A stretch of DNA of 51,063 nucleotides from Tabrizicola caldifontis (GTDB taxonomy: Bacteria > Pseudomonadota > Alphaproteobacteria > Rhodobacterales > Rhodobacteraceae), in assembly GCF_004762095.1 (NCBI RefSeq), contig NZ_SIJH01000019.1, forward strand, positions 1-51,063, read 5' to 3'. Below, piece after piece: positions 1 through 51,063 of this stretch; within the stretch, counting starts at the first letter, position 1; each line of letters begins with the position of its first letter. A program made the translations under genes and the position numbers. A model generated the notes under the pieces. The model had not been told where the DNA came from, made no database searches, and worked only from the letters and a program-made list of their open reading frames with translations.

Positions 1-126
1 TTCAAAAGTCCCATGTGGATCACTCCGTTGCCCCCGCCGCTCACCGCTCTGGGGGAAGGTTCACATGGCTCAATTCTCAGTGGAAATTATACGCCTACCC
101 GGCTCAGTTCTGGGTGGAAATCAACA
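1..126. mobile_element. Right end of an IS21-family insertion sequence (partial)
   Basis: Two imperfect direct copies of a roughly 24-bp motif lie at 67-90 and 101-124; both begin GGCTCA and contain GTGGAAAT. The outer copy ends in TCAACA at 126, so the opposite strand starts TGTTGATTTCCACC. Multiple short terminal repeats ending this way fit the transposase-binding ends of IS21 (istA/istB) elements; this match is from memory of the family. The rest of the element lies outside the window. The adjoining reading frame at 127-220 appears to be interrupted by it. Confidence 0.55.
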
Positions 127-220
127 CGCCAAGCTGTTCCTGATGTTGCGTGACCACGCCTTGCGGACCTTGACACCCGAGCAGCTGGCCGACCTGCGCC
201 GTCGCTTAAACTTGACCTGA
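127..220 (+). pseudogene. C-terminal fragment of an interrupted gene
   Basis: A frame running out of the IS end encodes about 30 residues (LFLMLRDHALRTLTPEQLAD followed by LRRRLNLT) and stops with TGA at 218-220. It has no start of its own. It is 20 bases upstream of the dehydrogenase start at 241 in the same direction, so the intact gene was probably its operon partner. The helical, charged tail would suit a small regulator, but I do not recognise the family. The frame stays open through the IS end back to base 2, so a fusion product is conceivable. Confidence 0.35.
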
Positions 221-240
221 TCCCCTACCGGAGACACGAA

Positions 241-1134
241 ATGACCGCCACGAAAGAAAAGATCGGCTTTGTCGGCACGGGGCTGATGGGGCATGGCATG
301 GCCAAGAACATTGTCGAGAAGGGCTATTCCCTGACCGTCATTGCCCATCGCAACCGCGCCCCGGTGGATGACCTGGTGGCGCGGGGCGCGACCGAGGCCG
401 CCTCGCTGGCCGATCTTGCCCGCAGCTCGACCATCATTTTCCTGTGTCTCACCGGCGCGCCCGAAGTAGCGGCCACCGTGGCGGCACTGAAGCCGGGGCT
501 TGCCAGGGGTTCGGTCATCGTCGACTGCTCGACCTCGGACCCGACGGTAACGCTGCGTCTTGCGGCAGAACTTGCCGAGGTCGGTGTCGAGTTCGTTGAT
601 GCGCCGCTGAGCCGCACCCCGAAGGAGGCCTGGGAGGGTACGCTGGATTGCATGGTGGGTGCGAAGCAGGAAACATTTTCCCGCGTCCAGCCGGTGATCG
701 CCACCTGGGCCGCCAAGATCGTCCATATCGGCGGCGTCGGCGATGGCCACAAGATGAAGCTTCTGAACAACTTCCTGTCGCTTGGCTATGCCGCGCTCTA
801 TTCCGAGGCGCTGGCGCTCTCTCGCAAGGTGGGCATTCCGGTGGCCGAGTTCGACAAGGTGATCCGCGGCGGGCGGATGGATTGCGGCTTCTACCAGACG
901 TTCATGGGCTACGCGCTGGAAGGCAACCGCGAGGCGCACAAGTTCACCATCGGCAACGCCTACAAGGACATGCGCTATGTCGAGGCGATGGCCAATGCCG
1001 CAACCGTGGCCACACCCATGGCCAGCGCCGTCAAGAACTCTTTCGCGCTCGCCATGGCAACTGGGGGCGACGGTCCGACGGACTACGTCCCTCACCTGTC
1101 TGATTTCGTGGCGCGGGCGAACGGCATTCGCTGA
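241..1134 (+). CDS. 3-hydroxyisobutyrate dehydrogenase family NAD(P)-dependent oxidoreductase
   Basis: The 297-residue protein has the usual length of the beta-hydroxyacid dehydrogenase family, which oxidises short beta-hydroxy acids or reduces the matching semialdehydes in the cytoplasm. The N-terminus carries the Rossmann motif GFVGTGLMGHGMAKN (residues 9-23). A substrate-loop segment with paired glycines follows near residue 120. GDGHKMKLLNN (about residues 165-175) contains the family's catalytic lysine. The start has GGAG eight bases upstream. Downstream of the IS21 end it may have lost its native upstream partner and promoter. The exact substrate (3-hydroxyisobutyrate, tartronate semialdehyde or another) cannot be decided from sequence alone. 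Confidence 0.85.
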   Translation: MTATKEKIGFVGTGLMGHGMAKNIVEKGYSLTVIAHRNRAPVDDLVARGATEAASLADLARSSTIIFLCLTGAPEVAATVAALKPGLARGSVIVDCSTSDPTVTLRLAAELAEVGVEFVDAPLSRTPKEAWEGTLDCMVGAKQETFSRVQPVIATWAAKIVHIGGVGDGHKMKLLNNFLSLGYAALYSEALALSRKVGIPVAEFDKVIRGGRMDCGFYQTFMGYALEGNREAHKFTIGNAYKDMRYVEAMANAATVATPMASAVKNSFALAMATGGDGPTDYVPHLSDFVARANGIR

Positions 1135-1667
1135 ACGCCGTCCATGGGGGCGTCGATCGCCGTATTCCCGCTGGCTTGCTGGTGCAAAATCATGTTCGGC
1201 CGCCCGAAGGATCGGCGCCCCATTGCCACCCGCCAAGACAGGCACCCGAACGCCTTTCCCTCCGCTGTCGTTGTTGCAGGAATGGTCCTGTTTCGGCTTT
1301 TACGATCAATGAGCTTGGAGTCCGGGTCAGGCAGCGTGTGCCGACGAACTTGTGCCAGCGCCCGGATGGCATGATTGCCAGCCGGCCCCTGCCGATGAAG
1401 GACAAAGGGCAGGCGCGCCGTTCATTTCGAAACTTCGGCCACGGATCGCTGAGGTCCAGGTGCACGAAGCCGTGTTTCATGAATCTTGCGCGCTTCGCGT
1501 TCCCGTCATGTCAGCCGCGCGATGGATCCGTTCGGGGAAATGTTCAACGCTCCCATCAGACGACTTGCGCAACCGGGCCAATTGCAGGCGACCATGGCAG
1601 CATGGACCCTACTCATTGGCCCGGCAGCGCGCTAAGGTCGCTGCGGTGCGTCAGACCGGGAGCAGCC
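1135..1667. other. Intergenic stretch with no supported gene
   Basis: This 533-base gap separates the dehydrogenase from the cupin gene. Several frames are open but none has a good ribosome site joined to a recognisable protein. A long open frame runs in from 1176 into the cupin gene, but its first 164 residues are rich in Arg, Pro and Cys and look like non-coding translation. It may hold degraded DNA. I see no RNA gene in it. Confidence 0.4.
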
Positions 1668-2333
1668 ATGACAAAGATCGCCGAACCTGTCGTGCATATC
1701 CATGACGATCGTTTCAAGGTAACCGAATGGCGCTTTTCCCCGGGGGCAGAGACGGGGTGGCACCGGCACGAGCACGACTATGTGATCGTGCCGTTGACCG
1801 ACGGAACCCTGACACTGGACATGCCGGATGGCCAGAGGGCGCAGGCACAACTTCGGCAAGGTGTGCCCTACTCGCGCCGGGTTGGGGTAGAGCACAATGT
1901 GACCAACGGTTCGTCCGTCGCCCCCCTGTCGTTCCTTGAAATCGAAGTCGTGGATGACGCCCTTGCCCGGAAGCGACGTGCGACCATGGAACGGTTGATG
2001 GCGGCGTTCAACATGCGGGATCTGGATGGGCTGATGGCCTGCATGTCAGCCAATTGCGCCTTTCATGCCGCTGCCGGGCCGGATGCCGAGGGCCGGGTTC
2101 ACCGCGGCCGCGAGGCGGTTCGCACGGCCTATGCGGCCATCTTCGACACTTTCCCGCAGGCGGCCTGGACCGAGGGCGCGCATGTCGTAGCGGGTGATAC
2201 GGGCCTGTCGACCTGGCGCTTCGTCGGCACCACGCGCGACGGGGTGTCGGTGGATGTGCGCGGTTGCGATGTCTTCGCCTTCGAGGGCGACCTCATTGCT
2301 CTGAAGGACAGCTACCGCAAGGCACGCGGCTAG
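1668..2333 (+). CDS. Cupin domain fused to a SnoaL/NTF2-like domain
   Basis: The 221-residue protein has two parts. Residues about 1-105 form a small cupin barrel with metal-type ligands in GWHRHEHDYVIV, then a GTLTLDM strand. Residues about 108-221 form a SnoaL/NTF2-like fold, beginning MERLMAAFNMRDLDGLMACM and ending in a GCDVFAFEGDLI strand pair typical of polyketide-cyclase-like or ketosteroid-isomerase-like proteins. The ATG at 1668 was chosen because the cupin begins right after it and upstream translation looks non-coding; its ribosome site (GGGAG) is modest. Function is unknown. A cupin joined to a small-molecule-binding NTF2 domain suggests an enzyme or sensor for a small organic acid or aromatic, which is inference only. 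Confidence 0.75.
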   Translation: MTKIAEPVVHIHDDRFKVTEWRFSPGAETGWHRHEHDYVIVPLTDGTLTLDMPDGQRAQAQLRQGVPYSRRVGVEHNVTNGSSVAPLSFLEIEVVDDALARKRRATMERLMAAFNMRDLDGLMACMSANCAFHAAAGPDAEGRVHRGREAVRTAYAAIFDTFPQAAWTEGAHVVAGDTGLSTWRFVGTTRDGVSVDVRGCDVFAFEGDLIALKDSYRKARG

Positions 2334-2413
2334 CTGCGCCGTGCAGAGCCGCACCGACGGGCAGACGACGCCGCATGAGGAAGCTGCCCGCGTCGCGCGG
2401 TCTGCATACTGAC

Positions 2414-2857
2414 CTAGCGATTGTAGCGGATGAAAGGCGTCTGCCTGCCGATCCGGTCATACAGCCGCCGACCGGCTTCGTTGAAGTGCTGGGTCAGCCA
2501 GTACACGGCGGGCGTGCCGTTGGCATCGGCTGCGGCATAGACTGCCTCGATAAGGCGGCGGCCAAGTCCGGTGCCGCGTGCGGCAGGGTCGACGTAGAGA
2601 TCCTGGAGGTAACAGACGTTCTCGACCTTCCAACAGTGCCGGTGGAACAGATAATGCGCCAGCCCCATCGCGCGCCCATCAACCTCGGCAATCAGGGCGT
2701 TGAAATCCTGCGGATCGTCGCCCAACAGGCGCGCAAAGGTGGTGGCATAGACCACCTCGGGCACCGTGGTTTCGTAATAGTCAAGATAACCCGTCCACAG
2801 ACGCCGCCAATCGGTTTCGTCGGTGGCACGCAGCGGGCGGATGCTGACCTCGGGCAT
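2414..2857 (-). CDS. GNAT family N-acetyltransferase
   Basis: The 147-residue protein is a single GNAT domain that would transfer an acetyl group from acetyl-CoA to an amine. It starts MPEVSIRPLRATDETDWRRL, has the central strand YLQDLYVDPAARGTGLGRRL with the acetyl-CoA loop (RGTGLG), and the C-terminal VYWLTQHFNEAGRRLYDRIG. I chose the ATG at 2857 because GGAGGGG lies just upstream; a longer frame to 2965 would overlap the binding-protein gene. It is the last gene of the HyuB-to-importer operon, 62 bases after the binding-protein stop, so it may acetylate an amino product of that pathway. The substrate is unknown. Confidence 0.8.
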   Translation of the reverse strand: MPEVSIRPLRATDETDWRRLWTGYLDYYETTVPEVVYATTFARLLGDDPQDFNALIAEVDGRAMGLAHYLFHRHCWKVENVCYLQDLYVDPAARGTGLGRRLIEAVYAAADANGTPAVYWLTQHFNEAGRRLYDRIGRQTPFIRYNR

Positions 2858-2919
2858 GTTCCCCTCCGACAGGAAGGCCGGCCCTGAACGCGCGGGGCCG
2901 GCCATGCCTTGGCTGTGCT

Positions 2920-4098
2920 TTACTTCATCAGGTCGGCAACCGGAATGGGCGAGGAGATCGTCCATTCATCGACCACGCCCGGCTTGCCGTTGTTCGTTTC
3001 GACGATCAGGTAGCGGGCCCGGTTCTGGTGGTGCAGTTCGCTGGTGAAGGTGCGTGGGCCGAAGAGGGTAGGTTCATCGACCATCTTTTCCAGCTCTGCC
3101 ACAACGGCGCTGGTCTCGGTCGTGCCGGCACGCTCGACGGCCTTGGCCCAGACGTCGATCATCACATAGCCCGGATAGGTGTATTGCGTGGCCGGCGGCG
3201 CACCGGTCACTTCGGTGTATTTCGCGTTGAACTCGTTCACCGCGGGGTTCGGGTCGTCGCCATAGATCGAGCCCTGAACCGGCACGTAGAAGTTCGACAG
3301 GTCCGGCACCGCAGACAGCCAGTAGCTGCCATCCACGCCCGAACCGTTCAGGATCATCGAGTTGATGCCCGCAGCGCGCAGCTGCTTGATGGCCGAAACC
3401 GCGCCCGGCATCATGGTGCAAAGCATGATCGCATCGGGCTCTTCAGGCAGTGACTTGATCCGGGTGATCTGCGCAGCGATCGAGGCGTCCTCGTTCAGGA
3501 AGGTATCCTCGCCGACCAGCTTGGCCTCGGGCAGTTGCGGCAGCATCCAGTCGAAGCCGTCGCAGATGCCTTTGTTGTATTCGGTCCAGGTGTCCAGAAG
3601 GCGGTAGAATGTCCGGGCCTCTTTCTTGTTGTAGGCCCATTCCGCCATGGTTGCGCCCTGAACGGCAGCCAGGACCGAAGCCGAGAAGGAGTTCGGCCCG
3701 ACACCCTGGATGCCGGCCTTGATCGATTCGGCGCAGAGGAAGAACGAGATCAGGCCATTCGATTCCGCCGCCAGCGCGGCGGGGGCGCCAAAGTCGTAAT
3801 CGCAGGAGACCACGACCATGTCTGCGCCTTGGTCGATGACGGAAAGGCCAGCCTTTGCGCCTTCGGCCCGGTCGGTCTTGGTGTCGGCCTTCACCACCTC
3901 GATCGGCTTGCCCAGAAGGCCGCCGGCCTCGTTGATTTCCGCGATGCGGATCATCGCCGCGTCCTGCGCGGGCTTGTCATAGGCCTGCATGAAGCCGGTC
4001 TCGGCCGTGGCGAAGCCCACGATGATGCGGTCGTCATCCGCAAGGGCCGCGCTGGAAAGGCACGTCGTGGCGGCAAGGATTGCTGTCAGTTTCTTCAT
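2920..4098 (-). CDS. Branched-chain amino acid-type ABC transporter substrate-binding protein
   Basis: The 392-residue periplasmic protein starts with a signal peptide (MKKLTAILAATTCLSSAALA, cleavage near residue 20) and then a type I periplasmic binding fold of the LivK/Peripla_BP_6 kind. This includes INEAGGLLGKPIEVV near residue 55 and ILNGSGVDGSYWLSAVPDL near residue 255. It would deliver a substrate to the two permeases encoded upstream. A GGGAG ribosome site precedes the ATG. It follows the second permease by 23 bases. Relatives bind amino acids, amides, urea or aromatic acids. The linked HyuA/HyuB genes suggest a cyclic amide or its derivative, which is inference. Confidence 0.88.
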   Translation of the reverse strand: MKKLTAILAATTCLSSAALADDDRIIVGFATAETGFMQAYDKPAQDAAMIRIAEINEAGGLLGKPIEVVKADTKTDRAEGAKAGLSVIDQGADMVVVSCDYDFGAPAALAAESNGLISFFLCAESIKAGIQGVGPNSFSASVLAAVQGATMAEWAYNKKEARTFYRLLDTWTEYNKGICDGFDWMLPQLPEAKLVGEDTFLNEDASIAAQITRIKSLPEEPDAIMLCTMMPGAVSAIKQLRAAGINSMILNGSGVDGSYWLSAVPDLSNFYVPVQGSIYGDDPNPAVNEFNAKYTEVTGAPPATQYTYPGYVMIDVWAKAVERAGTTETSAVVAELEKMVDEPTLFGPRTFTSELHHQNRARYLIVETNNGKPGVVDEWTISSPIPVADLMK

Positions 4099-4121
4099 CG
4101 TTCAACTCCCGTTGGTTGGTT

Positions 4122-5171
4122 TCAGTCCGTTCCCGGTTCGACCGGTTTTTCCGTCCGGGCACGCAGCCCGGTCAGTTCGCTGTTGCCCATGATTCCCGAT
4201 GGCCGGAACATGAGGATGAGGATCATTACCACGCCCAGTGCGATTTCCTGCACGCCGCCCGGCAGGGCGAAGGTGCTGGCGCCCACCTGCACCCCGGCCT
4301 CGAGCCAGCGCAGAACCTGGATGAGGCTGGACAGGATCAGCACACCCAGCACGGCGCCCGACAGGCTGCCCATGCCGCCAACGACCAGCATCGAAAGGGT
4401 GGTGAAAGTCAGTCCAAGATAGAAGGTATCGGGCGTCACAAGGCCGATGGAATGGGCATAAAGCGCGCCCCCTGCCCCCATGATCGCGCCCGAGATCACG
4501 AACGCAATCAGCCTCACGCGGGGGATGTTGATGCCGCTGGCGGCGGCGGCCGTGGGTTCGTCACGCGCGGCACGCAGCGCAAGGCCATGGCGACTGATCG
4601 AGAAGGCCCAGGCCACGAAAACCGCCAGAATCGCGGCGATCATGTAAGGCCAGATCGAGCGGACGATCGGAATCCCAACGACCGAGGAGGTCGCGGCCGT
4701 GACGCTGCTCCAGTTGGAATAGATGGCGTTGACCATCGCCAGCATCGCAAAGGTCGCAATCGACGCCGCGATGCCCGACAGGCGCATGAGAACGGCACCA
4801 AAGACAAGGGCCCAGAAGGCCGCGAAGGTTCCGCCCGCAAGCGCCGCCGCCCAGAAGGGAATCTCCATCTGCATCAGCCAGTCGGGCAGGCCGGGCATGG
4901 CGGTGCCCTTCATCATCGGCTTGATCGTCGTCCAGGCCGCGACATAGCCGCCAAGACAGGCAAAGGCGATGTGGCCAAAGCTGATGACGCCGGAATTGCC
5001 GATGAAGGTGTAAAGTCCGACGACGAACACCACCTGAAGGAAGATGTCGATCACGGTCTGATTGAATGGCCGAGACCCGACGAACCATGCGATCAGGGCG
5101 AAGGCCAAGAGTAGCGCCGAAAGGATCAGCGGCGTGGCGATGGTGCGGCGCAGGATCGAGTAACGGGCCAT
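4122..5171 (-). CDS. Branched-chain amino acid-type ABC transporter permease (LivM-like)
   Basis: The 349-residue inner-membrane protein has about eight to ten hydrophobic segments and the permease loop features of LivM: GNSGVISFGHIAFACLGGY near residue 60 and VVGGMGSLSGAVLGVLI near residue 270. The start codon overlaps the stop of the upstream permease as TGATG, pointing to translational coupling. The C-terminus ends in FRPSGIMGNSELTGLRAR, the usual cytoplasmic tail. It forms the membrane pore with the partner permease at 5171-6085 and is driven by the two ATPases of the same operon. Confidence 0.88.
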   Translation of the reverse strand: MARYSILRRTIATPLILSALLLAFALIAWFVGSRPFNQTVIDIFLQVVFVVGLYTFIGNSGVISFGHIAFACLGGYVAAWTTIKPMMKGTAMPGLPDWLMQMEIPFWAAALAGGTFAAFWALVFGAVLMRLSGIAASIATFAMLAMVNAIYSNWSSVTAATSSVVGIPIVRSIWPYMIAAILAVFVAWAFSISRHGLALRAARDEPTAAAASGINIPRVRLIAFVISGAIMGAGGALYAHSIGLVTPDTFYLGLTFTTLSMLVVGGMGSLSGAVLGVLILSSLIQVLRWLEAGVQVGASTFALPGGVQEIALGVVMILILMFRPSGIMGNSELTGLRARTEKPVEPGTD

Positions 5172-6085
5172 CACACGCGCTCCTTCGTGCCGCGCGCCGC
5201 AAGCAGGCCTTGCGGGCGGAAGATCAGGACGAGGATGACCGCGCCATAGACAAAGGCATCGCGGAAGGCGCGGGCATCGGGCGGCAGGATCACCTGCATC
5301 ACCGTGGCGATCGCCCCCAGCGCAAAGCCCGCGATCACTGCCCCGGCCAAGCTGCCCATGCCGCCGATCACGGTGGCAATGAAGGCCATCAGCATCACGG
5401 ATGCGCCCATCATGATGTTTGCCGTTCCGGTCTGGCTTCCCAAGATCAGCGCGATTGCGGCAGCCAGCGCGCCCGACAGCGCGAATGCCCCCATGATCAC
5501 GCGGTTCGCCCTGACCCCCAGCATCCGCGCCATGGTGAAATTTTCGGCCGCGGCCCGCATCTCAAGGCCAAAGCGGGTGCGGCGCAGAAAGGCGGTCAGG
5601 CCGATCAGGACGGCGATGGTCACAAGGATGGTGATCAGCTGCAGAAGCGGGATACGCGCGCCCAAGATCTCGACAGGCTGACTGAGGCCTGGCAGCAGCG
5701 AGATGCTTTTCGGTCGGCTGGAGAACAGCATCAGCAGGAAATACCGGATCACGAAGCCAAGAGCAAACGAGGCGATCATCATCGTTGCGGGGTTCGCGCG
5801 GCGGAAGCGGCGGAACACCACCACCTCGGACAGCACGGAAAGCCCCGCGCCCACGGCAAGGGTGAAGGGAATCAGCAGGAACCAGGGGAGGTTGCCCGCG
5901 AAGATGATCGCGACCGCATCGACCGAGGGCCAGAGCAGCGCGAAGACGCAGAAGGCGATCACGTCGCCATGCGCGAAATTGACCAGCCGCATCACGCCGA
6001 AGATCAGCGCGATGCCAAGCGCGCCAAGAGCGTAAAGCGACCCCAGCGACAGCGCGTCGAAGATGACCTGCATCAACCCGCCCAT
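5171..6085 (-). CDS. Branched-chain amino acid-type ABC transporter permease (LivH-like)
   Basis: The 304-residue membrane protein is of the LivH type. It starts MGGLMQVIFDALSLGSLYAL, then has GIALIFGVMRLVNFAHGDVI near residue 27 and ATVIGGMGSLAGAVIAGFAL near residue 240, with a FRPQGLLAARGTKERV tail. The ATG at 6085 was chosen because it overlaps the upstream ATPase stop as TGATG; a TTG one codon earlier is possible. It pairs with the LivM-like permease to form the importer channel. Confidence 0.88.
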   Translation of the reverse strand: MGGLMQVIFDALSLGSLYALGALGIALIFGVMRLVNFAHGDVIAFCVFALLWPSVDAVAIIFAGNLPWFLLIPFTLAVGAGLSVLSEVVVFRRFRRANPATMMIASFALGFVIRYFLLMLFSSRPKSISLLPGLSQPVEILGARIPLLQLITILVTIAVLIGLTAFLRRTRFGLEMRAAAENFTMARMLGVRANRVIMGAFALSGALAAAIALILGSQTGTANIMMGASVMLMAFIATVIGGMGSLAGAVIAGFALGAIATVMQVILPPDARAFRDAFVYGAVILVLIFRPQGLLAARGTKERV

Positions 6086-6819
6086 CAATGTTCCCCATAT
6101 CCGAAGTATGCAGCCTGCATCGCCTCGCTTTGCCCAAGCGCGCGGGCATCGCCGTCCAGCACGATTTCGCCCCCCCGCATCAGCATCATCCGCCCACCCA
6201 CCATCATCGCGCGGGTGGAAGACTGTTCGACGATCAAGAGCGTCAGCTTGCGTTCGGCGCGAAGCGCGATCAGCCGTTCGTAGACCTGATCGGTGATGTT
6301 CGGCGCAAGGCCAAGGCTGGGTTCGTCGATCGCCACCAGACGCGGCGTCGTCATCAGCGCCCGGCCGATGACCAGCATCTGCTGCTGGCCACCCGACAGA
6401 AGCCCCGCCTGGCTGTGACGCCGCTCCTTCAGGATCGGGAAGGTGGCATAGACGGCCTCAAGCTCGCTGGCTGCCCGCGCCCGCCAGCCGCGGGTGCCGG
6501 AATGCATGCCGGTGCCGACCATCAGGTTTTCCTCGATCGTCAACGAGCCGAAAACGTCACGCCCCTCGGGCACCATGGACAGGCCCAGACGCGCGATGTC
6601 CTCGGGCGCCCGGCCGGTGATGTCGTGATCGGCAAAGTCGATCCGGCCCCCGGCAGGGGGTGTGACCCCGGCGATGGCCCGCAGAAGCGAGGATTTCCCT
6701 GCGCCGTTCGGGCCGGTAATGAACAGGATCTCACCCTCGGCAAGGGTGAAGGTCACGCCGCGAACGGCCGTAAGCCGCCCGTAACGGACCGAGATGTTGG
6801 ACAGGGCCAGCAGGCTCAT
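6085..6819 (-). CDS. ABC transporter ATP-binding protein (LivF-like)
   Basis: The 244-residue ATPase powers the importer. Walker A is GPNGAGKSSLL (about residues 36-46), the signature is LLSGGQQQMLVIGRAL and Walker B is LVAIDEPSLGLAP. A C-terminal SEAMQAAYFG closes the protein as in LivF. The start at 6819 overlaps the stop of the LivG-like gene as ATGA. A longer reading to 6960 would give an Arg-rich non-coding-looking extension and was rejected. Confidence 0.9.
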   Translation of the reverse strand: MSLLALSNISVRYGRLTAVRGVTFTLAEGEILFITGPNGAGKSSLLRAIAGVTPPAGGRIDFADHDITGRAPEDIARLGLSMVPEGRDVFGSLTIEENLMVGTGMHSGTRGWRARAASELEAVYATFPILKERRHSQAGLLSGGQQQMLVIGRALMTTPRLVAIDEPSLGLAPNITDQVYERLIALRAERKLTLLIVEQSSTRAMMVGGRMMLMRGGEIVLDGDARALGQSEAMQAAYFGYGEH

Positions 6820-7568
6820 GCCTCTACCTCCAGCACGGGAAGATCGGTGTCGGCGGCGCTGCCCATGTAGGCGTGACGCACCTTCTCGCTGGCGCGGATC
6901 ACATCGGGCGGGCCGGCCTCGATTACCGCACCGCTGTCGAGGACGACAATGTGGTCGCAAAGGCCCAGCACCAGGCCCACGTTGTGTTCGATCAGCAGGA
7001 CACCACAGCCCATTTCCCCGGCGATGCGGCGGATCAGGGCGGAAAGTTCGGCCGCCTCCTGTGCGCTCATCCCGGCGGCGGGTTCGTCAAGCAGCAGGAA
7101 CTTCGGCCGTCCCATCAGCGCCCGACCGATGGCGACGCGGCGTTCGTCGGTATAGGGCAGCGCGCCCGCGATCCGGCCCGCCAGGGGGGCGATGCCAACC
7201 CAGTCGAGCATCACCTCGGCCTCGGCGATCGCTGCCGCGCGCGACTGGCCCAGGCCGACGCCGGTGACCTCCAGATTGTCGATCACCGGCAGGTCACGGA
7301 ACAGCCGCCCGCCCTGAAAGGTGCGGGCAATGCCGCGGCGGCGAACCTCATGCGGCTTCAGTCCCGAAAGGGGCTGTCCGTCCAGCAGGACAGCCCCTTC
7401 CGTTGCGGTCTGAAACCCGGTCAGCACATTGACAAGCGTGGTCTTTCCAGCCCCGTTCGGGCCGATCAGCCCGACGATCTGACCGGGCGACACTGTCAGG
7501 TTCACCCCCGACAGCGCCTTCAGCCCGGCGAAGGCCACCGATACCTTGTCAGCGCGCAGGTCGTTCAT
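6816..7568 (-). CDS. ABC transporter ATP-binding protein (LivG-like)
   Basis: The 250-residue ATPase is the second motor subunit. Walker A is GPNGAGKTTLVNVLTGF near residue 36. Walker B is FLLLDEPAAGMSAQEA, and the signature region reads LPYTDERRVAIGRALMG, which diverges from LSGGQ as LivG proteins often do. AAGKT-type spacing and the long insert before the signature are as in LivG. The ATG has a strong AAAGGAG site and overlaps the HyuA stop as ATGA. The operon therefore runs HyuB, HyuA, LivG, LivF, LivH, LivM, binding protein, GNAT. Confidence 0.9.
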   Translation of the reverse strand: MNDLRADKVSVAFAGLKALSGVNLTVSPGQIVGLIGPNGAGKTTLVNVLTGFQTATEGAVLLDGQPLSGLKPHEVRRRGIARTFQGGRLFRDLPVIDNLEVTGVGLGQSRAAAIAEAEVMLDWVGIAPLAGRIAGALPYTDERRVAIGRALMGRPKFLLLDEPAAGMSAQEAAELSALIRRIAGEMGCGVLLIEHNVGLVLGLCDHIVVLDSGAVIEAGPPDVIRASEKVRHAYMGSAADTDLPVLEVEA

Positions 7569-9655
7569 CTTGCTCCTTTCCGGTCGCGGGTGATGAGGTA
7601 GGAACCGCTGGCATCAAGCCGCGCCGTCCAGCCCGGTTCGATCACGATGGTTGTGGTGACCTCTTCGATCACCGCCGGCCCCTTTATCACGGCATCGGCC
7701 CCAAGCGGCGTTCCGTCATAGATCGGCGTCCTTGTCCGCTTGCCATCGGCGCTGAACACCGCATCGCGGTGGCCCTTCAGCGCCTTCTGCGGCGAAACGC
7801 CCTTGCCGATGCTCATGCGGGCGGGCTTGTCTACGACGCCATAAAGCGTGCTTTCGATGTTCACCACTTCCACGGTCGAGGCAGGCTCGGCATAGGTGTA
7901 AAGCTCCTTGTGGCGCTTGTGGAAGGCGTCCTTGATCTTGCCGATCGACCTTGCATCGACCTTGAATGTGCCGATTTCGACGGTGCATTCGTGCACCTGC
8001 CCGACATAGCGCATGTCGAGGCTGCGCTTCGTCACGATATCCCTGGCCTTGAAGCCGTCAGCCTTCAGATGCGCCACGCCCTGCGCCTCGATCTGGTTGA
8101 ACAGCTCGTCGATCCGGGCATAGGCCGCGTCGTTGTCCAGCCGCAGGGGGGCGGTGGCCATGTAGTTGTATTTCACGTCGCTGATGATCTGGCCGAAGGC
8201 ACAAAGACCCGAGGCAAGCTTGGGCAGGACGATGGTGTCGATCCCCATGGCCGAAGCCAGTGCCGTGATATGCGCTGCCGTCGCCCCGCCCGCACCGACC
8301 AGCACGAAGTCGCGCGGGTCGTATCCGCGCTCCACGGTCACCCGGCGGATGCCATTCACCATGTTGGCGTTGACGATGGTGAACATCCCATAGGCGGCAC
8401 GTTCCACGCTCATGCCCAAGGGATCGGCGAGGTTCGCCTTGATCGCCTGATGCGCCTTTGCCGCATCAAGCGGCAGGCGCCCGCCCACCAGCCCGTCGGG
8501 GTTCAGATAGCCCAGTACCAGGTTCGCATCCGAAACGGTGGGAAGCTTGCCGCCCTGCCCATAGCAGGCCGGTCCGGGATCCGAGCCCGCCGATTGCGGG
8601 CCCATCTGCATCAGCCCCATCTCGTCGATCCAGCCGATCGACCCGCCGCCCGCGCCCAGGGTTTCCACCTGGATCATCGGCACGCCGATCCGGTAACGCA
8701 GGAAGTCGATGTTCTTGTTGATGTTCGTCGACCCGTCCTTGGTCAGCGTGATGTCGAAGGACGTGCCGCCCATGTCCACGGTGATGACGTTGCGGTGTCC
8801 GAAGGGTTCGCACACATACTGACCCGCTGCCGGTGCCGAGGCAGGACCCGAATTGATGGCATAGACCGAGCGGTCCGTCATCGCCTGGCCGATGGCAAGC
8901 CCGCCGTTCGACTGATAGTAGCGGACCGGCTGCTTCGCCCCGAGGCTGCGGAAGTAGCTGTCCACCGCCTCGACATAGCGCTTCATGATCGGCGCAAGAT
9001 AGGCGTTCACCACCGCCGTCGAGGTGCGGGTGTATTCCCGGACCTGCGGATAAAGTTCGCTGCCCAGGGTCAGGACCACGCCCGGAAGCATTTCGCGCAC
9101 GATTTCCCCCGCGCGGCGTTCGTGGTCGGGGTGCAGCACCGACCAGACGAAGCTGATCGCCACCGTCTCCACCCCTTCGGCGCGGAAAAGTTCGCAAGCC
9201 GCGCGCACGTCGGCTTCGTTCAGGGGCTCGCGCACGCTGCCGTCCGACAGCACCCTTTCGCGCACGCCCCGGCGCAGATACCGCGGCACCAGCATCGTGG
9301 CGGGCGGATATTCCGGGTCGTAGCGGTAGCCGTCCTCCTTGTGACCCAGCCGGATTTCCAGGCTGTCCTCATGTCCGGCGGTGCAGATCAGGCCGGTCTT
9401 GGCCCCCTTGTGGGTGATCAGAGCGTTCAACCCCACCGTCGTTCCGTTGATGCACAGGTCGCAGTTCGACACCACCTTCTCTGCGGGTATGCCAAGATCC
9501 TCGGAGATCAGCGCCAGGCCGTTGCGGATTGCCTGTGTCGGGTCCTGCGGGGTGGAGAGCGCCTTGTAAAGCCGCACCTGCCCGGATTTGTCGGCCAGAA
9601 CGAAGTCGGTGAAGGTGCCGCCCGCGTCTATGCCCAGTCGGTAATCGGATTTCAT
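7565..9655 (-). CDS. hyuA: Hydantoinase/oxoprolinase family protein, HyuA subunit
   Basis: The 696-residue protein belongs to the HyuA/N-methylhydantoinase A family, which works with HyuB in ATP-dependent opening of cyclic amides (5-oxoproline, N-methylhydantoin) or, in relatives, in ATP-dependent carboxylation of ketones. The N-terminus has the actin-like phosphate loop LGIDAGGTFTDFVLADK. Further landmarks are VITVDMGGTSFDI (around residue 295) and GAGGGSIGWIDEMGLMQMGP. The start at 9655 follows AAGGGGGAAC; an upstream in-frame codon at 9733 would overlap HyuB and add non-family residues. HyuB ends 13 bases upstream. Chemistry within the family cannot be settled by sequence, but the Pxp genes nearby favour lactam or imide substrates. 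Confidence 0.88.
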   Translation of the reverse strand: MKSDYRLGIDAGGTFTDFVLADKSGQVRLYKALSTPQDPTQAIRNGLALISEDLGIPAEKVVSNCDLCINGTTVGLNALITHKGAKTGLICTAGHEDSLEIRLGHKEDGYRYDPEYPPATMLVPRYLRRGVRERVLSDGSVREPLNEADVRAACELFRAEGVETVAISFVWSVLHPDHERRAGEIVREMLPGVVLTLGSELYPQVREYTRTSTAVVNAYLAPIMKRYVEAVDSYFRSLGAKQPVRYYQSNGGLAIGQAMTDRSVYAINSGPASAPAAGQYVCEPFGHRNVITVDMGGTSFDITLTKDGSTNINKNIDFLRYRIGVPMIQVETLGAGGGSIGWIDEMGLMQMGPQSAGSDPGPACYGQGGKLPTVSDANLVLGYLNPDGLVGGRLPLDAAKAHQAIKANLADPLGMSVERAAYGMFTIVNANMVNGIRRVTVERGYDPRDFVLVGAGGATAAHITALASAMGIDTIVLPKLASGLCAFGQIISDVKYNYMATAPLRLDNDAAYARIDELFNQIEAQGVAHLKADGFKARDIVTKRSLDMRYVGQVHECTVEIGTFKVDARSIGKIKDAFHKRHKELYTYAEPASTVEVVNIESTLYGVVDKPARMSIGKGVSPQKALKGHRDAVFSADGKRTRTPIYDGTPLGADAVIKGPAVIEEVTTTIVIEPGWTARLDASGSYLITRDRKGAR

Positions 9656-9668
9656 CTCATGTTCCCCC

Positions 9669-11462
9669 TTATTTCGCGGCCATGGCGGCGCGACGACGCG
9701 CCCGCAGCTCTTCGGTTGCCTTGATGTCCACATGCAGTGTGGCGGGGTCGGTGATGATGACTCCGTAGTCCTCCCTTGCTCCGTCGATGGAAACGAGACC
9801 GTTCTTTACGTCCCAGACCACCTTTTCAACGGCCCGGTCCATCGGGTTGCCGTAGCCGCCGCCGCCGGGGTTCATGTTGGTGATCCGATCGCCCGGCTTG
9901 ATGACCTTGATGACGTTCTCGCGGATGGTTTCGGTTCTTTCGCCTTGCACCAGTTCCAGCCGCCCGACCTTGGTGTCGATGATCGTGCTGGCCGCGCCCG
10001 CCGCGCCCACCGCAGGGATGCGGCGGCCTTCCCCGAAGGTGATGAAGGTCATTTCATCGTTCAGCGGTTCCACTTCCCAGGCGGTGCCGCTGCCCCCGCG
10101 GAACTTGCCCGCGCCCCCGCTGTCGGTCATCAGGCTGTAGCGGTGGATGATGATCGGGTAGCTGTATTCCAGAAGCTCCACGTCGCCCGACGTCAGCGCG
10201 CCGAAGCAGCATTCCGGCCCGCAGGCGTGCCATCCGTCCTGCGACGGCGTGGCCCCCGCGCCCGAGATGATGGTGGCCAGCACCATCGTGACGTATTCCT
10301 CGTTGTGGCGCTTGTCCCAGCCGGCGATGTTCAGCCCGTTGGCATGGCCCCAGCTGGCCGAAACCTTGGACGGCACGGCCTTTTCGAAGGCCAGCCGGAC
10401 CGCGTCGGTCAGCGTCTCCATCGGGGTGGTGGTGCAATTCATGTGCGGCGCGGGTTCGGCCGCGTTGCAGATCGTGCCCTTGGGGCCGAAATCCACCGTC
10501 ACGCAGCGGTAGAGCCCCTCGTTGTAGGGGGGCGGCAACTGGGCGAACATCATCAGGCCCAGATAGACGCCAGAATGGCTGTTCCCCTCGTAGCTGTTGA
10601 TGAAATAGGGGATCTGCGGCGGGCTCGAGATGGCGATATGGCAGCTGTCGCCCTTGATCGTGACAGTCGCCTTGATCTCGAAGTCGCCGTAGCCGTGACC
10701 GGCATCCTCCAGGATCGCCGAGCCCTCGTAGGTGCCGTCGGGTACCGCTGCGATCAGGCTGCGCATCTGGCGCTCGGCCATGTCGAGCAGCGTTTCGATG
10801 CAGGCATCGACCTGTTCTTCGCCGTATTTCTCCAGCATGGCCAGAAGCGCGCGCTCGCCGACCTGGCAGGCACCGATCAGGGCATTGAAATCGCCTTCCT
10901 GGTCACGCCGGGCGCGCATGTTGGTCAGAAGCAGGTTCAGCACATCCTTGCGTGGGGTGCCACGGTCCCAGACCTTGACCGGGGGGATGCGCAGGCATTC
11001 GGCATAGATTTCCTTGGCGTTGGGATTGTAGCCAGCCGGCACCGGCCCCCCCACGTCGGTCAGGTGGCCCTTGCAGACCGTCCAGTATTTCAGTTTCCCC
11101 TTCCAGAACACGGGCTTGTAGAAACAGGTGTCGATCGCATGGCTGCCGCCCCAGGCCGGATCGTTGTGAATGATGAGGTCGCCTTCATGGATGTCGCCCT
11201 CGAAATACTTCGCCACAACCTTCATCGCCGGGATCAGCGAGCCTAGGTGGATCGGAATGTCCTGCCCCTGCAGGATCATCTCCGGCCGGTGGTTGAAGAG
11301 CGCGGTCGAATAGTCGTGTGCCAGGTTGAACACCGACGATCGCGCGGTCTTTTCCAGGCTCAGCGTCATCTCGCGCTGCGTCGTTTCAAGAATGCCCCGG
11401 ACCACCGACAGGGTGATCGGGTCCACCTCGACCTTCTTCCTTTTCCTTGGCGTGCCCGCCAT
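9669..11462 (-). CDS. hyuB: Hydantoinase B/oxoprolinase family protein, HyuB subunit
   Basis: The 597-residue protein is the partner of HyuA. It starts with a basic tract, then VDPITLSVVRGILETTQREM, the usual N-terminal signature of HyuB. HLGSLIPAMKVVAKYF and a glycine-rich C-terminal MNPGGGGYGNPMDR also match the family. The ATG at 11462 was chosen over a GTG one codon earlier because GGGAGGG then sits seven bases away. It is the first gene of the operon. The promoter must lie in the 245-base gap shared with the divergent AraC gene. Confidence 0.88.
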   Translation of the reverse strand: MAGTPRKRKKVEVDPITLSVVRGILETTQREMTLSLEKTARSSVFNLAHDYSTALFNHRPEMILQGQDIPIHLGSLIPAMKVVAKYFEGDIHEGDLIIHNDPAWGGSHAIDTCFYKPVFWKGKLKYWTVCKGHLTDVGGPVPAGYNPNAKEIYAECLRIPPVKVWDRGTPRKDVLNLLLTNMRARRDQEGDFNALIGACQVGERALLAMLEKYGEEQVDACIETLLDMAERQMRSLIAAVPDGTYEGSAILEDAGHGYGDFEIKATVTIKGDSCHIAISSPPQIPYFINSYEGNSHSGVYLGLMMFAQLPPPYNEGLYRCVTVDFGPKGTICNAAEPAPHMNCTTTPMETLTDAVRLAFEKAVPSKVSASWGHANGLNIAGWDKRHNEEYVTMVLATIISGAGATPSQDGWHACGPECCFGALTSGDVELLEYSYPIIIHRYSLMTDSGGAGKFRGGSGTAWEVEPLNDEMTFITFGEGRRIPAVGAAGAASTIIDTKVGRLELVQGERTETIRENVIKVIKPGDRITNMNPGGGGYGNPMDRAVEKVVWDVKNGLVSIDGAREDYGVIITDPATLHVDIKATEELRARRRAAMAAK

Positions 11463-11603
11463 CACGAAACCCTCCCGTAAGGGCCGCGCAACAGGGAAAT
11501 GGCCGGGCAGGAAACCCGGTGCAGTCGTCTGCCTTCCCTGTCGCGCGGCGTCTGTTGCGCCGTTGGTCGGGGAAGGCTAGCGACGCCATCGCGCTCACGT
11601 CTT

Positions 11604-11616
11604 TGCACCGGGTGCA
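11604..11616. promoter_or_regulatory. Candidate operator between HyuB and the AraC regulator
   Basis: A perfect inverted repeat, TGCACC-G-GGTGCA, lies in the 245-base divergent region (11463-11707), about 140 bases from the HyuB start and 92 from the AraC start. A second longer dyad, CCTTCCC near 11531 against GGGAAGG near 11569, lies closer to HyuB. Either could bind the AraC regulator, though AraC sites are often direct repeats. No convincing -35/-10 pair was found. Confidence 0.3.
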
Positions 11617-11707
11617 CCGCTTCTTGCGTTTCAGTGCAGGGCGGGTTGATGACCGCTTGTCCGACTCGCACGTCCGTGCCCTGATGCGGCAAAGGGGGAA
11701 GGACGCG

Positions 11708-12649
11708 ATGAAGACGACGATCACCACCCGCGGGGTGGATCAGGCAGCCCGCAGCCGGCACTGGCACGAAACGATCGCGCGCATCTACTTTCCGCTGGAA
11801 CTGACCTTTCACCGCCCCGAGGCCTTTGACGGTGAGCTGACATCCTGGGATCTGGGCGGGGTATCGATCTCGCGCCTGACCTCGGACGCGCTGCTTTACC
11901 GCCGTCTGCCCAAGCATTTCCGCGAACCCGGACCCGAGGAATTCCTGGTCACCCTGCCCGCGCGGTCCGAAGTCCGCTTTGCACAGGCAGGAAAGGAGGT
12001 ACGGGCCAACCCCGGCGCCTTCTTCATTGAGCGCAGCCACGAGCCGTACGAATTCAGCCACGCCGAACCTGCCGACCTCTGGGTGATGAAGCTGTCGAAG
12101 GACATGCTGGGCGGTCGCATCCGTGCGCCGGACCGGTTCTGCTCGCTTCAGTTCGATGCAACGAACGGGGCGAACGGCCTTTTCGTAGACATGGTCCACC
12201 TGATCCCGCAGCGCTATGACGCGATGAGCGAAGAGACCCGCGCCATCGTGGGCCGCCAGCTGGTGGACCTTCTGGCGCTGGCCATCCAGTCGGACGAGCG
12301 GGTTCTGACCTCGGGCGCCTCGACCGTGCGCGCCGCGCACCTGGCGCGCATCGAGGCTTTCGTGCGCCGGAACATCGACGACCCGGACCTCGGGCCGGAA
12401 GAGGTGGCGGCAGGCTGCGGAATTTCGGTGCGCTATCTGCACGAGCTGTTGCGCGACACGAACACCACCCTGGGCCAGTGGATCCGCGACACGCGGCTGC
12501 AGGCAGCGATGGAGGATCTGAAGAACCCGGCCGACCGCCGCGCCATCGGCGAGATCGCGTATGCGCGGGGCTTTACCGACCAAGCGCAGTTCAGCCGTGC
12601 CTTCCGGGCCCGGTTCGGCGTGACGCCGAAAGAGGCCAGGGGCAGGTAG
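11708..12649 (+). CDS. AraC family transcriptional regulator
   Basis: The 313-residue regulator has an N-terminal AraC-binding-type domain (residues about 1-190, with the strand FLVTLPARSEVRFAQAGKEV) and a C-terminal double helix-turn-helix (about 205-313). The latter includes EEVAAGCGISVRYLHELLRD and the hallmark IAYARGFTDQAQFSRAFRAR followed by FGVTPKEAR. The ATG at 11708 has GGGGGAAGG upstream; the longer frame from 11447 overlaps HyuB and was rejected. It is divergent to the HyuB operon and convergent with PxpC, so it is the likely activator of one or both. Confidence 0.88.
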   Translation: MKTTITTRGVDQAARSRHWHETIARIYFPLELTFHRPEAFDGELTSWDLGGVSISRLTSDALLYRRLPKHFREPGPEEFLVTLPARSEVRFAQAGKEVRANPGAFFIERSHEPYEFSHAEPADLWVMKLSKDMLGGRIRAPDRFCSLQFDATNGANGLFVDMVHLIPQRYDAMSEETRAIVGRQLVDLLALAIQSDERVLTSGASTVRAAHLARIEAFVRRNIDDPDLGPEEVAAGCGISVRYLHELLRDTNTTLGQWIRDTRLQAAMEDLKNPADRRAIGEIAYARGFTDQAQFSRAFRARFGVTPKEARGR

Positions 12650-12651
12650 GA

Positions 12652-12725
12652 AACCGCTCATCGACGCACTTCGTGCGCTTTTCGCTGTGTCGCGACCGGC
12701 AGCCAATGGCGCACGATGAGCGGTT
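12652..12725. repeat. 12-bp inverted repeat enclosing a terminator hairpin
   Basis: AACCGCTCATCG at 12652-12663 is matched perfectly by CGATGAGCGGTT at 12714-12725, with 50 bases between. Inside, CGCAC-TTC-GTGCG (12665-12677) followed by C and four T residues (12679-12682) looks like a short intrinsic terminator for the AraC gene. The outer repeat sits exactly between the AraC stop (12649) and the PxpC stop (12733). It could act as a bidirectional terminator or be a very small palindromic element. Confidence 0.6.
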
Positions 12726-12732
12726 GCGTGCA

Positions 12733-13701
12733 TCATTTCCCCAGATGATGACGCACGCGTTGCAGGGCGGCCTGCCGGTCGTGCCGGGCCGCCAGTGCCT
12801 GTTCCATGCTGACCTCGACAAAACGTGCCGGGGCATGCGGCTGCAGCTGGCCGATCAGGTCCATGTCGGCACTGATGACGCAGCCAAGCATCATGTAGCC
12901 GCCGCCCGACACGGCGTCGCGGTGCAGAACGATGGGCTCGGTTCCGCCCGGAACCTGGATCGACCCGTAAGGATAGCAGGCATCGACGATGTTTGACGGG
13001 TTCGACCCCGCTCCGAAGGGCTGTTCGCGCGGGACGAACTCCAGCGCGGTGCCTCCGCGGAAGCGGTAGCCGATCCGGTCCGCCTCGGGCGCAACCTTCC
13101 AGGTGTCGGCGAAGAAGCGTTTGCCCGCCTCGGCCGTGATCCGATGCCAGTAAAGACCCGGCAGCATCCGCAACTCGGCCGGGTTGCCCGGCATCCGCCG
13201 CAGGGCCGCCGGCACGCTGCCCTTGCCCGCACTGCCCGCGCCCACCGGCAGTTCGTCGCCTGCCTTCAGCGCGCGTCCCTCGTGCCCGCCCAGCGCGCCC
13301 AGCGTATAGGTCGAGCGCGACCCCAACTTCAGCGGCACGTCGATCCCGCCAGAGATGGCGATATAGGCCCTGGCGCCGGACTTCAGGAAGCCGAAGGACA
13401 GCCGGTCCCCGGCCTTCACAGGAAACGCCTCCCAGCCTGCACGTTCATCGCCGTTCAGCTTCGGCGGCAGGTCCCCCCCGGTCACCGCCACCCAGGCCGG
13501 CGCGGTGAATTCCAGTTCCGGGCCCATGAACACTGCCTCCAGCACCGCCGCGCCCTCGTCGTTGCCGACCAGCATGTTGGCCACACGCAGGGCAAAGCGG
13601 TCCATGCCCCCGGAGAGGGGGATGCCCAGGTGGTAGTAGCCCGGGCGGCCAAGATCCTGCACGGTCGTCGAAAGCCCCGGAGAGATCACCTTAACGGCCA
13701 T
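12733..13701 (-). CDS. pxpC: 5-oxoprolinase subunit PxpC (biotin-dependent carboxyltransferase family)
   Basis: The 322-residue protein belongs to the PxpC/KipA/allophanate-hydrolase subunit 2 family. It starts VKVISPGLSTTVQDLGRPGY and continues YHLGIPLSGGMDRFALRVAN, both characteristic. With PxpA and PxpB it would form the prokaryotic ATP-dependent 5-oxoprolinase that converts pyroglutamate to glutamate. The same fold is the carboxyltransferase half of urea carboxylase. GGAGG precedes the ATG, which overlaps PxpB by 11 bases. The linked biotin carboxylase and carrier make a true biotin-dependent role worth considering. Confidence 0.88.
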   Translation of the reverse strand: MAVKVISPGLSTTVQDLGRPGYYHLGIPLSGGMDRFALRVANMLVGNDEGAAVLEAVFMGPELEFTAPAWVAVTGGDLPPKLNGDERAGWEAFPVKAGDRLSFGFLKSGARAYIAISGGIDVPLKLGSRSTYTLGALGGHEGRALKAGDELPVGAGSAGKGSVPAALRRMPGNPAELRMLPGLYWHRITAEAGKRFFADTWKVAPEADRIGYRFRGGTALEFVPREQPFGAGSNPSNIVDACYPYGSIQVPGGTEPIVLHRDAVSGGGYMMLGCVISADMDLIGQLQPHAPARFVEVSMEQALAARHDRQAALQRVRHHLGK

Positions 13702-14566
13702 TGAGTGCCTCCATCAGCTTGGCATTGGTCCCGGCCATGTCCTTGTTGAACTCGGAGAGCGAGAAGGTGGCGGGCCGGATCACCGGCTCGAATCGGTTCT
13801 GTTCGACCGCTTCGATAGCCGCGTCGTATTCGTCGCGGCCGATAGGCTTCCACTTGACGATGTCGCCGGGCCGGAACAGGCACATCTCGTCGCGCAGATA
13901 GGACACCTGCTGGTTCGGGTCATAGATCGGCATCGGCGTGATCCCGAACATCTGATACCCCCCCGCACCGCGCACCGAATAGATGCAGGAGAAGCAGCCG
14001 CCGTGCCCCACAGTCAGCTTGGGGGTGTCGGTTCGCGGCCGCAGGTATTTCGGCACCTGCAACTGCCGCTCCCGCTCCACCATCTGATAAAGGAAAGGCA
14101 GCCCCGCCACGAAGCCCACCATCGACACGAACCAGGGCTGGCTGGAATGGGCCTTGATGAAGTTCTCGACCGTGCCCAGCCCGTTGATCTCGGCGGCGTA
14201 TTCGAGGTCGGTCTTTGTCGGATCCTGGTGCCGCTCGCGGAATCGCATCAGCGTCTCGTGCGTCCAGGGATCCTGGTAGAAGACCGGGATCTCGATGATC
14301 CGCGTCTTGAGGCTGGCATCGGACTGTGCCGCTGCTACCTCCATCCCCTGCAACTCTTTCAGCAGGTCGTCCGGCTTGATCACGTCCGGGTCGAACTTGA
14401 CCTGAAAGCTGGCATTTGCCGGGCAGATCTCGGTCACGCCCTTGATGCCTGCGGCGCGGACCGCATTGGTCATCGACAGCGAGGTGAAGAAGGCCTCGAG
14501 CGACATGGCTTCGGAAACCTCTCCGAAGATGTGCTCATCGCCTCCGAAGCTGAAACGGATCGACAT
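13691..14566 (-). CDS. pxpB: 5-oxoprolinase subunit PxpB-like (allophanate hydrolase subunit 1 family), long form
   Basis: The 291-residue protein matches PxpB/KipI: GFVAGLPFLYQMVERERQLQ, then KYLRPRTDTPKLTVGHGGCF and an ending around YDPNQQVSYLRDEMCLFRPG. It is about 70 residues longer than the E. coli protein as I recall it. The extra length is an N-terminal region (MSIRFSFGGDEHIFGE) and a C-terminal tail of some 40 residues (FEPVIRPATFSLSEF). GGAGGGAGG lies just before the ATG. The gene follows AccC by 12 bases. The extensions may dock the biotin carboxylase or carrier, which is inference. Confidence 0.85.
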   Translation of the reverse strand: MSIRFSFGGDEHIFGEVSEAMSLEAFFTSLSMTNAVRAAGIKGVTEICPANASFQVKFDPDVIKPDDLLKELQGMEVAAAQSDASLKTRIIEIPVFYQDPWTHETLMRFRERHQDPTKTDLEYAAEINGLGTVENFIKAHSSQPWFVSMVGFVAGLPFLYQMVERERQLQVPKYLRPRTDTPKLTVGHGGCFSCIYSVRGAGGYQMFGITPMPIYDPNQQVSYLRDEMCLFRPGDIVKWKPIGRDEYDAAIEAVEQNRFEPVIRPATFSLSEFNKDMAGTNAKLMEALNGR

Positions 14567-14578
14567 GGTCCCTCCCTC

Positions 14579-15955
14579 CTACGGTTCCAGTTCCGGCAGC
14601 AGCCGAGCGGAATGGGTATCCAGCCAGCCTTCCAGCCAGCGGGTATGAACGGCATTGGCCTGAACGTGTTCGTCTTCGGCCAGTGCCAGGAACAGCGGCC
14701 TTGTGGTGCGGAGGCCCTCGATGCGGGTTTCCTTCAGGGCCCGCACAAGACGGGTGATCGCCGCCTCTCGCGTTTCGCCATGCACGACCAGCTTGGCAAG
14801 AAGCGAGTCATAGAAGGGTGGCACGGTGTAACCCGCGTAAAGCATCGATTCGAAACGCACCCCTGGCCCGCCCGGCACCCGCAGGGCCGAAACGGTTCCC
14901 GGGAAGGGTGCAAAATCGCGCGACGGATCCTCGGCGTTCAGACGCACCTCGATGGCGTGGCCGCGCGCCACGATGTCCCGCTGCTTCAGCCGCAGCGGCT
15001 CGCCCCCAGCGATGCGCAGGCCCTCGGCCACCAGGTCGATGCCGGTAATCATCTCGGTGACCGGATGTTCCACCTGGATGCGGGTGTTCATCTCGATGAA
15101 GTAGAAGCGGTCGCTTTCGTCGTCGTAGAGATATTCGATGGTCCCGGCACCAGAATAGCCGACCGCCCTGGCAAGGCGCACGGCGCTTTGGCACAGATCG
15201 TCGCGCACACGGTCGGACAGGGCCCGCGAGGGCGCCTCTTCCCAGACTTTCTGGCGCCGGCGCTGCAGGGAACATTCGCGCTCCCAGCAATGCACGGCAT
15301 CGGTGCCGTCGCCCAGCACCTGCACCTCGATGTGGCGCGCCTTCGTGACGACCTTTTCCATGTAGAGTCCGCCATCGCCGAAGGCGGCCAGCGCCTCGGC
15401 CGCGGCCTGGGGGAAGGCAGCCTCGAACTCGGCTAGGTCGTTCGCGATGCGGATGCCCCGCCCGCCCCCGCCGGCCGCTGCCTTGATCATCACCGGAAAG
15501 CCCGTGTCGATCAGGATGTGCCGGGCTTCGTCGATGTCGGCCACGCGGCCCATGCTGCCCGGCACCACGGGAACCCCTGCCGCATGGGCAGCCGAGCGCG
15601 CGGCAACCTTGTCGCCCATCGTGCGGATCGCGTCCCCGGACGGACCGACGAAGATCAGCCCAGCCGCCTTGCAGGCATCGGCGAAATCGGCGTTCTCGGC
15701 CAGAAAGCCATAGCCGGGATGCACACTGTCTGCCCCCGTATCGGCGGCTGCCTTCAGGATAGCGGCCTGATTCAGATAGCTTTTCTTCGCCGCCGGCGGT
15801 CCGATGTTCACGGCCTCGTCAGCGATCTGGACGTGCAGCGCCTCGCGGTCCGCATCGGAATAGACTGCAACAGTCGCGATGCCCAGATCCTTCGCCGCAC
15901 GGATCACGCGCACGGCGATCTCTCCGCGGTTGGCGACCAGAAGCTTCTGCAGCAT
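14579..15955 (-). CDS. accC: Acetyl-CoA carboxylase-type biotin carboxylase
   Basis: The 458-residue enzyme would use ATP and bicarbonate to carboxylate biotin on a carrier protein. It has the family length and landmarks: LLVANRGEIAVRVIRAAKDL at the N-terminus, AAGGGGRGIRIA in the ATP-grasp loop, ERECSLQRRRQKVWEEAPS near residue 235 and FIEMNTRIQVEHPVTEMITG near residue 285. The start at 15955 overlaps the carrier stop as TGATG. A longer frame to 16309 is unrelated in sequence. Its place between PxpA/AccB and PxpB/PxpC suggests a dedicated copy rather than the housekeeping fatty-acid enzyme. Confidence 0.92.
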   Translation of the reverse strand: MLQKLLVANRGEIAVRVIRAAKDLGIATVAVYSDADREALHVQIADEAVNIGPPAAKKSYLNQAAILKAAADTGADSVHPGYGFLAENADFADACKAAGLIFVGPSGDAIRTMGDKVAARSAAHAAGVPVVPGSMGRVADIDEARHILIDTGFPVMIKAAAGGGGRGIRIANDLAEFEAAFPQAAAEALAAFGDGGLYMEKVVTKARHIEVQVLGDGTDAVHCWERECSLQRRRQKVWEEAPSRALSDRVRDDLCQSAVRLARAVGYSGAGTIEYLYDDESDRFYFIEMNTRIQVEHPVTEMITGIDLVAEGLRIAGGEPLRLKQRDIVARGHAIEVRLNAEDPSRDFAPFPGTVSALRVPGGPGVRFESMLYAGYTVPPFYDSLLAKLVVHGETREAAITRLVRALKETRIEGLRTTRPLFLALAEDEHVQANAVHTRWLEGWLDTHSARLLPELEP

Positions 15956-16188
15956 CAATCCACCTCGGCCAGCACGGCGCCCGCCATCACGGGCTCCTCG
16001 TTGTCGGCAACGAAGCGGATGTTCGTGCCGGCCACTTCGGACCGCACCTCGTGGAAGGATTTCATCACCTCGATCAGCCCGATCACATCGCCCACGGCGA
16101 CGGAGTCGCCATCGGCCTTGAAGGGCGGCTTGTCGGGGGCAGAAGCGCGGTAGAACGTGCCAGGAAGCGGAGACTGGATCTGGGCCAT
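15955..16188 (-). CDS. accB: Short biotin carboxyl carrier protein
   Basis: The 77-residue protein is a bare biotinyl domain. GLIEVMKSFHEVRSEVAG contains the EVMKS motif, whose lysine carries biotin. It starts MAQIQSPLPGTFYRASAP, the typical first strand, and lacks the Pro/Ala-rich N-terminal half of a housekeeping AccB. GAGGA lies upstream of the ATG. It is encoded 11 bases after PxpA and overlaps AccC. It is the natural partner of the AccC next to it. Confidence 0.9.
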   Translation of the reverse strand: MAQIQSPLPGTFYRASAPDKPPFKADGDSVAVGDVIGLIEVMKSFHEVRSEVAGTNIRFVADNEEPVMAGAVLAEVD

Positions 16189-16199
16189 GGGAAATCCTC

Positions 16200-16922
16200 T
16201 CAGGTGTAGGGCTGGACGGCCGCCCGCACCGCGCGGGCGATGTCGATGGCATTCGGCGTGTCGGAATGGATGCAGATCGAATCGCAGCGCACGGGGATGT
16301 CCGACCCATCCGTTGCCGTGCCCTTGCCTTCCGTGATCGCCCGGATGCAGCGCGCAGCCATCAGCGCGGGATCCTTGGCGTCATGCTCGCGCGTGACGAT
16401 CAGGCTGCCGTCGGGGCGGTATTCCAGATCGGCATAGAACTCTGCAATGAAGCCGTGCCCCCGGGCAGGATAGATCTTTTCATGCAGCGTGCCAGTCATG
16501 CCCAGAAGCGGCACCTTGAACACATCTGCCGCGTCGCAGACCGCGTGGGCGATCTCTTCCTGACGCGCGGCCATTCCGTAAAGGCTGCCGTGCGGCTTTA
16601 TGTGGTTCAGCTCCATCCCCTCGGCCTTCAGGAAGCCGCAAAGCGCGCCCACCTGGTAGATGATGCAGTTGGCCATTTCCTCGCGGCCCATCTTCATCTC
16701 GCGTCGGCCAAAGCCCTGAAGGTCGGGCAGGCTGGGATGGGCGCCAACCTTCACCCCGTGCTTCTTCGCCAGCCGCACCGTGGCGCGCATATGGTCGAAG
16801 TCGCTGGCGTGAAAGCCGCAGGCAACATTGGCAATGTGGATCATGGGCATGATTCCCGCATCGTCGCCCATGCGCCAGAGCCCGAAGCTTTCCCCCATGT
16901 CGCAGTTGATCGTGACCGGCAT
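16200..16922 (-). CDS. pxpA: 5-oxoprolinase subunit PxpA (LamB/YcsF family)
   Basis: The 240-residue protein has the LamB/YcsF start VTINCDMGESFGLWRMGDD and the conserved IANVACGFHASDFDHM, then HIKPHGSLYGMA and EFYADLEYRPDGSLI. Length is normal for PxpA. Within the PxpABC complex it is thought to carry the lactam-binding site. It is the first gene of the operon, with GTAGGGGGG upstream of the ATG and a 106-base divergent promoter region shared with the LysR regulator. Confidence 0.92.
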   Translation of the reverse strand: MPVTINCDMGESFGLWRMGDDAGIMPMIHIANVACGFHASDFDHMRATVRLAKKHGVKVGAHPSLPDLQGFGRREMKMGREEMANCIIYQVGALCGFLKAEGMELNHIKPHGSLYGMAARQEEIAHAVCDAADVFKVPLLGMTGTLHEKIYPARGHGFIAEFYADLEYRPDGSLIVTREHDAKDPALMAARCIRAITEGKGTATDGSDIPVRCDSICIHSDTPNAIDIARAVRAAVQPYT

Positions 16923-16976
16923 CGCCCCCCCTACTGCTACTCGATCCCGCCGCAGGTTCGCCTCGGGATGGCTTCA

Positions 16977-16998
16977 TTGCAAATTCGAATTATTGCGA
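16977..16998. promoter_or_regulatory. Candidate LysR-type operator between PxpA and its regulator
   Basis: An AT-rich island in an otherwise GC-rich divergent gap holds the quasi-palindrome TTGCAAATTCGAATTATTG followed by CGA, centred on TTCGAA. The two arms TTGCAA and TTGCGA are offset by two bases. LysR regulators typically bind such imperfect dyads close to a divergent gene. The flanking CGATACGATATC at 16996-17007 adds a short direct repeat of CGATA. Confidence 0.4.
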
Positions 16999-17028
16999 TA
17001 CGATATCAAAAAATCAGATAGGCGTTCG

Positions 17029-17934
17029 GTGTCCCTTACCATCCGGCAACTTCGCTATTTCATCGCCGCGGCCGAGACCGGTCAGGTCAGCCATGCCGCA
17101 ATGGAACTGAACATCTCGCAGTCGGCGGTGACGGCGGGGATCAAGGGGCTGGAGGCGACGCTGGGCGCCAGATTGCTGGCGCGAAACGCACATGGCGTAT
17201 CCGTGACCCCCGAAGGTGCGCGTTTCCTTTCGCGGGCCAAGGCCATAATCGCAGCGGTCGAGGAAGCCACCCGCAGCCCCCTGGGCGAGGAGACCCAGGT
17301 CACCGGCCGTCTGCGCCTGGGGCTGACCTACACGGTCGCGGGCTATTTCATGGCCCGCCACTACGCTGCGTTCCGCCGCATCTACCCCGGCATCACGCTG
17401 GAACTGTCCGAACAGCCCCGCGCGGCGATCGAGAATGCGCTGGTCTCTGGCGGTCTTGACCTTGCGGTGATGCTGACCTCGAACCTGAGCAACACGGAAG
17501 ACCTTGCCTCGGAAACCCTGTTCCGCTCGCGCCGGCGGCTGTGGCTGCCGTCGGATCACCGCCTGCTGGCTGCGCCCGAAATCAGCCTGCACGACGTGGC
17601 GCAGGAACCCTATGTGATGCTGACCGTGGACGAGGCCAGCCGGACCGCAGGGCGCTACTGGGACAGATACGGTCTGGTCCCGAAAACGGTCTTCACGACA
17701 TCGTCAGTGGAAGCCGTACGGTCGATGGTGGCCGCGGGCATGGGAGTGACCATCCTCAGCGACATGGTCTATCGACCGTGGTCTCTTGAAGGGCAACGGA
17801 TCGAACAGCGCCAGACGATAGAGCCGATACCCTCGATGGACGTCGGTCTAACCTGGTCGAACGCGCGGCCCCTGTCGGTTCCCGCCCGTGTGTTCAGTGC
17901 TTTCATCACGGCGACCCTGGGATCGGGCAGCTGA
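17029..17934 (+). CDS. LysR family transcriptional regulator
   Basis: The 301-residue protein starts with the winged helix-turn-helix: LTIRQLRYFIAAAETGQVSH, then SQSAVTAGIKGLEATLGARL and HGVSVTPEGARFL. A two-lobed effector domain follows (about residues 90-301). GTG at 17029 is the best start because it sits two codons before the conserved LTIRQLRYF; the ribosome site is weak. The upstream in-frame ATG at 16828 lies inside PxpA on the other strand. Divergent placement implies control of the pxpA-accB-accC-pxpB-pxpC operon, probably with the pathway substrate as co-inducer. Confidence 0.88.
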   Translation: MSLTIRQLRYFIAAAETGQVSHAAMELNISQSAVTAGIKGLEATLGARLLARNAHGVSVTPEGARFLSRAKAIIAAVEEATRSPLGEETQVTGRLRLGLTYTVAGYFMARHYAAFRRIYPGITLELSEQPRAAIENALVSGGLDLAVMLTSNLSNTEDLASETLFRSRRRLWLPSDHRLLAAPEISLHDVAQEPYVMLTVDEASRTAGRYWDRYGLVPKTVFTTSSVEAVRSMVAAGMGVTILSDMVYRPWSLEGQRIEQRQTIEPIPSMDVGLTWSNARPLSVPARVFSAFITATLGSGS

Positions 17935-18192
17935 CGGTCAGCCTGGTGGCACGCAGGGTGCCGCATGCGGCCCGGCGCCCGGCAAGATGACGGATGACAC
18001 CCTGATGCAGATCAAGGGCAGATCGCCAGCCGCCGGACTAGTTTGCGCACCATGCAGACCCGATTGCCGGTTTCGTGCGAGAGATCACATGACATCATCG
18101 GCACGGGTAGCCGATAGTGGGCACAGCCCGGTTGGCAGCCGCGCGAAATGGCGCACGGGGCCGGGCAAGAGCTGAGGGGGCTCGATACCGCG

Positions 18193-19167
18193 ATGGCAAG
18201 GACCGGAAGATCTTTGACAGGCAAGCCCGCCCCTGCCCATCCGATCCGGCGTGAGCGTCCGCTGCCCTGGACCGATCCGAAGCCTGACAGCGACGATCCG
18301 CGATCCTCGGATCTGGTCAATGCCATTCTGGCCAGCCCCGAATACCGCGAGGCAGACGGCGATCTGGACTTCCTGGAAAGCGGGGTGGCGCGCGGCCTGA
18401 GGCTGCAGATGGACTTCCTGAAGACCGAGACACTTTTGCAGGCGCGTGGCATCCGGCATTCCATCGTGGTCTTCGGCAGCACGCGGGTGCCCGAACCCCG
18501 CGCAGCGGCCAGGCGGGTCGAGGATCTGGAGGCCGACTGCGCGCGGAACCCCCAGGACGCCGAACTGGCGCAGCGTCTGCGCATCGCGCGGCGCGTGCAG
18601 GAAAAAAGCCGCTACTATTCAGTGGCGCGCGACTTCGGCCGGCTTGTCGGGACGGCGAGGGTCGCACCGGGTGGGCAACTTACCATCGTCACCGGCGGCG
18701 GGCCCGGCCTGATGGAAGCCGCGAATCGCGGCGCGCATGATGCCGGCGCCCCTACGGTCGGCCTGAACATCACGCTTCCCCACGAACAGTTTCCGAACCC
18801 CTATCTGACCCCGGGCCTCTGCTTCCGGCTGCATTATTTCGCCATCCGCAAGCTGCACTTCCTGCTGCGCGCCCGGGCGCTGGTGGTGTTTCCCGGCGGC
18901 TACGGCACACTGGACGAACTGTTCGAGACGCTCACCCTGATCCAGACCCGCAAGATCACGCCGATGCCCGTGATCCTGGTCGGGCAGGACTACTGGCGGC
19001 GCGTCTTCGATCCCGACTTCCTGGTCGAGGAAGGCGTGATCGACCCCGAGGATCGCGACCTGTTCTGGTTCGCGGAAACAGCCGAGGAAATCTGGTCCGA
19101 CATCCTGCGCTGGTACGATCAGGCCGGACTTCCCCTTCTGCCCGCAACGACCGACAAGGGAGACTGA
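18193..19167 (+). CDS. LOG/TIGR00730 family Rossmann-fold protein with N-terminal extension
   Basis: The 324-residue protein has the lysine-decarboxylase-like nucleotide fold: IVVFGSTRVPEP near residue 80, TIVTGGGPGLMEAANRGAHD near residue 165 and the active-site motif VVFPGGYGTLDELFETLTLI near residue 230. Family members are nucleoside-5'-monophosphate phosphoribohydrolases, including cytokinin-activating LOG. This one is much longer than the roughly 190-residue LOG type because of an N-terminal region of about 80 residues and an insert rich in Arg. ATG at 18193 was preferred over 18148 because GAGGGGG lies upstream. It is followed after two bases by the MBL-fold gene. Confidence 0.82.
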   Translation: MARTGRSLTGKPAPAHPIRRERPLPWTDPKPDSDDPRSSDLVNAILASPEYREADGDLDFLESGVARGLRLQMDFLKTETLLQARGIRHSIVVFGSTRVPEPRAAARRVEDLEADCARNPQDAELAQRLRIARRVQEKSRYYSVARDFGRLVGTARVAPGGQLTIVTGGGPGLMEAANRGAHDAGAPTVGLNITLPHEQFPNPYLTPGLCFRLHYFAIRKLHFLLRARALVVFPGGYGTLDELFETLTLIQTRKITPMPVILVGQDYWRRVFDPDFLVEEGVIDPEDRDLFWFAETAEEIWSDILRWYDQAGLPLLPATTDKGD

Positions 19168-19169
19168 CC

Positions 19170-20540
19170 ATGCGCCTGACCTTTCACGGAGCCGCAGGCG
19201 GTGTGACCGGATCATGCCACCTGCTCGAGGCGAACGGCAGACGCATCCTGATCGACTGCGGCATGTTCCAGGGCGGGCAAGAGCTGGACGAAGAGAATGC
19301 CGCCGATTTCGGCTTTGATCCCGGATCGGTGGACCTGCTTCTGCTGACGCATGCCCATCTGGACCACTGCGGACGCATTCCGCTTCTGGTCAAGCGCGGC
19401 TTTTCCGGAGAGATCATCTGCACGGCGGCGACACGCGATCTGACGAGGCTGGTCCTGCTCGATTCCGCCAAGCTGCATGAAGAGGAAGCACGTCGCAAAC
19501 GGCGGCACGGGGAAAGGACCGAGCCGCTTTATGACACCATGGACGTGTTGGACAGTCTGGACCGCTTCGGCCGGATCGCAATCTATGGACAGACCATCGA
19601 CCTGGGCGATGGAATCGTGTCGCGCTGGCATGATGCGGGACATATCCTTGGGTCCGCCAGCATCTGCCTCGACATCACCAGGAAGGGCATGACCAGGCGC
19701 ATCCTGTTCTCGGGCGACATCGGGCCGGCGGTCCGGCCGCTGCTGAATGCGCCGCAGCCCCCTTCGGGCGCGGATGTGGTGGTCATGGAAAGCACCTATG
19801 GCGACCGCGACCACAGGTCGATGGAAAGTTCGGTTGCCGAGTTCCTGGCCGTGATCCGCCGCACCGTGGCGCGCGGCGGCAATGTCGTCATTCCCACGTT
19901 TGCGCTGGAACGGGCACAGGAACTGCTGTTCGTGCTGCGGGAAGGCGCAGGCAGGGGTGCCCTACCGCACGGGCTTCAGGTCTTTCTGGATTCGCCCATG
20001 GCGATTTCGGCCACGCAGATCTACCGCCGGCATCCCGGTGATCTGAAACCGGACCTGGCCGCGCTTCTGGCCCAGGGCCGGGATCCCTTTGCCGTGCCGG
20101 AACTGCACTATGTCGAAGAGGCAGCGGAATCCATGGCACTGAATGCCATAAGATCCGGCGCGGTACTGATCGCGGGGTCCGGCATGTGCACCGGCGGGCG
20201 TGTGCGCCACCATCTGCGGCACAACCTGGGACACGCCGATTGCAGCGTGATCTTTGTCGGCTTCGCCGCCAGGGGCACGCTGGCCCGGATCATCATCGAC
20301 GGGGCACGCACGGTGAAGCTTTTCGGCGACGAGGTGCCCGTTCGCGCACAGATCCATACGATCAACGGCTTTTCCGCCCATGCCGGCAAGTCGGACCTGA
20401 TCGACTGGCACAGGAGAACCGGCAACCCGGAGGTAACCTTCCTTGTCCATGGCGAGGACGAGGCGCGCAGCGCGCTTGCCAAGTCCCTGACCGGAACACG
20501 GGTCGAGCAGCCCGTCCAGCACGAACGCCATGACCTCTAA
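19170..20540 (+). CDS. MBL-fold beta-CASP RNA-processing-type metallo-hydrolase
   Basis: The 456-residue protein has a metallo-beta-lactamase core with LLTHAHLDHCGRIPLL (zinc motif HxHxDH near residue 55), GHILGSASICLDI and FSGDIGPAVRPLL. These are followed by a beta-CASP domain with ESTYGDRDH, GSGMCTGGRVRHHL, FVGFAARGTLARII and the closing histidine in FSAHAGKSDLIDW. This layout is that of CPSF73-like RNases and relatives of YsgC-type proteins. The ATG is two bases after the LOG stop, so the two are co-translated. The role is probably RNA cleavage; its partnership with LOG and Mg2+ ATPase genes is unexplained. Confidence 0.85.
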   Translation: MRLTFHGAAGGVTGSCHLLEANGRRILIDCGMFQGGQELDEENAADFGFDPGSVDLLLLTHAHLDHCGRIPLLVKRGFSGEIICTAATRDLTRLVLLDSAKLHEEEARRKRRHGERTEPLYDTMDVLDSLDRFGRIAIYGQTIDLGDGIVSRWHDAGHILGSASICLDITRKGMTRRILFSGDIGPAVRPLLNAPQPPSGADVVVMESTYGDRDHRSMESSVAEFLAVIRRTVARGGNVVIPTFALERAQELLFVLREGAGRGALPHGLQVFLDSPMAISATQIYRRHPGDLKPDLAALLAQGRDPFAVPELHYVEEAAESMALNAIRSGAVLIAGSGMCTGGRVRHHLRHNLGHADCSVIFVGFAARGTLARIIIDGARTVKLFGDEVPVRAQIHTINGFSAHAGKSDLIDWHRRTGNPEVTFLVHGEDEARSALAKSLTGTRVEQPVQHERHDL

Positions 20541-20595
20541 CCATCCAGATCCGGCCACGGACGGAAGCGCAGGGCAAGGCAAAGGGAGCCGAGAC

Positions 20596-20700
20596 ATGGA
20601 CGCCCGCCCCCATCCTGGCCTGCGCAGAGCCTTGAGTGACCGGCGGCCCCGGCATGCTGCGGGCAATGGGTCGAGGGCCGGGGGGTTCTGCCATGGCTGA
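20596..20700 (+). CDS. Possible 34-residue leader peptide overlapping the Mg2+ ATPase start
   Basis: A small ORF begins with ATG at 20596 behind AAAGGGAG seven bases upstream, starts MDARPHPGLRRALSDRRPRH and ends with a TGA at 20698-20700. That stop lies inside the first codons of the ATPase gene (ATGGCTGA), a layout typical of translational coupling. It has three prolines and many arginines. The mgtA genes of enterobacteria are controlled by a proline-bearing leader peptide, so an analogous role is possible. High GC makes chance ORFs common, so this remains tentative. Confidence 0.3.
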   Translation: MDARPHPGLRRALSDRRPRHAAGNGSRAGGFCHG

Positions 20701-23230
20701 GGTTCCGGCTGCCTGGTGGTCATGCCCCGCCTCCGACCTGTTTGAGGCGCTGGGATCGGATTCAGCGGGTCTAGACAGCGTCGAAGCCGCAAGGCGGCTG
20801 GAAGAGGCGGGGACGAACCTTGTTTCCGCGCACCGGCGGACTGGATGGGCGGGCCTGCTGCTGCGGCAATACGAAAGCCCGCTGGTCCTGATCCTGATCT
20901 TCGCAGCCCTCGTCTCGGCGGTCGTGCAGGAATGGACCGAAGCCGCCATCATCCTGGGTATCGTCGCGGGCAGCACGCTGCTGAGCTTTGCGCAGGAATA
21001 CCGTGCCGCCCGCGCCGTCGAGGCGCTGCAGGCCCGCCTCGCCCTGACCGTCACCGTGCTGCGCGATGGCAAGCGGGTCGAGCTTCCAGCGCAGGACGTG
21101 GTGCCCGGCGACATCGTGCTTCTGTCGGCAGGCGACCTGATACCGGCGGATGGCGTGATCATCGAGGCGCGGGATTTTCTGGTCAGCCAGGCCTCGCTGA
21201 CCGGAGAATCCTTTCCGGTAGAAAAGCGCCCGGCGCCAACACCACCCGAAGCGCCGCTGGCCGAGCGGACGAACGCCGGCTTCATGGGAACATCAGTCCG
21301 CAGCGGCACTGCACGCATGCTGGTTGTCGTCACGGGCAGGGCCACGGCCTACGGCGACATCGCCAAACGGATGAGCCAGCGTGACCCGGAAACCGAATTC
21401 GAACGCGGCTTGCGGCAGTTCGGCACGCTTCTGATGCGGGTCATGATGATCATCACGATTTTCGTGCTGACGGCAAACCTGCTGCTGGACCGCCCGGTGA
21501 TCGACAGCCTGCTTTTTGCCGTTGCACTTGCCGTCGGCCTGACGCCTGAACTTCTGCCCGCCATCGTCAGCGTCACCATGGCCACGGGAGCGCGGCGCAT
21601 GGCGAAAGACGGGGTTCTGGTGCGCCGATCGGCGGCGATCGAAAACCTGGGAACCGCGGATATCCTGTGCTCTGACAAAACCGGTACGTTGACCAGCGGC
21701 CAGATGGCGCTGACTGCGGCAACTGACCCGCTGGGGCAGGAGTCGGACGCCGTATTCCGCCTGGCCCTGATCAATGCCCATTTCGAGACCGGAATCGAGA
21801 ACCCTCTGGATGAGGCGATGGTGGCCGCGGCCCCGGCCCGAGGCGTGGCCCTGCCCGACAATCCGAAGGTGGACGAGATTCCTTACGATTTCCTGCGCAA
21901 GCGGCTGACCATCGTGGTCGATCTGCCGGGCGAGGAAGCCCATCTGGTCGTCACCAAGGGATCCTTCGATACGGTTCTCGACTGCTGCGATACGATCGAA
22001 ACGCCCGAAGGCACCCTGCCGCTTGACACGGCCCAGCGGGCCCGCCTGGCCGATCTGGTCGCCGACCAGGGGGCGGAAGGGATCCGCGTGCTTGGCCTGG
22101 CCTACCGGCGGCTTCCACCAAAGGCGCGCTACGAAGTTGACGACGAAGCCGGAATGACTTTTGCCGGCTTTCTTCTGTTCTCGGATCCGCTGAAGCCGGG
22201 AATCGAAAGAACCCTTGTGGATCTGGCCAACCTGGGCGTTTCGGTGAAGATCATCACGGGCGACAACCGGCATGTGGCCGAACACGTCGCCCGCGCAGTG
22301 GGGCTGCAACCCGTCGTCATCACCGGGCCCGAACTGGTGGCCGCGCGGGACGAGGCGTTGTGGCACCTGGCCGAAGAATGCAACGTCTTTGCCGAGGCAG
22401 ACCCGCAGCAAAAGGAAAGAATCGTCCGCGCCCTGCAAACGCGCGGCCATTCGGTGGCCTACATGGGCGATGGCATCAACGACGCCCCGGCGCTGCGACA
22501 GGCAGACGTCGGCATCTCGGTCGAGGATGCGGTCGATGTCGCCAGGGAAAGCGCCGACATCGTTCTGCTGGCACCCGACCTGGACATCCTGCGCCGGGGT
22601 ATCGTCGATGGCCGCCGGACCTTTGCAAACACTCTGAAATACATCCGCATCACCACCAGTGCGAATTTCGGCAACATGATCAGCATGGCGCTGGGCACGC
22701 TGTTCCTGCCTTTCCTGCCCCTGACAGCGGCGCAGATCCTGCTGAACAACTTCATGTCCGACATCCCATCGCTGGCAGTGGCCAGTGACCAGGTCGATGC
22801 CGAAACCGTGGCACATGCGCCGCGTTGGGACCTGCGGTCGATCCGCAGTTACATGATCGTCTTCGGATTGATCAGCACGCTGTTCGACCTTGTGACCTTC
22901 GTCGTCCTCATCCGCGTCTTCGGCGCCGACCAGACCCTGTTCCAGAGCACCTGGTTCGTAGTCTCGCTGTTGACCGAGCTGGCTGTCGTCATGGTCCTGC
23001 GGACGCGCCGGGTGTTCTGGTCCAGCCGCCCCAGCCCGCTGCTGCTGCTGGCCACCATGATCATCGCCGTGCTTGGATTGTGCCTGCCCATGATGGGCGC
23101 CGTGGCGGGGCTTTTCGGAATGGCGCCCCTGCCTGTCCCGGTGCTGGCCACGGCGATCGGAATTGTGGTGCTGTACATCGCAACCACCGAAATCCTGAAG
23201 CTGGCCTTCTATTCAAGGCACGCAGACTGA
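20693..23230 (+). CDS. mgtA: Magnesium-transporting P-type ATPase (MgtA-like, P3B)
   Basis: The 845-residue inner-membrane pump has the actuator motif SQASLTGESFPVEK, the phosphorylation motif CSDKTGTLTSGQMAL and the hinge MGDGINDAPALRQADVGIS. The membrane helix LAVGLTPELLPAIVSVTMAT and the C-terminal FLPFLPLTAAQILLNNFMSD are the MgtA-type features I used for specificity. About ten membrane segments are visible. ATG at 20693 was chosen because GGGGGG lies eight bases upstream; earlier in-frame starts at 20636, 20654 and 20666 would add up to 19 residues. It is preceded by a short ORF that overlaps its start. Confidence 0.85.
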   Translation: MAEVPAAWWSCPASDLFEALGSDSAGLDSVEAARRLEEAGTNLVSAHRRTGWAGLLLRQYESPLVLILIFAALVSAVVQEWTEAAIILGIVAGSTLLSFAQEYRAARAVEALQARLALTVTVLRDGKRVELPAQDVVPGDIVLLSAGDLIPADGVIIEARDFLVSQASLTGESFPVEKRPAPTPPEAPLAERTNAGFMGTSVRSGTARMLVVVTGRATAYGDIAKRMSQRDPETEFERGLRQFGTLLMRVMMIITIFVLTANLLLDRPVIDSLLFAVALAVGLTPELLPAIVSVTMATGARRMAKDGVLVRRSAAIENLGTADILCSDKTGTLTSGQMALTAATDPLGQESDAVFRLALINAHFETGIENPLDEAMVAAAPARGVALPDNPKVDEIPYDFLRKRLTIVVDLPGEEAHLVVTKGSFDTVLDCCDTIETPEGTLPLDTAQRARLADLVADQGAEGIRVLGLAYRRLPPKARYEVDDEAGMTFAGFLLFSDPLKPGIERTLVDLANLGVSVKIITGDNRHVAEHVARAVGLQPVVITGPELVAARDEALWHLAEECNVFAEADPQQKERIVRALQTRGHSVAYMGDGINDAPALRQADVGISVEDAVDVARESADIVLLAPDLDILRRGIVDGRRTFANTLKYIRITTSANFGNMISMALGTLFLPFLPLTAAQILLNNFMSDIPSLAVASDQVDAETVAHAPRWDLRSIRSYMIVFGLISTLFDLVTFVVLIRVFGADQTLFQSTWFVVSLLTELAVVMVLRTRRVFWSSRPSPLLLLATMIIAVLGLCLPMMGAVAGLFGMAPLPVPVLATAIGIVVLYIATTEILKLAFYSRHAD

Positions 23231-23301
23231 CCGCTGGCGGAAGTGGCGGACAGCCTTCCGGGCCGGCAGACCGCAACCCATGACGCAGCGTACGCCGGAC
23301 C

Positions 23302-25485
23302 TCAGCGACCGCCACGGCTGCGCTTTCCGCCGCGCTGGCCTGCCCGTCCGGCGGTGGACCGACCACTGCGCTTCACGGCCTCTTCCACCGCCTCCTCGAT
23401 CACCTCCTGCCGGGCAAAGGGATCGTCGGCGATGGCCAGTTCCACCGCTTCCAGCCGCTTGATCTCGTCGCGCAGCCGCGCGGCCTCCTCGAACTCCAGG
23501 TTCTCGGCCGCCTTGCGCATCTGGGTGCGCAGCGCGTCGAGGTGGGCTGCCAGGTTCTGGCCGACCATCGGCTTTTCCACCTTTGTCGTGATCCGGGTCT
23601 GGTCCGTGTCGCCCTGCCAGAGGCCCGCCAGCACGTCCTCGACGTTCTTTTTCACCGTCTCGGGCGTGATCCCGTGCGCCAGGTTGTAGGCCATCTGCTT
23701 TTCGCGGCGCCGGTTGGTTTCAGCCAGTGCCCGTTCCATGCTGCCGGTGATTCGGTCGGCATACATGATGACCCGGCCTTCCGCGTTCCGTGCGGCGCGG
23801 CCGATGGTCTGGATGAGGCTCGTCTCGGACCGCAGGAAGCCTTCCTTGTCCGCATCCAGGATCGCCACGAGGCCGCATTCCGGGATGTCCAGCCCCTCGC
23901 GCAGCAGGTTGATACCCACCAGAACGTCAAAGGCCCCCAGCCTCAGGTCGCGCAGGATCTCGATGCGTTCGATCGTGTCGATGTCGGAATGCATGTAGCG
24001 CACCCGTATGCCCTGTTCGTGCAGGTAATCCGTCAGGTCCTCGGCCATGCGCTTGGTCAGCACCGTGACAAGGGTCCGCAGGCCGCGGGCCGAGACCTTG
24101 CGGATCTCGTCCAGAAGATCGTCCACCTGCATCTCGACGGGGCGGATTTCGACCACGGGGTCCAGAAGGCCCGTGGGGCGGATCACCTGTTCGGTGAAGA
24201 CACCGCCGGTCTGTTCCAGCTCCCAGGCGGCGGGGGTGGCCGAGACGAAGATCGACTGCGGGCGCATCGCGTCCCATTCCTCGAACTTCAGCGGGCGGTT
24301 GTCCATGCAGGAAGGCAGCCGGAAGCCGTGTTCGGCCAGCGTGAACTTGCGCCGGAAGTCGCCGCGATACATGCCGCCGATCTGCGGCACGCTGACGTGG
24401 CTTTCGTCGGCAAAGACGATGGCGTTGTCGGGGATGAATTCGAACAGGGTCGGCGGCGGCTCGCCCGGCGCGCGCCCGGTGAGGTAGCGGGAATAGTTCT
24501 CGATCCCCGCGCAGGACCCTGTCGCCTCCAGCATCTCGAGGTCGAAGTTGGTGCGCTGTTCCAGCCGTTGCGCTTCCAGCAGCTTGCCCTCGGACTGCAA
24601 CTGCTTGAGCCGGTGGAACAACTCCTCCCTGATCCCCTTGATCGCCTGTTGCAACGTCGGGCGCGGGGTGACGTAGTGGCTGTTGGCGTAGATGCGGATC
24701 TGCTTGAAGCTGTCGGTCCTGGCACCGGTGAGCGGGTCGAATTCGGTGATCGCCTCCAGCTCTTCGCCAAAGAAGCTGAACCGCCAGGCGCGGTCCTCGA
24801 GGTGGGCCGGCCAGACCTCCAGGCTGTCGCCCCGCACCCGGAAGGCGCCGCGCTGGAAGGCGCCGTCCAGCCGGCGATACTGCTGCGCCACCAGATCGGC
24901 CATCACCTTGCGCTGGTCATAAAGCTGGCCGACGATCAGATCCTGCGTCATCGCCGAATAGGTCTCGACCGAGCCGATGCCGTAGATGCAGCTGACCGAG
25001 GCGACGATGATCACGTCGTCGCGCTCCAGAAGCGCCCGGGTCGCCGAATGGCGCATCCGGTCGATCTGTTCGTTGATCTGGCTTTCCTTCTCGATATAGG
25101 TGTCGGTCCGCGGCACATAGGCCTCGGGCTGGTAGTAGTCGTAGTAGGAAACGAAGTATTCCACCGCGTTGTCGGGGAAGAAGCCCTTGAATTCCCCGTA
25201 TAATTGCGCGGCAAGCGTCTTGTTGGGCGCCAGGATGATCGCCGGGCGCTGGGTGGCCTCGATCACCTTGGCCATGGTAAAGGTCTTGCCGGTGCCGGTC
25301 GCACCCAGAAGCACCTGGTTGCGTTCGCCCGACAGGATGCCCTTGGTCAACTCGGCAATCGCGGTCGGCTGGTCACCCGCCGGCTGGAAGGGCGTCTGCA
25401 TGACGAAACGGCGGCCGCCCTCCAGCTTGGGCTTCGTCAGGACATCCGGGCGCTCGGTGATCGCGTTGGAATTGTTGTGCGGCAT
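23302..25485 (-). CDS. uvrB: Excinuclease ABC subunit UvrB
   Basis: The 727-residue nucleotide-excision-repair helicase-like subunit has Walker [11 protein letters not shown], the damage-probing beta-hairpin [38 protein letters not shown] and the helicase motif [18 protein letters not shown]-terminal UVR domain ([15 protein letters not shown]) binds UvrC. The start at 25485 follows from family alignment at [15 protein letters not shown], with a 28-residue extension before it. The extreme C-terminus is a 20-residue Arg/Gly-rich basic tail ([15 protein letters not shown]). It is convergent with mgtA and divergent from the methyltransferase. Confidence 0.96.
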
Positions 25486-25620
25486 GCTGCGAGCCTTTCC
25501 GGGGGAAGTCACGGGACGCAACAGATTTGATCCGTTCTTGTTCCCGGACAAGCGCCAATCCGAAGGCCAAGGTTGCCCAGGGAAGGTCAAGCCGCTAAGG
25601 CAGACCGGAAGAGGTGCTTG

Positions 25621-26478
25621 ATGGCAGAAAAGATCGACTCGCGCGCGGTGGGGCTTGATGTGGGGCTGGCCTTCATCCGCTGGCTGACCGGGGCCGAAAA
25701 CCTGCACTACGGGTTTTGGACGGGCCTTGACGTCACCGCCGGCAACCTGAAGGCCGCGCAGGAGGCCTATACGGCCAAGCTGTTCGGTTATCTTCCCGAA
25801 GGTCGCTTGCGCATTCTGGATATCGGCGGCGGCGCGGGCGAAACGGCACGAAAGCTGATTGATCTGGGACATGAGGTGCAGATCGTCGTGCCCTCTGCCT
25901 TTCTAGCCCAGCGCTGCCGCAAGAACGCGCCGGGTGCTGTGGTGCATGAATGCACATTTGAAGACTTCACAGGCACGGGACCGTTCGACCTGTGCCTGTT
26001 TTCCGAAAGCTTTCAGTACATTCCGCTGGCCGAAAGTCTGCCGAAGTGCGCCGCCCTGCTGGCACCGGGCGGGCAGGTGCTTGTCGCCGACTGTTTCCGC
26101 ACCGAGGCCTACAAGGGCCGGCAGGCGCATGGCCCGCAGCCGGGCGGTGGCCATCCTCTGGCTGCCTTTCGTGAGGCGCTGAACCGTTCTGCCTTCCGTG
26201 TGGCGGCCGAGGAGGACATCACCGACGCTGTCGCCCCTTCGATCGACCTGGAACAGCAGTTGTTCAACGTGATCGGGCACGCCGTGACCAGGGTCTCGGA
26301 CGAGATCCGCGCGAAGAAGCCTGCCGCGCACTGGACACTGGGCCGCTTCATCGGCCTGTTCCTGTCGAAGAAGCGCCGGGCGAACCTGATGCGACGCCTG
26401 ACCGGAACCGACCGCAACGCCCAGGCATTCAGACGGTTCAATCGCTATCTGATCCTGCGGCTGGAGCAGACGGCATAG
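25621..26478 (+). CDS. Class I SAM-dependent methyltransferase
   Basis: The 285-residue protein has the SAM-binding motif I as [20 protein letters not shown] near residue 60, an acidic motif around [17 protein letters not shown] and motif III near [17 protein letters not shown] at 25621 has GGAAGAGG upstream. A C-terminal extension of about 90 residues ([15 protein letters not shown] then [20 protein letters not shown]) is helical and basic. The substrate is unknown. The gene stands alone, divergent from uvrB, with 136 bases between them. Confidence 0.78.
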
Positions 26479-26648
26479 GCTGCAGATCAACTTTTGGTTA
26501 TTTTCTGCCCCGCGCGACATCCCACGGTTGCAACATCGCCCGGGGTCGGGCAACCTGACACGGCAAGCAGCAACTGAAGCTGCCGGTTGGCCCCTTTCCA
26601 CACACCACCCACACTCCCCGGGGCCGACCGGCAGCCCTTTGCGGACCC

Positions 26649-26677
26649 TTGCGCTTTCCGCGAAGCTTGGGAATAAC
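26649..26677 (+). promoter_or_regulatory. Candidate promoter of the complex I subunit gene
   Basis: TTGCGC (26649-26654) and AATAAC (26672-26677) are separated by 17 bases and end 26 bases before the ATG at 26704. A GGAGGA ribosome site lies at 26691-26696. The spacing is right for a sigma-70-type promoter; the -10 match is only fair. Confidence 0.4.
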
Positions 26678-26703
26678 GGGGGCCATCTGCCGGAGGACCG
26701 AAA

Positions 26704-27015
26704 ATGCGTGCCCGCATCTACCAGCCCGCCAAGACCGCGATGCAGTCGGGGACCGCCAAGACCCATCAATGGGTACTGGAATTCGCGCCCGCCACGGCGC
26801 GCGAGGTCGATCCTCTGATGGGCTGGACCTCGTCAGGCGACACTCAGACCCAGGTGCGGCTGCGTTTCGACACCCGCGAGGCGGCCCTGTCCTATGCAGC
26901 CGAACACGGAATCGAAGCCGACGTGGTGGACCCCAAGCCGCGCAAGCCTGTGATCCGTCCGCGCGGCTATGGTGAAAACTTCGCCACCGACCGCCGGGGT
27001 GCCTGGACGCATTGA
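26704..27015 (+). CDS. ETC complex I subunit (NDUFS4-like accessory protein)
   Basis: The 103-residue protein matches the bacterial counterpart of the mitochondrial 18-kDa NDUFS4 subunit, found in alphaproteobacteria. It starts [20 protein letters not shown] and has [20 protein letters not shown], then the characteristic [17 protein letters not shown] and a C-terminal [19 protein letters not shown]. It would sit peripherally on NADH:quinone oxidoreductase. It is remote from nuo genes, as usual. GGAGGA precedes the ATG. The next gene starts immediately after its stop codon. Confidence 0.9.
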
Positions 27016-27480
27016 ATGCCCGCCATTATCGCCGAGGAACACCCGCTGACCCCCGACCTCGCGCTGCTTTTCGAGCGGCATACGGCGGACATGCATGCAG
27101 ATACGCCGCCTGAATCGATCCACATGATGGACAAGGGCGCACTTGCCGCACCGGGGATCCGGTTCTTCGTGCTGCGCGAGGATGGCGTTCCGCTGGCCAT
27201 GGGAGCCTTCAAGCGGATTGACGCGACGCACGCAGAGATCAAATCGATGCATGTGCTGGCCGAAGCCCGGGGCCGCGGCTTGTCGAAGGCGATGCTCGAC
27301 CATCTGATCGCCGAGGCCAGGAAAGACGGTTTCACCCGTCTTAGCCTTGAAACCGGAGTGCAGCCGACCTTCGTGGCTGCCCGCGCGCTTTATGCCTGGG
27401 CGGGGTTCATCGAATGCCCGCCCTTCGAGGGCTATTGGGACGATCCGAATTCGATATTCATGACGAAGGTGCTTGCCTGA
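27016..27480 (+). CDS. GNAT family N-acetyltransferase
   Basis: The 154-residue protein is a single GNAT domain: RFFVLREDGVPLAMGAFKRI, IKSMHVLAEARGRGLSKAML with the acetyl-CoA loop, LSLETGVQPTFVAARALYAW and FIECPPFEGYWDDPNSIFM. The C-terminal part resembles the YjgM/PhnO-like group, but the substrate is not predictable. Its ATG directly follows the stop of the complex I subunit gene, indicating co-transcription. Confidence 0.85.
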   Translation: MPAIIAEEHPLTPDLALLFERHTADMHADTPPESIHMMDKGALAAPGIRFFVLREDGVPLAMGAFKRIDATHAEIKSMHVLAEARGRGLSKAMLDHLIAEARKDGFTRLSLETGVQPTFVAARALYAWAGFIECPPFEGYWDDPNSIFMTKVLA

Positions 27481-27511
27481 TCCCTTGCCATGCCGCAAAA
27501 GGGCGCGGCGC

Positions 27512-27588
27512 GGGCTCATAGCTCAACTGGATAGAGCAAGGACCTTCTAAGTCCGAGGTTGAGGGTTCGAGTCCTTCTGGGCCCGCCA
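27512..27588 (+). tRNA. tRNA-Arg (anticodon TCT)
   Basis: The 77-base cloverleaf begins GGGCTCATAGCTC and ends with an encoded CCA. The acceptor stem GGGCTCA pairs with TGGGCCC, the D arm is GCTC/GAGC, and the anticodon loop CTTCTAA gives TCT. The T arm is GAGGG-TTCGAGT-CCTTC. The outermost anticodon-stem pair (27-43) is an A-G mismatch. It reads AGA arginine codons, which are rare in this high-GC DNA. No duplicated 3' end marking an integrated element is visible nearby. Confidence 0.95.
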
Positions 27589-27656
27589 CTTTCCCGCAGG
27601 CCGCCGCCGTCGAGGGCATCAAGCCCCCTCCGCCGGCAGTGCCATAAGATGGATGG

Positions 27657-28895
27657 TCAGGTCGGCGATGAAGGCGCCCCGCCCTCGAAGCGGTTGCCGT
27701 GGCGATAGTCGCAGGGCGCTTCCTGCATCTGCAGATGCAGGCCCGTGCCGGTGAAGGGATGGGCGCGGGCCACCTCCTCGTCGAACTCGATCCCCAGCCC
27801 CGGGGCCTCGGGCGGCAGGATGTAGCCGTCCTCCCAGCGGATCGAGTTGCGGATCAGCTTCTGGTGGAAGGTGCCGCCGGTTTCGATCGTCTCGGCGATG
27901 AGAAGGTTCGGTATCGAGGCCGACAGGTGGATGTTGGCCGCCCATTCGACAGGGCCGGCGTAAAGGTGCGGTGCCATCTGGGCGTTGAAGACCTCGGCCA
28001 TGGCGGCGATCTTCTTCGCCTCCCAGATCCCGCCGACCCGGCCCAGCGCCGGTTGCAGGATCTTGACGCCACCGGCGCGCAGGAGGGTGCCGAATTCCGC
28101 CTTGGTGGTCAGCCGTTCGCCGGTGGCCAGCGGCACGCGGACCGATTTCGCCACCTCGGCGAATTCCAGCAGGTTGTCGGGCGGGATCGGCTCTTCGTAC
28201 CAGAGCGGGTTGTAGGGTTCCAGCTCCCGCCCCAGCCGGATCGCACCGGGCGTGGAGAACTGGCCATGCGTCCCGAACAGAAGGTCCACCCGGTCGCCCA
28301 CCGCCGCGCGGATCGCCTTGCAGAAGGCGACCGACCGGGTGATGTCCGACATCGCCGGTTCGTGCCCGCCGCGGATCGTGTAGGGCCCGGCCGGGTCGAA
28401 CTTCACCGCGGTGAAGCCCGCGTTCATGAACCGCACCGCGGCCTCGGCGGCGGCGTCGGGATCGACCCAGAATTCAGCCGATTCCTTCCCGGGCTCGGGG
28501 TAAAGGTAGGTATAGCTGCGGATCCGGTCGTTCATCCGCCCGCCTAGCAGTGCCCAGACCGGGCGATTGCGCGCCTTGCCCAGGATGTCCCAGCAGGCGA
28601 TCTCCAACCCCGCGAAGGCGCCCATCACCGTTGGGTCGGGGCGCTGGGTGAAGCCCGCCGAATAGGCGCGGCGGAACATCAGTTCGATGTTTTCCGGGTT
28701 CTCGCCCTGCATGTGGCGTTCGAACACGTCCTCGATCACGGCGCGCATCGCCTTCGGTCCGACGGTCGAGGCGTAGCATTCGCCATAGCCAACGATGCCG
28801 CTGTCGGTGATCAGCTTCGGGAAGATCCAATAGCGCCCGCCCCAGCCGGGAAAGGGCGGGGCAACTACGAAGATTTCAAGATCCCTCAGTCTCAT
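27657..28895 (-). CDS. Mandelate racemase/enolase superfamily sugar-acid dehydratase-like protein
   Basis: The 412-residue protein has an N-terminal capping domain and an enolase-type barrel. Landmarks are GLEIACWDILGKARNRPVWA, FTAVKFDPAG (residues about 165-175), YNPLWYEEPIPPDNLLEF and LATGERLTTKAEFGTLLRAG, with two acidic metal ligands in EEP and GER. The strand that usually ends in D-x-H-G reads LLFGTHGQFS here, so the first acidic ligand is replaced or shifted. This may mark a GTHGQ subgroup. The start at 28895 (MRLRDLEIFVVAPPF) follows AGGGG. Best guess is an acid-sugar dehydratase or cycloisomerase. Confidence 0.8.
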   Translation of the reverse strand: MRLRDLEIFVVAPPFPGWGGRYWIFPKLITDSGIVGYGECYASTVGPKAMRAVIEDVFERHMQGENPENIELMFRRAYSAGFTQRPDPTVMGAFAGLEIACWDILGKARNRPVWALLGGRMNDRIRSYTYLYPEPGKESAEFWVDPDAAAEAAVRFMNAGFTAVKFDPAGPYTIRGGHEPAMSDITRSVAFCKAIRAAVGDRVDLLFGTHGQFSTPGAIRLGRELEPYNPLWYEEPIPPDNLLEFAEVAKSVRVPLATGERLTTKAEFGTLLRAGGVKILQPALGRVGGIWEAKKIAAMAEVFNAQMAPHLYAGPVEWAANIHLSASIPNLLIAETIETGGTFHQKLIRNSIRWEDGYILPPEAPGLGIEFDEEVARAHPFTGTGLHLQMQEAPCDYRHGNRFEGGAPSSPT

Positions 28896-29061
28896 GCGCA
28901 CACCCCTGCCTGACCCGCATTGCCCCGGGACATGACACATACCGCCCGTGGCCCCCGGCTTGCTGTCCGGAAGGCTAGGGAAGGACGATCCACCCCGCCG
29001 TTCTGAAAGCGACAGAAATGCGTCGCCAGCGATTGGGCCCGAGAGGATCGACCGTGCGTGA

Positions 29062-29086
29062 CCCTTGCGGTTTGCGCCCGCAAGGG
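29062..29086. terminator. Perfect 9-bp stem-loop downstream of the hydrolase operon
   Basis: CCCTTGCGG (29062-29070) and CCGCAAGGG (29078-29086) form a perfect stem with a seven-base loop. It lies 16 bases past the stop of the last hydrolase gene (29102, minus strand). There is no T-tract, so it is probably a transcript-stabilising or weak terminator structure. Confidence 0.5.
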
Positions 29087-29101
29087 CTGAGGCCTGTCAT
29101 G

Positions 29102-29812
29102 TCAGCCAACCGGATCCGTGATGGAGCCTGCGATTTCCGCCAGCAATGCGGCCAGCCGTCCCGGCATCGACAGAAATGGCGAATGCCCCGACTGCAGCCT
29201 GTGGATGCAGCCTGCCGGCAGGATTGCAGCCATGCGCGCCTGATATTCAGGCGGTATGGTCTGATCACTTTCGCAAATGATGTAATGCCTTGGCATCAGC
29301 TGCGTCGACCGTGGCCAGAGCGGCGTCTGCTGCGGCAGCACGGGCTGCGGGCAGAGGCGGGCAACGGCATCGGCCGCGACATCGTCGCTGCAGTCCTGGT
29401 AGAAAGCCGCCGGGGCAAGGCCCGGATCGATGGTGAAGCTCTGCCTGTCCTCGGCCATCCGTATGGCCGGCAGCAGGGGCTGCGAGGGGCCGGCGCGCCG
29501 CATGTCGGCAAGGGTCTGGCCCGCAAATGGAAGATAGGCGCACAGGTAGACCAGGCCTGCAAAGCGCGAGGGATCGGTCTCGGCCGCCGCGGTGATGGCG
29601 TAGCCTCCGGCCGAGTGGCCGACCAGAACCGTGCCGGGTGTAGCGGCGGCAAGGATGGCTTGCGCATAGGCATCAAGCGTCGTGGGGCTGCCGTCCCGGC
29701 CGGGCAGGTCGATGGCGCGGGCCCCGACGCCAAGTCTGGCAAGTTCGGGCAGCAGCCTGTCGAAGCACCAGGCTCCATGGCAGGTGCCGTGAACCAGAAG
29801 CAGGTCAGACAT
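29102..29812 (-). CDS. Alpha/beta hydrolase (plant esterase/EstC-like)
   Basis: The 236-residue protein begins SDLLLVHGTCHGAWCFDRLL, the oxyanion HG motif with the HGAWCF pattern of methylesterase or hydroxynitrile-lyase-like hydrolases. The nucleophile elbow is VLVGHSAGGYAI, and the catalytic histidine is in LQSGHSPFLSMPG. It overlaps the preceding hydrolase gene by eight bases and is the last gene of a four-gene operon. It would cleave an ester or thioester of a small acid; the substrate is unknown. Confidence 0.85.
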   Translation of the reverse strand: MSDLLLVHGTCHGAWCFDRLLPELARLGVGARAIDLPGRDGSPTTLDAYAQAILAAATPGTVLVGHSAGGYAITAAAETDPSRFAGLVYLCAYLPFAGQTLADMRRAGPSQPLLPAIRMAEDRQSFTIDPGLAPAAFYQDCSDDVAADAVARLCPQPVLPQQTPLWPRSTQLMPRHYIICESDQTIPPEYQARMAAILPAGCIHRLQSGHSPFLSMPGRLAALLAEIAGSITDPVG

Positions 29813-30578
29813 GTCCGATCCGGGTCAGAAAGCCGAGCAGCACCTGGGCAAAGGGGTCAGGCTGGCTGAGCATCGACAGGTGGCTGCCCCCGCGCAACAG
29901 TTGAAAGGAAGAACCTGCGATAAGCTCGGCAAGTTCGCGCTGCATGTCGGGCGGTGTCTTGCGGTCGTCACCGCCGGCAAGCACCAGCGTTGGCAGGGTC
30001 AGCGTGGCAGTCGTCTGGTATAGATCGGCCGTCGCCACGGCTGCGGCGAGGCCCTGCCAGCCCTCTGGTCGCGTGTCGGAAAGCATCGCGCGCGCGGGCT
30101 CGACCACCGGAGAGGTGCGCCAGCGCGGCCCCAGCAGGGCTGCACATTCGGCATCAAGGTCAGGGCCGACCGAGCGCAAGCGGGCGATCCGGGCCTGCCA
30201 GGTTGCGGGCGTGGCAAAACGGGTGGCTGACCCTGTCAGCACCAGGGCACGCACAAGGTCGAGGCGCTTCACGGCCAGACCCTGGGCCAGTAGCCCCCCC
30301 TCCCCCGCACCCAGCACGACCGCATCCCTGATGGCAAAGTGGTCCATCAGCCGTTCGACATCGCGGATCAGCATGCCTAGGGTGTACGGCGGCGCGGGGC
30401 TGTCCGACAGACCGTGACCGCGCAGGTCCAGCCATAATGTACGTGTCGGCAGATGCGGCAGCAGCCCGTCCCAGAGCCGCCGATCCAGGCCGAGGCCGTG
30501 GATAAGCACAAGCGGCGGGGCGTTTTCTGGCCCGGTCAGTTCGGCATTCAGCCGCAGATCGTTCAGCCAGACCAGCAT
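29805..30578 (-). CDS. Alpha/beta hydrolase-fold protein lacking the nucleophile serine
   Basis: The 257-residue protein aligns with the enol-lactonase/haloperoxidase type. It has LVLIHGLGLDRRLWDGLLPH near residue 27, LDLRGHGLSDSP near residue 51, a late acidic site in LAGGDDRKTPP and a histidine in LRGGSHLSMLSQPDPF. The nucleophile elbow reads AVVLGAGEGGLLAQG, where G-x-S-x-G would be expected, so the serine position is glycine. The protein may therefore be a non-hydrolytic member. Its ATG overlaps the dehydratase stop as TGATG, and it sits between two other operon genes. Confidence 0.82.
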   Translation of the reverse strand: MLVWLNDLRLNAELTGPENAPPLVLIHGLGLDRRLWDGLLPHLPTRTLWLDLRGHGLSDSPAPPYTLGMLIRDVERLMDHFAIRDAVVLGAGEGGLLAQGLAVKRLDLVRALVLTGSATRFATPATWQARIARLRSVGPDLDAECAALLGPRWRTSPVVEPARAMLSDTRPEGWQGLAAAVATADLYQTTATLTLPTLVLAGGDDRKTPPDMQRELAELIAGSSFQLLRGGSHLSMLSQPDPFAQVLLGFLTRIGHV

Positions 30579-31546
30579 CAGGCGAACCGCTTCAGCGCCA
30601 TGGCAAAGACGGCAGGATCGACATTTCCGCCAGTGGCGACCGCGATCACCGTCTCTGACAGGTCTGGCTGGAAAAGGGCCGCAGCCAGAGCGACGGCGCC
30701 ACCGGGCTCCAGGACGATGTGCAGATGGGCAAAGGCCAGCGCCATCGCTTGCAGCGCCTGCTCGTCGCTGACGACCAGACCGGGGCCGGCCAGGCGGGAA
30801 AGGATCGGCAGGGTCAGCGCGCCGGGCGCAGGTGTGAGGATCGCATCGCAGAGCGATCCGCCCGCGGTCGGGTTCCGCTGACGCCGGCCGGTGGACAGCG
30901 ACCGCGCCATGTCATCGAAGCCGTCGGGTTCCACGGTCCGCACCCGCAGCTCAGGCGCCCGAGCTTCAAACGCCAGTGCAATGCCGGACGCAAGGCCCCC
31001 GCCCCCGCAACAGACCAGCACATCGGCCCCGGCAAGACCGGCCTCGGCCGCCTGCTCGGCGATTTCCAGCCCAACAGTGCCCTGCCCGGCAATCACCTGC
31101 GGGTCATCAAACGGCTTGATCAGGGCAAGACCACGCTCGGCTGCAATGGCGGCACCCAGCGCGTCGCGATCTTCGCGGGCGCGGTCGTAGAGCACGACCT
31201 CCGCGCCATAAGCGCGGGTGTTGCCGATCTTCACGGCAGGGGCGTCTGCAGGCATCAGGATCACGCAGGGGCTGCACAGACATGCCGCCGCGCGCGCAAC
31301 CCCCTGGGCGTGGTTTCCCGAGGAATCGGCGATCACCCCGCGTGCCCGCGCCCTGCTGTCCAGCGCGGACAGGGCGGCCCAGCCGCCCCTTGCCTTGAAA
31401 CTACCGGTCACCTGCAGGCACTCGGCCTTCACAAACACCTTGCGACCGGCAATCCGGTCAAGCAGCGGGGCGTGCAGAAGCGGTGTGCGCCGGATGTGGC
31501 CGGCAAGGCGTTCAGCCGCGGCGTCGATCAGCGCGATGTCGGTCAT
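30578..31546 (-). CDS. Threonine/serine dehydratase family PLP enzyme
   Basis: The 322-residue fold-type II PLP enzyme has the Schiff-base lysine in VTGSFKARGGWAAL (near residue 52), the substrate loop ADSSGNHAQGVARAA and the phosphate-binding glycine loop VCCGGGGLASGIALAF near residue 180. There is no regulatory ACT domain, so it resembles catabolic or serine-racemase-like enzymes. The start at 31546 overlaps the upstream hydrolase stop as ATGA; a longer frame to 31870 is not family-like. It may deaminate a hydroxy-amino acid released by the neighbouring hydrolases. Confidence 0.87.
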   Translation of the reverse strand: MTDIALIDAAAERLAGHIRRTPLLHAPLLDRIAGRKVFVKAECLQVTGSFKARGGWAALSALDSRARARGVIADSSGNHAQGVARAAACLCSPCVILMPADAPAVKIGNTRAYGAEVVLYDRAREDRDALGAAIAAERGLALIKPFDDPQVIAGQGTVGLEIAEQAAEAGLAGADVLVCCGGGGLASGIALAFEARAPELRVRTVEPDGFDDMARSLSTGRRQRNPTAGGSLCDAILTPAPGALTLPILSRLAGPGLVVSDEQALQAMALAFAHLHIVLEPGGAVALAAALFQPDLSETVIAVATGGNVDPAVFAMALKRFA

Positions 31547-32373
31547 TGCAGGCTTGCCACGAACGACCGGATAAGGGCTACCGCCTCCGGTTCGTCGAGG
31601 AAGGGAATATGCGCGCGGCCCGGCACCTCGGCAAACATCATGTCGGGGCGGCGGGCGCGCATCTTGCGGACCGTCGCGGCGGTGAGAAGGTCGGAATTCG
31701 CGCCGCGGATCAGCGCAAGCGGCAACCCTGCAAGCGCATCGAAAAGGGGCCACAGGTCGGCGGGCGGACCGTCGAAGGCGGCAAGGAACGCGTCGCGCAG
31801 CGCAGGATCGTAGGTGATGCGCAGGCCTTCCGGCGTTTCGATGGCATGCTTGCGCGCCTCGGCCAGCCATCTGGTCATCGGCACCCCGTCGAAGCCCGGG
31901 GTCTGGGCCAGACGCTCGGCAAGGCCCTGAAAGGTCTTGCCGGCAGGATTGCGACCGACGTAGTCAAATATCCGCAGCAGCCCTTCGCGGGCGATCTCGG
32001 GTCCGACATCGTTGAGGCAAAGTCCCAGAACCCGATCGGATGCCACCGCGCCTAGCAGCATTCCGATCAACCCGCCGCGCGAGGTTCCCAGGATCGCCGC
32101 CCTTGCCACGCCCAGGTGGTCAAGCAGCGCCTGCACGTCCTTCGCCTCCTGCTCGACAGAATAGGTCGCGGCACCGGTCCAGTCGCTGGCACCCCTGCCC
32201 CGGTAGTCCATCCGGATAAGCCGCAGGGGCGGCAGGTGCGGGATCAGGTAGTCGAAATCGGCCATCGACCGGGTAAGGCCCGGCAGGCACAGCAGCGGCA
32301 GGCCCTCGCCTTCATCCCGGAAGGCAAGGCGCGCCCCGTCTGCAGCTTGGAAGTGCTGGATTGCGTCGGTCAT
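31543..32373 (-). CDS. Alpha/beta hydrolase
   Basis: The 276-residue hydrolase has LPLLCLPGLTRSMADFDYLI, RLIRMDYRGRGASDW and an intact nucleophile elbow AILGTSRGGLIGMLL (serine in GTSRGG). The acid and histidine sites lie in the C-terminal ALIRGANSDLLTAATV and VPGRAHIPFLDEPEAV. I chose ATG 32373 (MTDAIQHFQAADGARLAFRD); upstream residues to 32430 are not conserved-looking. It is the first gene of the operon leading to the dehydratase and two more hydrolase-fold proteins. Confidence 0.85.
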   Translation of the reverse strand: MTDAIQHFQAADGARLAFRDEGEGLPLLCLPGLTRSMADFDYLIPHLPPLRLIRMDYRGRGASDWTGAATYSVEQEAKDVQALLDHLGVARAAILGTSRGGLIGMLLGAVASDRVLGLCLNDVGPEIAREGLLRIFDYVGRNPAGKTFQGLAERLAQTPGFDGVPMTRWLAEARKHAIETPEGLRITYDPALRDAFLAAFDGPPADLWPLFDALAGLPLALIRGANSDLLTAATVRKMRARRPDMMFAEVPGRAHIPFLDEPEAVALIRSFVASLQ

Positions 32374-32589
32374 CGGGCGAAACTGGCACAGACGGCGCAC
32401 GGGGGAAAGGGGCAGCGCGGCCATGGCCAAGACCGCCCAACGCCCACCGCTGGACCCGCAGGCTCACCAGGGCTCGGCAGCCAGGGGGTGAACTTTCACG
32501 AGGATGGTCACCCCCAACGGCATCTGGCTGCGATCACCAGACTTCAGCTTTGGGCGAGCAAGGCTGAAAACCCTGCTCGGAACCCAAGG

Positions 32590-33285
32590 TTACCGCCCGT
32601 CGGAGACCATGCGATGGAACAGATGCGTGAAGGTCGCCACGCCTAGAACCGGGATCACGAGGTTGAGGATCGGGATCGACAGCGGTGCGGCCATCAGGGT
32701 GCCGGCGATCCAGATCCTGATCCCGTTGCGCCGCCGCATTGCCCGGACCTCGGCCACCGGCAGGCGGCGCAGCGCGACCAGGGTGAAATATTCGCGGCCC
32801 AGCAGAAAGCCGTTCACGACCCAGAACAGGACCGGCACGAAGGGCCCTGCCAGCGGATAGGCGAAGATCGCCACCACATTCACCGCGATCAAGATTCCGA
32901 GGAAGTTCACCGACTGGCGCAGCGCCTCGCCCCAGCCGGGCGCCAGGGCGGGCGGCAGTTGCGGGTAATGCCGGTCTTCGACGGCCTGGGCCACGTCTTC
33001 CAGGAACAGCCCGCTGAAGGCCGCGGCGACCGGCACCATCAGAAAGATCGACAGCCCCAGCATGACCAACAGCGAGGTCCATCCCAGAAGTGTCTCGATC
33101 CCGGTCACCGGGCCGACGAACGGTACCTCGACGCTGTCCGGGGTCAGCCACCAGATGACCTGCAGGAACCCCGCATAGACTGCCACGAGAAGCGCCAGCG
33201 CCAGCAGGATACCAAGCAGCACCACCCGGCGGAAACGCTTGTCGCCCAGCTGCCCCACCGCACGCAGGAAGGAGGAGAGGATCAC
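32590..33285 (-). CDS. EI24 domain-containing (CysZ-like) membrane protein
   Basis: The 231-residue inner-membrane protein starts VILSSFLRAVGQLGDKRFRR and has four or more hydrophobic segments: VVLLGILLALALLVAVYAG, SLLVMLGLSIFLMVPVAAAF, ILIAVNVVAIFAYPLAGPFV and a C-terminal APLSIPILNLVIPVLGVA. Homologues are annotated EI24/CysZ and linked with sulfate uptake, though that role is not secure here. The GTG at 33285 overlaps the nitroreductase stop as GTGA and matches the usual N-terminus; an ATG at 33297 is the alternative. Confidence 0.8.
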   Translation of the reverse strand: MILSSFLRAVGQLGDKRFRRVVLLGILLALALLVAVYAGFLQVIWWLTPDSVEVPFVGPVTGIETLLGWTSLLVMLGLSIFLMVPVAAAFSGLFLEDVAQAVEDRHYPQLPPALAPGWGEALRQSVNFLGILIAVNVVAIFAYPLAGPFVPVLFWVVNGFLLGREYFTLVALRRLPVAEVRAMRRRNGIRIWIAGTLMAAPLSIPILNLVIPVLGVATFTHLFHRMVSDGR

Positions 33286-33860
33286 GCCTCGACCCATGTC
33301 ACGATACGCCCGAGATCGGGACGGGGGCGGTCCGGGCCATCCGCGGGCGGGGTGCCGATATGGACGATCCCTGCAACGGTTTCCCCTTCGACGCAGCCGA
33401 AGGCGCGGGCCGCGAAGACGGGGTCGTGCGCCGGCCAGCCAGTCAGCCAGCAGGCCCCCCAGCCCGCGGCCTCGGCTGCATTGACGATGCCGAAGCACAG
33501 CGCGGCAGCGGACATCAGCTGTTCCACTGCCGGGATCTTGGGCGAAGGTCTAGGCGATGAGATCACCACCACGGCCAGCTTGCCAAGGTCATACTGGCCG
33601 CGACCCTTGGCCACCATCTCGGCATCACCGCCCAGTTCCCCCGCCCGTTCTTCGGCCAGATTGGCCAGCCGCGCGAAGGCTGCCCCCCGCAGCACGATCA
33701 GTCGCCAGGGTTCAAGCTTGCCATGATCGGGGACGCGTGTGGCGGCGGTCAGGATTTCGGTCAGCTGGTCACGATCCGGGACCGGATAGGTGAACAGCTT
33801 CGCCGGCCGTGAGCGGCGGGCTTTCAGAAAGGCAAGGGCTGCATCGTTGCGGGTGGGCAT
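33282..33860 (-). CDS. Nitroreductase family protein (YdjA-like)
   Basis: The 192-residue flavoprotein starts MPTRNDAALAFLKARRSRPA and contains ATRVPDHGKLEPWRLIVLRG, the FMN-binding hallmark of the YdjA/BluB-like nitroreductase group, and later NAAEAAGWGACWLTGWPAHD. It would use NAD(P)H to reduce nitro compounds, quinones or another oxidised substrate. ATG at 33860 has an AGGA upstream and fits the family start. Its stop overlaps the start of the EI24 gene. Confidence 0.88.
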   Translation of the reverse strand: MPTRNDAALAFLKARRSRPAKLFTYPVPDRDQLTEILTAATRVPDHGKLEPWRLIVLRGAAFARLANLAEERAGELGGDAEMVAKGRGQYDLGKLAVVVISSPRPSPKIPAVEQLMSAAALCFGIVNAAEAAGWGACWLTGWPAHDPVFAARAFGCVEGETVAGIVHIGTPPADGPDRPRPDLGRIVTWVEA

Positions 33861-34048
33861 GGCGGTCCTGTCGGTTCGCATCGCGCCGGAGCCTAGCCTG
33901 GACCATTGGGGGATGCCAGAACCTGCACCCGTTCGGCAAGGCCGGGTCCGCGGCTCGTCGATGATGGCGTCAGTCCTCGCGTCGGGCCCGACGAAGGGTT
34001 GCAGTTGCACAAGCGGGCGTTAGGCACGCAAATCGGTATTCCGCGCAA

Positions 34049-35152
34049 TCAGACCCCTAAGGCGCCGGCAGCGTCTTCGATCCACCCGCGCGCAAAGGCA
34101 TCGAAGCGGGCGTCGGGCTGGCGTTTCTCCAGCACCGGCGCAAGAGGATCGGGGGCACTGACGGGGGCGGCGCTCAGTTCTTCCAGCACGGCGTGGCCAC
34201 AGAACGGGACATAGACCTCGGAATAGCCGCCCTCATGTACCAGAACCAGCCGCCCGTCGCACAGCGCCGCTGCGGCCTGCATCATCTGGCGGGTCATCAG
34301 ACGGAAGGTTTCGGCCGTGCAAAGCATCCGGCCCAGCGGATCGACCGCCGCCGCATCGAAGCCGCAAGCGACAATGAGCACCTCGGGCCTGAAACGATGC
34401 AGGGCGGGAAGGACCACCCGCTCCATCGCAAAGAGATAGGCGGCATGGCCGCAGCCGGGAGGCAGCGGCAGGTTGATGTTGCTGCCGGGTGCTTCCGGAC
34501 CTCCCGTCGCCTCGATGCCGCCGGTGTCCAAGGGGTAGTTCCGATCCTGATGCAGGCTGATCGTCAGCACGTCCGGGTCGTTCCAGAAGATGGCCTCGGT
34601 CCCGTTGCCGTGATGCACATCCCAGTCGACAACCGCGACACGACGCACAAGCCCTTCGGCCTGCGCTGCCCGGATCGCCACCGCGATGTTGTTCAGCAGG
34701 CAGAAACCATTTGGGAAATCGGCGGTACAATGATGCCCCGGCGGGCGCGAGAGCGCATAGGCATTGGCGACCTCGCCCCGCAGGACCGCCCGCAACGCCG
34801 CCTTGGCCAGACCCGCCGACAGGGCCGCGATCTCATACCCGCCCTTGCCGAAGGGCGTGCGCAGGCCCAGCTCTCCCCCGCCCGCATCCGACAGTTCCCT
34901 GAAGGCCGCAAGATAGCTTTCGGGGTGAACACGCAGCAGGTCGGCGTCGCTGGCCGGACCGGCGCTGCGCATGTCGAGGTGGTGGCAAAGGCCTGTCACA
35001 TCAACCAGGTTCTTCAGCCGCCGCTTGGTTTCGGGGTTTTCCGGCAGACCGCCGGGCATCGGCTGGACCAGGCCGCCGACCGGAAGGGTAAAGGCATAGT
35101 TGCCGCCGCCATGCCAGAAGCAGCGTTCATCGGTGTAAAAGGCGGTCGTCAT
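34049..35152 (-). CDS. Class II histone deacetylase/acetylpolyamine amidohydrolase-like protein
   Basis: The 367-residue zinc amidohydrolase has ALSRPPGHHCTADFPNGFCL (active-site histidines), VAVVDWDVHHGNGTEAIFW with the D-x-H zinc ligands, VACGFDAAAVDPLGRML and VHEGGYSEVYVPFCG. Bacterial members deacetylate acetylpolyamines or similar N-acyl amines. GGGAGAG precedes ATG 35152; a TTG two codons upstream was not used. It lies 58 bases after a glutamine-synthetase-like gene and an aminotransferase gene, supporting an amine or polyamine pathway. Confidence 0.87.
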   Translation of the reverse strand: MTTAFYTDERCFWHGGGNYAFTLPVGGLVQPMPGGLPENPETKRRLKNLVDVTGLCHHLDMRSAGPASDADLLRVHPESYLAAFRELSDAGGGELGLRTPFGKGGYEIAALSAGLAKAALRAVLRGEVANAYALSRPPGHHCTADFPNGFCLLNNIAVAIRAAQAEGLVRRVAVVDWDVHHGNGTEAIFWNDPDVLTISLHQDRNYPLDTGGIEATGGPEAPGSNINLPLPPGCGHAAYLFAMERVVLPALHRFRPEVLIVACGFDAAAVDPLGRMLCTAETFRLMTRQMMQAAAALCDGRLVLVHEGGYSEVYVPFCGHAVLEELSAAPVSAPDPLAPVLEKRQPDARFDAFARGWIEDAAGALGV

Positions 35153-35210
35153 TGCCAAGCTCTCCCGGGGTGGCAGGCAGCCTAGCCGGCTGGACGCCGG
35201 ATGGCCAGCG

Positions 35211-36599
35211 TCAGACCGTGTGCAGGTAGAGGTCGAAATCGACTTCGCTGACTGTGCGCATCACACGCTGGTATTCCGCCGCCTTGATCGCTGTGAAGGT
35301 GCGGTGCATGTCCTCGCCCAGGGCGTCCCTCAGGAAAGCCGACCGTTTCGCCGCCTCGATCGCCGACTTCCAGTCGGCCGGAATCTCGGCGCTGCTTTCG
35401 TCCTCATAGCCGTTGCCGGTGGTTTCGGGGCCGGGGTCGATCCTGTTCGTCAGCCCGTGACGGATGCCGGCCAACACGGTTGCGGCCACCAGATAGGGGT
35501 TGGCATCAACCCCGGCCGGGCGATGCTCGATCCGCCGGGCCCTGATGTCGCCTGCCGGGATGCGCAGGGCGACCGAACGGTTGTTGACCCCCCAGGTCGG
35601 GCTGACCGGCGCGTAGGACTGGTTCGCGAACCGGCGCCAGGAGTTCGCATGAGGCGCGAAGACCAGCATGCTTTCGCCCATGGTGCTTTTCAGCCCGCCC
35701 AGCGCGTGCAGGATCGTCGGGTTCCACTTGCCCTCTTCCGCTTCCACGAAGACGTTCTTCCCTGCGTCATCCAGCAGTGAGACGTGGAAATGCATCCCGG
35801 AACCGGCGTAGTTCTCGTTCGGCTTGGCCATGAAGCAGGCGACGACGCCATGCGCCCGTGCCTGCGCCCGGACGATGCGCTTCAGCCGCATCAGGTCGTC
35901 GGCGGCCTGCATCACATCGGTGCGGTAGTGCAGCGTCAGTTCATACTGCCCGGGGGCATATTCCGAGATCAGTGTTTCGGCCTTGATCCCCGCCTTCTCG
36001 GCCCCGGCGTAGATGTCGCTGAAAAGGGGCAGCATTCCATGCAGGTGATCGACCGAATAGACCTCGGTCTTGCGGCTGACCCGGCCATCCAGAACGTCGC
36101 GGGCGGGTTGCATCTTGCCGTCGGGGCCGCGTTCGGGGTCAAGCAGGAAGAATTCCAGTTCGAAGGCCCCGGCCGGATGCAGCCCTTCGGACGCCAGCGC
36201 ATCGACCTGACGTTGCAGGGCGTGGCGCGGGTCCGAGGTCATCGGCGCGCCGTCGAGGGTGTACATCGACATGAACACCTCACCGCGCGGGGGCTGGGTG
36301 TTGTGCAGGGCCTTCAGCGTGCCCGGAATCGGCCAGGCGCGCAGGTCGCCGTCGCCCTGGTCCCAGATCAGACCCGTTTCGTGCACGTCCTCGCCGCAGA
36401 TGTCCAAGCCGAGGATGGAAATCGGCAGATGGCGGCCATTGTTGTAAAAGGACAAAAGCTCATGCCGCCGGATGATCTTGCCGCGCCCGATCCCGTTGGC
36501 ATCGTGCAGGATAATGTCAAAGGCCTCGATTTCGGGATGGGCTTCGAGAAAGGCTTCCGCCTCGGCGGGGGTCGAGCCGGAGGGGCTGGTCGTGGTCAT
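35211..36599 (-). CDS. Glutamine synthetase family protein (gamma-glutamylpolyamine synthetase-like)
   Basis: The 462-residue enzyme has the GS catalytic core: FELEFFLLD, LISEYAPGQYELTLHYRTD, AGSGMHFHVSLLDDAGKN and WRRFANQSYAPVSPTWGVNN. It ends with a HRPAGVDANPYLVAATVLAG helix. The N-terminal region (IEAFDIILHDANGIGRGKII) is of the PuuA/GlnA3 type rather than housekeeping GlnA. Such enzymes ligate glutamate to polyamines, ethanolamine or other amines. It is two bases after the aminotransferase gene and shares an operon with the HDAC-like gene. Confidence 0.87.
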   Translation of the reverse strand: MTTTSPSGSTPAEAEAFLEAHPEIEAFDIILHDANGIGRGKIIRRHELLSFYNNGRHLPISILGLDICGEDVHETGLIWDQGDGDLRAWPIPGTLKALHNTQPPRGEVFMSMYTLDGAPMTSDPRHALQRQVDALASEGLHPAGAFELEFFLLDPERGPDGKMQPARDVLDGRVSRKTEVYSVDHLHGMLPLFSDIYAGAEKAGIKAETLISEYAPGQYELTLHYRTDVMQAADDLMRLKRIVRAQARAHGVVACFMAKPNENYAGSGMHFHVSLLDDAGKNVFVEAEEGKWNPTILHALGGLKSTMGESMLVFAPHANSWRRFANQSYAPVSPTWGVNNRSVALRIPAGDIRARRIEHRPAGVDANPYLVAATVLAGIRHGLTNRIDPGPETTGNGYEDESSAEIPADWKSAIEAAKRSAFLRDALGEDMHRTFTAIKAAEYQRVMRTVSEVDFDLYLHTV

Positions 36600-36601
36600 G
36601 G

Positions 36602-37975
36602 TCAGGCTGCCTGGAAAAGATCGGAGAGGATGGCGTCGAAGCTGGCGATCAGGCGATCGACCTGGGCCTTCTTCGTCGCGGGGCTGATCAGCATCATGTT
36701 GTGGAAGGGCGCGATCAGCGTGCCCCGGTTGATCAGCGCGGTGTGGATCGCGGCCTCTACCTGCGGCTGGTGGGCGAGGGCGGCTTCGGTCCCGTTGCGC
36801 AGAGGGCCGGGGGCGCAGATGAATTCCACCCGCGCGCCGACGCGGACCACATGCCAGGGCGCGCCGTGCCGCTCGATCGCCTTGCGCAGACCGGCGGAGA
36901 GGCGTTCGGCCAGTTTCTCCATATGCGCATAGTTTTCGGGCGTCATCACCTCGGCGAGGGTCGCGACGAGGCAGGCGAACTGCATCGGGTTGGCGGAGAG
37001 GGTCGTGCCCATGCCGGTGCGGCCGGGCTCGCGTCGGGCGTCGGCCTCATGGTAGCGTTTCGCGGTTTCCTCGGTCAGGCCCCAGACGGCGGTGGGCATG
37101 CCGCCGGCCACGCATTTGCCGACGACGAAGATGTCTGGGCGCAGCGAGTGGACGCGGGTATAGCCACCGAGGCCGGACGAGATGGTATGCGTCTCGTCCA
37201 TGATGAGGAGCGCGCCGTATTTCAGCGCGAGCTGCCGCAGCCCGTCGTGGAAGCCCGCGTGCGGCAGGACCATGCAGGAATTGGTCATCACCGGCTCGGT
37301 CAGGATAGCGGCGACGTCGCCCTTGGCCAGCGCGGCCTCGACCCCGGCAAGGTCGTTGAATTCGCAGGCGACGGCGGTCTGCGACAGGTCGTTGACCTGG
37401 CCGAGGAGCCCCGGCGCGTTCACCGTGCGGCCGTTTTCCAGCACGACGAAGGTGTCGTCCACCGTGCCGTGGTAGCAGCCGTTGAACACCAGCACCTTGG
37501 GCTTGCCCGTGATGGCCCTCGCCACGCGCAGGGCAAAGCGGTTGGCATCGGTTGCGGTGGTGGCGATCTGCCAGCGGAAGGATCCGAACCGTTCGGTCAG
37601 AAGGCGCCCGGCCTCAAGCGCGGTCTCGGTCGGCAGCATGTAGGTCAGGCCGCGGCGGGCCTGGTGGCGGATGGCTTTCGCCACGGGCGGCGGCGAATGG
37701 CCAAACATCGACCCGGTGTCGCCGAGACAGAAATCATCGAGCGTGATGCCGTCGATGTCCTCGATCCGCGCGCCATGGGCCTTTTCGACCAGCGGCAGGT
37801 GCGGCATGGGCCAGTCGGACATCCAGTGCATCGGCACGCCGCCGAGGAAATGCCCCGCTCCCTTCGCAAGGGCCTTGGCGGCCTTCGGTCGGGCCTTGGC
37901 ATAGGCCGCCGCCTCGCGCGCGGCAAAGGCGGCAAGGCGGTCCTGCGGGATTCCTGCGATCAGGGTGTCGGGCAT
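36602..37975 (-). CDS. Class III aminotransferase (glutamate-1-semialdehyde/omega-amine type)
   Basis: The 457-residue PLP enzyme has the cofactor aspartate in ALLIMDETHTISSGLGGYTR and the Schiff-base lysine in IFVVGKCVAGGMPTAVWGLT. DETHT replaces the DEV motif common in acetylornithine-type enzymes. TTATDANRFALRVARAIT and LVFNGCYHGTVDDTFVV are the usual upstream landmarks. It is the first gene of an operon with the glutamine-synthetase-like and HDAC-like genes. This suggests transamination of a polyamine, acylated diamine or amino acid. The natural amine is unknown. Confidence 0.86.
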   Translation of the reverse strand: MPDTLIAGIPQDRLAAFAAREAAAYAKARPKAAKALAKGAGHFLGGVPMHWMSDWPMPHLPLVEKAHGARIEDIDGITLDDFCLGDTGSMFGHSPPPVAKAIRHQARRGLTYMLPTETALEAGRLLTERFGSFRWQIATTATDANRFALRVARAITGKPKVLVFNGCYHGTVDDTFVVLENGRTVNAPGLLGQVNDLSQTAVACEFNDLAGVEAALAKGDVAAILTEPVMTNSCMVLPHAGFHDGLRQLALKYGALLIMDETHTISSGLGGYTRVHSLRPDIFVVGKCVAGGMPTAVWGLTEETAKRYHEADARREPGRTGMGTTLSANPMQFACLVATLAEVMTPENYAHMEKLAERLSAGLRKAIERHGAPWHVVRVGARVEFICAPGPLRNGTEAALAHQPQVEAAIHTALINRGTLIAPFHNMMLISPATKKAQVDRLIASFDAILSDLFQAA

Positions 37976-38015
37976 GGGCGTCGTCTCTCGGATACTGCCC
38001 GTATATGCGACAGAA

Positions 38016-38025
38016 TTTGATCAAA
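38016..38025. promoter_or_regulatory. Palindromic operator candidate upstream of the aminotransferase operon
   Basis: TTTGATCAAA is a perfect 10-base palindrome in an AT-rich patch of the 135-base gap before the aminotransferase start. It lies 41 bases upstream of the ATG (37975). On the minus strand TTGATC could also serve as a -35 element, with ATATAC about 17 bases later. It is a good candidate for a repressor site; no regulator gene is adjacent. Confidence 0.4.
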
Positions 38026-38110
38026 AAGCAAGCGGCGGCTCGTCCTGCATCTGCGACGCGCCCTCGCAGCGGCCGCGAGCGGTCGCAAGGCCGCCGACGA
38101 CCTGTATCCG

Positions 38111-39274
38111 TCAGGCCCAGCGGCCCTCGAAATCTTCGGGCACCAGCAGGTTGTGCCGCCCCATGTCCTTCACATCGCGTTCGCCGCACAGGGCCATGGT
38201 GATGTCCATCTCCTTGCGGATTACCTCCAGCGCCGTGGTCACACCAGCCTCACCCATTGCGCCGAGGCCGTGGATATAGGCCCGGCCGATCATGGTGCCC
38301 TTCGCGCCCAATGACAGGGCCTTCAGCACATCCTGGCCCGAGCGGATGCCCGAATCCAGCCATACCTCGGTCTGGTCCCCGATTGCCCGGACAATCGACG
38401 GCAGCATTCGGATCGAGCTCAGTGCCCCGTCCAGCTGCCGTCCGCCGTGGTTCGACACCACGACGGCATCGGCCCCGGCATCTGCGGCCATCCTCGCATC
38501 CTCGGGGTCGAGAACGCCCTTCAGTATGAACTTGCCCTTCCACTGGTCACGGATGCGGGCAACCTTCTTCCAGTCGAGCTTCGGATCGAACTGTTCGTTC
38601 GCCCAGGCTGTCAGGTCGGCAAGGCTGGTGACGTTCTTCACATGGCCGACAATGTTTCGGAACTGCCGCCGCGGTGTCTTCAGCATGTTCCACGACCACC
38701 GCGGCTTTGTCGCCATGTTGATCAGGTTCGGAATGGTCGGCCGCGGCGGGCTGGTCAGCCCATTCTTCAGATCCTTGTGCCGCTGGCCGAGGATCTGAAG
38801 GTCCAGCGTCAGCACCAGCGCGCTGCACCTCGCGGCACGGGCACGTTCGATGACGCCGTCCACGAAATCCTCGTCCTTCATCACATAAAGCTGGAACCAG
38901 AACGGGTCGGGGCTGTGGGCGGCCACGTCCTCGATGGAACAGATCGACATGGTGGAAAGCGTAAAGGGAACGCCGAATTTCGCAGCCGCGCGCGCGGCGT
39001 GGATCTCGCCGTCGGGGTACTGCATCCCGGTCGAGCCCACTGGGGCCAGAGCCACCGGAATCGTCACCTTCTGCCCGGCCATCGTGCTTTCCAGAACGCG
39101 GCCCGACAGGTCGCGCGCCACGCGCTGGCGGAAGCGCAGCAACGCAAAGTCGGTAGTATTCTCGCGAAAGGTCTGTTCGGTGTAACTGCCGCTTTCGCAG
39201 TAATCCCAGAACATCTTCGGCGTGCGCTTCCTGTGCAGGCGCTTCAGATCCTCGATGCAGGTGATGACGGGCAT
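38111..39274 (-). CDS. lldD: FMN-dependent alpha-hydroxy-acid dehydrogenase (L-lactate dehydrogenase type)
   Basis: The 387-residue enzyme has the family landmarks PKMFWDYCESGSYTEQTFRE at the N-terminus, IPVALAPVGSTGMQYPDGEI, the catalytic histidine in AVVVSNHGGRQLDGALSSI and the C-terminal GAKGTMIGRAYIHGLGAMGE. It would oxidise L-lactate or another 2-hydroxy acid and pass electrons to the quinone pool. GAGGGA precedes the ATG. A perfect inverted repeat lies 22 bases upstream. Glycolate- or mandelate-type substrates cannot be excluded. Confidence 0.88.
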   Translation of the reverse strand: MPVITCIEDLKRLHRKRTPKMFWDYCESGSYTEQTFRENTTDFALLRFRQRVARDLSGRVLESTMAGQKVTIPVALAPVGSTGMQYPDGEIHAARAAAKFGVPFTLSTMSICSIEDVAAHSPDPFWFQLYVMKDEDFVDGVIERARAARCSALVLTLDLQILGQRHKDLKNGLTSPPRPTIPNLINMATKPRWSWNMLKTPRRQFRNIVGHVKNVTSLADLTAWANEQFDPKLDWKKVARIRDQWKGKFILKGVLDPEDARMAADAGADAVVVSNHGGRQLDGALSSIRMLPSIVRAIGDQTEVWLDSGIRSGQDVLKALSLGAKGTMIGRAYIHGLGAMGEAGVTTALEVIRKEMDITMALCGERDVKDMGRHNLLVPEDFEGRWA

Positions 39275-39296
39275 GGGCGCGGTCCCTCGCGGCGGA

Positions 39297-39317
39297 TTGG
39301 TAAGCTTGTGTTACCAA
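39297..39317. promoter_or_regulatory. Operator-like inverted repeat upstream of lldD
   Basis: TTGGTAA (39297-39303) and TTACCAA (39311-39317) are perfect inverted 7-base arms with a 7-base spacer, ending 22 bases before the lldD start on the minus strand. GntR-family regulators of lactate and pyruvate genes (LldR, PdhR) bind TTGGT/ACCAA-type dyads, usually with a shorter spacer. It probably overlaps the promoter and would suit a repressor. Confidence 0.55.
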
Positions 39318-39428
39318 TGCCGCAGGGTCACGTCCATCCTTTCGGCACGGGCGAGGAAAGGCGTGCAACGGGGTTCATCACCGGCGGCGGGCCCGATCCC
39401 ATGGTGGACGCCGGCGCCGCGCGGCGTG

Positions 39429-40220
39429 TCAGGCCGAATGCGCCCCATCCGACAGGGCCTTGACGCGGGCCAGCACCTCGGGAACCGGCACGCCGGCACC
39501 GATGTCCTTCACGATGGCCGAGCCTACGACACAGCCGTCGGCGACGGAAGCGATGGCCTTCGCGGCCTCGGGCGTGGTGATGCCGAAACCAACGATCACC
39601 GGCAGGTCGGTAGAGCGCTTGATCCGCGCGACCTCGGGGGCGACATCCGCCGCCTGCGCCGCCGCTGCCCCCGTAATCCCGGTGATCGAGACATAATAGA
39701 CGAAACCGCTGGTGTTCTGCAGCACCTTGGGCAGGCGCTTGTCATCGGTGGTGGGCGTGGCAAGGCGGATGAAGTTGATGCCGGCCTTCTGGGCCGGGAT
39801 GCACAGTTCGTCGTCCTCCTCTGGCGGCAGGTCAACGACAATCAGGCCGTCTATCCCGGCTGCCACCGCCTCGTGCAGGAAGCGGGCGACGCCGCGGGAA
39901 TAGATGGGGTTGTAGTAACCCATCAGCACGATCGGCGTGGTCTTGTCCGCCTCGCGGAAGGCGCGCACCATGGCCAGCACCTTGTCCAGCTTCATCCCGC
40001 CTTCCAGCGCGCGCTGCCCCGCAGCCTGGATCGTCGGGCCATCGGCCATGGGGTCGGTGAAGGGCATACCCAGTTCGATGATGTCCACCCCAGCCCCAGG
40101 CAAGCCCTTCATCACCGCCAGAGAAGTCGCCTGATCGGGGTCACCACCCATGATGTAGGCGACGAAGGCCTTCTTCCCCTCGGCCTTCAGCCGCGCGAAG
40201 GTATCGTCGATCCGTGTCAT
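39429..40220 (-). CDS. trpA: Tryptophan synthase alpha subunit
   Basis: The 263-residue TIM-barrel enzyme cleaves indole-3-glycerol phosphate. Landmarks are [38 protein letters not shown] with the catalytic Glu and Asp, [18 protein letters not shown] and [16 protein letters not shown], with phosphate-binding [19 protein letters not shown] precedes ATG 40220. It stands alone here: no trpB adjoins it. Its stop lies 154 bases from lldD on the same strand. Confidence 0.96.
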
Positions 40221-40275
40221 GGCATCCCCCGGTAAACCCGGTTCCATCTGCCATGCGCAGGCGGGGGAAATCAAT

Positions 40276-40290
40276 GGGTGCCGGGCACCC
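40276..40290 (-). terminator. Stem-loop at the end of the TetR gene
   Basis: GGGTGCCGGGCACCC is a perfect inverted repeat with a single central base, starting at the last base of the TetR stop codon. On the minus strand it is followed by ATTGATTTCC, so it is a plausible but weak intrinsic terminator between the TetR gene and trpA. Confidence 0.45.
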
Positions 40291-40853
40291 TATCGCAGGC
40301 CCACTGCGCGAAACCAGGCGCCAAGCGCGGCCTGGACATAATCAGCCGCTGTCCCCTGCCGCGTGAAGGCCCACCAGATCAGCGCCCCCTGCCAGACCTG
40401 CAGCATCTGCCAGCCAAGGCCCAGGCCGACTTCTGGCGCAGGGTCAAGCCGGCGCCCCAGGGCCGCCGCCAGCCGCTCGCCCCAGGCCTTGCCGCGGGCT
40501 CGCAGCACCGGGTTGCGGAAATCCTCGCGCAGCAGGAGAAGGCCCTCGGTCACATCCGTTTCCGCCTGATCCAGAGGCATCAGGGCTGCCAGAAGATCCA
40601 TCGCACCCTCTGCCCCTTCAGCCGCCCCGGCATCCGCCGCATCGGTCGCCGCGTCCAGCCGGTCCCATGCTCGCAGCAGGACCGCCTCGATCATCGCCTC
40701 GCGGCTGCGGAACCGCTGCACCAGCGTGGCCGGAGACACCCCCGCTGCCGCCCCGGCCAGCGCAAGGGTCAACCCGTCCGGCCCATGCCGGACAAGTGCG
40801 GGCATCAGCCGGTCAAGCAGGTCGCCGTCGGAAACGCTCTTGTGTCTTGCCAT
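40290..40853 (-). CDS. TetR family transcriptional regulator
   Basis: The 187-residue regulator starts MARHKSVSDGDLLDRLMPAL and has a helix-turn-helix in LTLALAGAAAGVSPATLVQR followed by FRSREAMIEAVLLRAWDRL. A long Ala-rich linker (residues about 75-90) and a ligand domain with WQMLQVWQGALIWWAFTRQG follow. It is divergent from the RibD-like gene, with only 48 AT-rich bases between them, so it almost certainly represses that gene and itself. The inducer is unknown. Confidence 0.85.
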   Translation of the reverse strand: MARHKSVSDGDLLDRLMPALVRHGPDGLTLALAGAAAGVSPATLVQRFRSREAMIEAVLLRAWDRLDAATDAADAGAAEGAEGAMDLLAALMPLDQAETDVTEGLLLLREDFRNPVLRARGKAWGERLAAALGRRLDPAPEVGLGLGWQMLQVWQGALIWWAFTRQGTAADYVQAALGAWFRAVGLR

Positions 40854-40865
40854 GGGCGAAAATAT

Positions 40866-40879
40866 TAAATGTGCGTTTA
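40866..40879. promoter_or_regulatory. Candidate TetR operator
   Basis: TAAATGTGCGTTTA is an imperfect palindrome (TAAA and TTTA arms, with inner G and C also symmetric) in the very AT-rich 48-base gap between the divergent TetR and RibD-like genes. Flanking TTATTTATTTT and AAATATT would supply promoter elements. Position and symmetry fit a TetR-family site. Confidence 0.5.
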
Positions 40880-40901
40880 TTTATTTTCAAGAGGGAATCG
40901 C

Positions 40902-41429
40902 ATGGCGCGCATCCTCGGTTACATCGCGGCCAGTCTGGACGGGTTCGTCGCTGCCGCGGATGACAGCCTAGACTGGCTTTTCGCCTACAACGACATGGAC
41001 CTGGGCGAGCACGGCTACGACCGGTTCCTGAAGCGCATCCGGACCGTAGTCATGGGCCGCGCAACCTACGATTTCCTTGAAAGGACCAGGGCCCCCTGGC
41101 CCTATGCCGCGCAGCGCGCCTTCGTGGTAACCTCGCGCCCGATCCCTGCCCCACTCGGCCCGCTGGAAACCCGCAGCGATGTGGACGCGCTGATCGCCGA
41201 GTTGCGCGCCCTGGACGACGGTGATGTCTGGATGGTCGGCGGCGGACAGTTGCAGATGGCCTTTCTGGAACGCGGCGCCGTGGACGAGATCGAGATCTAC
41301 GTCATCCCCGAACTGATCGGCGGCGGCCCGCCGCTCTTTCCGCCGACCGGCCTGCGCGCCAGCCCCCGGCTGATCAGCGCCAAGGCATTGGATCGCGGCT
41401 GCGTGCGGCTGCACTATGCGCTGACCTGA
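40902..41429 (+). CDS. Dihydrofolate reductase family protein (RibD C-terminal-like)
   Basis: The 175-residue protein starts [20 protein letters not shown], then [15 protein letters not shown] and [11 protein letters not shown], with [20 protein letters not shown] and [17 protein letters not shown] in the C-terminal half. This is the YyaP/RibD-C subgroup of DHFR-fold proteins, which bind NADPH but are rarely true DHFRs. GAGGG precedes ATG 40902; an upstream ATG at 40869 falls inside the putative operator. Substrate unknown. It is probably controlled by the divergent TetR. Confidence 0.87.
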
Positions 41430-41493
41430 CGCCCAAGCTTGATCCTGTCGCGCCTCGCCCGTAGAAGGCGCGCTGTCGCCAATGGAGGGCATG

Positions 41494-42591
41494 ATGGGTT
41501 TCAAGATGGGCATCGTCGGGCTGCCGAACGTGGGCAAGTCCACGCTCTTCAACGCGCTGACCCGCACGGCGGCAGCGCAGGCGGCGAACTTTCCCTTCTG
41601 CACGATCGAACCCAACGTGGGCGAGGTGGCCGTCCCCGATGCCCGGCTGGAGAAACTTGCCGCGATTGCCGGGTCGAAGCAGATCATCCCGGCGCGGATG
41701 ACCTTCGTGGATATCGCGGGTCTCGTGCGCGGCGCTTCGAAAGGCGAAGGGCTGGGCAACCAGTTTCTGGCCAACATCCGCGAATGCGATGCCATCGCCC
41801 ATGTGCTGCGCTGCTTCGAGGACAGTGACATCACCCATGTCGAGGGCCGGATCGACCCGGTCGCTGACGCCGAAACCATCGAGACCGAGCTCATGCTGGC
41901 AGACCTCGAGTCGATCGAACGCCGCCGGGCGAACCTGGCGCGCAAGCTGAAGGGCGGCGACAAGGAGGCGGCCGACCAGGACCGGCTTCTGGCCCAGGCC
42001 CAGCAGGCGCTGGAGGCCGGCCGGCCGGCCCGCACGGTCAAGGTTGCCGAGGATGACCGCAAGGCCTGGCGCATGCTCCAGCTTCTGACTGCCAAGCCCG
42101 TGCTTTACGTCTGCAACGTCGAGGAAGCCAGCGCCGCCACCGGCAACGCGCAGTCGGCCCGCGTGGCAGAAATGGCGGCAAGACAGGGCGCCGGAACGGT
42201 GGTGATCTCGGCCCGGATCGAAGAGGAACTTGCCCAGTTGCCGGAAGACGAGGCCGCGCTGTTCCTGCAGGAGATGGGTCTCGCCGAGCCCGGCCTCGAC
42301 CGGCTGATCCGTGCGGGTTACGCGCTGCTCGGCCTGCAGACCTATTTCACCGTCGGCCCGAAGGAGGCGCGCGCCTGGACGATCCCCAAGGGGACGCTTG
42401 CCCCGCAGGCGGCCGGCGTGATCCACGGCGACTTCGAAAAGGGCTTCATACGCGCCGAGACCATCGCCTACGACGACTACATCGCCGGAAATGGCGAGGC
42501 AGGCGCCAAGGAAGCCGGCAAGTTCCGCGTGGAAGGCAAAACCTACGAGGTCCAGGACGGCGATGTCCTGCACTTCCTGTTCAACGGCTGA
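41494..42591 (+). CDS. ychF: Redox-regulated ATPase YchF
   Basis: The 365-residue Obg-related ATPase has Walker [20 protein letters not shown], switch [38 protein letters not shown] and the adenine-specifying NVEE in [13 protein letters not shown]-terminal TGS domain runs through [20 protein letters not shown]. The start MGFKMGIVG at 41494 gives the family length; two other ATGs lie just upstream at 41482 and 41491, all near the same GGAGGG. It acts on ribosome-linked and oxidative-stress functions. Confidence 0.96.
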
Positions 42592-42607
42592 TCCACAAAC
42601 CTGACGT

Positions 42608-42621
42608 CTGCCCATGGGCAG
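42608..42621. terminator. Perfect 14-base palindrome after ychF
   Basis: CTGCCCATGGGCAG begins 17 bases after the ychF stop and could fold with a four-base loop. No T-tract follows. It is a modest terminator candidate. Confidence 0.35.
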
Positions 42622-43157
42622 GATCTGACAGGCGATCCGGGCCGCAGATATGCCGACGTTCCAAGGGATGGCTTTCCCGCAGCCGGATTTGCGGTCTGGG
42701 ACAACCTTTCCCTTGCCGACAGGATGATCGGCTCTTTGTTTGAAATGCGGATCAGCCGCAGGCAGCGGCCTGCAAAGGCGGTGGGCCTGCCGGGCGCCGC
42801 GACTTTTCTGCGCACCCGTACATGGAAGCGCATCACATGCGGCGGGACAGGCGGACCTAAAGGCGCCTTATTCCTGTTTCTTCCGAATGCCGATGACCCG
42901 ACCCTCGGCGCACCGGCCACGCTTTACCACCTGGGCCATCGGTTGGGTTTGCGTCCCTGTGGAACCGGATCGGGCGTAGGGGCAATGTCAGCCAGAACCT
43001 GCCTGAGAAGATCAGTCGCGATCCTGGCCTGATCCAATCAGATCATGAAAGGTGCTACCGCATCTCTTGCCTGGCAGGCCCACAATTGTCCCCGCCATCC
43101 CCTTTTCCCGTGCCTTTCCCCTTGCCCCCGCCGCACCGCCCCGATAAACGGGCAGGC
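42622..43157. other. Intergenic stretch before tRNA-Ser with no supported gene
   Basis: This stretch of about 535 bases holds several open frames (for example 42724-43032 on the plus strand) but none looks like a known protein or has a good ribosome site. TTGCCC at 43122-43127 and GATAAA at 43143-43148, 15 bases apart and ending 10 bases before the tRNA, may be the tRNA-Ser promoter. Confidence 0.4.
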
Positions 43158-43248
43158 GGAGACGTGGCCGAGTGGTCGAAGGCACACCCCTGCTAAGGGT
43201 GCAGACCTCTAAAGGGTCTCGAGGGTTCGAATCCCTTCGTCTCCGCCA
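43158..43248 (+). tRNA. tRNA-Ser (anticodon GCT)
   Basis: The 91-base tRNA has acceptor GGAGACG paired with CGTCTCC, anticodon stem CACCC/GGGTG around the loop CTGCTAA (GCT), a long class II variable arm (AGACC...GGTCT) and an encoded CCA. Its 3' end faces the IS5 remnant and secretion cassette, a common place for island insertion. No second copy of its 3' end was found in the window. Confidence 0.96.
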
Positions 43249-43311
43249 TATCTGATTGATTTAGCGGAATTTTCCCAAAGATGAGTGGCTCGGCTACAAC
43301 CTCATCGATCT

Positions 43312-43747
43312 TCAAAGCCAGAACTGGACGGTTGCGGCCAGGGCGACGGCGGAGAGGAAGGCCTTCGGGCATCTGTCGTAGCTGGCATCTGGCGCAGTCG
43401 TTCAGCCGGCCGAACATGATCTCGATGCGTTTGCGGCGTTTGTAGCGGCGCCTGTCGTAGCGGATGACCCTTCCGCATGACTTCCGACCGCGGATGCAGG
43501 GGCGTATCCCTTTGTCTTTCAAGGCATCCCGGAACCAGTCGACATTGTACCCCCTATCGGCGATAAGCCATTCCGTGGCCGGCAAACTGCCCATTAGGGC
43601 TGCGGTGCCGGTGTAGTCGCTGACCTGGCCTGCCATCATGAAGAGCCGCAGCCAGCGGTCCTTGGCATCGGTCACGGCGTGCAACTTCGTGTTCAGCCCG
43701 CCCTTCGTGCGCCCGATCACCCCAATCAATTCGGGAGACTGCATCAC
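43312..43747 (-). pseudogene. IS5-family transposase fragment, frameshifted
   Basis: The segment IGRTKGGLNTKLHAVTDAKD, then WLIADRGYNVDWFRDALKDK and KRRKRIEIMFGRLND, is the DDE half of an IS5 (IS427-like) transposase. After GRLND the frame is lost and resumes in another frame as YDRCPKAFLSAVALAATVQF plus WL and a stop at 43312-43314. The shift near 43390-43400 disrupts the region before the final conserved helix. The N-terminal half is absent. The apparent continuation of the first frame into the tRNA-Ser gene (to 43193) is an artefact. Confidence 0.75.
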
Positions 43748-43789
43748 GCAGACCGGGCGTCATCAAGCCAGGTAATGGGTTCTGACCCT
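43312..43789 (-). mobile_element. IS5-family element remnant (copy A), deleted and frameshifted
   Basis: The minus strand begins at 43789 with GGGTCAGAACCCATT, nearly the same as the end of the second IS at 50938 onward. It then runs after some 40 bases directly into the second half of an IS5-type transposase. The first open reading frame is missing, as is a recognisable opposite terminal repeat near tRNA-Ser. The element is dead. It abuts the last codon of the secretion adaptor. Confidence 0.7.
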
Positions 43790-45287
43790 AGCGTTCCAGA
43801 AAGCTGCGCCGCCGGCTTTCGAGGATGGGGGCAAGGAAATACTCCATCGCGCTGCGCTCCCCATCGAGGAGCATGACCTCGGCCGGCATCCCGGGCACCA
43901 GCTGGACATGCGAGAGCCCCTCGATATCCTGCGGGTCGACCTCGATCTGGGCCAGGAAGTAGGCGGCGCCACTGCGCTCGTCCACGAAGGCATCGGCCGA
44001 GATCGACTGAAGGCGGCCATGGATCTGCGGCATGTTCCGCTGATTGTAGGCCGACAGGATCACCCGTGCAGACATGCCCGGCGTGATCCGGTCGATGTCA
44101 TGCGGCTGCACGCGGGCGCTGATCATCAGATGGGCCTCGTCCGGGACGATGTCGGCGATGGGCTCGCCGGGCCGGATGACCCCACCCCCGGTCGTGGCGC
44201 GCAGGTTCATTACCCGGCCGGCAATGGGCGCGCGGATCACCGTCCGCTCCAGCATGTTCTCGCGCGAGGGCATCTGGCCGCGAAGTTCGGCAAGGACACG
44301 CCGGATCTCTGCAAGTTGTCCCGCGATCGCCTCGCGGCGCTCCTCGTCAACGGCCAGAAGCTGGAGCCGGGTCTCGCCCATGGCCTCGGCGTTCTGGGCG
44401 ATGCGCGCACGGTTCATCGCGATCGAGGCCGCAACCTCTGCACGCGTGCGCTGAAGGGCAAGGATGCGCGGCTTGCGCTCGAGTCCCTGGGCCAGCAGGT
44501 CGTCGGCTGCGGTGATCTCCTCGTCGATCAGGGCAAGTTGCTCCTCCTCGGCTGCGATCACCTGATCAAGGCCCGCATTCTGTTCGCCGAGTTGCAGAAT
44601 GCGGGCCTCGAGAATCGAGATGCGGCTGGCCAGCGTGGCGCGCCGGCTAGCTAGAAGCTGCCGCTGGCCCTCGATGACCTGCCGCATGGCTGGGCTGTCG
44701 TCGGCAAGCAGAACGTCGGGAAAAACGATCTCGGGCGCATCCGTGCGCTCGGCCTCAAGCCGGGCCTCGGTGGCGAGGACGTGAAGATATCGCTCGCGGA
44801 TCTCGGCATCGAGCGAGCGCGCGGCGGTGTCGTCGAGGGTAATCAGCGGATCCCCGGCGGAGACGGGGTCGCCCTCGCGGACATGGATCGCGCGGATGAT
44901 GCCACCCTCGAGGTGCTGGACGGTCCTGCGGTATCCGTCAGGGCTGATCACGCCGGGAGCGAGGGCCGCGCTCGCGAGGGGCGCATAGATGGACCAGGCG
45001 CCGAACACGAACACGAACACCGCCGCCGCCACCAGACCAAGCCTCTTGGCCCCGCGCGTCAGCGCAGCGAGGTCGCCATTGGCACCGGCACCGAGCGACC
45101 TGCGGCTGCGTCGGCCACGGATCCAGACTGCTGTCAAAAGCGCGACCAAGAAGGCGAGCGAGACCAGGAGTCCTGCGGCCTGCTTGCCCGCATCGATCCC
45201 GGCGAGGCCCGGGAACTGGCCAGCGATATCCATGAACCAGTCCTGCGCCGCATCCCACAGACCCGCCAGAGTGATGGAGCCGGTCAT
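43788..45287 (-). CDS. HlyD family type I secretion periplasmic adaptor
   Basis: The 499-residue membrane-fusion protein links the inner-membrane ABC exporter to an outer-membrane channel. Unusually it has two N-terminal hydrophobic segments (AGLLVSLAFLVALLTAV near residue 37 and LVAAAVFVFVFGAWSIYAPL near residue 86). Then come the lipoyl-like half-motifs VQHLEGGIIRAIHVREGDPV and ERTVIRAPIAGRVMNLRATT around a long coiled coil (residues about 190-330). It ends YFLAPILESRRRSFLER. The stop TAG uses a G from the IS end, so the natural last residues may be altered. GGAGA precedes the ATG; the exporter stop is four bases upstream. Confidence 0.88.
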   Translation of the reverse strand: MTGSITLAGLWDAAQDWFMDIAGQFPGLAGIDAGKQAAGLLVSLAFLVALLTAVWIRGRRSRRSLGAGANGDLAALTRGAKRLGLVAAAVFVFVFGAWSIYAPLASAALAPGVISPDGYRRTVQHLEGGIIRAIHVREGDPVSAGDPLITLDDTAARSLDAEIRERYLHVLATEARLEAERTDAPEIVFPDVLLADDSPAMRQVIEGQRQLLASRRATLASRISILEARILQLGEQNAGLDQVIAAEEEQLALIDEEITAADDLLAQGLERKPRILALQRTRAEVAASIAMNRARIAQNAEAMGETRLQLLAVDEERREAIAGQLAEIRRVLAELRGQMPSRENMLERTVIRAPIAGRVMNLRATTGGGVIRPGEPIADIVPDEAHLMISARVQPHDIDRITPGMSARVILSAYNQRNMPQIHGRLQSISADAFVDERSGAAYFLAQIEVDPQDIEGLSHVQLVPGMPAEVMLLDGERSAMEYFLAPILESRRRSFLER

Positions 45288-45291
45288 GGCG

Positions 45292-47049
45292 TCATTCTCC
45301 TGCCGTCACGTTTTCTGGTAGCCCCGCATCAGGCTGCACTGCGGCGCTGCCGGCCCGCCGCACCGCCATGGTGGGGACGTGCCGCACCGGCTGGAGGAGC
45401 TGGTCGCGCGGTCCGAAGCCGGCAACCGTGCCGTCGTGCATTGCAAGGATCATGTCGGCGCATTTCAGCACCGATGCCTGGTGCGTCACGATCAGGACAG
45501 TCGTGCCGGACCGCTTCAGCGCGGCCAGGGTCTCGATCAGTGCGCGGTCGCCCACCTGGTCGAGGTTGGAGTTGGGCTCGTCTAGCACGACGAAGGCCGG
45601 ATCGCCATAGATCGCACGCGCCAGCGCCAGCCGCTGCCGCTGGCCCAGAGAAATGCGGTGCGAGTGCAGCGAAATCTCGGTCTCATAGCCGTTGGGCAGC
45701 GCAAGGATCAGCTCGTGCACCCCGGCGATCTTGGCGGCACGCACCACGGCGTTGCTGTCGATCTCACGGAAGCGGGCAATGTTCTGCGCCACTGTTCCGG
45801 GCAGGAGTTCGACCTGCTGCGGCAGATAGCCGATATGGGGGCCAAGATCCTCGGGGCTCCAGTCGAACACGTCTGCCCCGTCTAGCCGGACATGCCCCCG
45901 CGTCGGTCGCCAGGCGCCTACGGCAAGACGGCAGAGTGTGGATTTGCCCGATCCCGAAGGGCCCAGGACGGCGCAGTTCTGGCCGGGCTCAAGCGCGAAG
46001 CTGATCCCGTGCAGGACCGGCACGCTCGAGCCTGGTGGCGCATATATGACATTTTCGAACGACAGCCGGCCCTGCGGCCGGGGCAGCATGACCCGCGGCG
46101 CATCAGAGCGCGCGGCCTCGGCAAAGAGGTCGGTCAGGTTTGCCCGCGCCGCCCGCGCTGCCACGAAGGCCCGCCAGGCACCCGTCGCGCGCTCGATGGG
46201 CGCCAGCGCACGCCCCATCACGATCGAGGCCGCGATCATCGCTCCGGCCGTGGTCTGGCCATTGAGCACCAGGTAGGCCCCGGCAGCCAGGATGCCGATC
46301 TGCAGGCCCTGGCGCAGGCTTCGTGCGATGGAGAGGATCGTTGTCGTGCGATCGCTGAGCGTCTGCTGCTCGGCGTTGAGGGTGCTCTGGGCCCGGCCCC
46401 AGGTGCCAAAGACGCCCTGCGCCATGCCGAGGGGGCCTATGGTCTCGCCGGCATCGACAAAGCGGTTGGCGTTGTCCTGCTGGGCCTTGGCCATCTGCGC
46501 CAGCTGCATCTGGCGGTTTCGCGTGAGCGCATCGTTTGCCAGCGCAAGCCCGAGAAGCGCCAGCGCCCCCACCGTCGCGAAGACACCCAGCGCCGGATGC
46601 AAGAGCCAGATGAACGCAAGGAACACCACGCTCCACGGTGCGTCGAGGAAGGCCAGCACCGCATCACCCGCATAGAAGCGGCGCAGGTCGCCCACATCGC
46701 GCGTGCCGGCGCGGCCGCTCCTGCCGGCCAGCCTGGATTCCATCGCCTGCTGCAGCATCGGCGCGCTGAGCTGGTCATCCAGCCAGCTTGCGGTGCGCGC
46801 AAGCGTCTTGCGCCGGGCGTGTTCCAGTACGCCGTAGATCACGATGGCAAAGACGGCAATCAGCGTGAGCCAGATCAACGTGTCGAGTGAGCCGCTGGAA
46901 AGCACGCGATCATAGACCTGCAGCATGTATATGTTCGTCACGAGCAGAAGCAGGTTCAGAAGGCAGCTGAGAAGGACAAGAACGGGAAACTGGCGCCTGA
47001 CGGCACGCAAGGCGAGGGTAAGACGGTCTGCTCCGGGCGTTGGTGTCAT
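45292..47049 (-). CDS. Type I secretion ABC exporter (PrtD/HlyB-like permease-ATPase)
   Basis: The 585-residue half-transporter has an N-terminal membrane domain (LVLLSCLLNLLLLVTNIYML, residues about 23-42, and IWLTLIAVFAIVIYGVLEHA) with five or so helices. Its ATPase domain has Walker A LGPSGSGKSTLCRLAV, Walker B FVVLDEPNSNLDQVG and an H-loop in LIVTHQASVLKCAD. The signature reads ISLGQRQRLALARAIYG, where LSGGQ is usual, so the second glycine position is leucine. It lacks a peptidase domain, as in PrtD. It would export the large repeat protein encoded 70 bases upstream. Confidence 0.9.
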   Translation of the reverse strand: MTPTPGADRLTLALRAVRRQFPVLVLLSCLLNLLLLVTNIYMLQVYDRVLSSGSLDTLIWLTLIAVFAIVIYGVLEHARRKTLARTASWLDDQLSAPMLQQAMESRLAGRSGRAGTRDVGDLRRFYAGDAVLAFLDAPWSVVFLAFIWLLHPALGVFATVGALALLGLALANDALTRNRQMQLAQMAKAQQDNANRFVDAGETIGPLGMAQGVFGTWGRAQSTLNAEQQTLSDRTTTILSIARSLRQGLQIGILAAGAYLVLNGQTTAGAMIAASIVMGRALAPIERATGAWRAFVAARAARANLTDLFAEAARSDAPRVMLPRPQGRLSFENVIYAPPGSSVPVLHGISFALEPGQNCAVLGPSGSGKSTLCRLAVGAWRPTRGHVRLDGADVFDWSPEDLGPHIGYLPQQVELLPGTVAQNIARFREIDSNAVVRAAKIAGVHELILALPNGYETEISLHSHRISLGQRQRLALARAIYGDPAFVVLDEPNSNLDQVGDRALIETLAALKRSGTTVLIVTHQASVLKCADMILAMHDGTVAGFGPRDQLLQPVRHVPTMAVRRAGSAAVQPDAGLPENVTAGE

Positions 47050-47119
47050 GGTGCAACTTCCACCGCTGGGGGAAGGGGGACAGGCCCGCCGTGGCGATGG
47101 CGGACCCGCATGATCGGCG

Positions 47120-50100
47120 TCAGGTCATCATTCCGTCAGCCGCGAGATCGATCGAGAAGGTGTCTGTGGCGAAGTCGTCGTCGCCGTCGAACAGCGTGGC
47201 GGTGAAGTCAAGCCGCAGCGGTTCGGGGTTCAGAGTTTCCTCGATGCTCCACTGGATCACCGGGATCTTGACGGTGCCCAGCCCCATGGTCAGCTGCACC
47301 GCATCGATCCGTTTGTCGCCGGCATCGATGTCGAAGTAGCTGCCGCCCTGCGCCGCCTTCGGCACCGTGGGATCGCCACGCAAGGCGGGCTTCACCATGT
47401 TGGCGGTGACAAGGACGTGATCCGTCACGGTGCCATCGGTGTGGAAGACCCGGAAGTACAGCTCCTCGGTCGCGGTGTTGTAACCCCCCACAGAGTTCGA
47501 GATGAAGACCCGGACGTTGTCGACCACCTCCTCCGGGTTGAACACGAAGCTCTCGTCGCCCGCCTGGATGCCGGCACGCGACCCGTCGAGGTTATTGTTG
47601 TTGATCCCGATTCCTGCGGTCGACACGTTCATCTGCGTCGAGGCGCTTATCAGGGTCGGGATCTGGTTGGTCGGGGTCAGGAAGCTCCGGATCTGCGCCT
47701 CGCTAAGGTCAGTCGCACCGGGAACGACAAGGTCGAGCAGGTCGTTCGGGGGCGTGTTGCCCATGATGCCCGAGGCAGATGCCGTGGCGACAACCCCGAA
47801 GAACACGACATCATCGGCCCCGCTCTCGCTGCCGCCGAACATGAGCGTACGCACCGGGTTGGGACCGCTTGCCTTGAGCGTACCCTGAGAACTGTCCTTG
47901 AGCGTGGTCCCAGACGGCGGCGTGGTCACCACCAGGCTGTAGCTTTCGGGATCGTCGGGATCAAAGGTCAGCGTGAACTCGACCTTGTCGGGCTGGCCGT
48001 CGCCGTTGAAGTCGCCCGTAATCCAGCCGTCGAAGCTGCGGTCGCCGGTCCGGACGAGGCTGCTGTTGTCGCCGGTGGCGATGACCGTTCCGAACTGGCT
48101 GATCTCAAAGCTGTTGAGCGCCACGTTCAGCGACTTCAGGCCATCGTTCCCCGCATCAGGGGTCCAGCTTCCCTTGGCGCCCGTCATGTAGGTTCCACTC
48201 GCGTTCCCGACGGTGACCATCGGATTGTCATCCGCGAACGAGAAGTAGTCACCAACCGAGACAGTGTGCGTGGCGGTGTCGCCGTCGCCATCCTTGGCGG
48301 TTGCGGTCACCGAGATCACCACATCCGCCAGGGTAACCGTGTCGCTGGGATCGTTGGCGTTGGGATGCATGATTGCCCGCATCTGTTCCAGTTCGACCAC
48401 GCCCGTGCTGGCGTTGATCGAGATCTCGAACACCGTCGGTCCGCTCGCGGCGCTCGCAAGGCTGGTGCCGGCCTTGCCGGTGATCGTTGTCCCGTCAGAA
48501 GACATGAACAGGAACACTGGATTGCCGGTCGCGGTATCAAGAACCCCGCTGTTTGCGCTGGCCACCCCGATCGAAAGGGTATAGGTCAGCGCGTCTGTGG
48601 CCGCCGGCCCGTCGGCGCCATAGGAGACGTCGAACAGCGTCGCAAAGCTGGCCGAGGCCTTCGCGTTGAGAGCGGCATCGCTCGCCGTAAGAGACTGCGG
48701 ATCTGTGCCGGTCTCGATGGCGGGCGTGTCGTCGTTGACATGGACCGAGACGGAGGATTCCGCCCAGTCGCCGTCGCCGTCCGTCACCCGGTAGTTGATG
48801 GTGAAGGTGACGTTCTCCTCGCTGCTGCCAGGGGTCGGGTGGAACACCGGGGCGAGATGCGTCATGGTGTAGGCGCCCGTGGTCGGGGTGACCTCGACCT
48901 TCAGCACGGCAACCGGCGCACCGTTCTGCATCTGGCTGATGGTCAGGGTCGCGGCGTCGGGCGACAGCTCTTGGCTGAAGCCGCCCGTCACGGGCAGCGT
49001 CGCGAGTTGCAGAAGCACCGTGCCCGCCTCGTCGGCCCCGAAGCCGTGGGCCAGCGTGCCCGTGGCCGTGGCCGAGGTGCCCGCCACATCGTCCGCGCCG
49101 CCCGGGTTGGCCGCGGCGTTCGTCGTCTGTGCCGTCTCGTCGTCGAACTGCACGGCGCTGTTCGCCCCGGCCTCGGGCGCATCGTCCCTGAAGGTGAAGC
49201 GGTCGCCCACGTTCACGCTCTTCTCGACCCGGTCGCCGTCGCCGTCGGTCGCAATGGCGGTGATCGAGATGGCCTCGTCGGCCAGCGTCAGCGCCTCGTC
49301 GGGATCGGTGGCGTCGGGATGGGCGATGGCACGCTGCTGGTCGAGCGTGACCTTGCCATCGGCATCGACGCTGATGACGAAGACGACCGCGCCATCCTCG
49401 GCAGCAGCCTTGTCCGGTCCCGCGCGCCCGGTGACGGTCTTTCCGTCCGCCGACAGGAACAGGAACACCGGATTGCCGGTCGCGGTGTCCGTCAGCCCGC
49501 TGTCGGCGTCCTCCACCCCGATCGAAAGGACATAGCTCAGCCCGCCCCCGCTCGCAGCGCCATCAGCCCCAAAGCTGGCCGAAAAGAGCCCGGCAAAGCT
49601 GCCAGAGGCGTCCTCCGAAAGGTTCGTCTCGTCCACCGTCAGCGCTTCAGGCCGGGTGCCGAGCATGATCGAGGGCCCGTCATCATGGAAGATGATCTTC
49701 GAACCGATCTCCATGGTGGAACTTGCCGCCTCGGTCAGCGCGAAGCCGCCAAGGTCGAAGCCGATATTGCTGCCCGAGCCCTGCGCGGGCTGGTCGTTGC
49801 GGATCAGGACGCGGTTATGATCGGCATCCGTTGCATAGCGAATGATATCGCCCGTGAGTACGCCGGTAATGACAGCCGAGGTACCCGAAAGGTCGACGCT
49901 AACGCCCTGCGTCCCGACCACATTGGAACCACCGCGGATCACCTGGACGCCCGAGATGTTGATCGCAATGTCGCCAGACACCAGCGGATTGCCGTCGACG
50001 TAATTTACGCCGGGGGCATCTGCCGTGAAATAGGCCTCTACCCGCACGGTCGCGGTAGCGTTGTTCGGCTGCATCTGGGAGATGGTGAATTCGGCAGCCC

Positions 50101-50935
50101 GCACAAGAAGAGTGGCCGTGAACTGGATGTTGGCCTCGACGTTGGCCTCGGTCGAGCTCAGCGGCTGGCCGGGGTTGTTCCCTGCGCCAGGTCCGGCAAG
50201 GTAGTCTGGGTTCGCGCCCGTCACAAAGGTCAGGACCAGCGCCTCCTTCGCGTCGATCCGCTGGTTGTTGGTGCCGAGGGTCGTTGTGCCGCCGCCCTGG
50301 CTGCTGTTGACGGTGCTGCCGCTCGAGACGTTGGCGCCCGCGGACTGATTGGCGGGGTTTTCGCCCGTCACGAGAATTGCCTGCGACGAGGTTCCGAACA
50401 TCATGAAGAGATTCTGGCCAGACGGTGCGTTGGCGAAGGAGAAGTTCTGCGCTGCATTGGCGGTGACGTGGACGAGGTTCGACAGATCGACCGCATCGTC
50501 GGGATCCGCGGCATCGGGATGCTGGATCGCCTGGTACTGTACGGTCCACAACTTGGCACCGGTCGGCGGCATCCCCCCCGTGGGTTGAAGGTAGACAGCA
50601 AAGACGATGACGCCGCCCTGGGTCTTGCCAAAGACGATGTTGTCGTCCACCCCGTCGGTCCAAAGATAGATGGCGTCGCCGCTTGTCGTCTGCAGACCGC
50701 TATCGAGACCGGCCAGAGGTTTTCCATCCGCACCGGAAAGGGAGATGTTGCCCAGCGTGCCGGTGGCACCGAAGTTCACGACGTTTCCGTTGCTTCCGGC
50801 AGCCCCGATCGCGGTTGACGCGCCAAGGTCCGCCAGTCGAGACGAGAAGGCAAGAGGAATTGCCGGGAAAAGGACATCATCGTCCTGCAATCCCGCAGTC
50901 TCGTCGTGAATGATCGAGGTTCCGGTAAGCGTGAT
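47120..50935 (-). CDS. DUF5801/T1SS-143-repeat type I secreted protein, N-terminus removed by IS
   Basis: The frame is open for 1271 codons and ends TDTFSIDLAADGMMT, an acidic-hydrophobic tail like type I secretion signals. Internal domains repeat: a stretch of about 170 residues with TDTATGNPVFLFLSADGK, AISITAIATDGDGDRVEK and FTFRDDAPEAG recurs as LDTATGNPVFLFMSSDGT, VISVTATAKDGDGDTATH and YFSFADDNP. A more diverged copy starts TGTSIIHDETAGLQDDDVLF at the left edge. That edge lacks a normal start and reads into the IS5 end at 50936, with an in-frame TGA inside the IS. The only start-like codon nearby is TTG at 50890. No GGxGxD nonapeptides were seen. The full protein was probably a large surface adhesin. 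Confidence 0.8.
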   Translation of the reverse strand: MTLTGTSIIHDETAGLQDDDVLFPAIPLAFSSRLADLGASTAIGAAGSNGNVVNFGATGTLGNISLSGADGKPLAGLDSGLQTTSGDAIYLWTDGVDDNIVFGKTQGGVIVFAVYLQPTGGMPPTGAKLWTVQYQAIQHPDAADPDDAVDLSNLVHVTANAAQNFSFANAPSGQNLFMMFGTSSQAILVTGENPANQSAGANVSSGSTVNSSQGGGTTTLGTNNQRIDAKEALVLTFVTGANPDYLAGPGAGNNPGQPLSSTEANVEANIQFTATLLVRAAEFTISQMQPNNATATVRVEAYFTADAPGVNYVDGNPLVSGDIAINISGVQVIRGGSNVVGTQGVSVDLSGTSAVITGVLTGDIIRYATDADHNRVLIRNDQPAQGSGSNIGFDLGGFALTEAASSTMEIGSKIIFHDDGPSIMLGTRPEALTVDETNLSEDASGSFAGLFSASFGADGAASGGGLSYVLSIGVEDADSGLTDTATGNPVFLFLSADGKTVTGRAGPDKAAAEDGAVVFVISVDADGKVTLDQQRAIAHPDATDPDEALTLADEAISITAIATDGDGDRVEKSVNVGDRFTFRDDAPEAGANSAVQFDDETAQTTNAAANPGGADDVAGTSATATGTLAHGFGADEAGTVLLQLATLPVTGGFSQELSPDAATLTISQMQNGAPVAVLKVEVTPTTGAYTMTHLAPVFHPTPGSSEENVTFTINYRVTDGDGDWAESSVSVHVNDDTPAIETGTDPQSLTASDAALNAKASASFATLFDVSYGADGPAATDALTYTLSIGVASANSGVLDTATGNPVFLFMSSDGTTITGKAGTSLASAASGPTVFEISINASTGVVELEQMRAIMHPNANDPSDTVTLADVVISVTATAKDGDGDTATHTVSVGDYFSFADDNPMVTVGNASGTYMTGAKGSWTPDAGNDGLKSLNVALNSFEISQFGTVIATGDNSSLVRTGDRSFDGWITGDFNGDGQPDKVEFTLTFDPDDPESYSLVVTTPPSGTTLKDSSQGTLKASGPNPVRTLMFGGSESGADDVVFFGVVATASASGIMGNTPPNDLLDLVVPGATDLSEAQIRSFLTPTNQIPTLISASTQMNVSTAGIGINNNNLDGSRAGIQAGDESFVFNPEEVVDNVRVFISNSVGGYNTATEELYFRVFHTDGTVTDHVLVTANMVKPALRGDPTVPKAAQGGSYFDIDAGDKRIDAVQLTMGLGTVKIPVIQWSIEETLNPEPLRLDFTATLFDGDDDFATDTFSIDLAADGMMT
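48506..48535. repeat. 30-bp direct repeat, copy 1 of the repeat-protein gene
   Basis: This stretch, starting GAACAGGAACAC and ending GCCGGTCGCGGT, recurs at 49457-49486 with one mismatch (T for C at base 13). It encodes the TGNPVFLF core of the tandem domain, 951 bases apart, which is 317 codons. It could support in-frame recombination. Confidence 0.75.
49457..49486. repeat. 30-bp direct repeat, copy 2 of the repeat-protein gene
   Basis: Partner of the repeat at 48506-48535. Both are followed some 35 bases later by a further match containing ACCCCGATCGAAAGG. Confidence 0.75.
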
Positions 50936-51063
50936 GAGGGTCAGGACCCATTGATTTTGTAGACTTGGCCTGATTCAATCTCCGAAAGGAGACTGGAGCA
51001 TGAGCAACCTTTTCTGGCTGACCGACGCGCAGATGGCGCGGCTGAAGCCCTTCTTTCCCAAGA
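50936..51063 (+). mobile_element. IS5-family element, left end (copy B, cut by window edge)
   Basis: The terminal sequence GAGGGTCAGGACCCATTGAT begins at 50936 and is nearly the same as the end of copy A read on the other strand. A TGA triplet precedes the GGG here and a CTA precedes it in copy A, which fits the TNA targets of some IS5 subgroups. The element points away from the secretion cassette, and its transposase starts at 51000. Confidence 0.75.
51000..51063 (+). CDS. IS5-family transposase, N-terminal part (continues beyond window)
   Basis: The first 21 residues, MSNLFWLTDAQMARLKPFFP then K, are the standard start of the first reading frame of IS5/IS427-like transposases. AAAGGAGACTGGAGC precedes the ATG and gives a good ribosome site. 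Only the start is visible, so intactness is unknown. Confidence 0.85.
   Translation, partial: MSNLFWLTDAQMARLKPFFPK

Follow-up and report, generated by a model that had tools for sequence, protein, structure and literature searches.

Two unrelated enzymes that may open cyclic amides lie next to a single importer in Tabrizicola caldifontis, and the question is whether they act in turn on one compound or side by side on several. The locus is part of a stretch of 51,063 nucleotides, here called the window. The original prediction placed a HyuAB pair, a PxpABC set, a private biotin carboxylase and a Liv-type importer in it, and read these as a multi-step pathway for one imported compound with two ring or amide bonds. 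We find that the stretch probably imports lactams and carries two unrelated energy-driven openers, one of them seemingly biotin-dependent.

Organization of the locus

All of the named genes were found in the predicted order (Table 1). One minus-strand set runs capB(hyuB)-capA(hyuA)-livG-livF-livH-livM-binding protein-GNAT, with the liv genes tightly packed and a gap of 62 nt between the binding protein and GNAT genes. The second is pxpA-accB-accC-pxpB-pxpC, with a divergent LysR gene; the AraC gene diverges from capB and converges with pxpC. The likely starts of CapB (11462), CapA (9655), LivF (6819), GNAT (2857), AraC (11708) and LysR (17029) lie slightly off the longest open reading frames.

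Table 1. Features of the putative lactam locus, with positions in the window
Feature	Position	Strand	Basis
GNAT acetyltransferase, accessory	2414..2857	-	PF00583
Liv-type periplasmic binding protein	2920..4098	-	PF13458 179.6 bits
livM-type permease	4122..5171	-	PF02653
livH-type permease	5171..6085	-	PF02653
livF-type ABC ATPase	6085..6819	-	PF00005; top NCBIfam matches UrtE and LivF, both below cut-off
livG-type ABC ATPase	6816..7568	-	PF00005; top NCBIfam match LivG 214 bits, below cut-off 362
capA-like hydantoinase A subunit, ATP-binding	7565..9655	-	NF050156 1255.7 bits, cut-off 1000; motifs DAGGTFTD, DMGGT, GSDPGP
capB-like hydantoinase B subunit	9669..11462	-	NF050157 caprolactamase beta 1097.4 bits, cut-off 1000; 6yra_B metal residues D, H, D, H conserved
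AraC-family regulator, divergent from capB	11708..12649	+	PF14525 and PF12833
pxpC-like carboxyltransferase (CT_A_B), urea-carboxylase side	12733..13701	-	PF02626 291.8 bits; tree
pxpB-like carboxyltransferase (CT_C_D), urea-carboxylase side	13691..14566	-	PF02682 139 bits; tree
extra biotin carboxylase, AccC-like	14579..15955	-	NF009471 748.9 of 686
small biotin carboxyl carrier, AccB-like, 77 aa	15955..16188	-	ORF with EVMKSF
pxpA-like hydrolase (LamB/YcsF)	16200..16922	-	PF03746 303.3 bits; NF003814 275.4 of 226
LysR-family regulator, divergent from pxpA	17029..17934	+	PF00126 and PF03466

The caprolactamase-like pair and its importer

Judged from their sequences, the HyuA and HyuB of the window are lactam openers of a known kind, caprolactamase-like. 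Both exceed the NCBI caprolactamase equivalog cut-offs, CapA carries the expected ATP motifs, and CapB keeps the Asp-His-Asp-His metal tetrad when aligned to 6yra_B, with residues numbered as in the available text of PMC8453981; 6yra is also the top solved relative of CapA. An assignment as hydantoinase or 5-oxoprolinase was dropped on the same family cut-offs. These features, and the capB-capA order, are shared with CapAB of Pseudomonas jessenii and OplBA of P. putida. According to the accessible part of PMC6061476, characterised CapAB does not convert 5-oxoproline. Excerpts of PMC11033972 report that OplAB acts strongly on delta-valerolactam and in trace on gamma-butyrolactam, and gives no product when bicarbonate is left out. 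OplR, an AraC-type regulator of the P. putida lactam operon, serves as a lactam sensor (PMC11683335, in part); the window too has an AraC-type regulator, likened to OplR by family and not by sequence, and 49 of 55 CapB loci have an AraC match next to CapB. Unlike the Pseudomonas gene cluster, for which the available portions of these papers mention neither, the window adds a Liv-type importer and a biotin module.

The binding protein of this importer scores far below the LIV (branched-chain amino acid) model (50.8 of 477) and two urea models (47.0 of 494.8 and 46.6 of 492.75), and against solved structures it gave distant LIV-like matches with no hint of a ligand. The GNAT gene recurs, at identities of at least 56%, in 12 of the 55 CapB loci.

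A putative biotin module built on PxpABC families

As far as its sequence tells, the “PxpABC” of the window differs from the usual 5-oxoprolinase. It consists of the same three protein families as PxpABC of E. coli and C. glutamicum (pxpTABC), but PxpB falls short of the TIGR00370 equivalog (75.7 of 145.55) and PxpC of NF045499 (226.5 of 500), while PxpC satisfies the domain model TIGR00724 (267.2 of 230.2). In trees that include two urea carboxylases and have long deep branches, both proteins of the module join urea carboxylase (support 100/99 in each), apart from E. coli PxpBC; in the PxpC tree no group lies nearer than urea carboxylase, which is on the same side in the PxpB tree. On the missed cut-offs and this placement, membership in canonical PxpABC was rejected. 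The model for urea carboxylase as one long polypeptide, TIGR02712 (cut-off 1303.85), is likewise not reached by AccC (527.2), PxpC (228.3) or PxpB (108.8).

A further difference from PxpABC is the presence of AccB and AccC in the operon, so that all parts of a biotin-dependent carboxylase are at hand: a biotin carboxylase with its catalytic residues, a carrier with the biotinyl-lysine motif EVMK, and a carboxyltransferase pair. AccC keeps 11 of 12 checked positions, the twelfth (E. coli 236) being R for H, in what we take to be the E. coli AccC numbering. AccB is a separate reading frame, not fused to AccC; by the pattern used, 92 of the 93 AccB rows from module loci show E-x-M-K, and the remaining row reads EIMK. 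The biotin carboxylase had been called private to this locus, and it is indeed an extra copy, the genome holding three other AccC-like genes (nearest 54%). The biotin importer gene BioY occurs in 17 of 97 module loci, some of them fetched twice, as against none of 62 other loci; it is absent beside the module of the window. A LysR gene of at least 44% identity accompanies 70 of the 97. In PDB entry 9yx5, a biotin acyl-CoA carboxylase alpha3 chain is accompanied by chains named “allophanate hydrolase subunit” 1 and 2.

The domain set (biotin carboxylase, BCCP, CT_A_B, CT_C_D) is that of urea carboxylase and urea amidolyase. Here, however, it is split over four proteins, with an AccC-type biotin carboxylase, and PxpA takes the place of allophanate hydrolase. 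PxpA was found in 93 of the 97 module loci, and the other four begin inside the module; no partner of the allophanate hydrolase type was seen in the module loci examined.

PxpA itself passes two subfamily models, NF003814 and NF003816 (228.6 of 213), and reaches none of three PxpA equivalog models. It retains the alignment positions conserved at 95% or above, but has L166, T177 and G116 where others have R, R and N. The two arginines are replaced throughout its group (L in 46/46, T in 42/46), whereas 41 of 44 PxpA outside the module keep them. The family is related, as YcsF, to fungal LamB, which serves the use of 2-pyrrolidinone (PMC3412718, in part); lamA and lamB of Aspergillus nidulans are controlled by AmdR together with GABA genes according to the available text of PMC8016842. 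Database records label the window protein “5-oxoprolinase subunit PxpA”.

One compound or several

CapAB and the biotin module are linked beyond chance. The module is present in 7 of 13 CapB genomes of the family sample (p=2e-5) and in 5 of 5 of the class sample (p=2e-7), and the expectation that the two operons would recur together in relatives was thus borne out. Some PxpA is present in 170 of 248 family genomes, which makes PxpA alone useless as a linkage marker; among 40 PxpA loci from family genomes without CapB, a non-random set picked from the top and the lower part of the listed matches, only one has a module of the window type. The two enzymes are joined in several gene orders, one apparently a single operon: CapB-CapA-PxpA-AccB-AccC-PxpB-PxpC runs in one direction in 12 loci, and CapB-CapA follows PxpC in another four, three of them with no AraC match in between.

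Either enzyme can also occur alone. At locus L207 a Pxp module without CapAB stands beside the same importer, whose binding protein is 77% identical, and in five loci CapAB without the module does so (65-68%). In some loci where either enzyme is alone, a GabT-like transaminase and an aldehyde dehydrogenase are nearby. This pattern favours parallel lactam openers over a two-bond sequence, and here the multi-step pathway of the original prediction gave way. Its other main points, namely unrelated ATP-driven cyclic-amide openers beside an importer and something other than simple pyroglutamate salvage, agree with the family assignments, with the lack of 5-oxoproline conversion in the cited CapAB work and with the lost PxpA arginines.

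We consider it rather probable that the locus serves the use of lactams, with two putative ring openers, unrelated to each other and driven by ATP and bicarbonate, working in parallel behind one importer. The Liv-type importer would take up small neutral lactams, and CapAB, with ATP and bicarbonate, would convert six- and seven-membered ones (2-piperidone, caprolactam) to omega-amino acids, as its relatives do. In the module, whose architecture and kinship are plain, AccC would spend ATP to carboxylate biotin on the small AccB, PxpBC, as a split carboxyltransferase of the urea-carboxylase type, would pass CO2 to the ring nitrogen of the lactam, and PxpA would hydrolyse the weakened C-N bond, the carbamate then shedding CO2. 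The substrate would probably be a lactam poorly handled by CapAB, perhaps five-membered, such as 2-pyrrolidone. Conversion of the amino acid to a diacid could fall to a class-III transaminase and a semialdehyde dehydrogenase, whose genes adjoin one enzyme or the other in some relatives. More tentatively, and with a little under even confidence, we suggest that AccBC-PxpBC-PxpA represents a new class of biotin enzyme, a “lactam amidolyase”. It would open a stable lactam by first carboxylating the ring nitrogen and then hydrolysing the ring, much as urea amidolyase treats urea, and would be a recurrent Alphaproteobacterial module partnering caprolactamase across ring sizes.

GABA transaminase and SSADH genes adjoin the module in three loci, and SSADH in a fourth. 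SSADH was found beside the module in 4 of 41 sampled relatives. Three of these have the PxpA subtype that keeps R166, unlike the window, and for the subtype of the window the 2-pyrrolidone idea therefore has little behind it. The division by ring size is also blurred by a Paracoccus locus with CapAB only, where an aldehyde dehydrogenase is annotated as succinate-semialdehyde dehydrogenase. CapB loci carry GabT-like transaminase, aldehyde dehydrogenase, acyl-CoA dehydrogenase or CoA-transferase genes; a fixed glutarate pathway was set aside, and kept as a lean, when the neighbouring acyl-CoA dehydrogenase and CoA-transferase stayed below glutarate-specific cut-offs.

The one-operon orders could alternatively reflect joint action on one compound, CapAB opening one amide bond of an imported ring and the Pxp-biotin module opening or removing the other. 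The strong co-occurrence, the repeated joining in one direction and the NCS1 “allantoin permeases” adjoining CapAB, the module or both speak for such a sequence. It is unlikely nevertheless, given the solitary enzymes beside the same importer and similar downstream genes. Moreover, in 31 of the 41 sampled relatives the module has no CapAB next to it (two of these hold CapB farther off), 6 of the 13 CapB relatives in the family lack the module genome-wide, and one genome, G442, contains the module but gave no CapB match, although two genomes of its genus carry both.

Importer types vary among relatives (Liv, CUT2-like, Pot-like, NCS1). The CUT2-like and NCS1-type importers and the molybdenum hydroxylase beside some modules, and the branching of PxpB and PxpC with urea carboxylase, would suit a carboxylase that acts on some other nitrogen compound, resembling urea, guanidine or a nucleobase, and is only housed near CapAB; we hold this improbable in view of the missing allophanate-hydrolase-type partner, the near-constant PxpA, a protein of a lactam family, and the association with CapAB and, in 3 of the 41 relatives, with other HyuAB pairs. 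Ordinary 5-oxoproline salvage next to an unrelated transporter-CapAB operon draws on the two general PxpA subfamily matches and on this being the only PxpA match of the genome, and is very improbable against the divergent PxpB and PxpC, the replaced arginines, the extra AccBC with BioY in some loci, and the linkage to CapAB.

Returning to the parallel lactam openers, the system had been called undescribed. This does not apply to HyuAB, which is caprolactamase-like, but stands for the biotin-type module: in a search largely outside subscription papers we found no literature linking biotin with PxpABC or with lactam opening, including that of 2-pyrrolidone. A 2011 survey of biotin carboxylases, in its available text, left open whether the split urea-carboxylase-type carboxyltransferase genes of many bacteria use biotin or have another role (PMC3199775); here such genes share an operon with those for a biotin carrier and a biotin carboxylase, joined in some relatives by a biotin importer gene, so that the question can be put to a direct test. 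Lactams with five or six ring members are highly stable monomers of nylon; a 2023 paper, in the part available, states that before it no mild enzymatic way of opening them had been reported (PMC11033972). The name “5-oxoprolinase subunit PxpA” may mislead as to function, and if biotin-dependent lactam opening is true, biotin enzymes would gain a further task in nature.

Gene content of the locus and identity of CapAB

All the genes which the original prediction listed for this locus are present, in the order proposed. Spacing is tight within both the liv run and the pxp run, most adjacent genes having a small overlap or a gap of at most a few dozen bases, and an AraC gene adjoins capB here as in 49 of 55 CapB loci.

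Features of the CapAB and Pxp-Acc locus and its surroundings
Feature	Position	Strand	Remark
capB	9669-11462	minus	first gene of the run ending in the GNAT gene
capA	7565-9655	minus	after capB
livG, livF, livH, livM, binding protein, GNAT protein		minus	in that order after capA
AraC	11708-12649	plus	divergent from capB; 245 nt between
pxpA	16200-16922	minus	second operon, first gene
accB	15955-16188	minus	second operon
accC	14579-15955	minus	second operon
pxpB	13691-14566	minus	second operon
pxpC	12733-13701	minus	second operon, last gene
LysR	17029-17934	plus	divergent from second operon
cupin + SnoaL protein	1176-2333	plus	adjoins the locus
beta-CASP metallo-beta-lactamase-fold protein	19170-20540	plus	

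The pair first named HyuAB, here CapAB, exceeds the NCBIfam caprolactamase cut-offs of 1000 for both alpha (HyuA, 1255.7) and beta (HyuB, 1097.4) subunits; its nearest solved relative is 6yra. In the alignment CapB keeps the Asp-His-Asp-His metal tetrad, and CapA retains all three ATP motifs. The Pseudomonas jessenii enzyme is reported to convert caprolactam to 6-aminocaproate, with 5-oxoproline described as unconverted (PMC6061476). For P. putida OplAB the account given is of strong activity on delta-valerolactam, a trace only on gamma-butyrolactam, and zero product when bicarbonate was omitted (PMC11033972), while an engineered strain deleted for oplBA is stated to have lost growth on caprolactam (PMC11879879). 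Lactam sensors have been built with OplR, the AraC-type regulator of the P. putida opl operon (PMC11683335), which we liken to the AraC protein here by family only. CapAB is an already known kind of enzyme, to which the window adds a member.

A second HyuB-family match lies elsewhere in the genome (G000:C23:228504-230021); its frame of 1413 aa, for which one TGA is reported, could accommodate a fused HyuAB. In relatives, SnoaL/NTF2-like proteins are found repeatedly in the vicinity of the pxpA-accB-accC-pxpB-pxpC module (loci L019, L025, L030, L051, L056, L176, L183 and L207). Against the type VII Cas14 model, where the cut-off is 800, the beta-CASP protein scores 394.6 bits, and against aCPSF1 (cut-off 580.2) it scores 276.6; it probably belongs to this broader family as a nuclease.

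The biotin-type Pxp module

That this is not simple pyroglutamate salvage is supported by the difference between the module and the usual 5-oxoprolinase. PxpB (75.7 against 145.55) and PxpC (226.5 against 500) both miss the equivalog cut-offs. In a PxpC tree of 106 rows a branch with support 100/99 sets apart the 69 window-type rows, which are joined (100/99) by two bacterial urea carboxylases and L173, while E. coli PxpC and the PxpC common in Rhodobacteraceae fall outside this group; a PxpB tree of 41 rows is concordant, 24 window-type and three urea-carboxylase-side rows sharing one side of a branch (100/99), both trees being midpoint-rooted and flagged for long branches. Among 40 PxpA loci drawn from Rhodobacteraceae genomes without CapB, 37 show no AccB/AccC partner, one of them with a 23% AccC match some 5 kb away; AccC-like genes (48-49%) are present in L072 and L073, and L095 carries a window-type module.

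The biotin carboxylase which the original prediction called private is an extra copy, since three more AccC-like genes are present in the genome, the closest at 54% identity. It keeps 11 of 12 checked positions of E. coli AccC, with R for H at 236. AccB bears E-V-M-K, a pattern found in 92 of 93 AccB rows, the last having E-I-M-K. A recurrent neighbor behind pxpC is the biotin importer BioY (Pfam 139.4 bits, cut-off 25), present in 17 of 97 module loci vs none of 62 others (L019 and L066 being one place) and in eight of 41 sampled module relatives; it was not found beside the window's own module. Directly behind module and BioY in two loci (L170:5016-7457, L172:11308-13842) is a molybdenum hydroxylase large subunit of the xanthine/aldehyde oxidase type.

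PxpB and PxpC match the "allophanate hydrolase subunit" 1 and 2 chains of PDB 9yx5, which also lists a biotin-dependent acyl-CoA carboxylase alpha3 chain; the entry is known to us by its chain names alone, and a literature search for such a complex gave no paper on it. Gene content, kinship, conserved sites and linkage are established here. As to mechanism, AccC would carboxylate biotin, PxpBC would transfer the CO2 onto the nitrogen of the lactam in the way that urea carboxylase acts on urea, and PxpA would then hydrolyze the ring bond, after which CO2 would leave. Urea amidolyase has allophanate hydrolase as hydrolase partner, whereas here it would be PxpA. In a 2011 study split CT genes were observed and their role left open (PMC3199775). 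The literature searched gave no described function for the biotin-type module, so that the suggestion of an undescribed system stands for the module and falls for CapAB.

Linkage of CapAB and the module

CapB exceeds its cut-off in 14 of 248 Rhodobacteraceae genomes and window-type PxpB occurs in 23. The proposed check for co-occurrence found the module in seven of 13 CapB genomes of the family, the window's own excluded (p=2e-5), and in five of five CapB relatives among 384 Alphaproteobacteria vs 19 of the 384 overall (p=2e-7), values which ignore kinship, two of the five belonging to one genus. The module adjoins CapB in six of the seven (in G046 it is on another contig) and in four of the five (about 16 kb apart in G274); G442, a third genome of the shared genus, has the module without CapB. 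Window-type PxpB is present in 44 of 55 CapB-anchored loci of named genomes, and four of the other 11 lie on pieces under 6 kb. Besides the window's own order, 12 loci have the codirectional run CapB-CapA-PxpA-AccB-AccC-PxpB-PxpC; PxpA...PxpC-CapB-CapA also occurs, as does an arrangement with LysR and then the module behind CapBA.

Beside CapAB, or beside the module alone, lies a further HyuA and/or HyuB of distant kinship (identity about 27-38%) in L032, L033, L034, L036, L039, L040, L042, L049 and L061, and in L162, L176, L189 and L208; the module is therefore also found with other HyuAB types.

Importers, PxpA subtypes and possible substrates

The importers speak against a single sequential pathway for one compound. 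In Aureimonas L207 the module, without CapAB, has beside it a binding protein sharing 77% identity with that of the window, along with LivG, F, H and M at 68-85%; for plasmid-borne loci the plasmid itself was covered, so that this strain may have CapAB elsewhere. Binding proteins 65-68% identical stand beside CapAB without the module in five loci (L041, L059, L062, L064 and L067, of which L041 and L062 are apparently one place). NCS1 permeases stand beside CapAB only (e.g. L200, L213), beside the module only (L211) and beside both (L205). We therefore regard CapAB and the module as probably parallel rather than sequential.

Three further neighbors were observed. An approximately 410-aa protein without Pfam match (L044:13966-15195; cluster in 18 loci) is found repeatedly close to a Pot-type importer and a GntR regulator, and a distant copy (26%) carries the annotation extracellular solute-binding protein. 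A dimethylformamidase-like large subunit (L031:14621-16627) adjoins CapAB without the module, and on a haloarchaeal plasmid (L206) a CapB relative (57%) adjoins an aspartate/glutamate racemase and acyl-CoA genes.

PxpA of the 41 sampled module relatives divides into 25 that resemble the window's (the high group) and 16 that form a low group, with CapAB adjacent in 10 of 25 vs 0 of 16 (Fisher p=0.003); plasmids L199 and L205 are exceptions, combining low-group PxpA with CapAB. Position 166, directly after the conserved D165, is R in 41 of 44 PxpA outside the module and in 19 of 19 of the low group, and L in 46 of 46 of the window group. Position 177 is R in 41 of 44 outside the module and T in 42 of 46 of the window group, the R being mostly lost in the low group too. 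Losing these arginines would be in keeping with a substrate that lacks the carboxylate which 5-oxoproline has.

Beside the module L179 encodes GABA transaminase (PRK07495, 821 against 724) and succinate-semialdehyde dehydrogenase (SSADH; TIGR01780, 720 against 646); L180 and L182 have corresponding pairs, and L161 has SSADH. Three of these four SSADH loci have low-group PxpA, which counts against a five-membered lactam as substrate. Five of the 18 CapB loci that lack the module have a GabT-like transaminase, and the L059 aldehyde dehydrogenase (371.7 against 646) is not SSADH by the model. Paracoccus sp. MA has in one stretch an aldehyde dehydrogenase (annotated SSADH), gabT, acyl-CoA dehydrogenase, CoA-transferase, CapBA and a permease. 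The pattern fits, if weakly, a division by ring size, in which the module would yield GABA from a five-membered lactam and CapAB longer amino acids.
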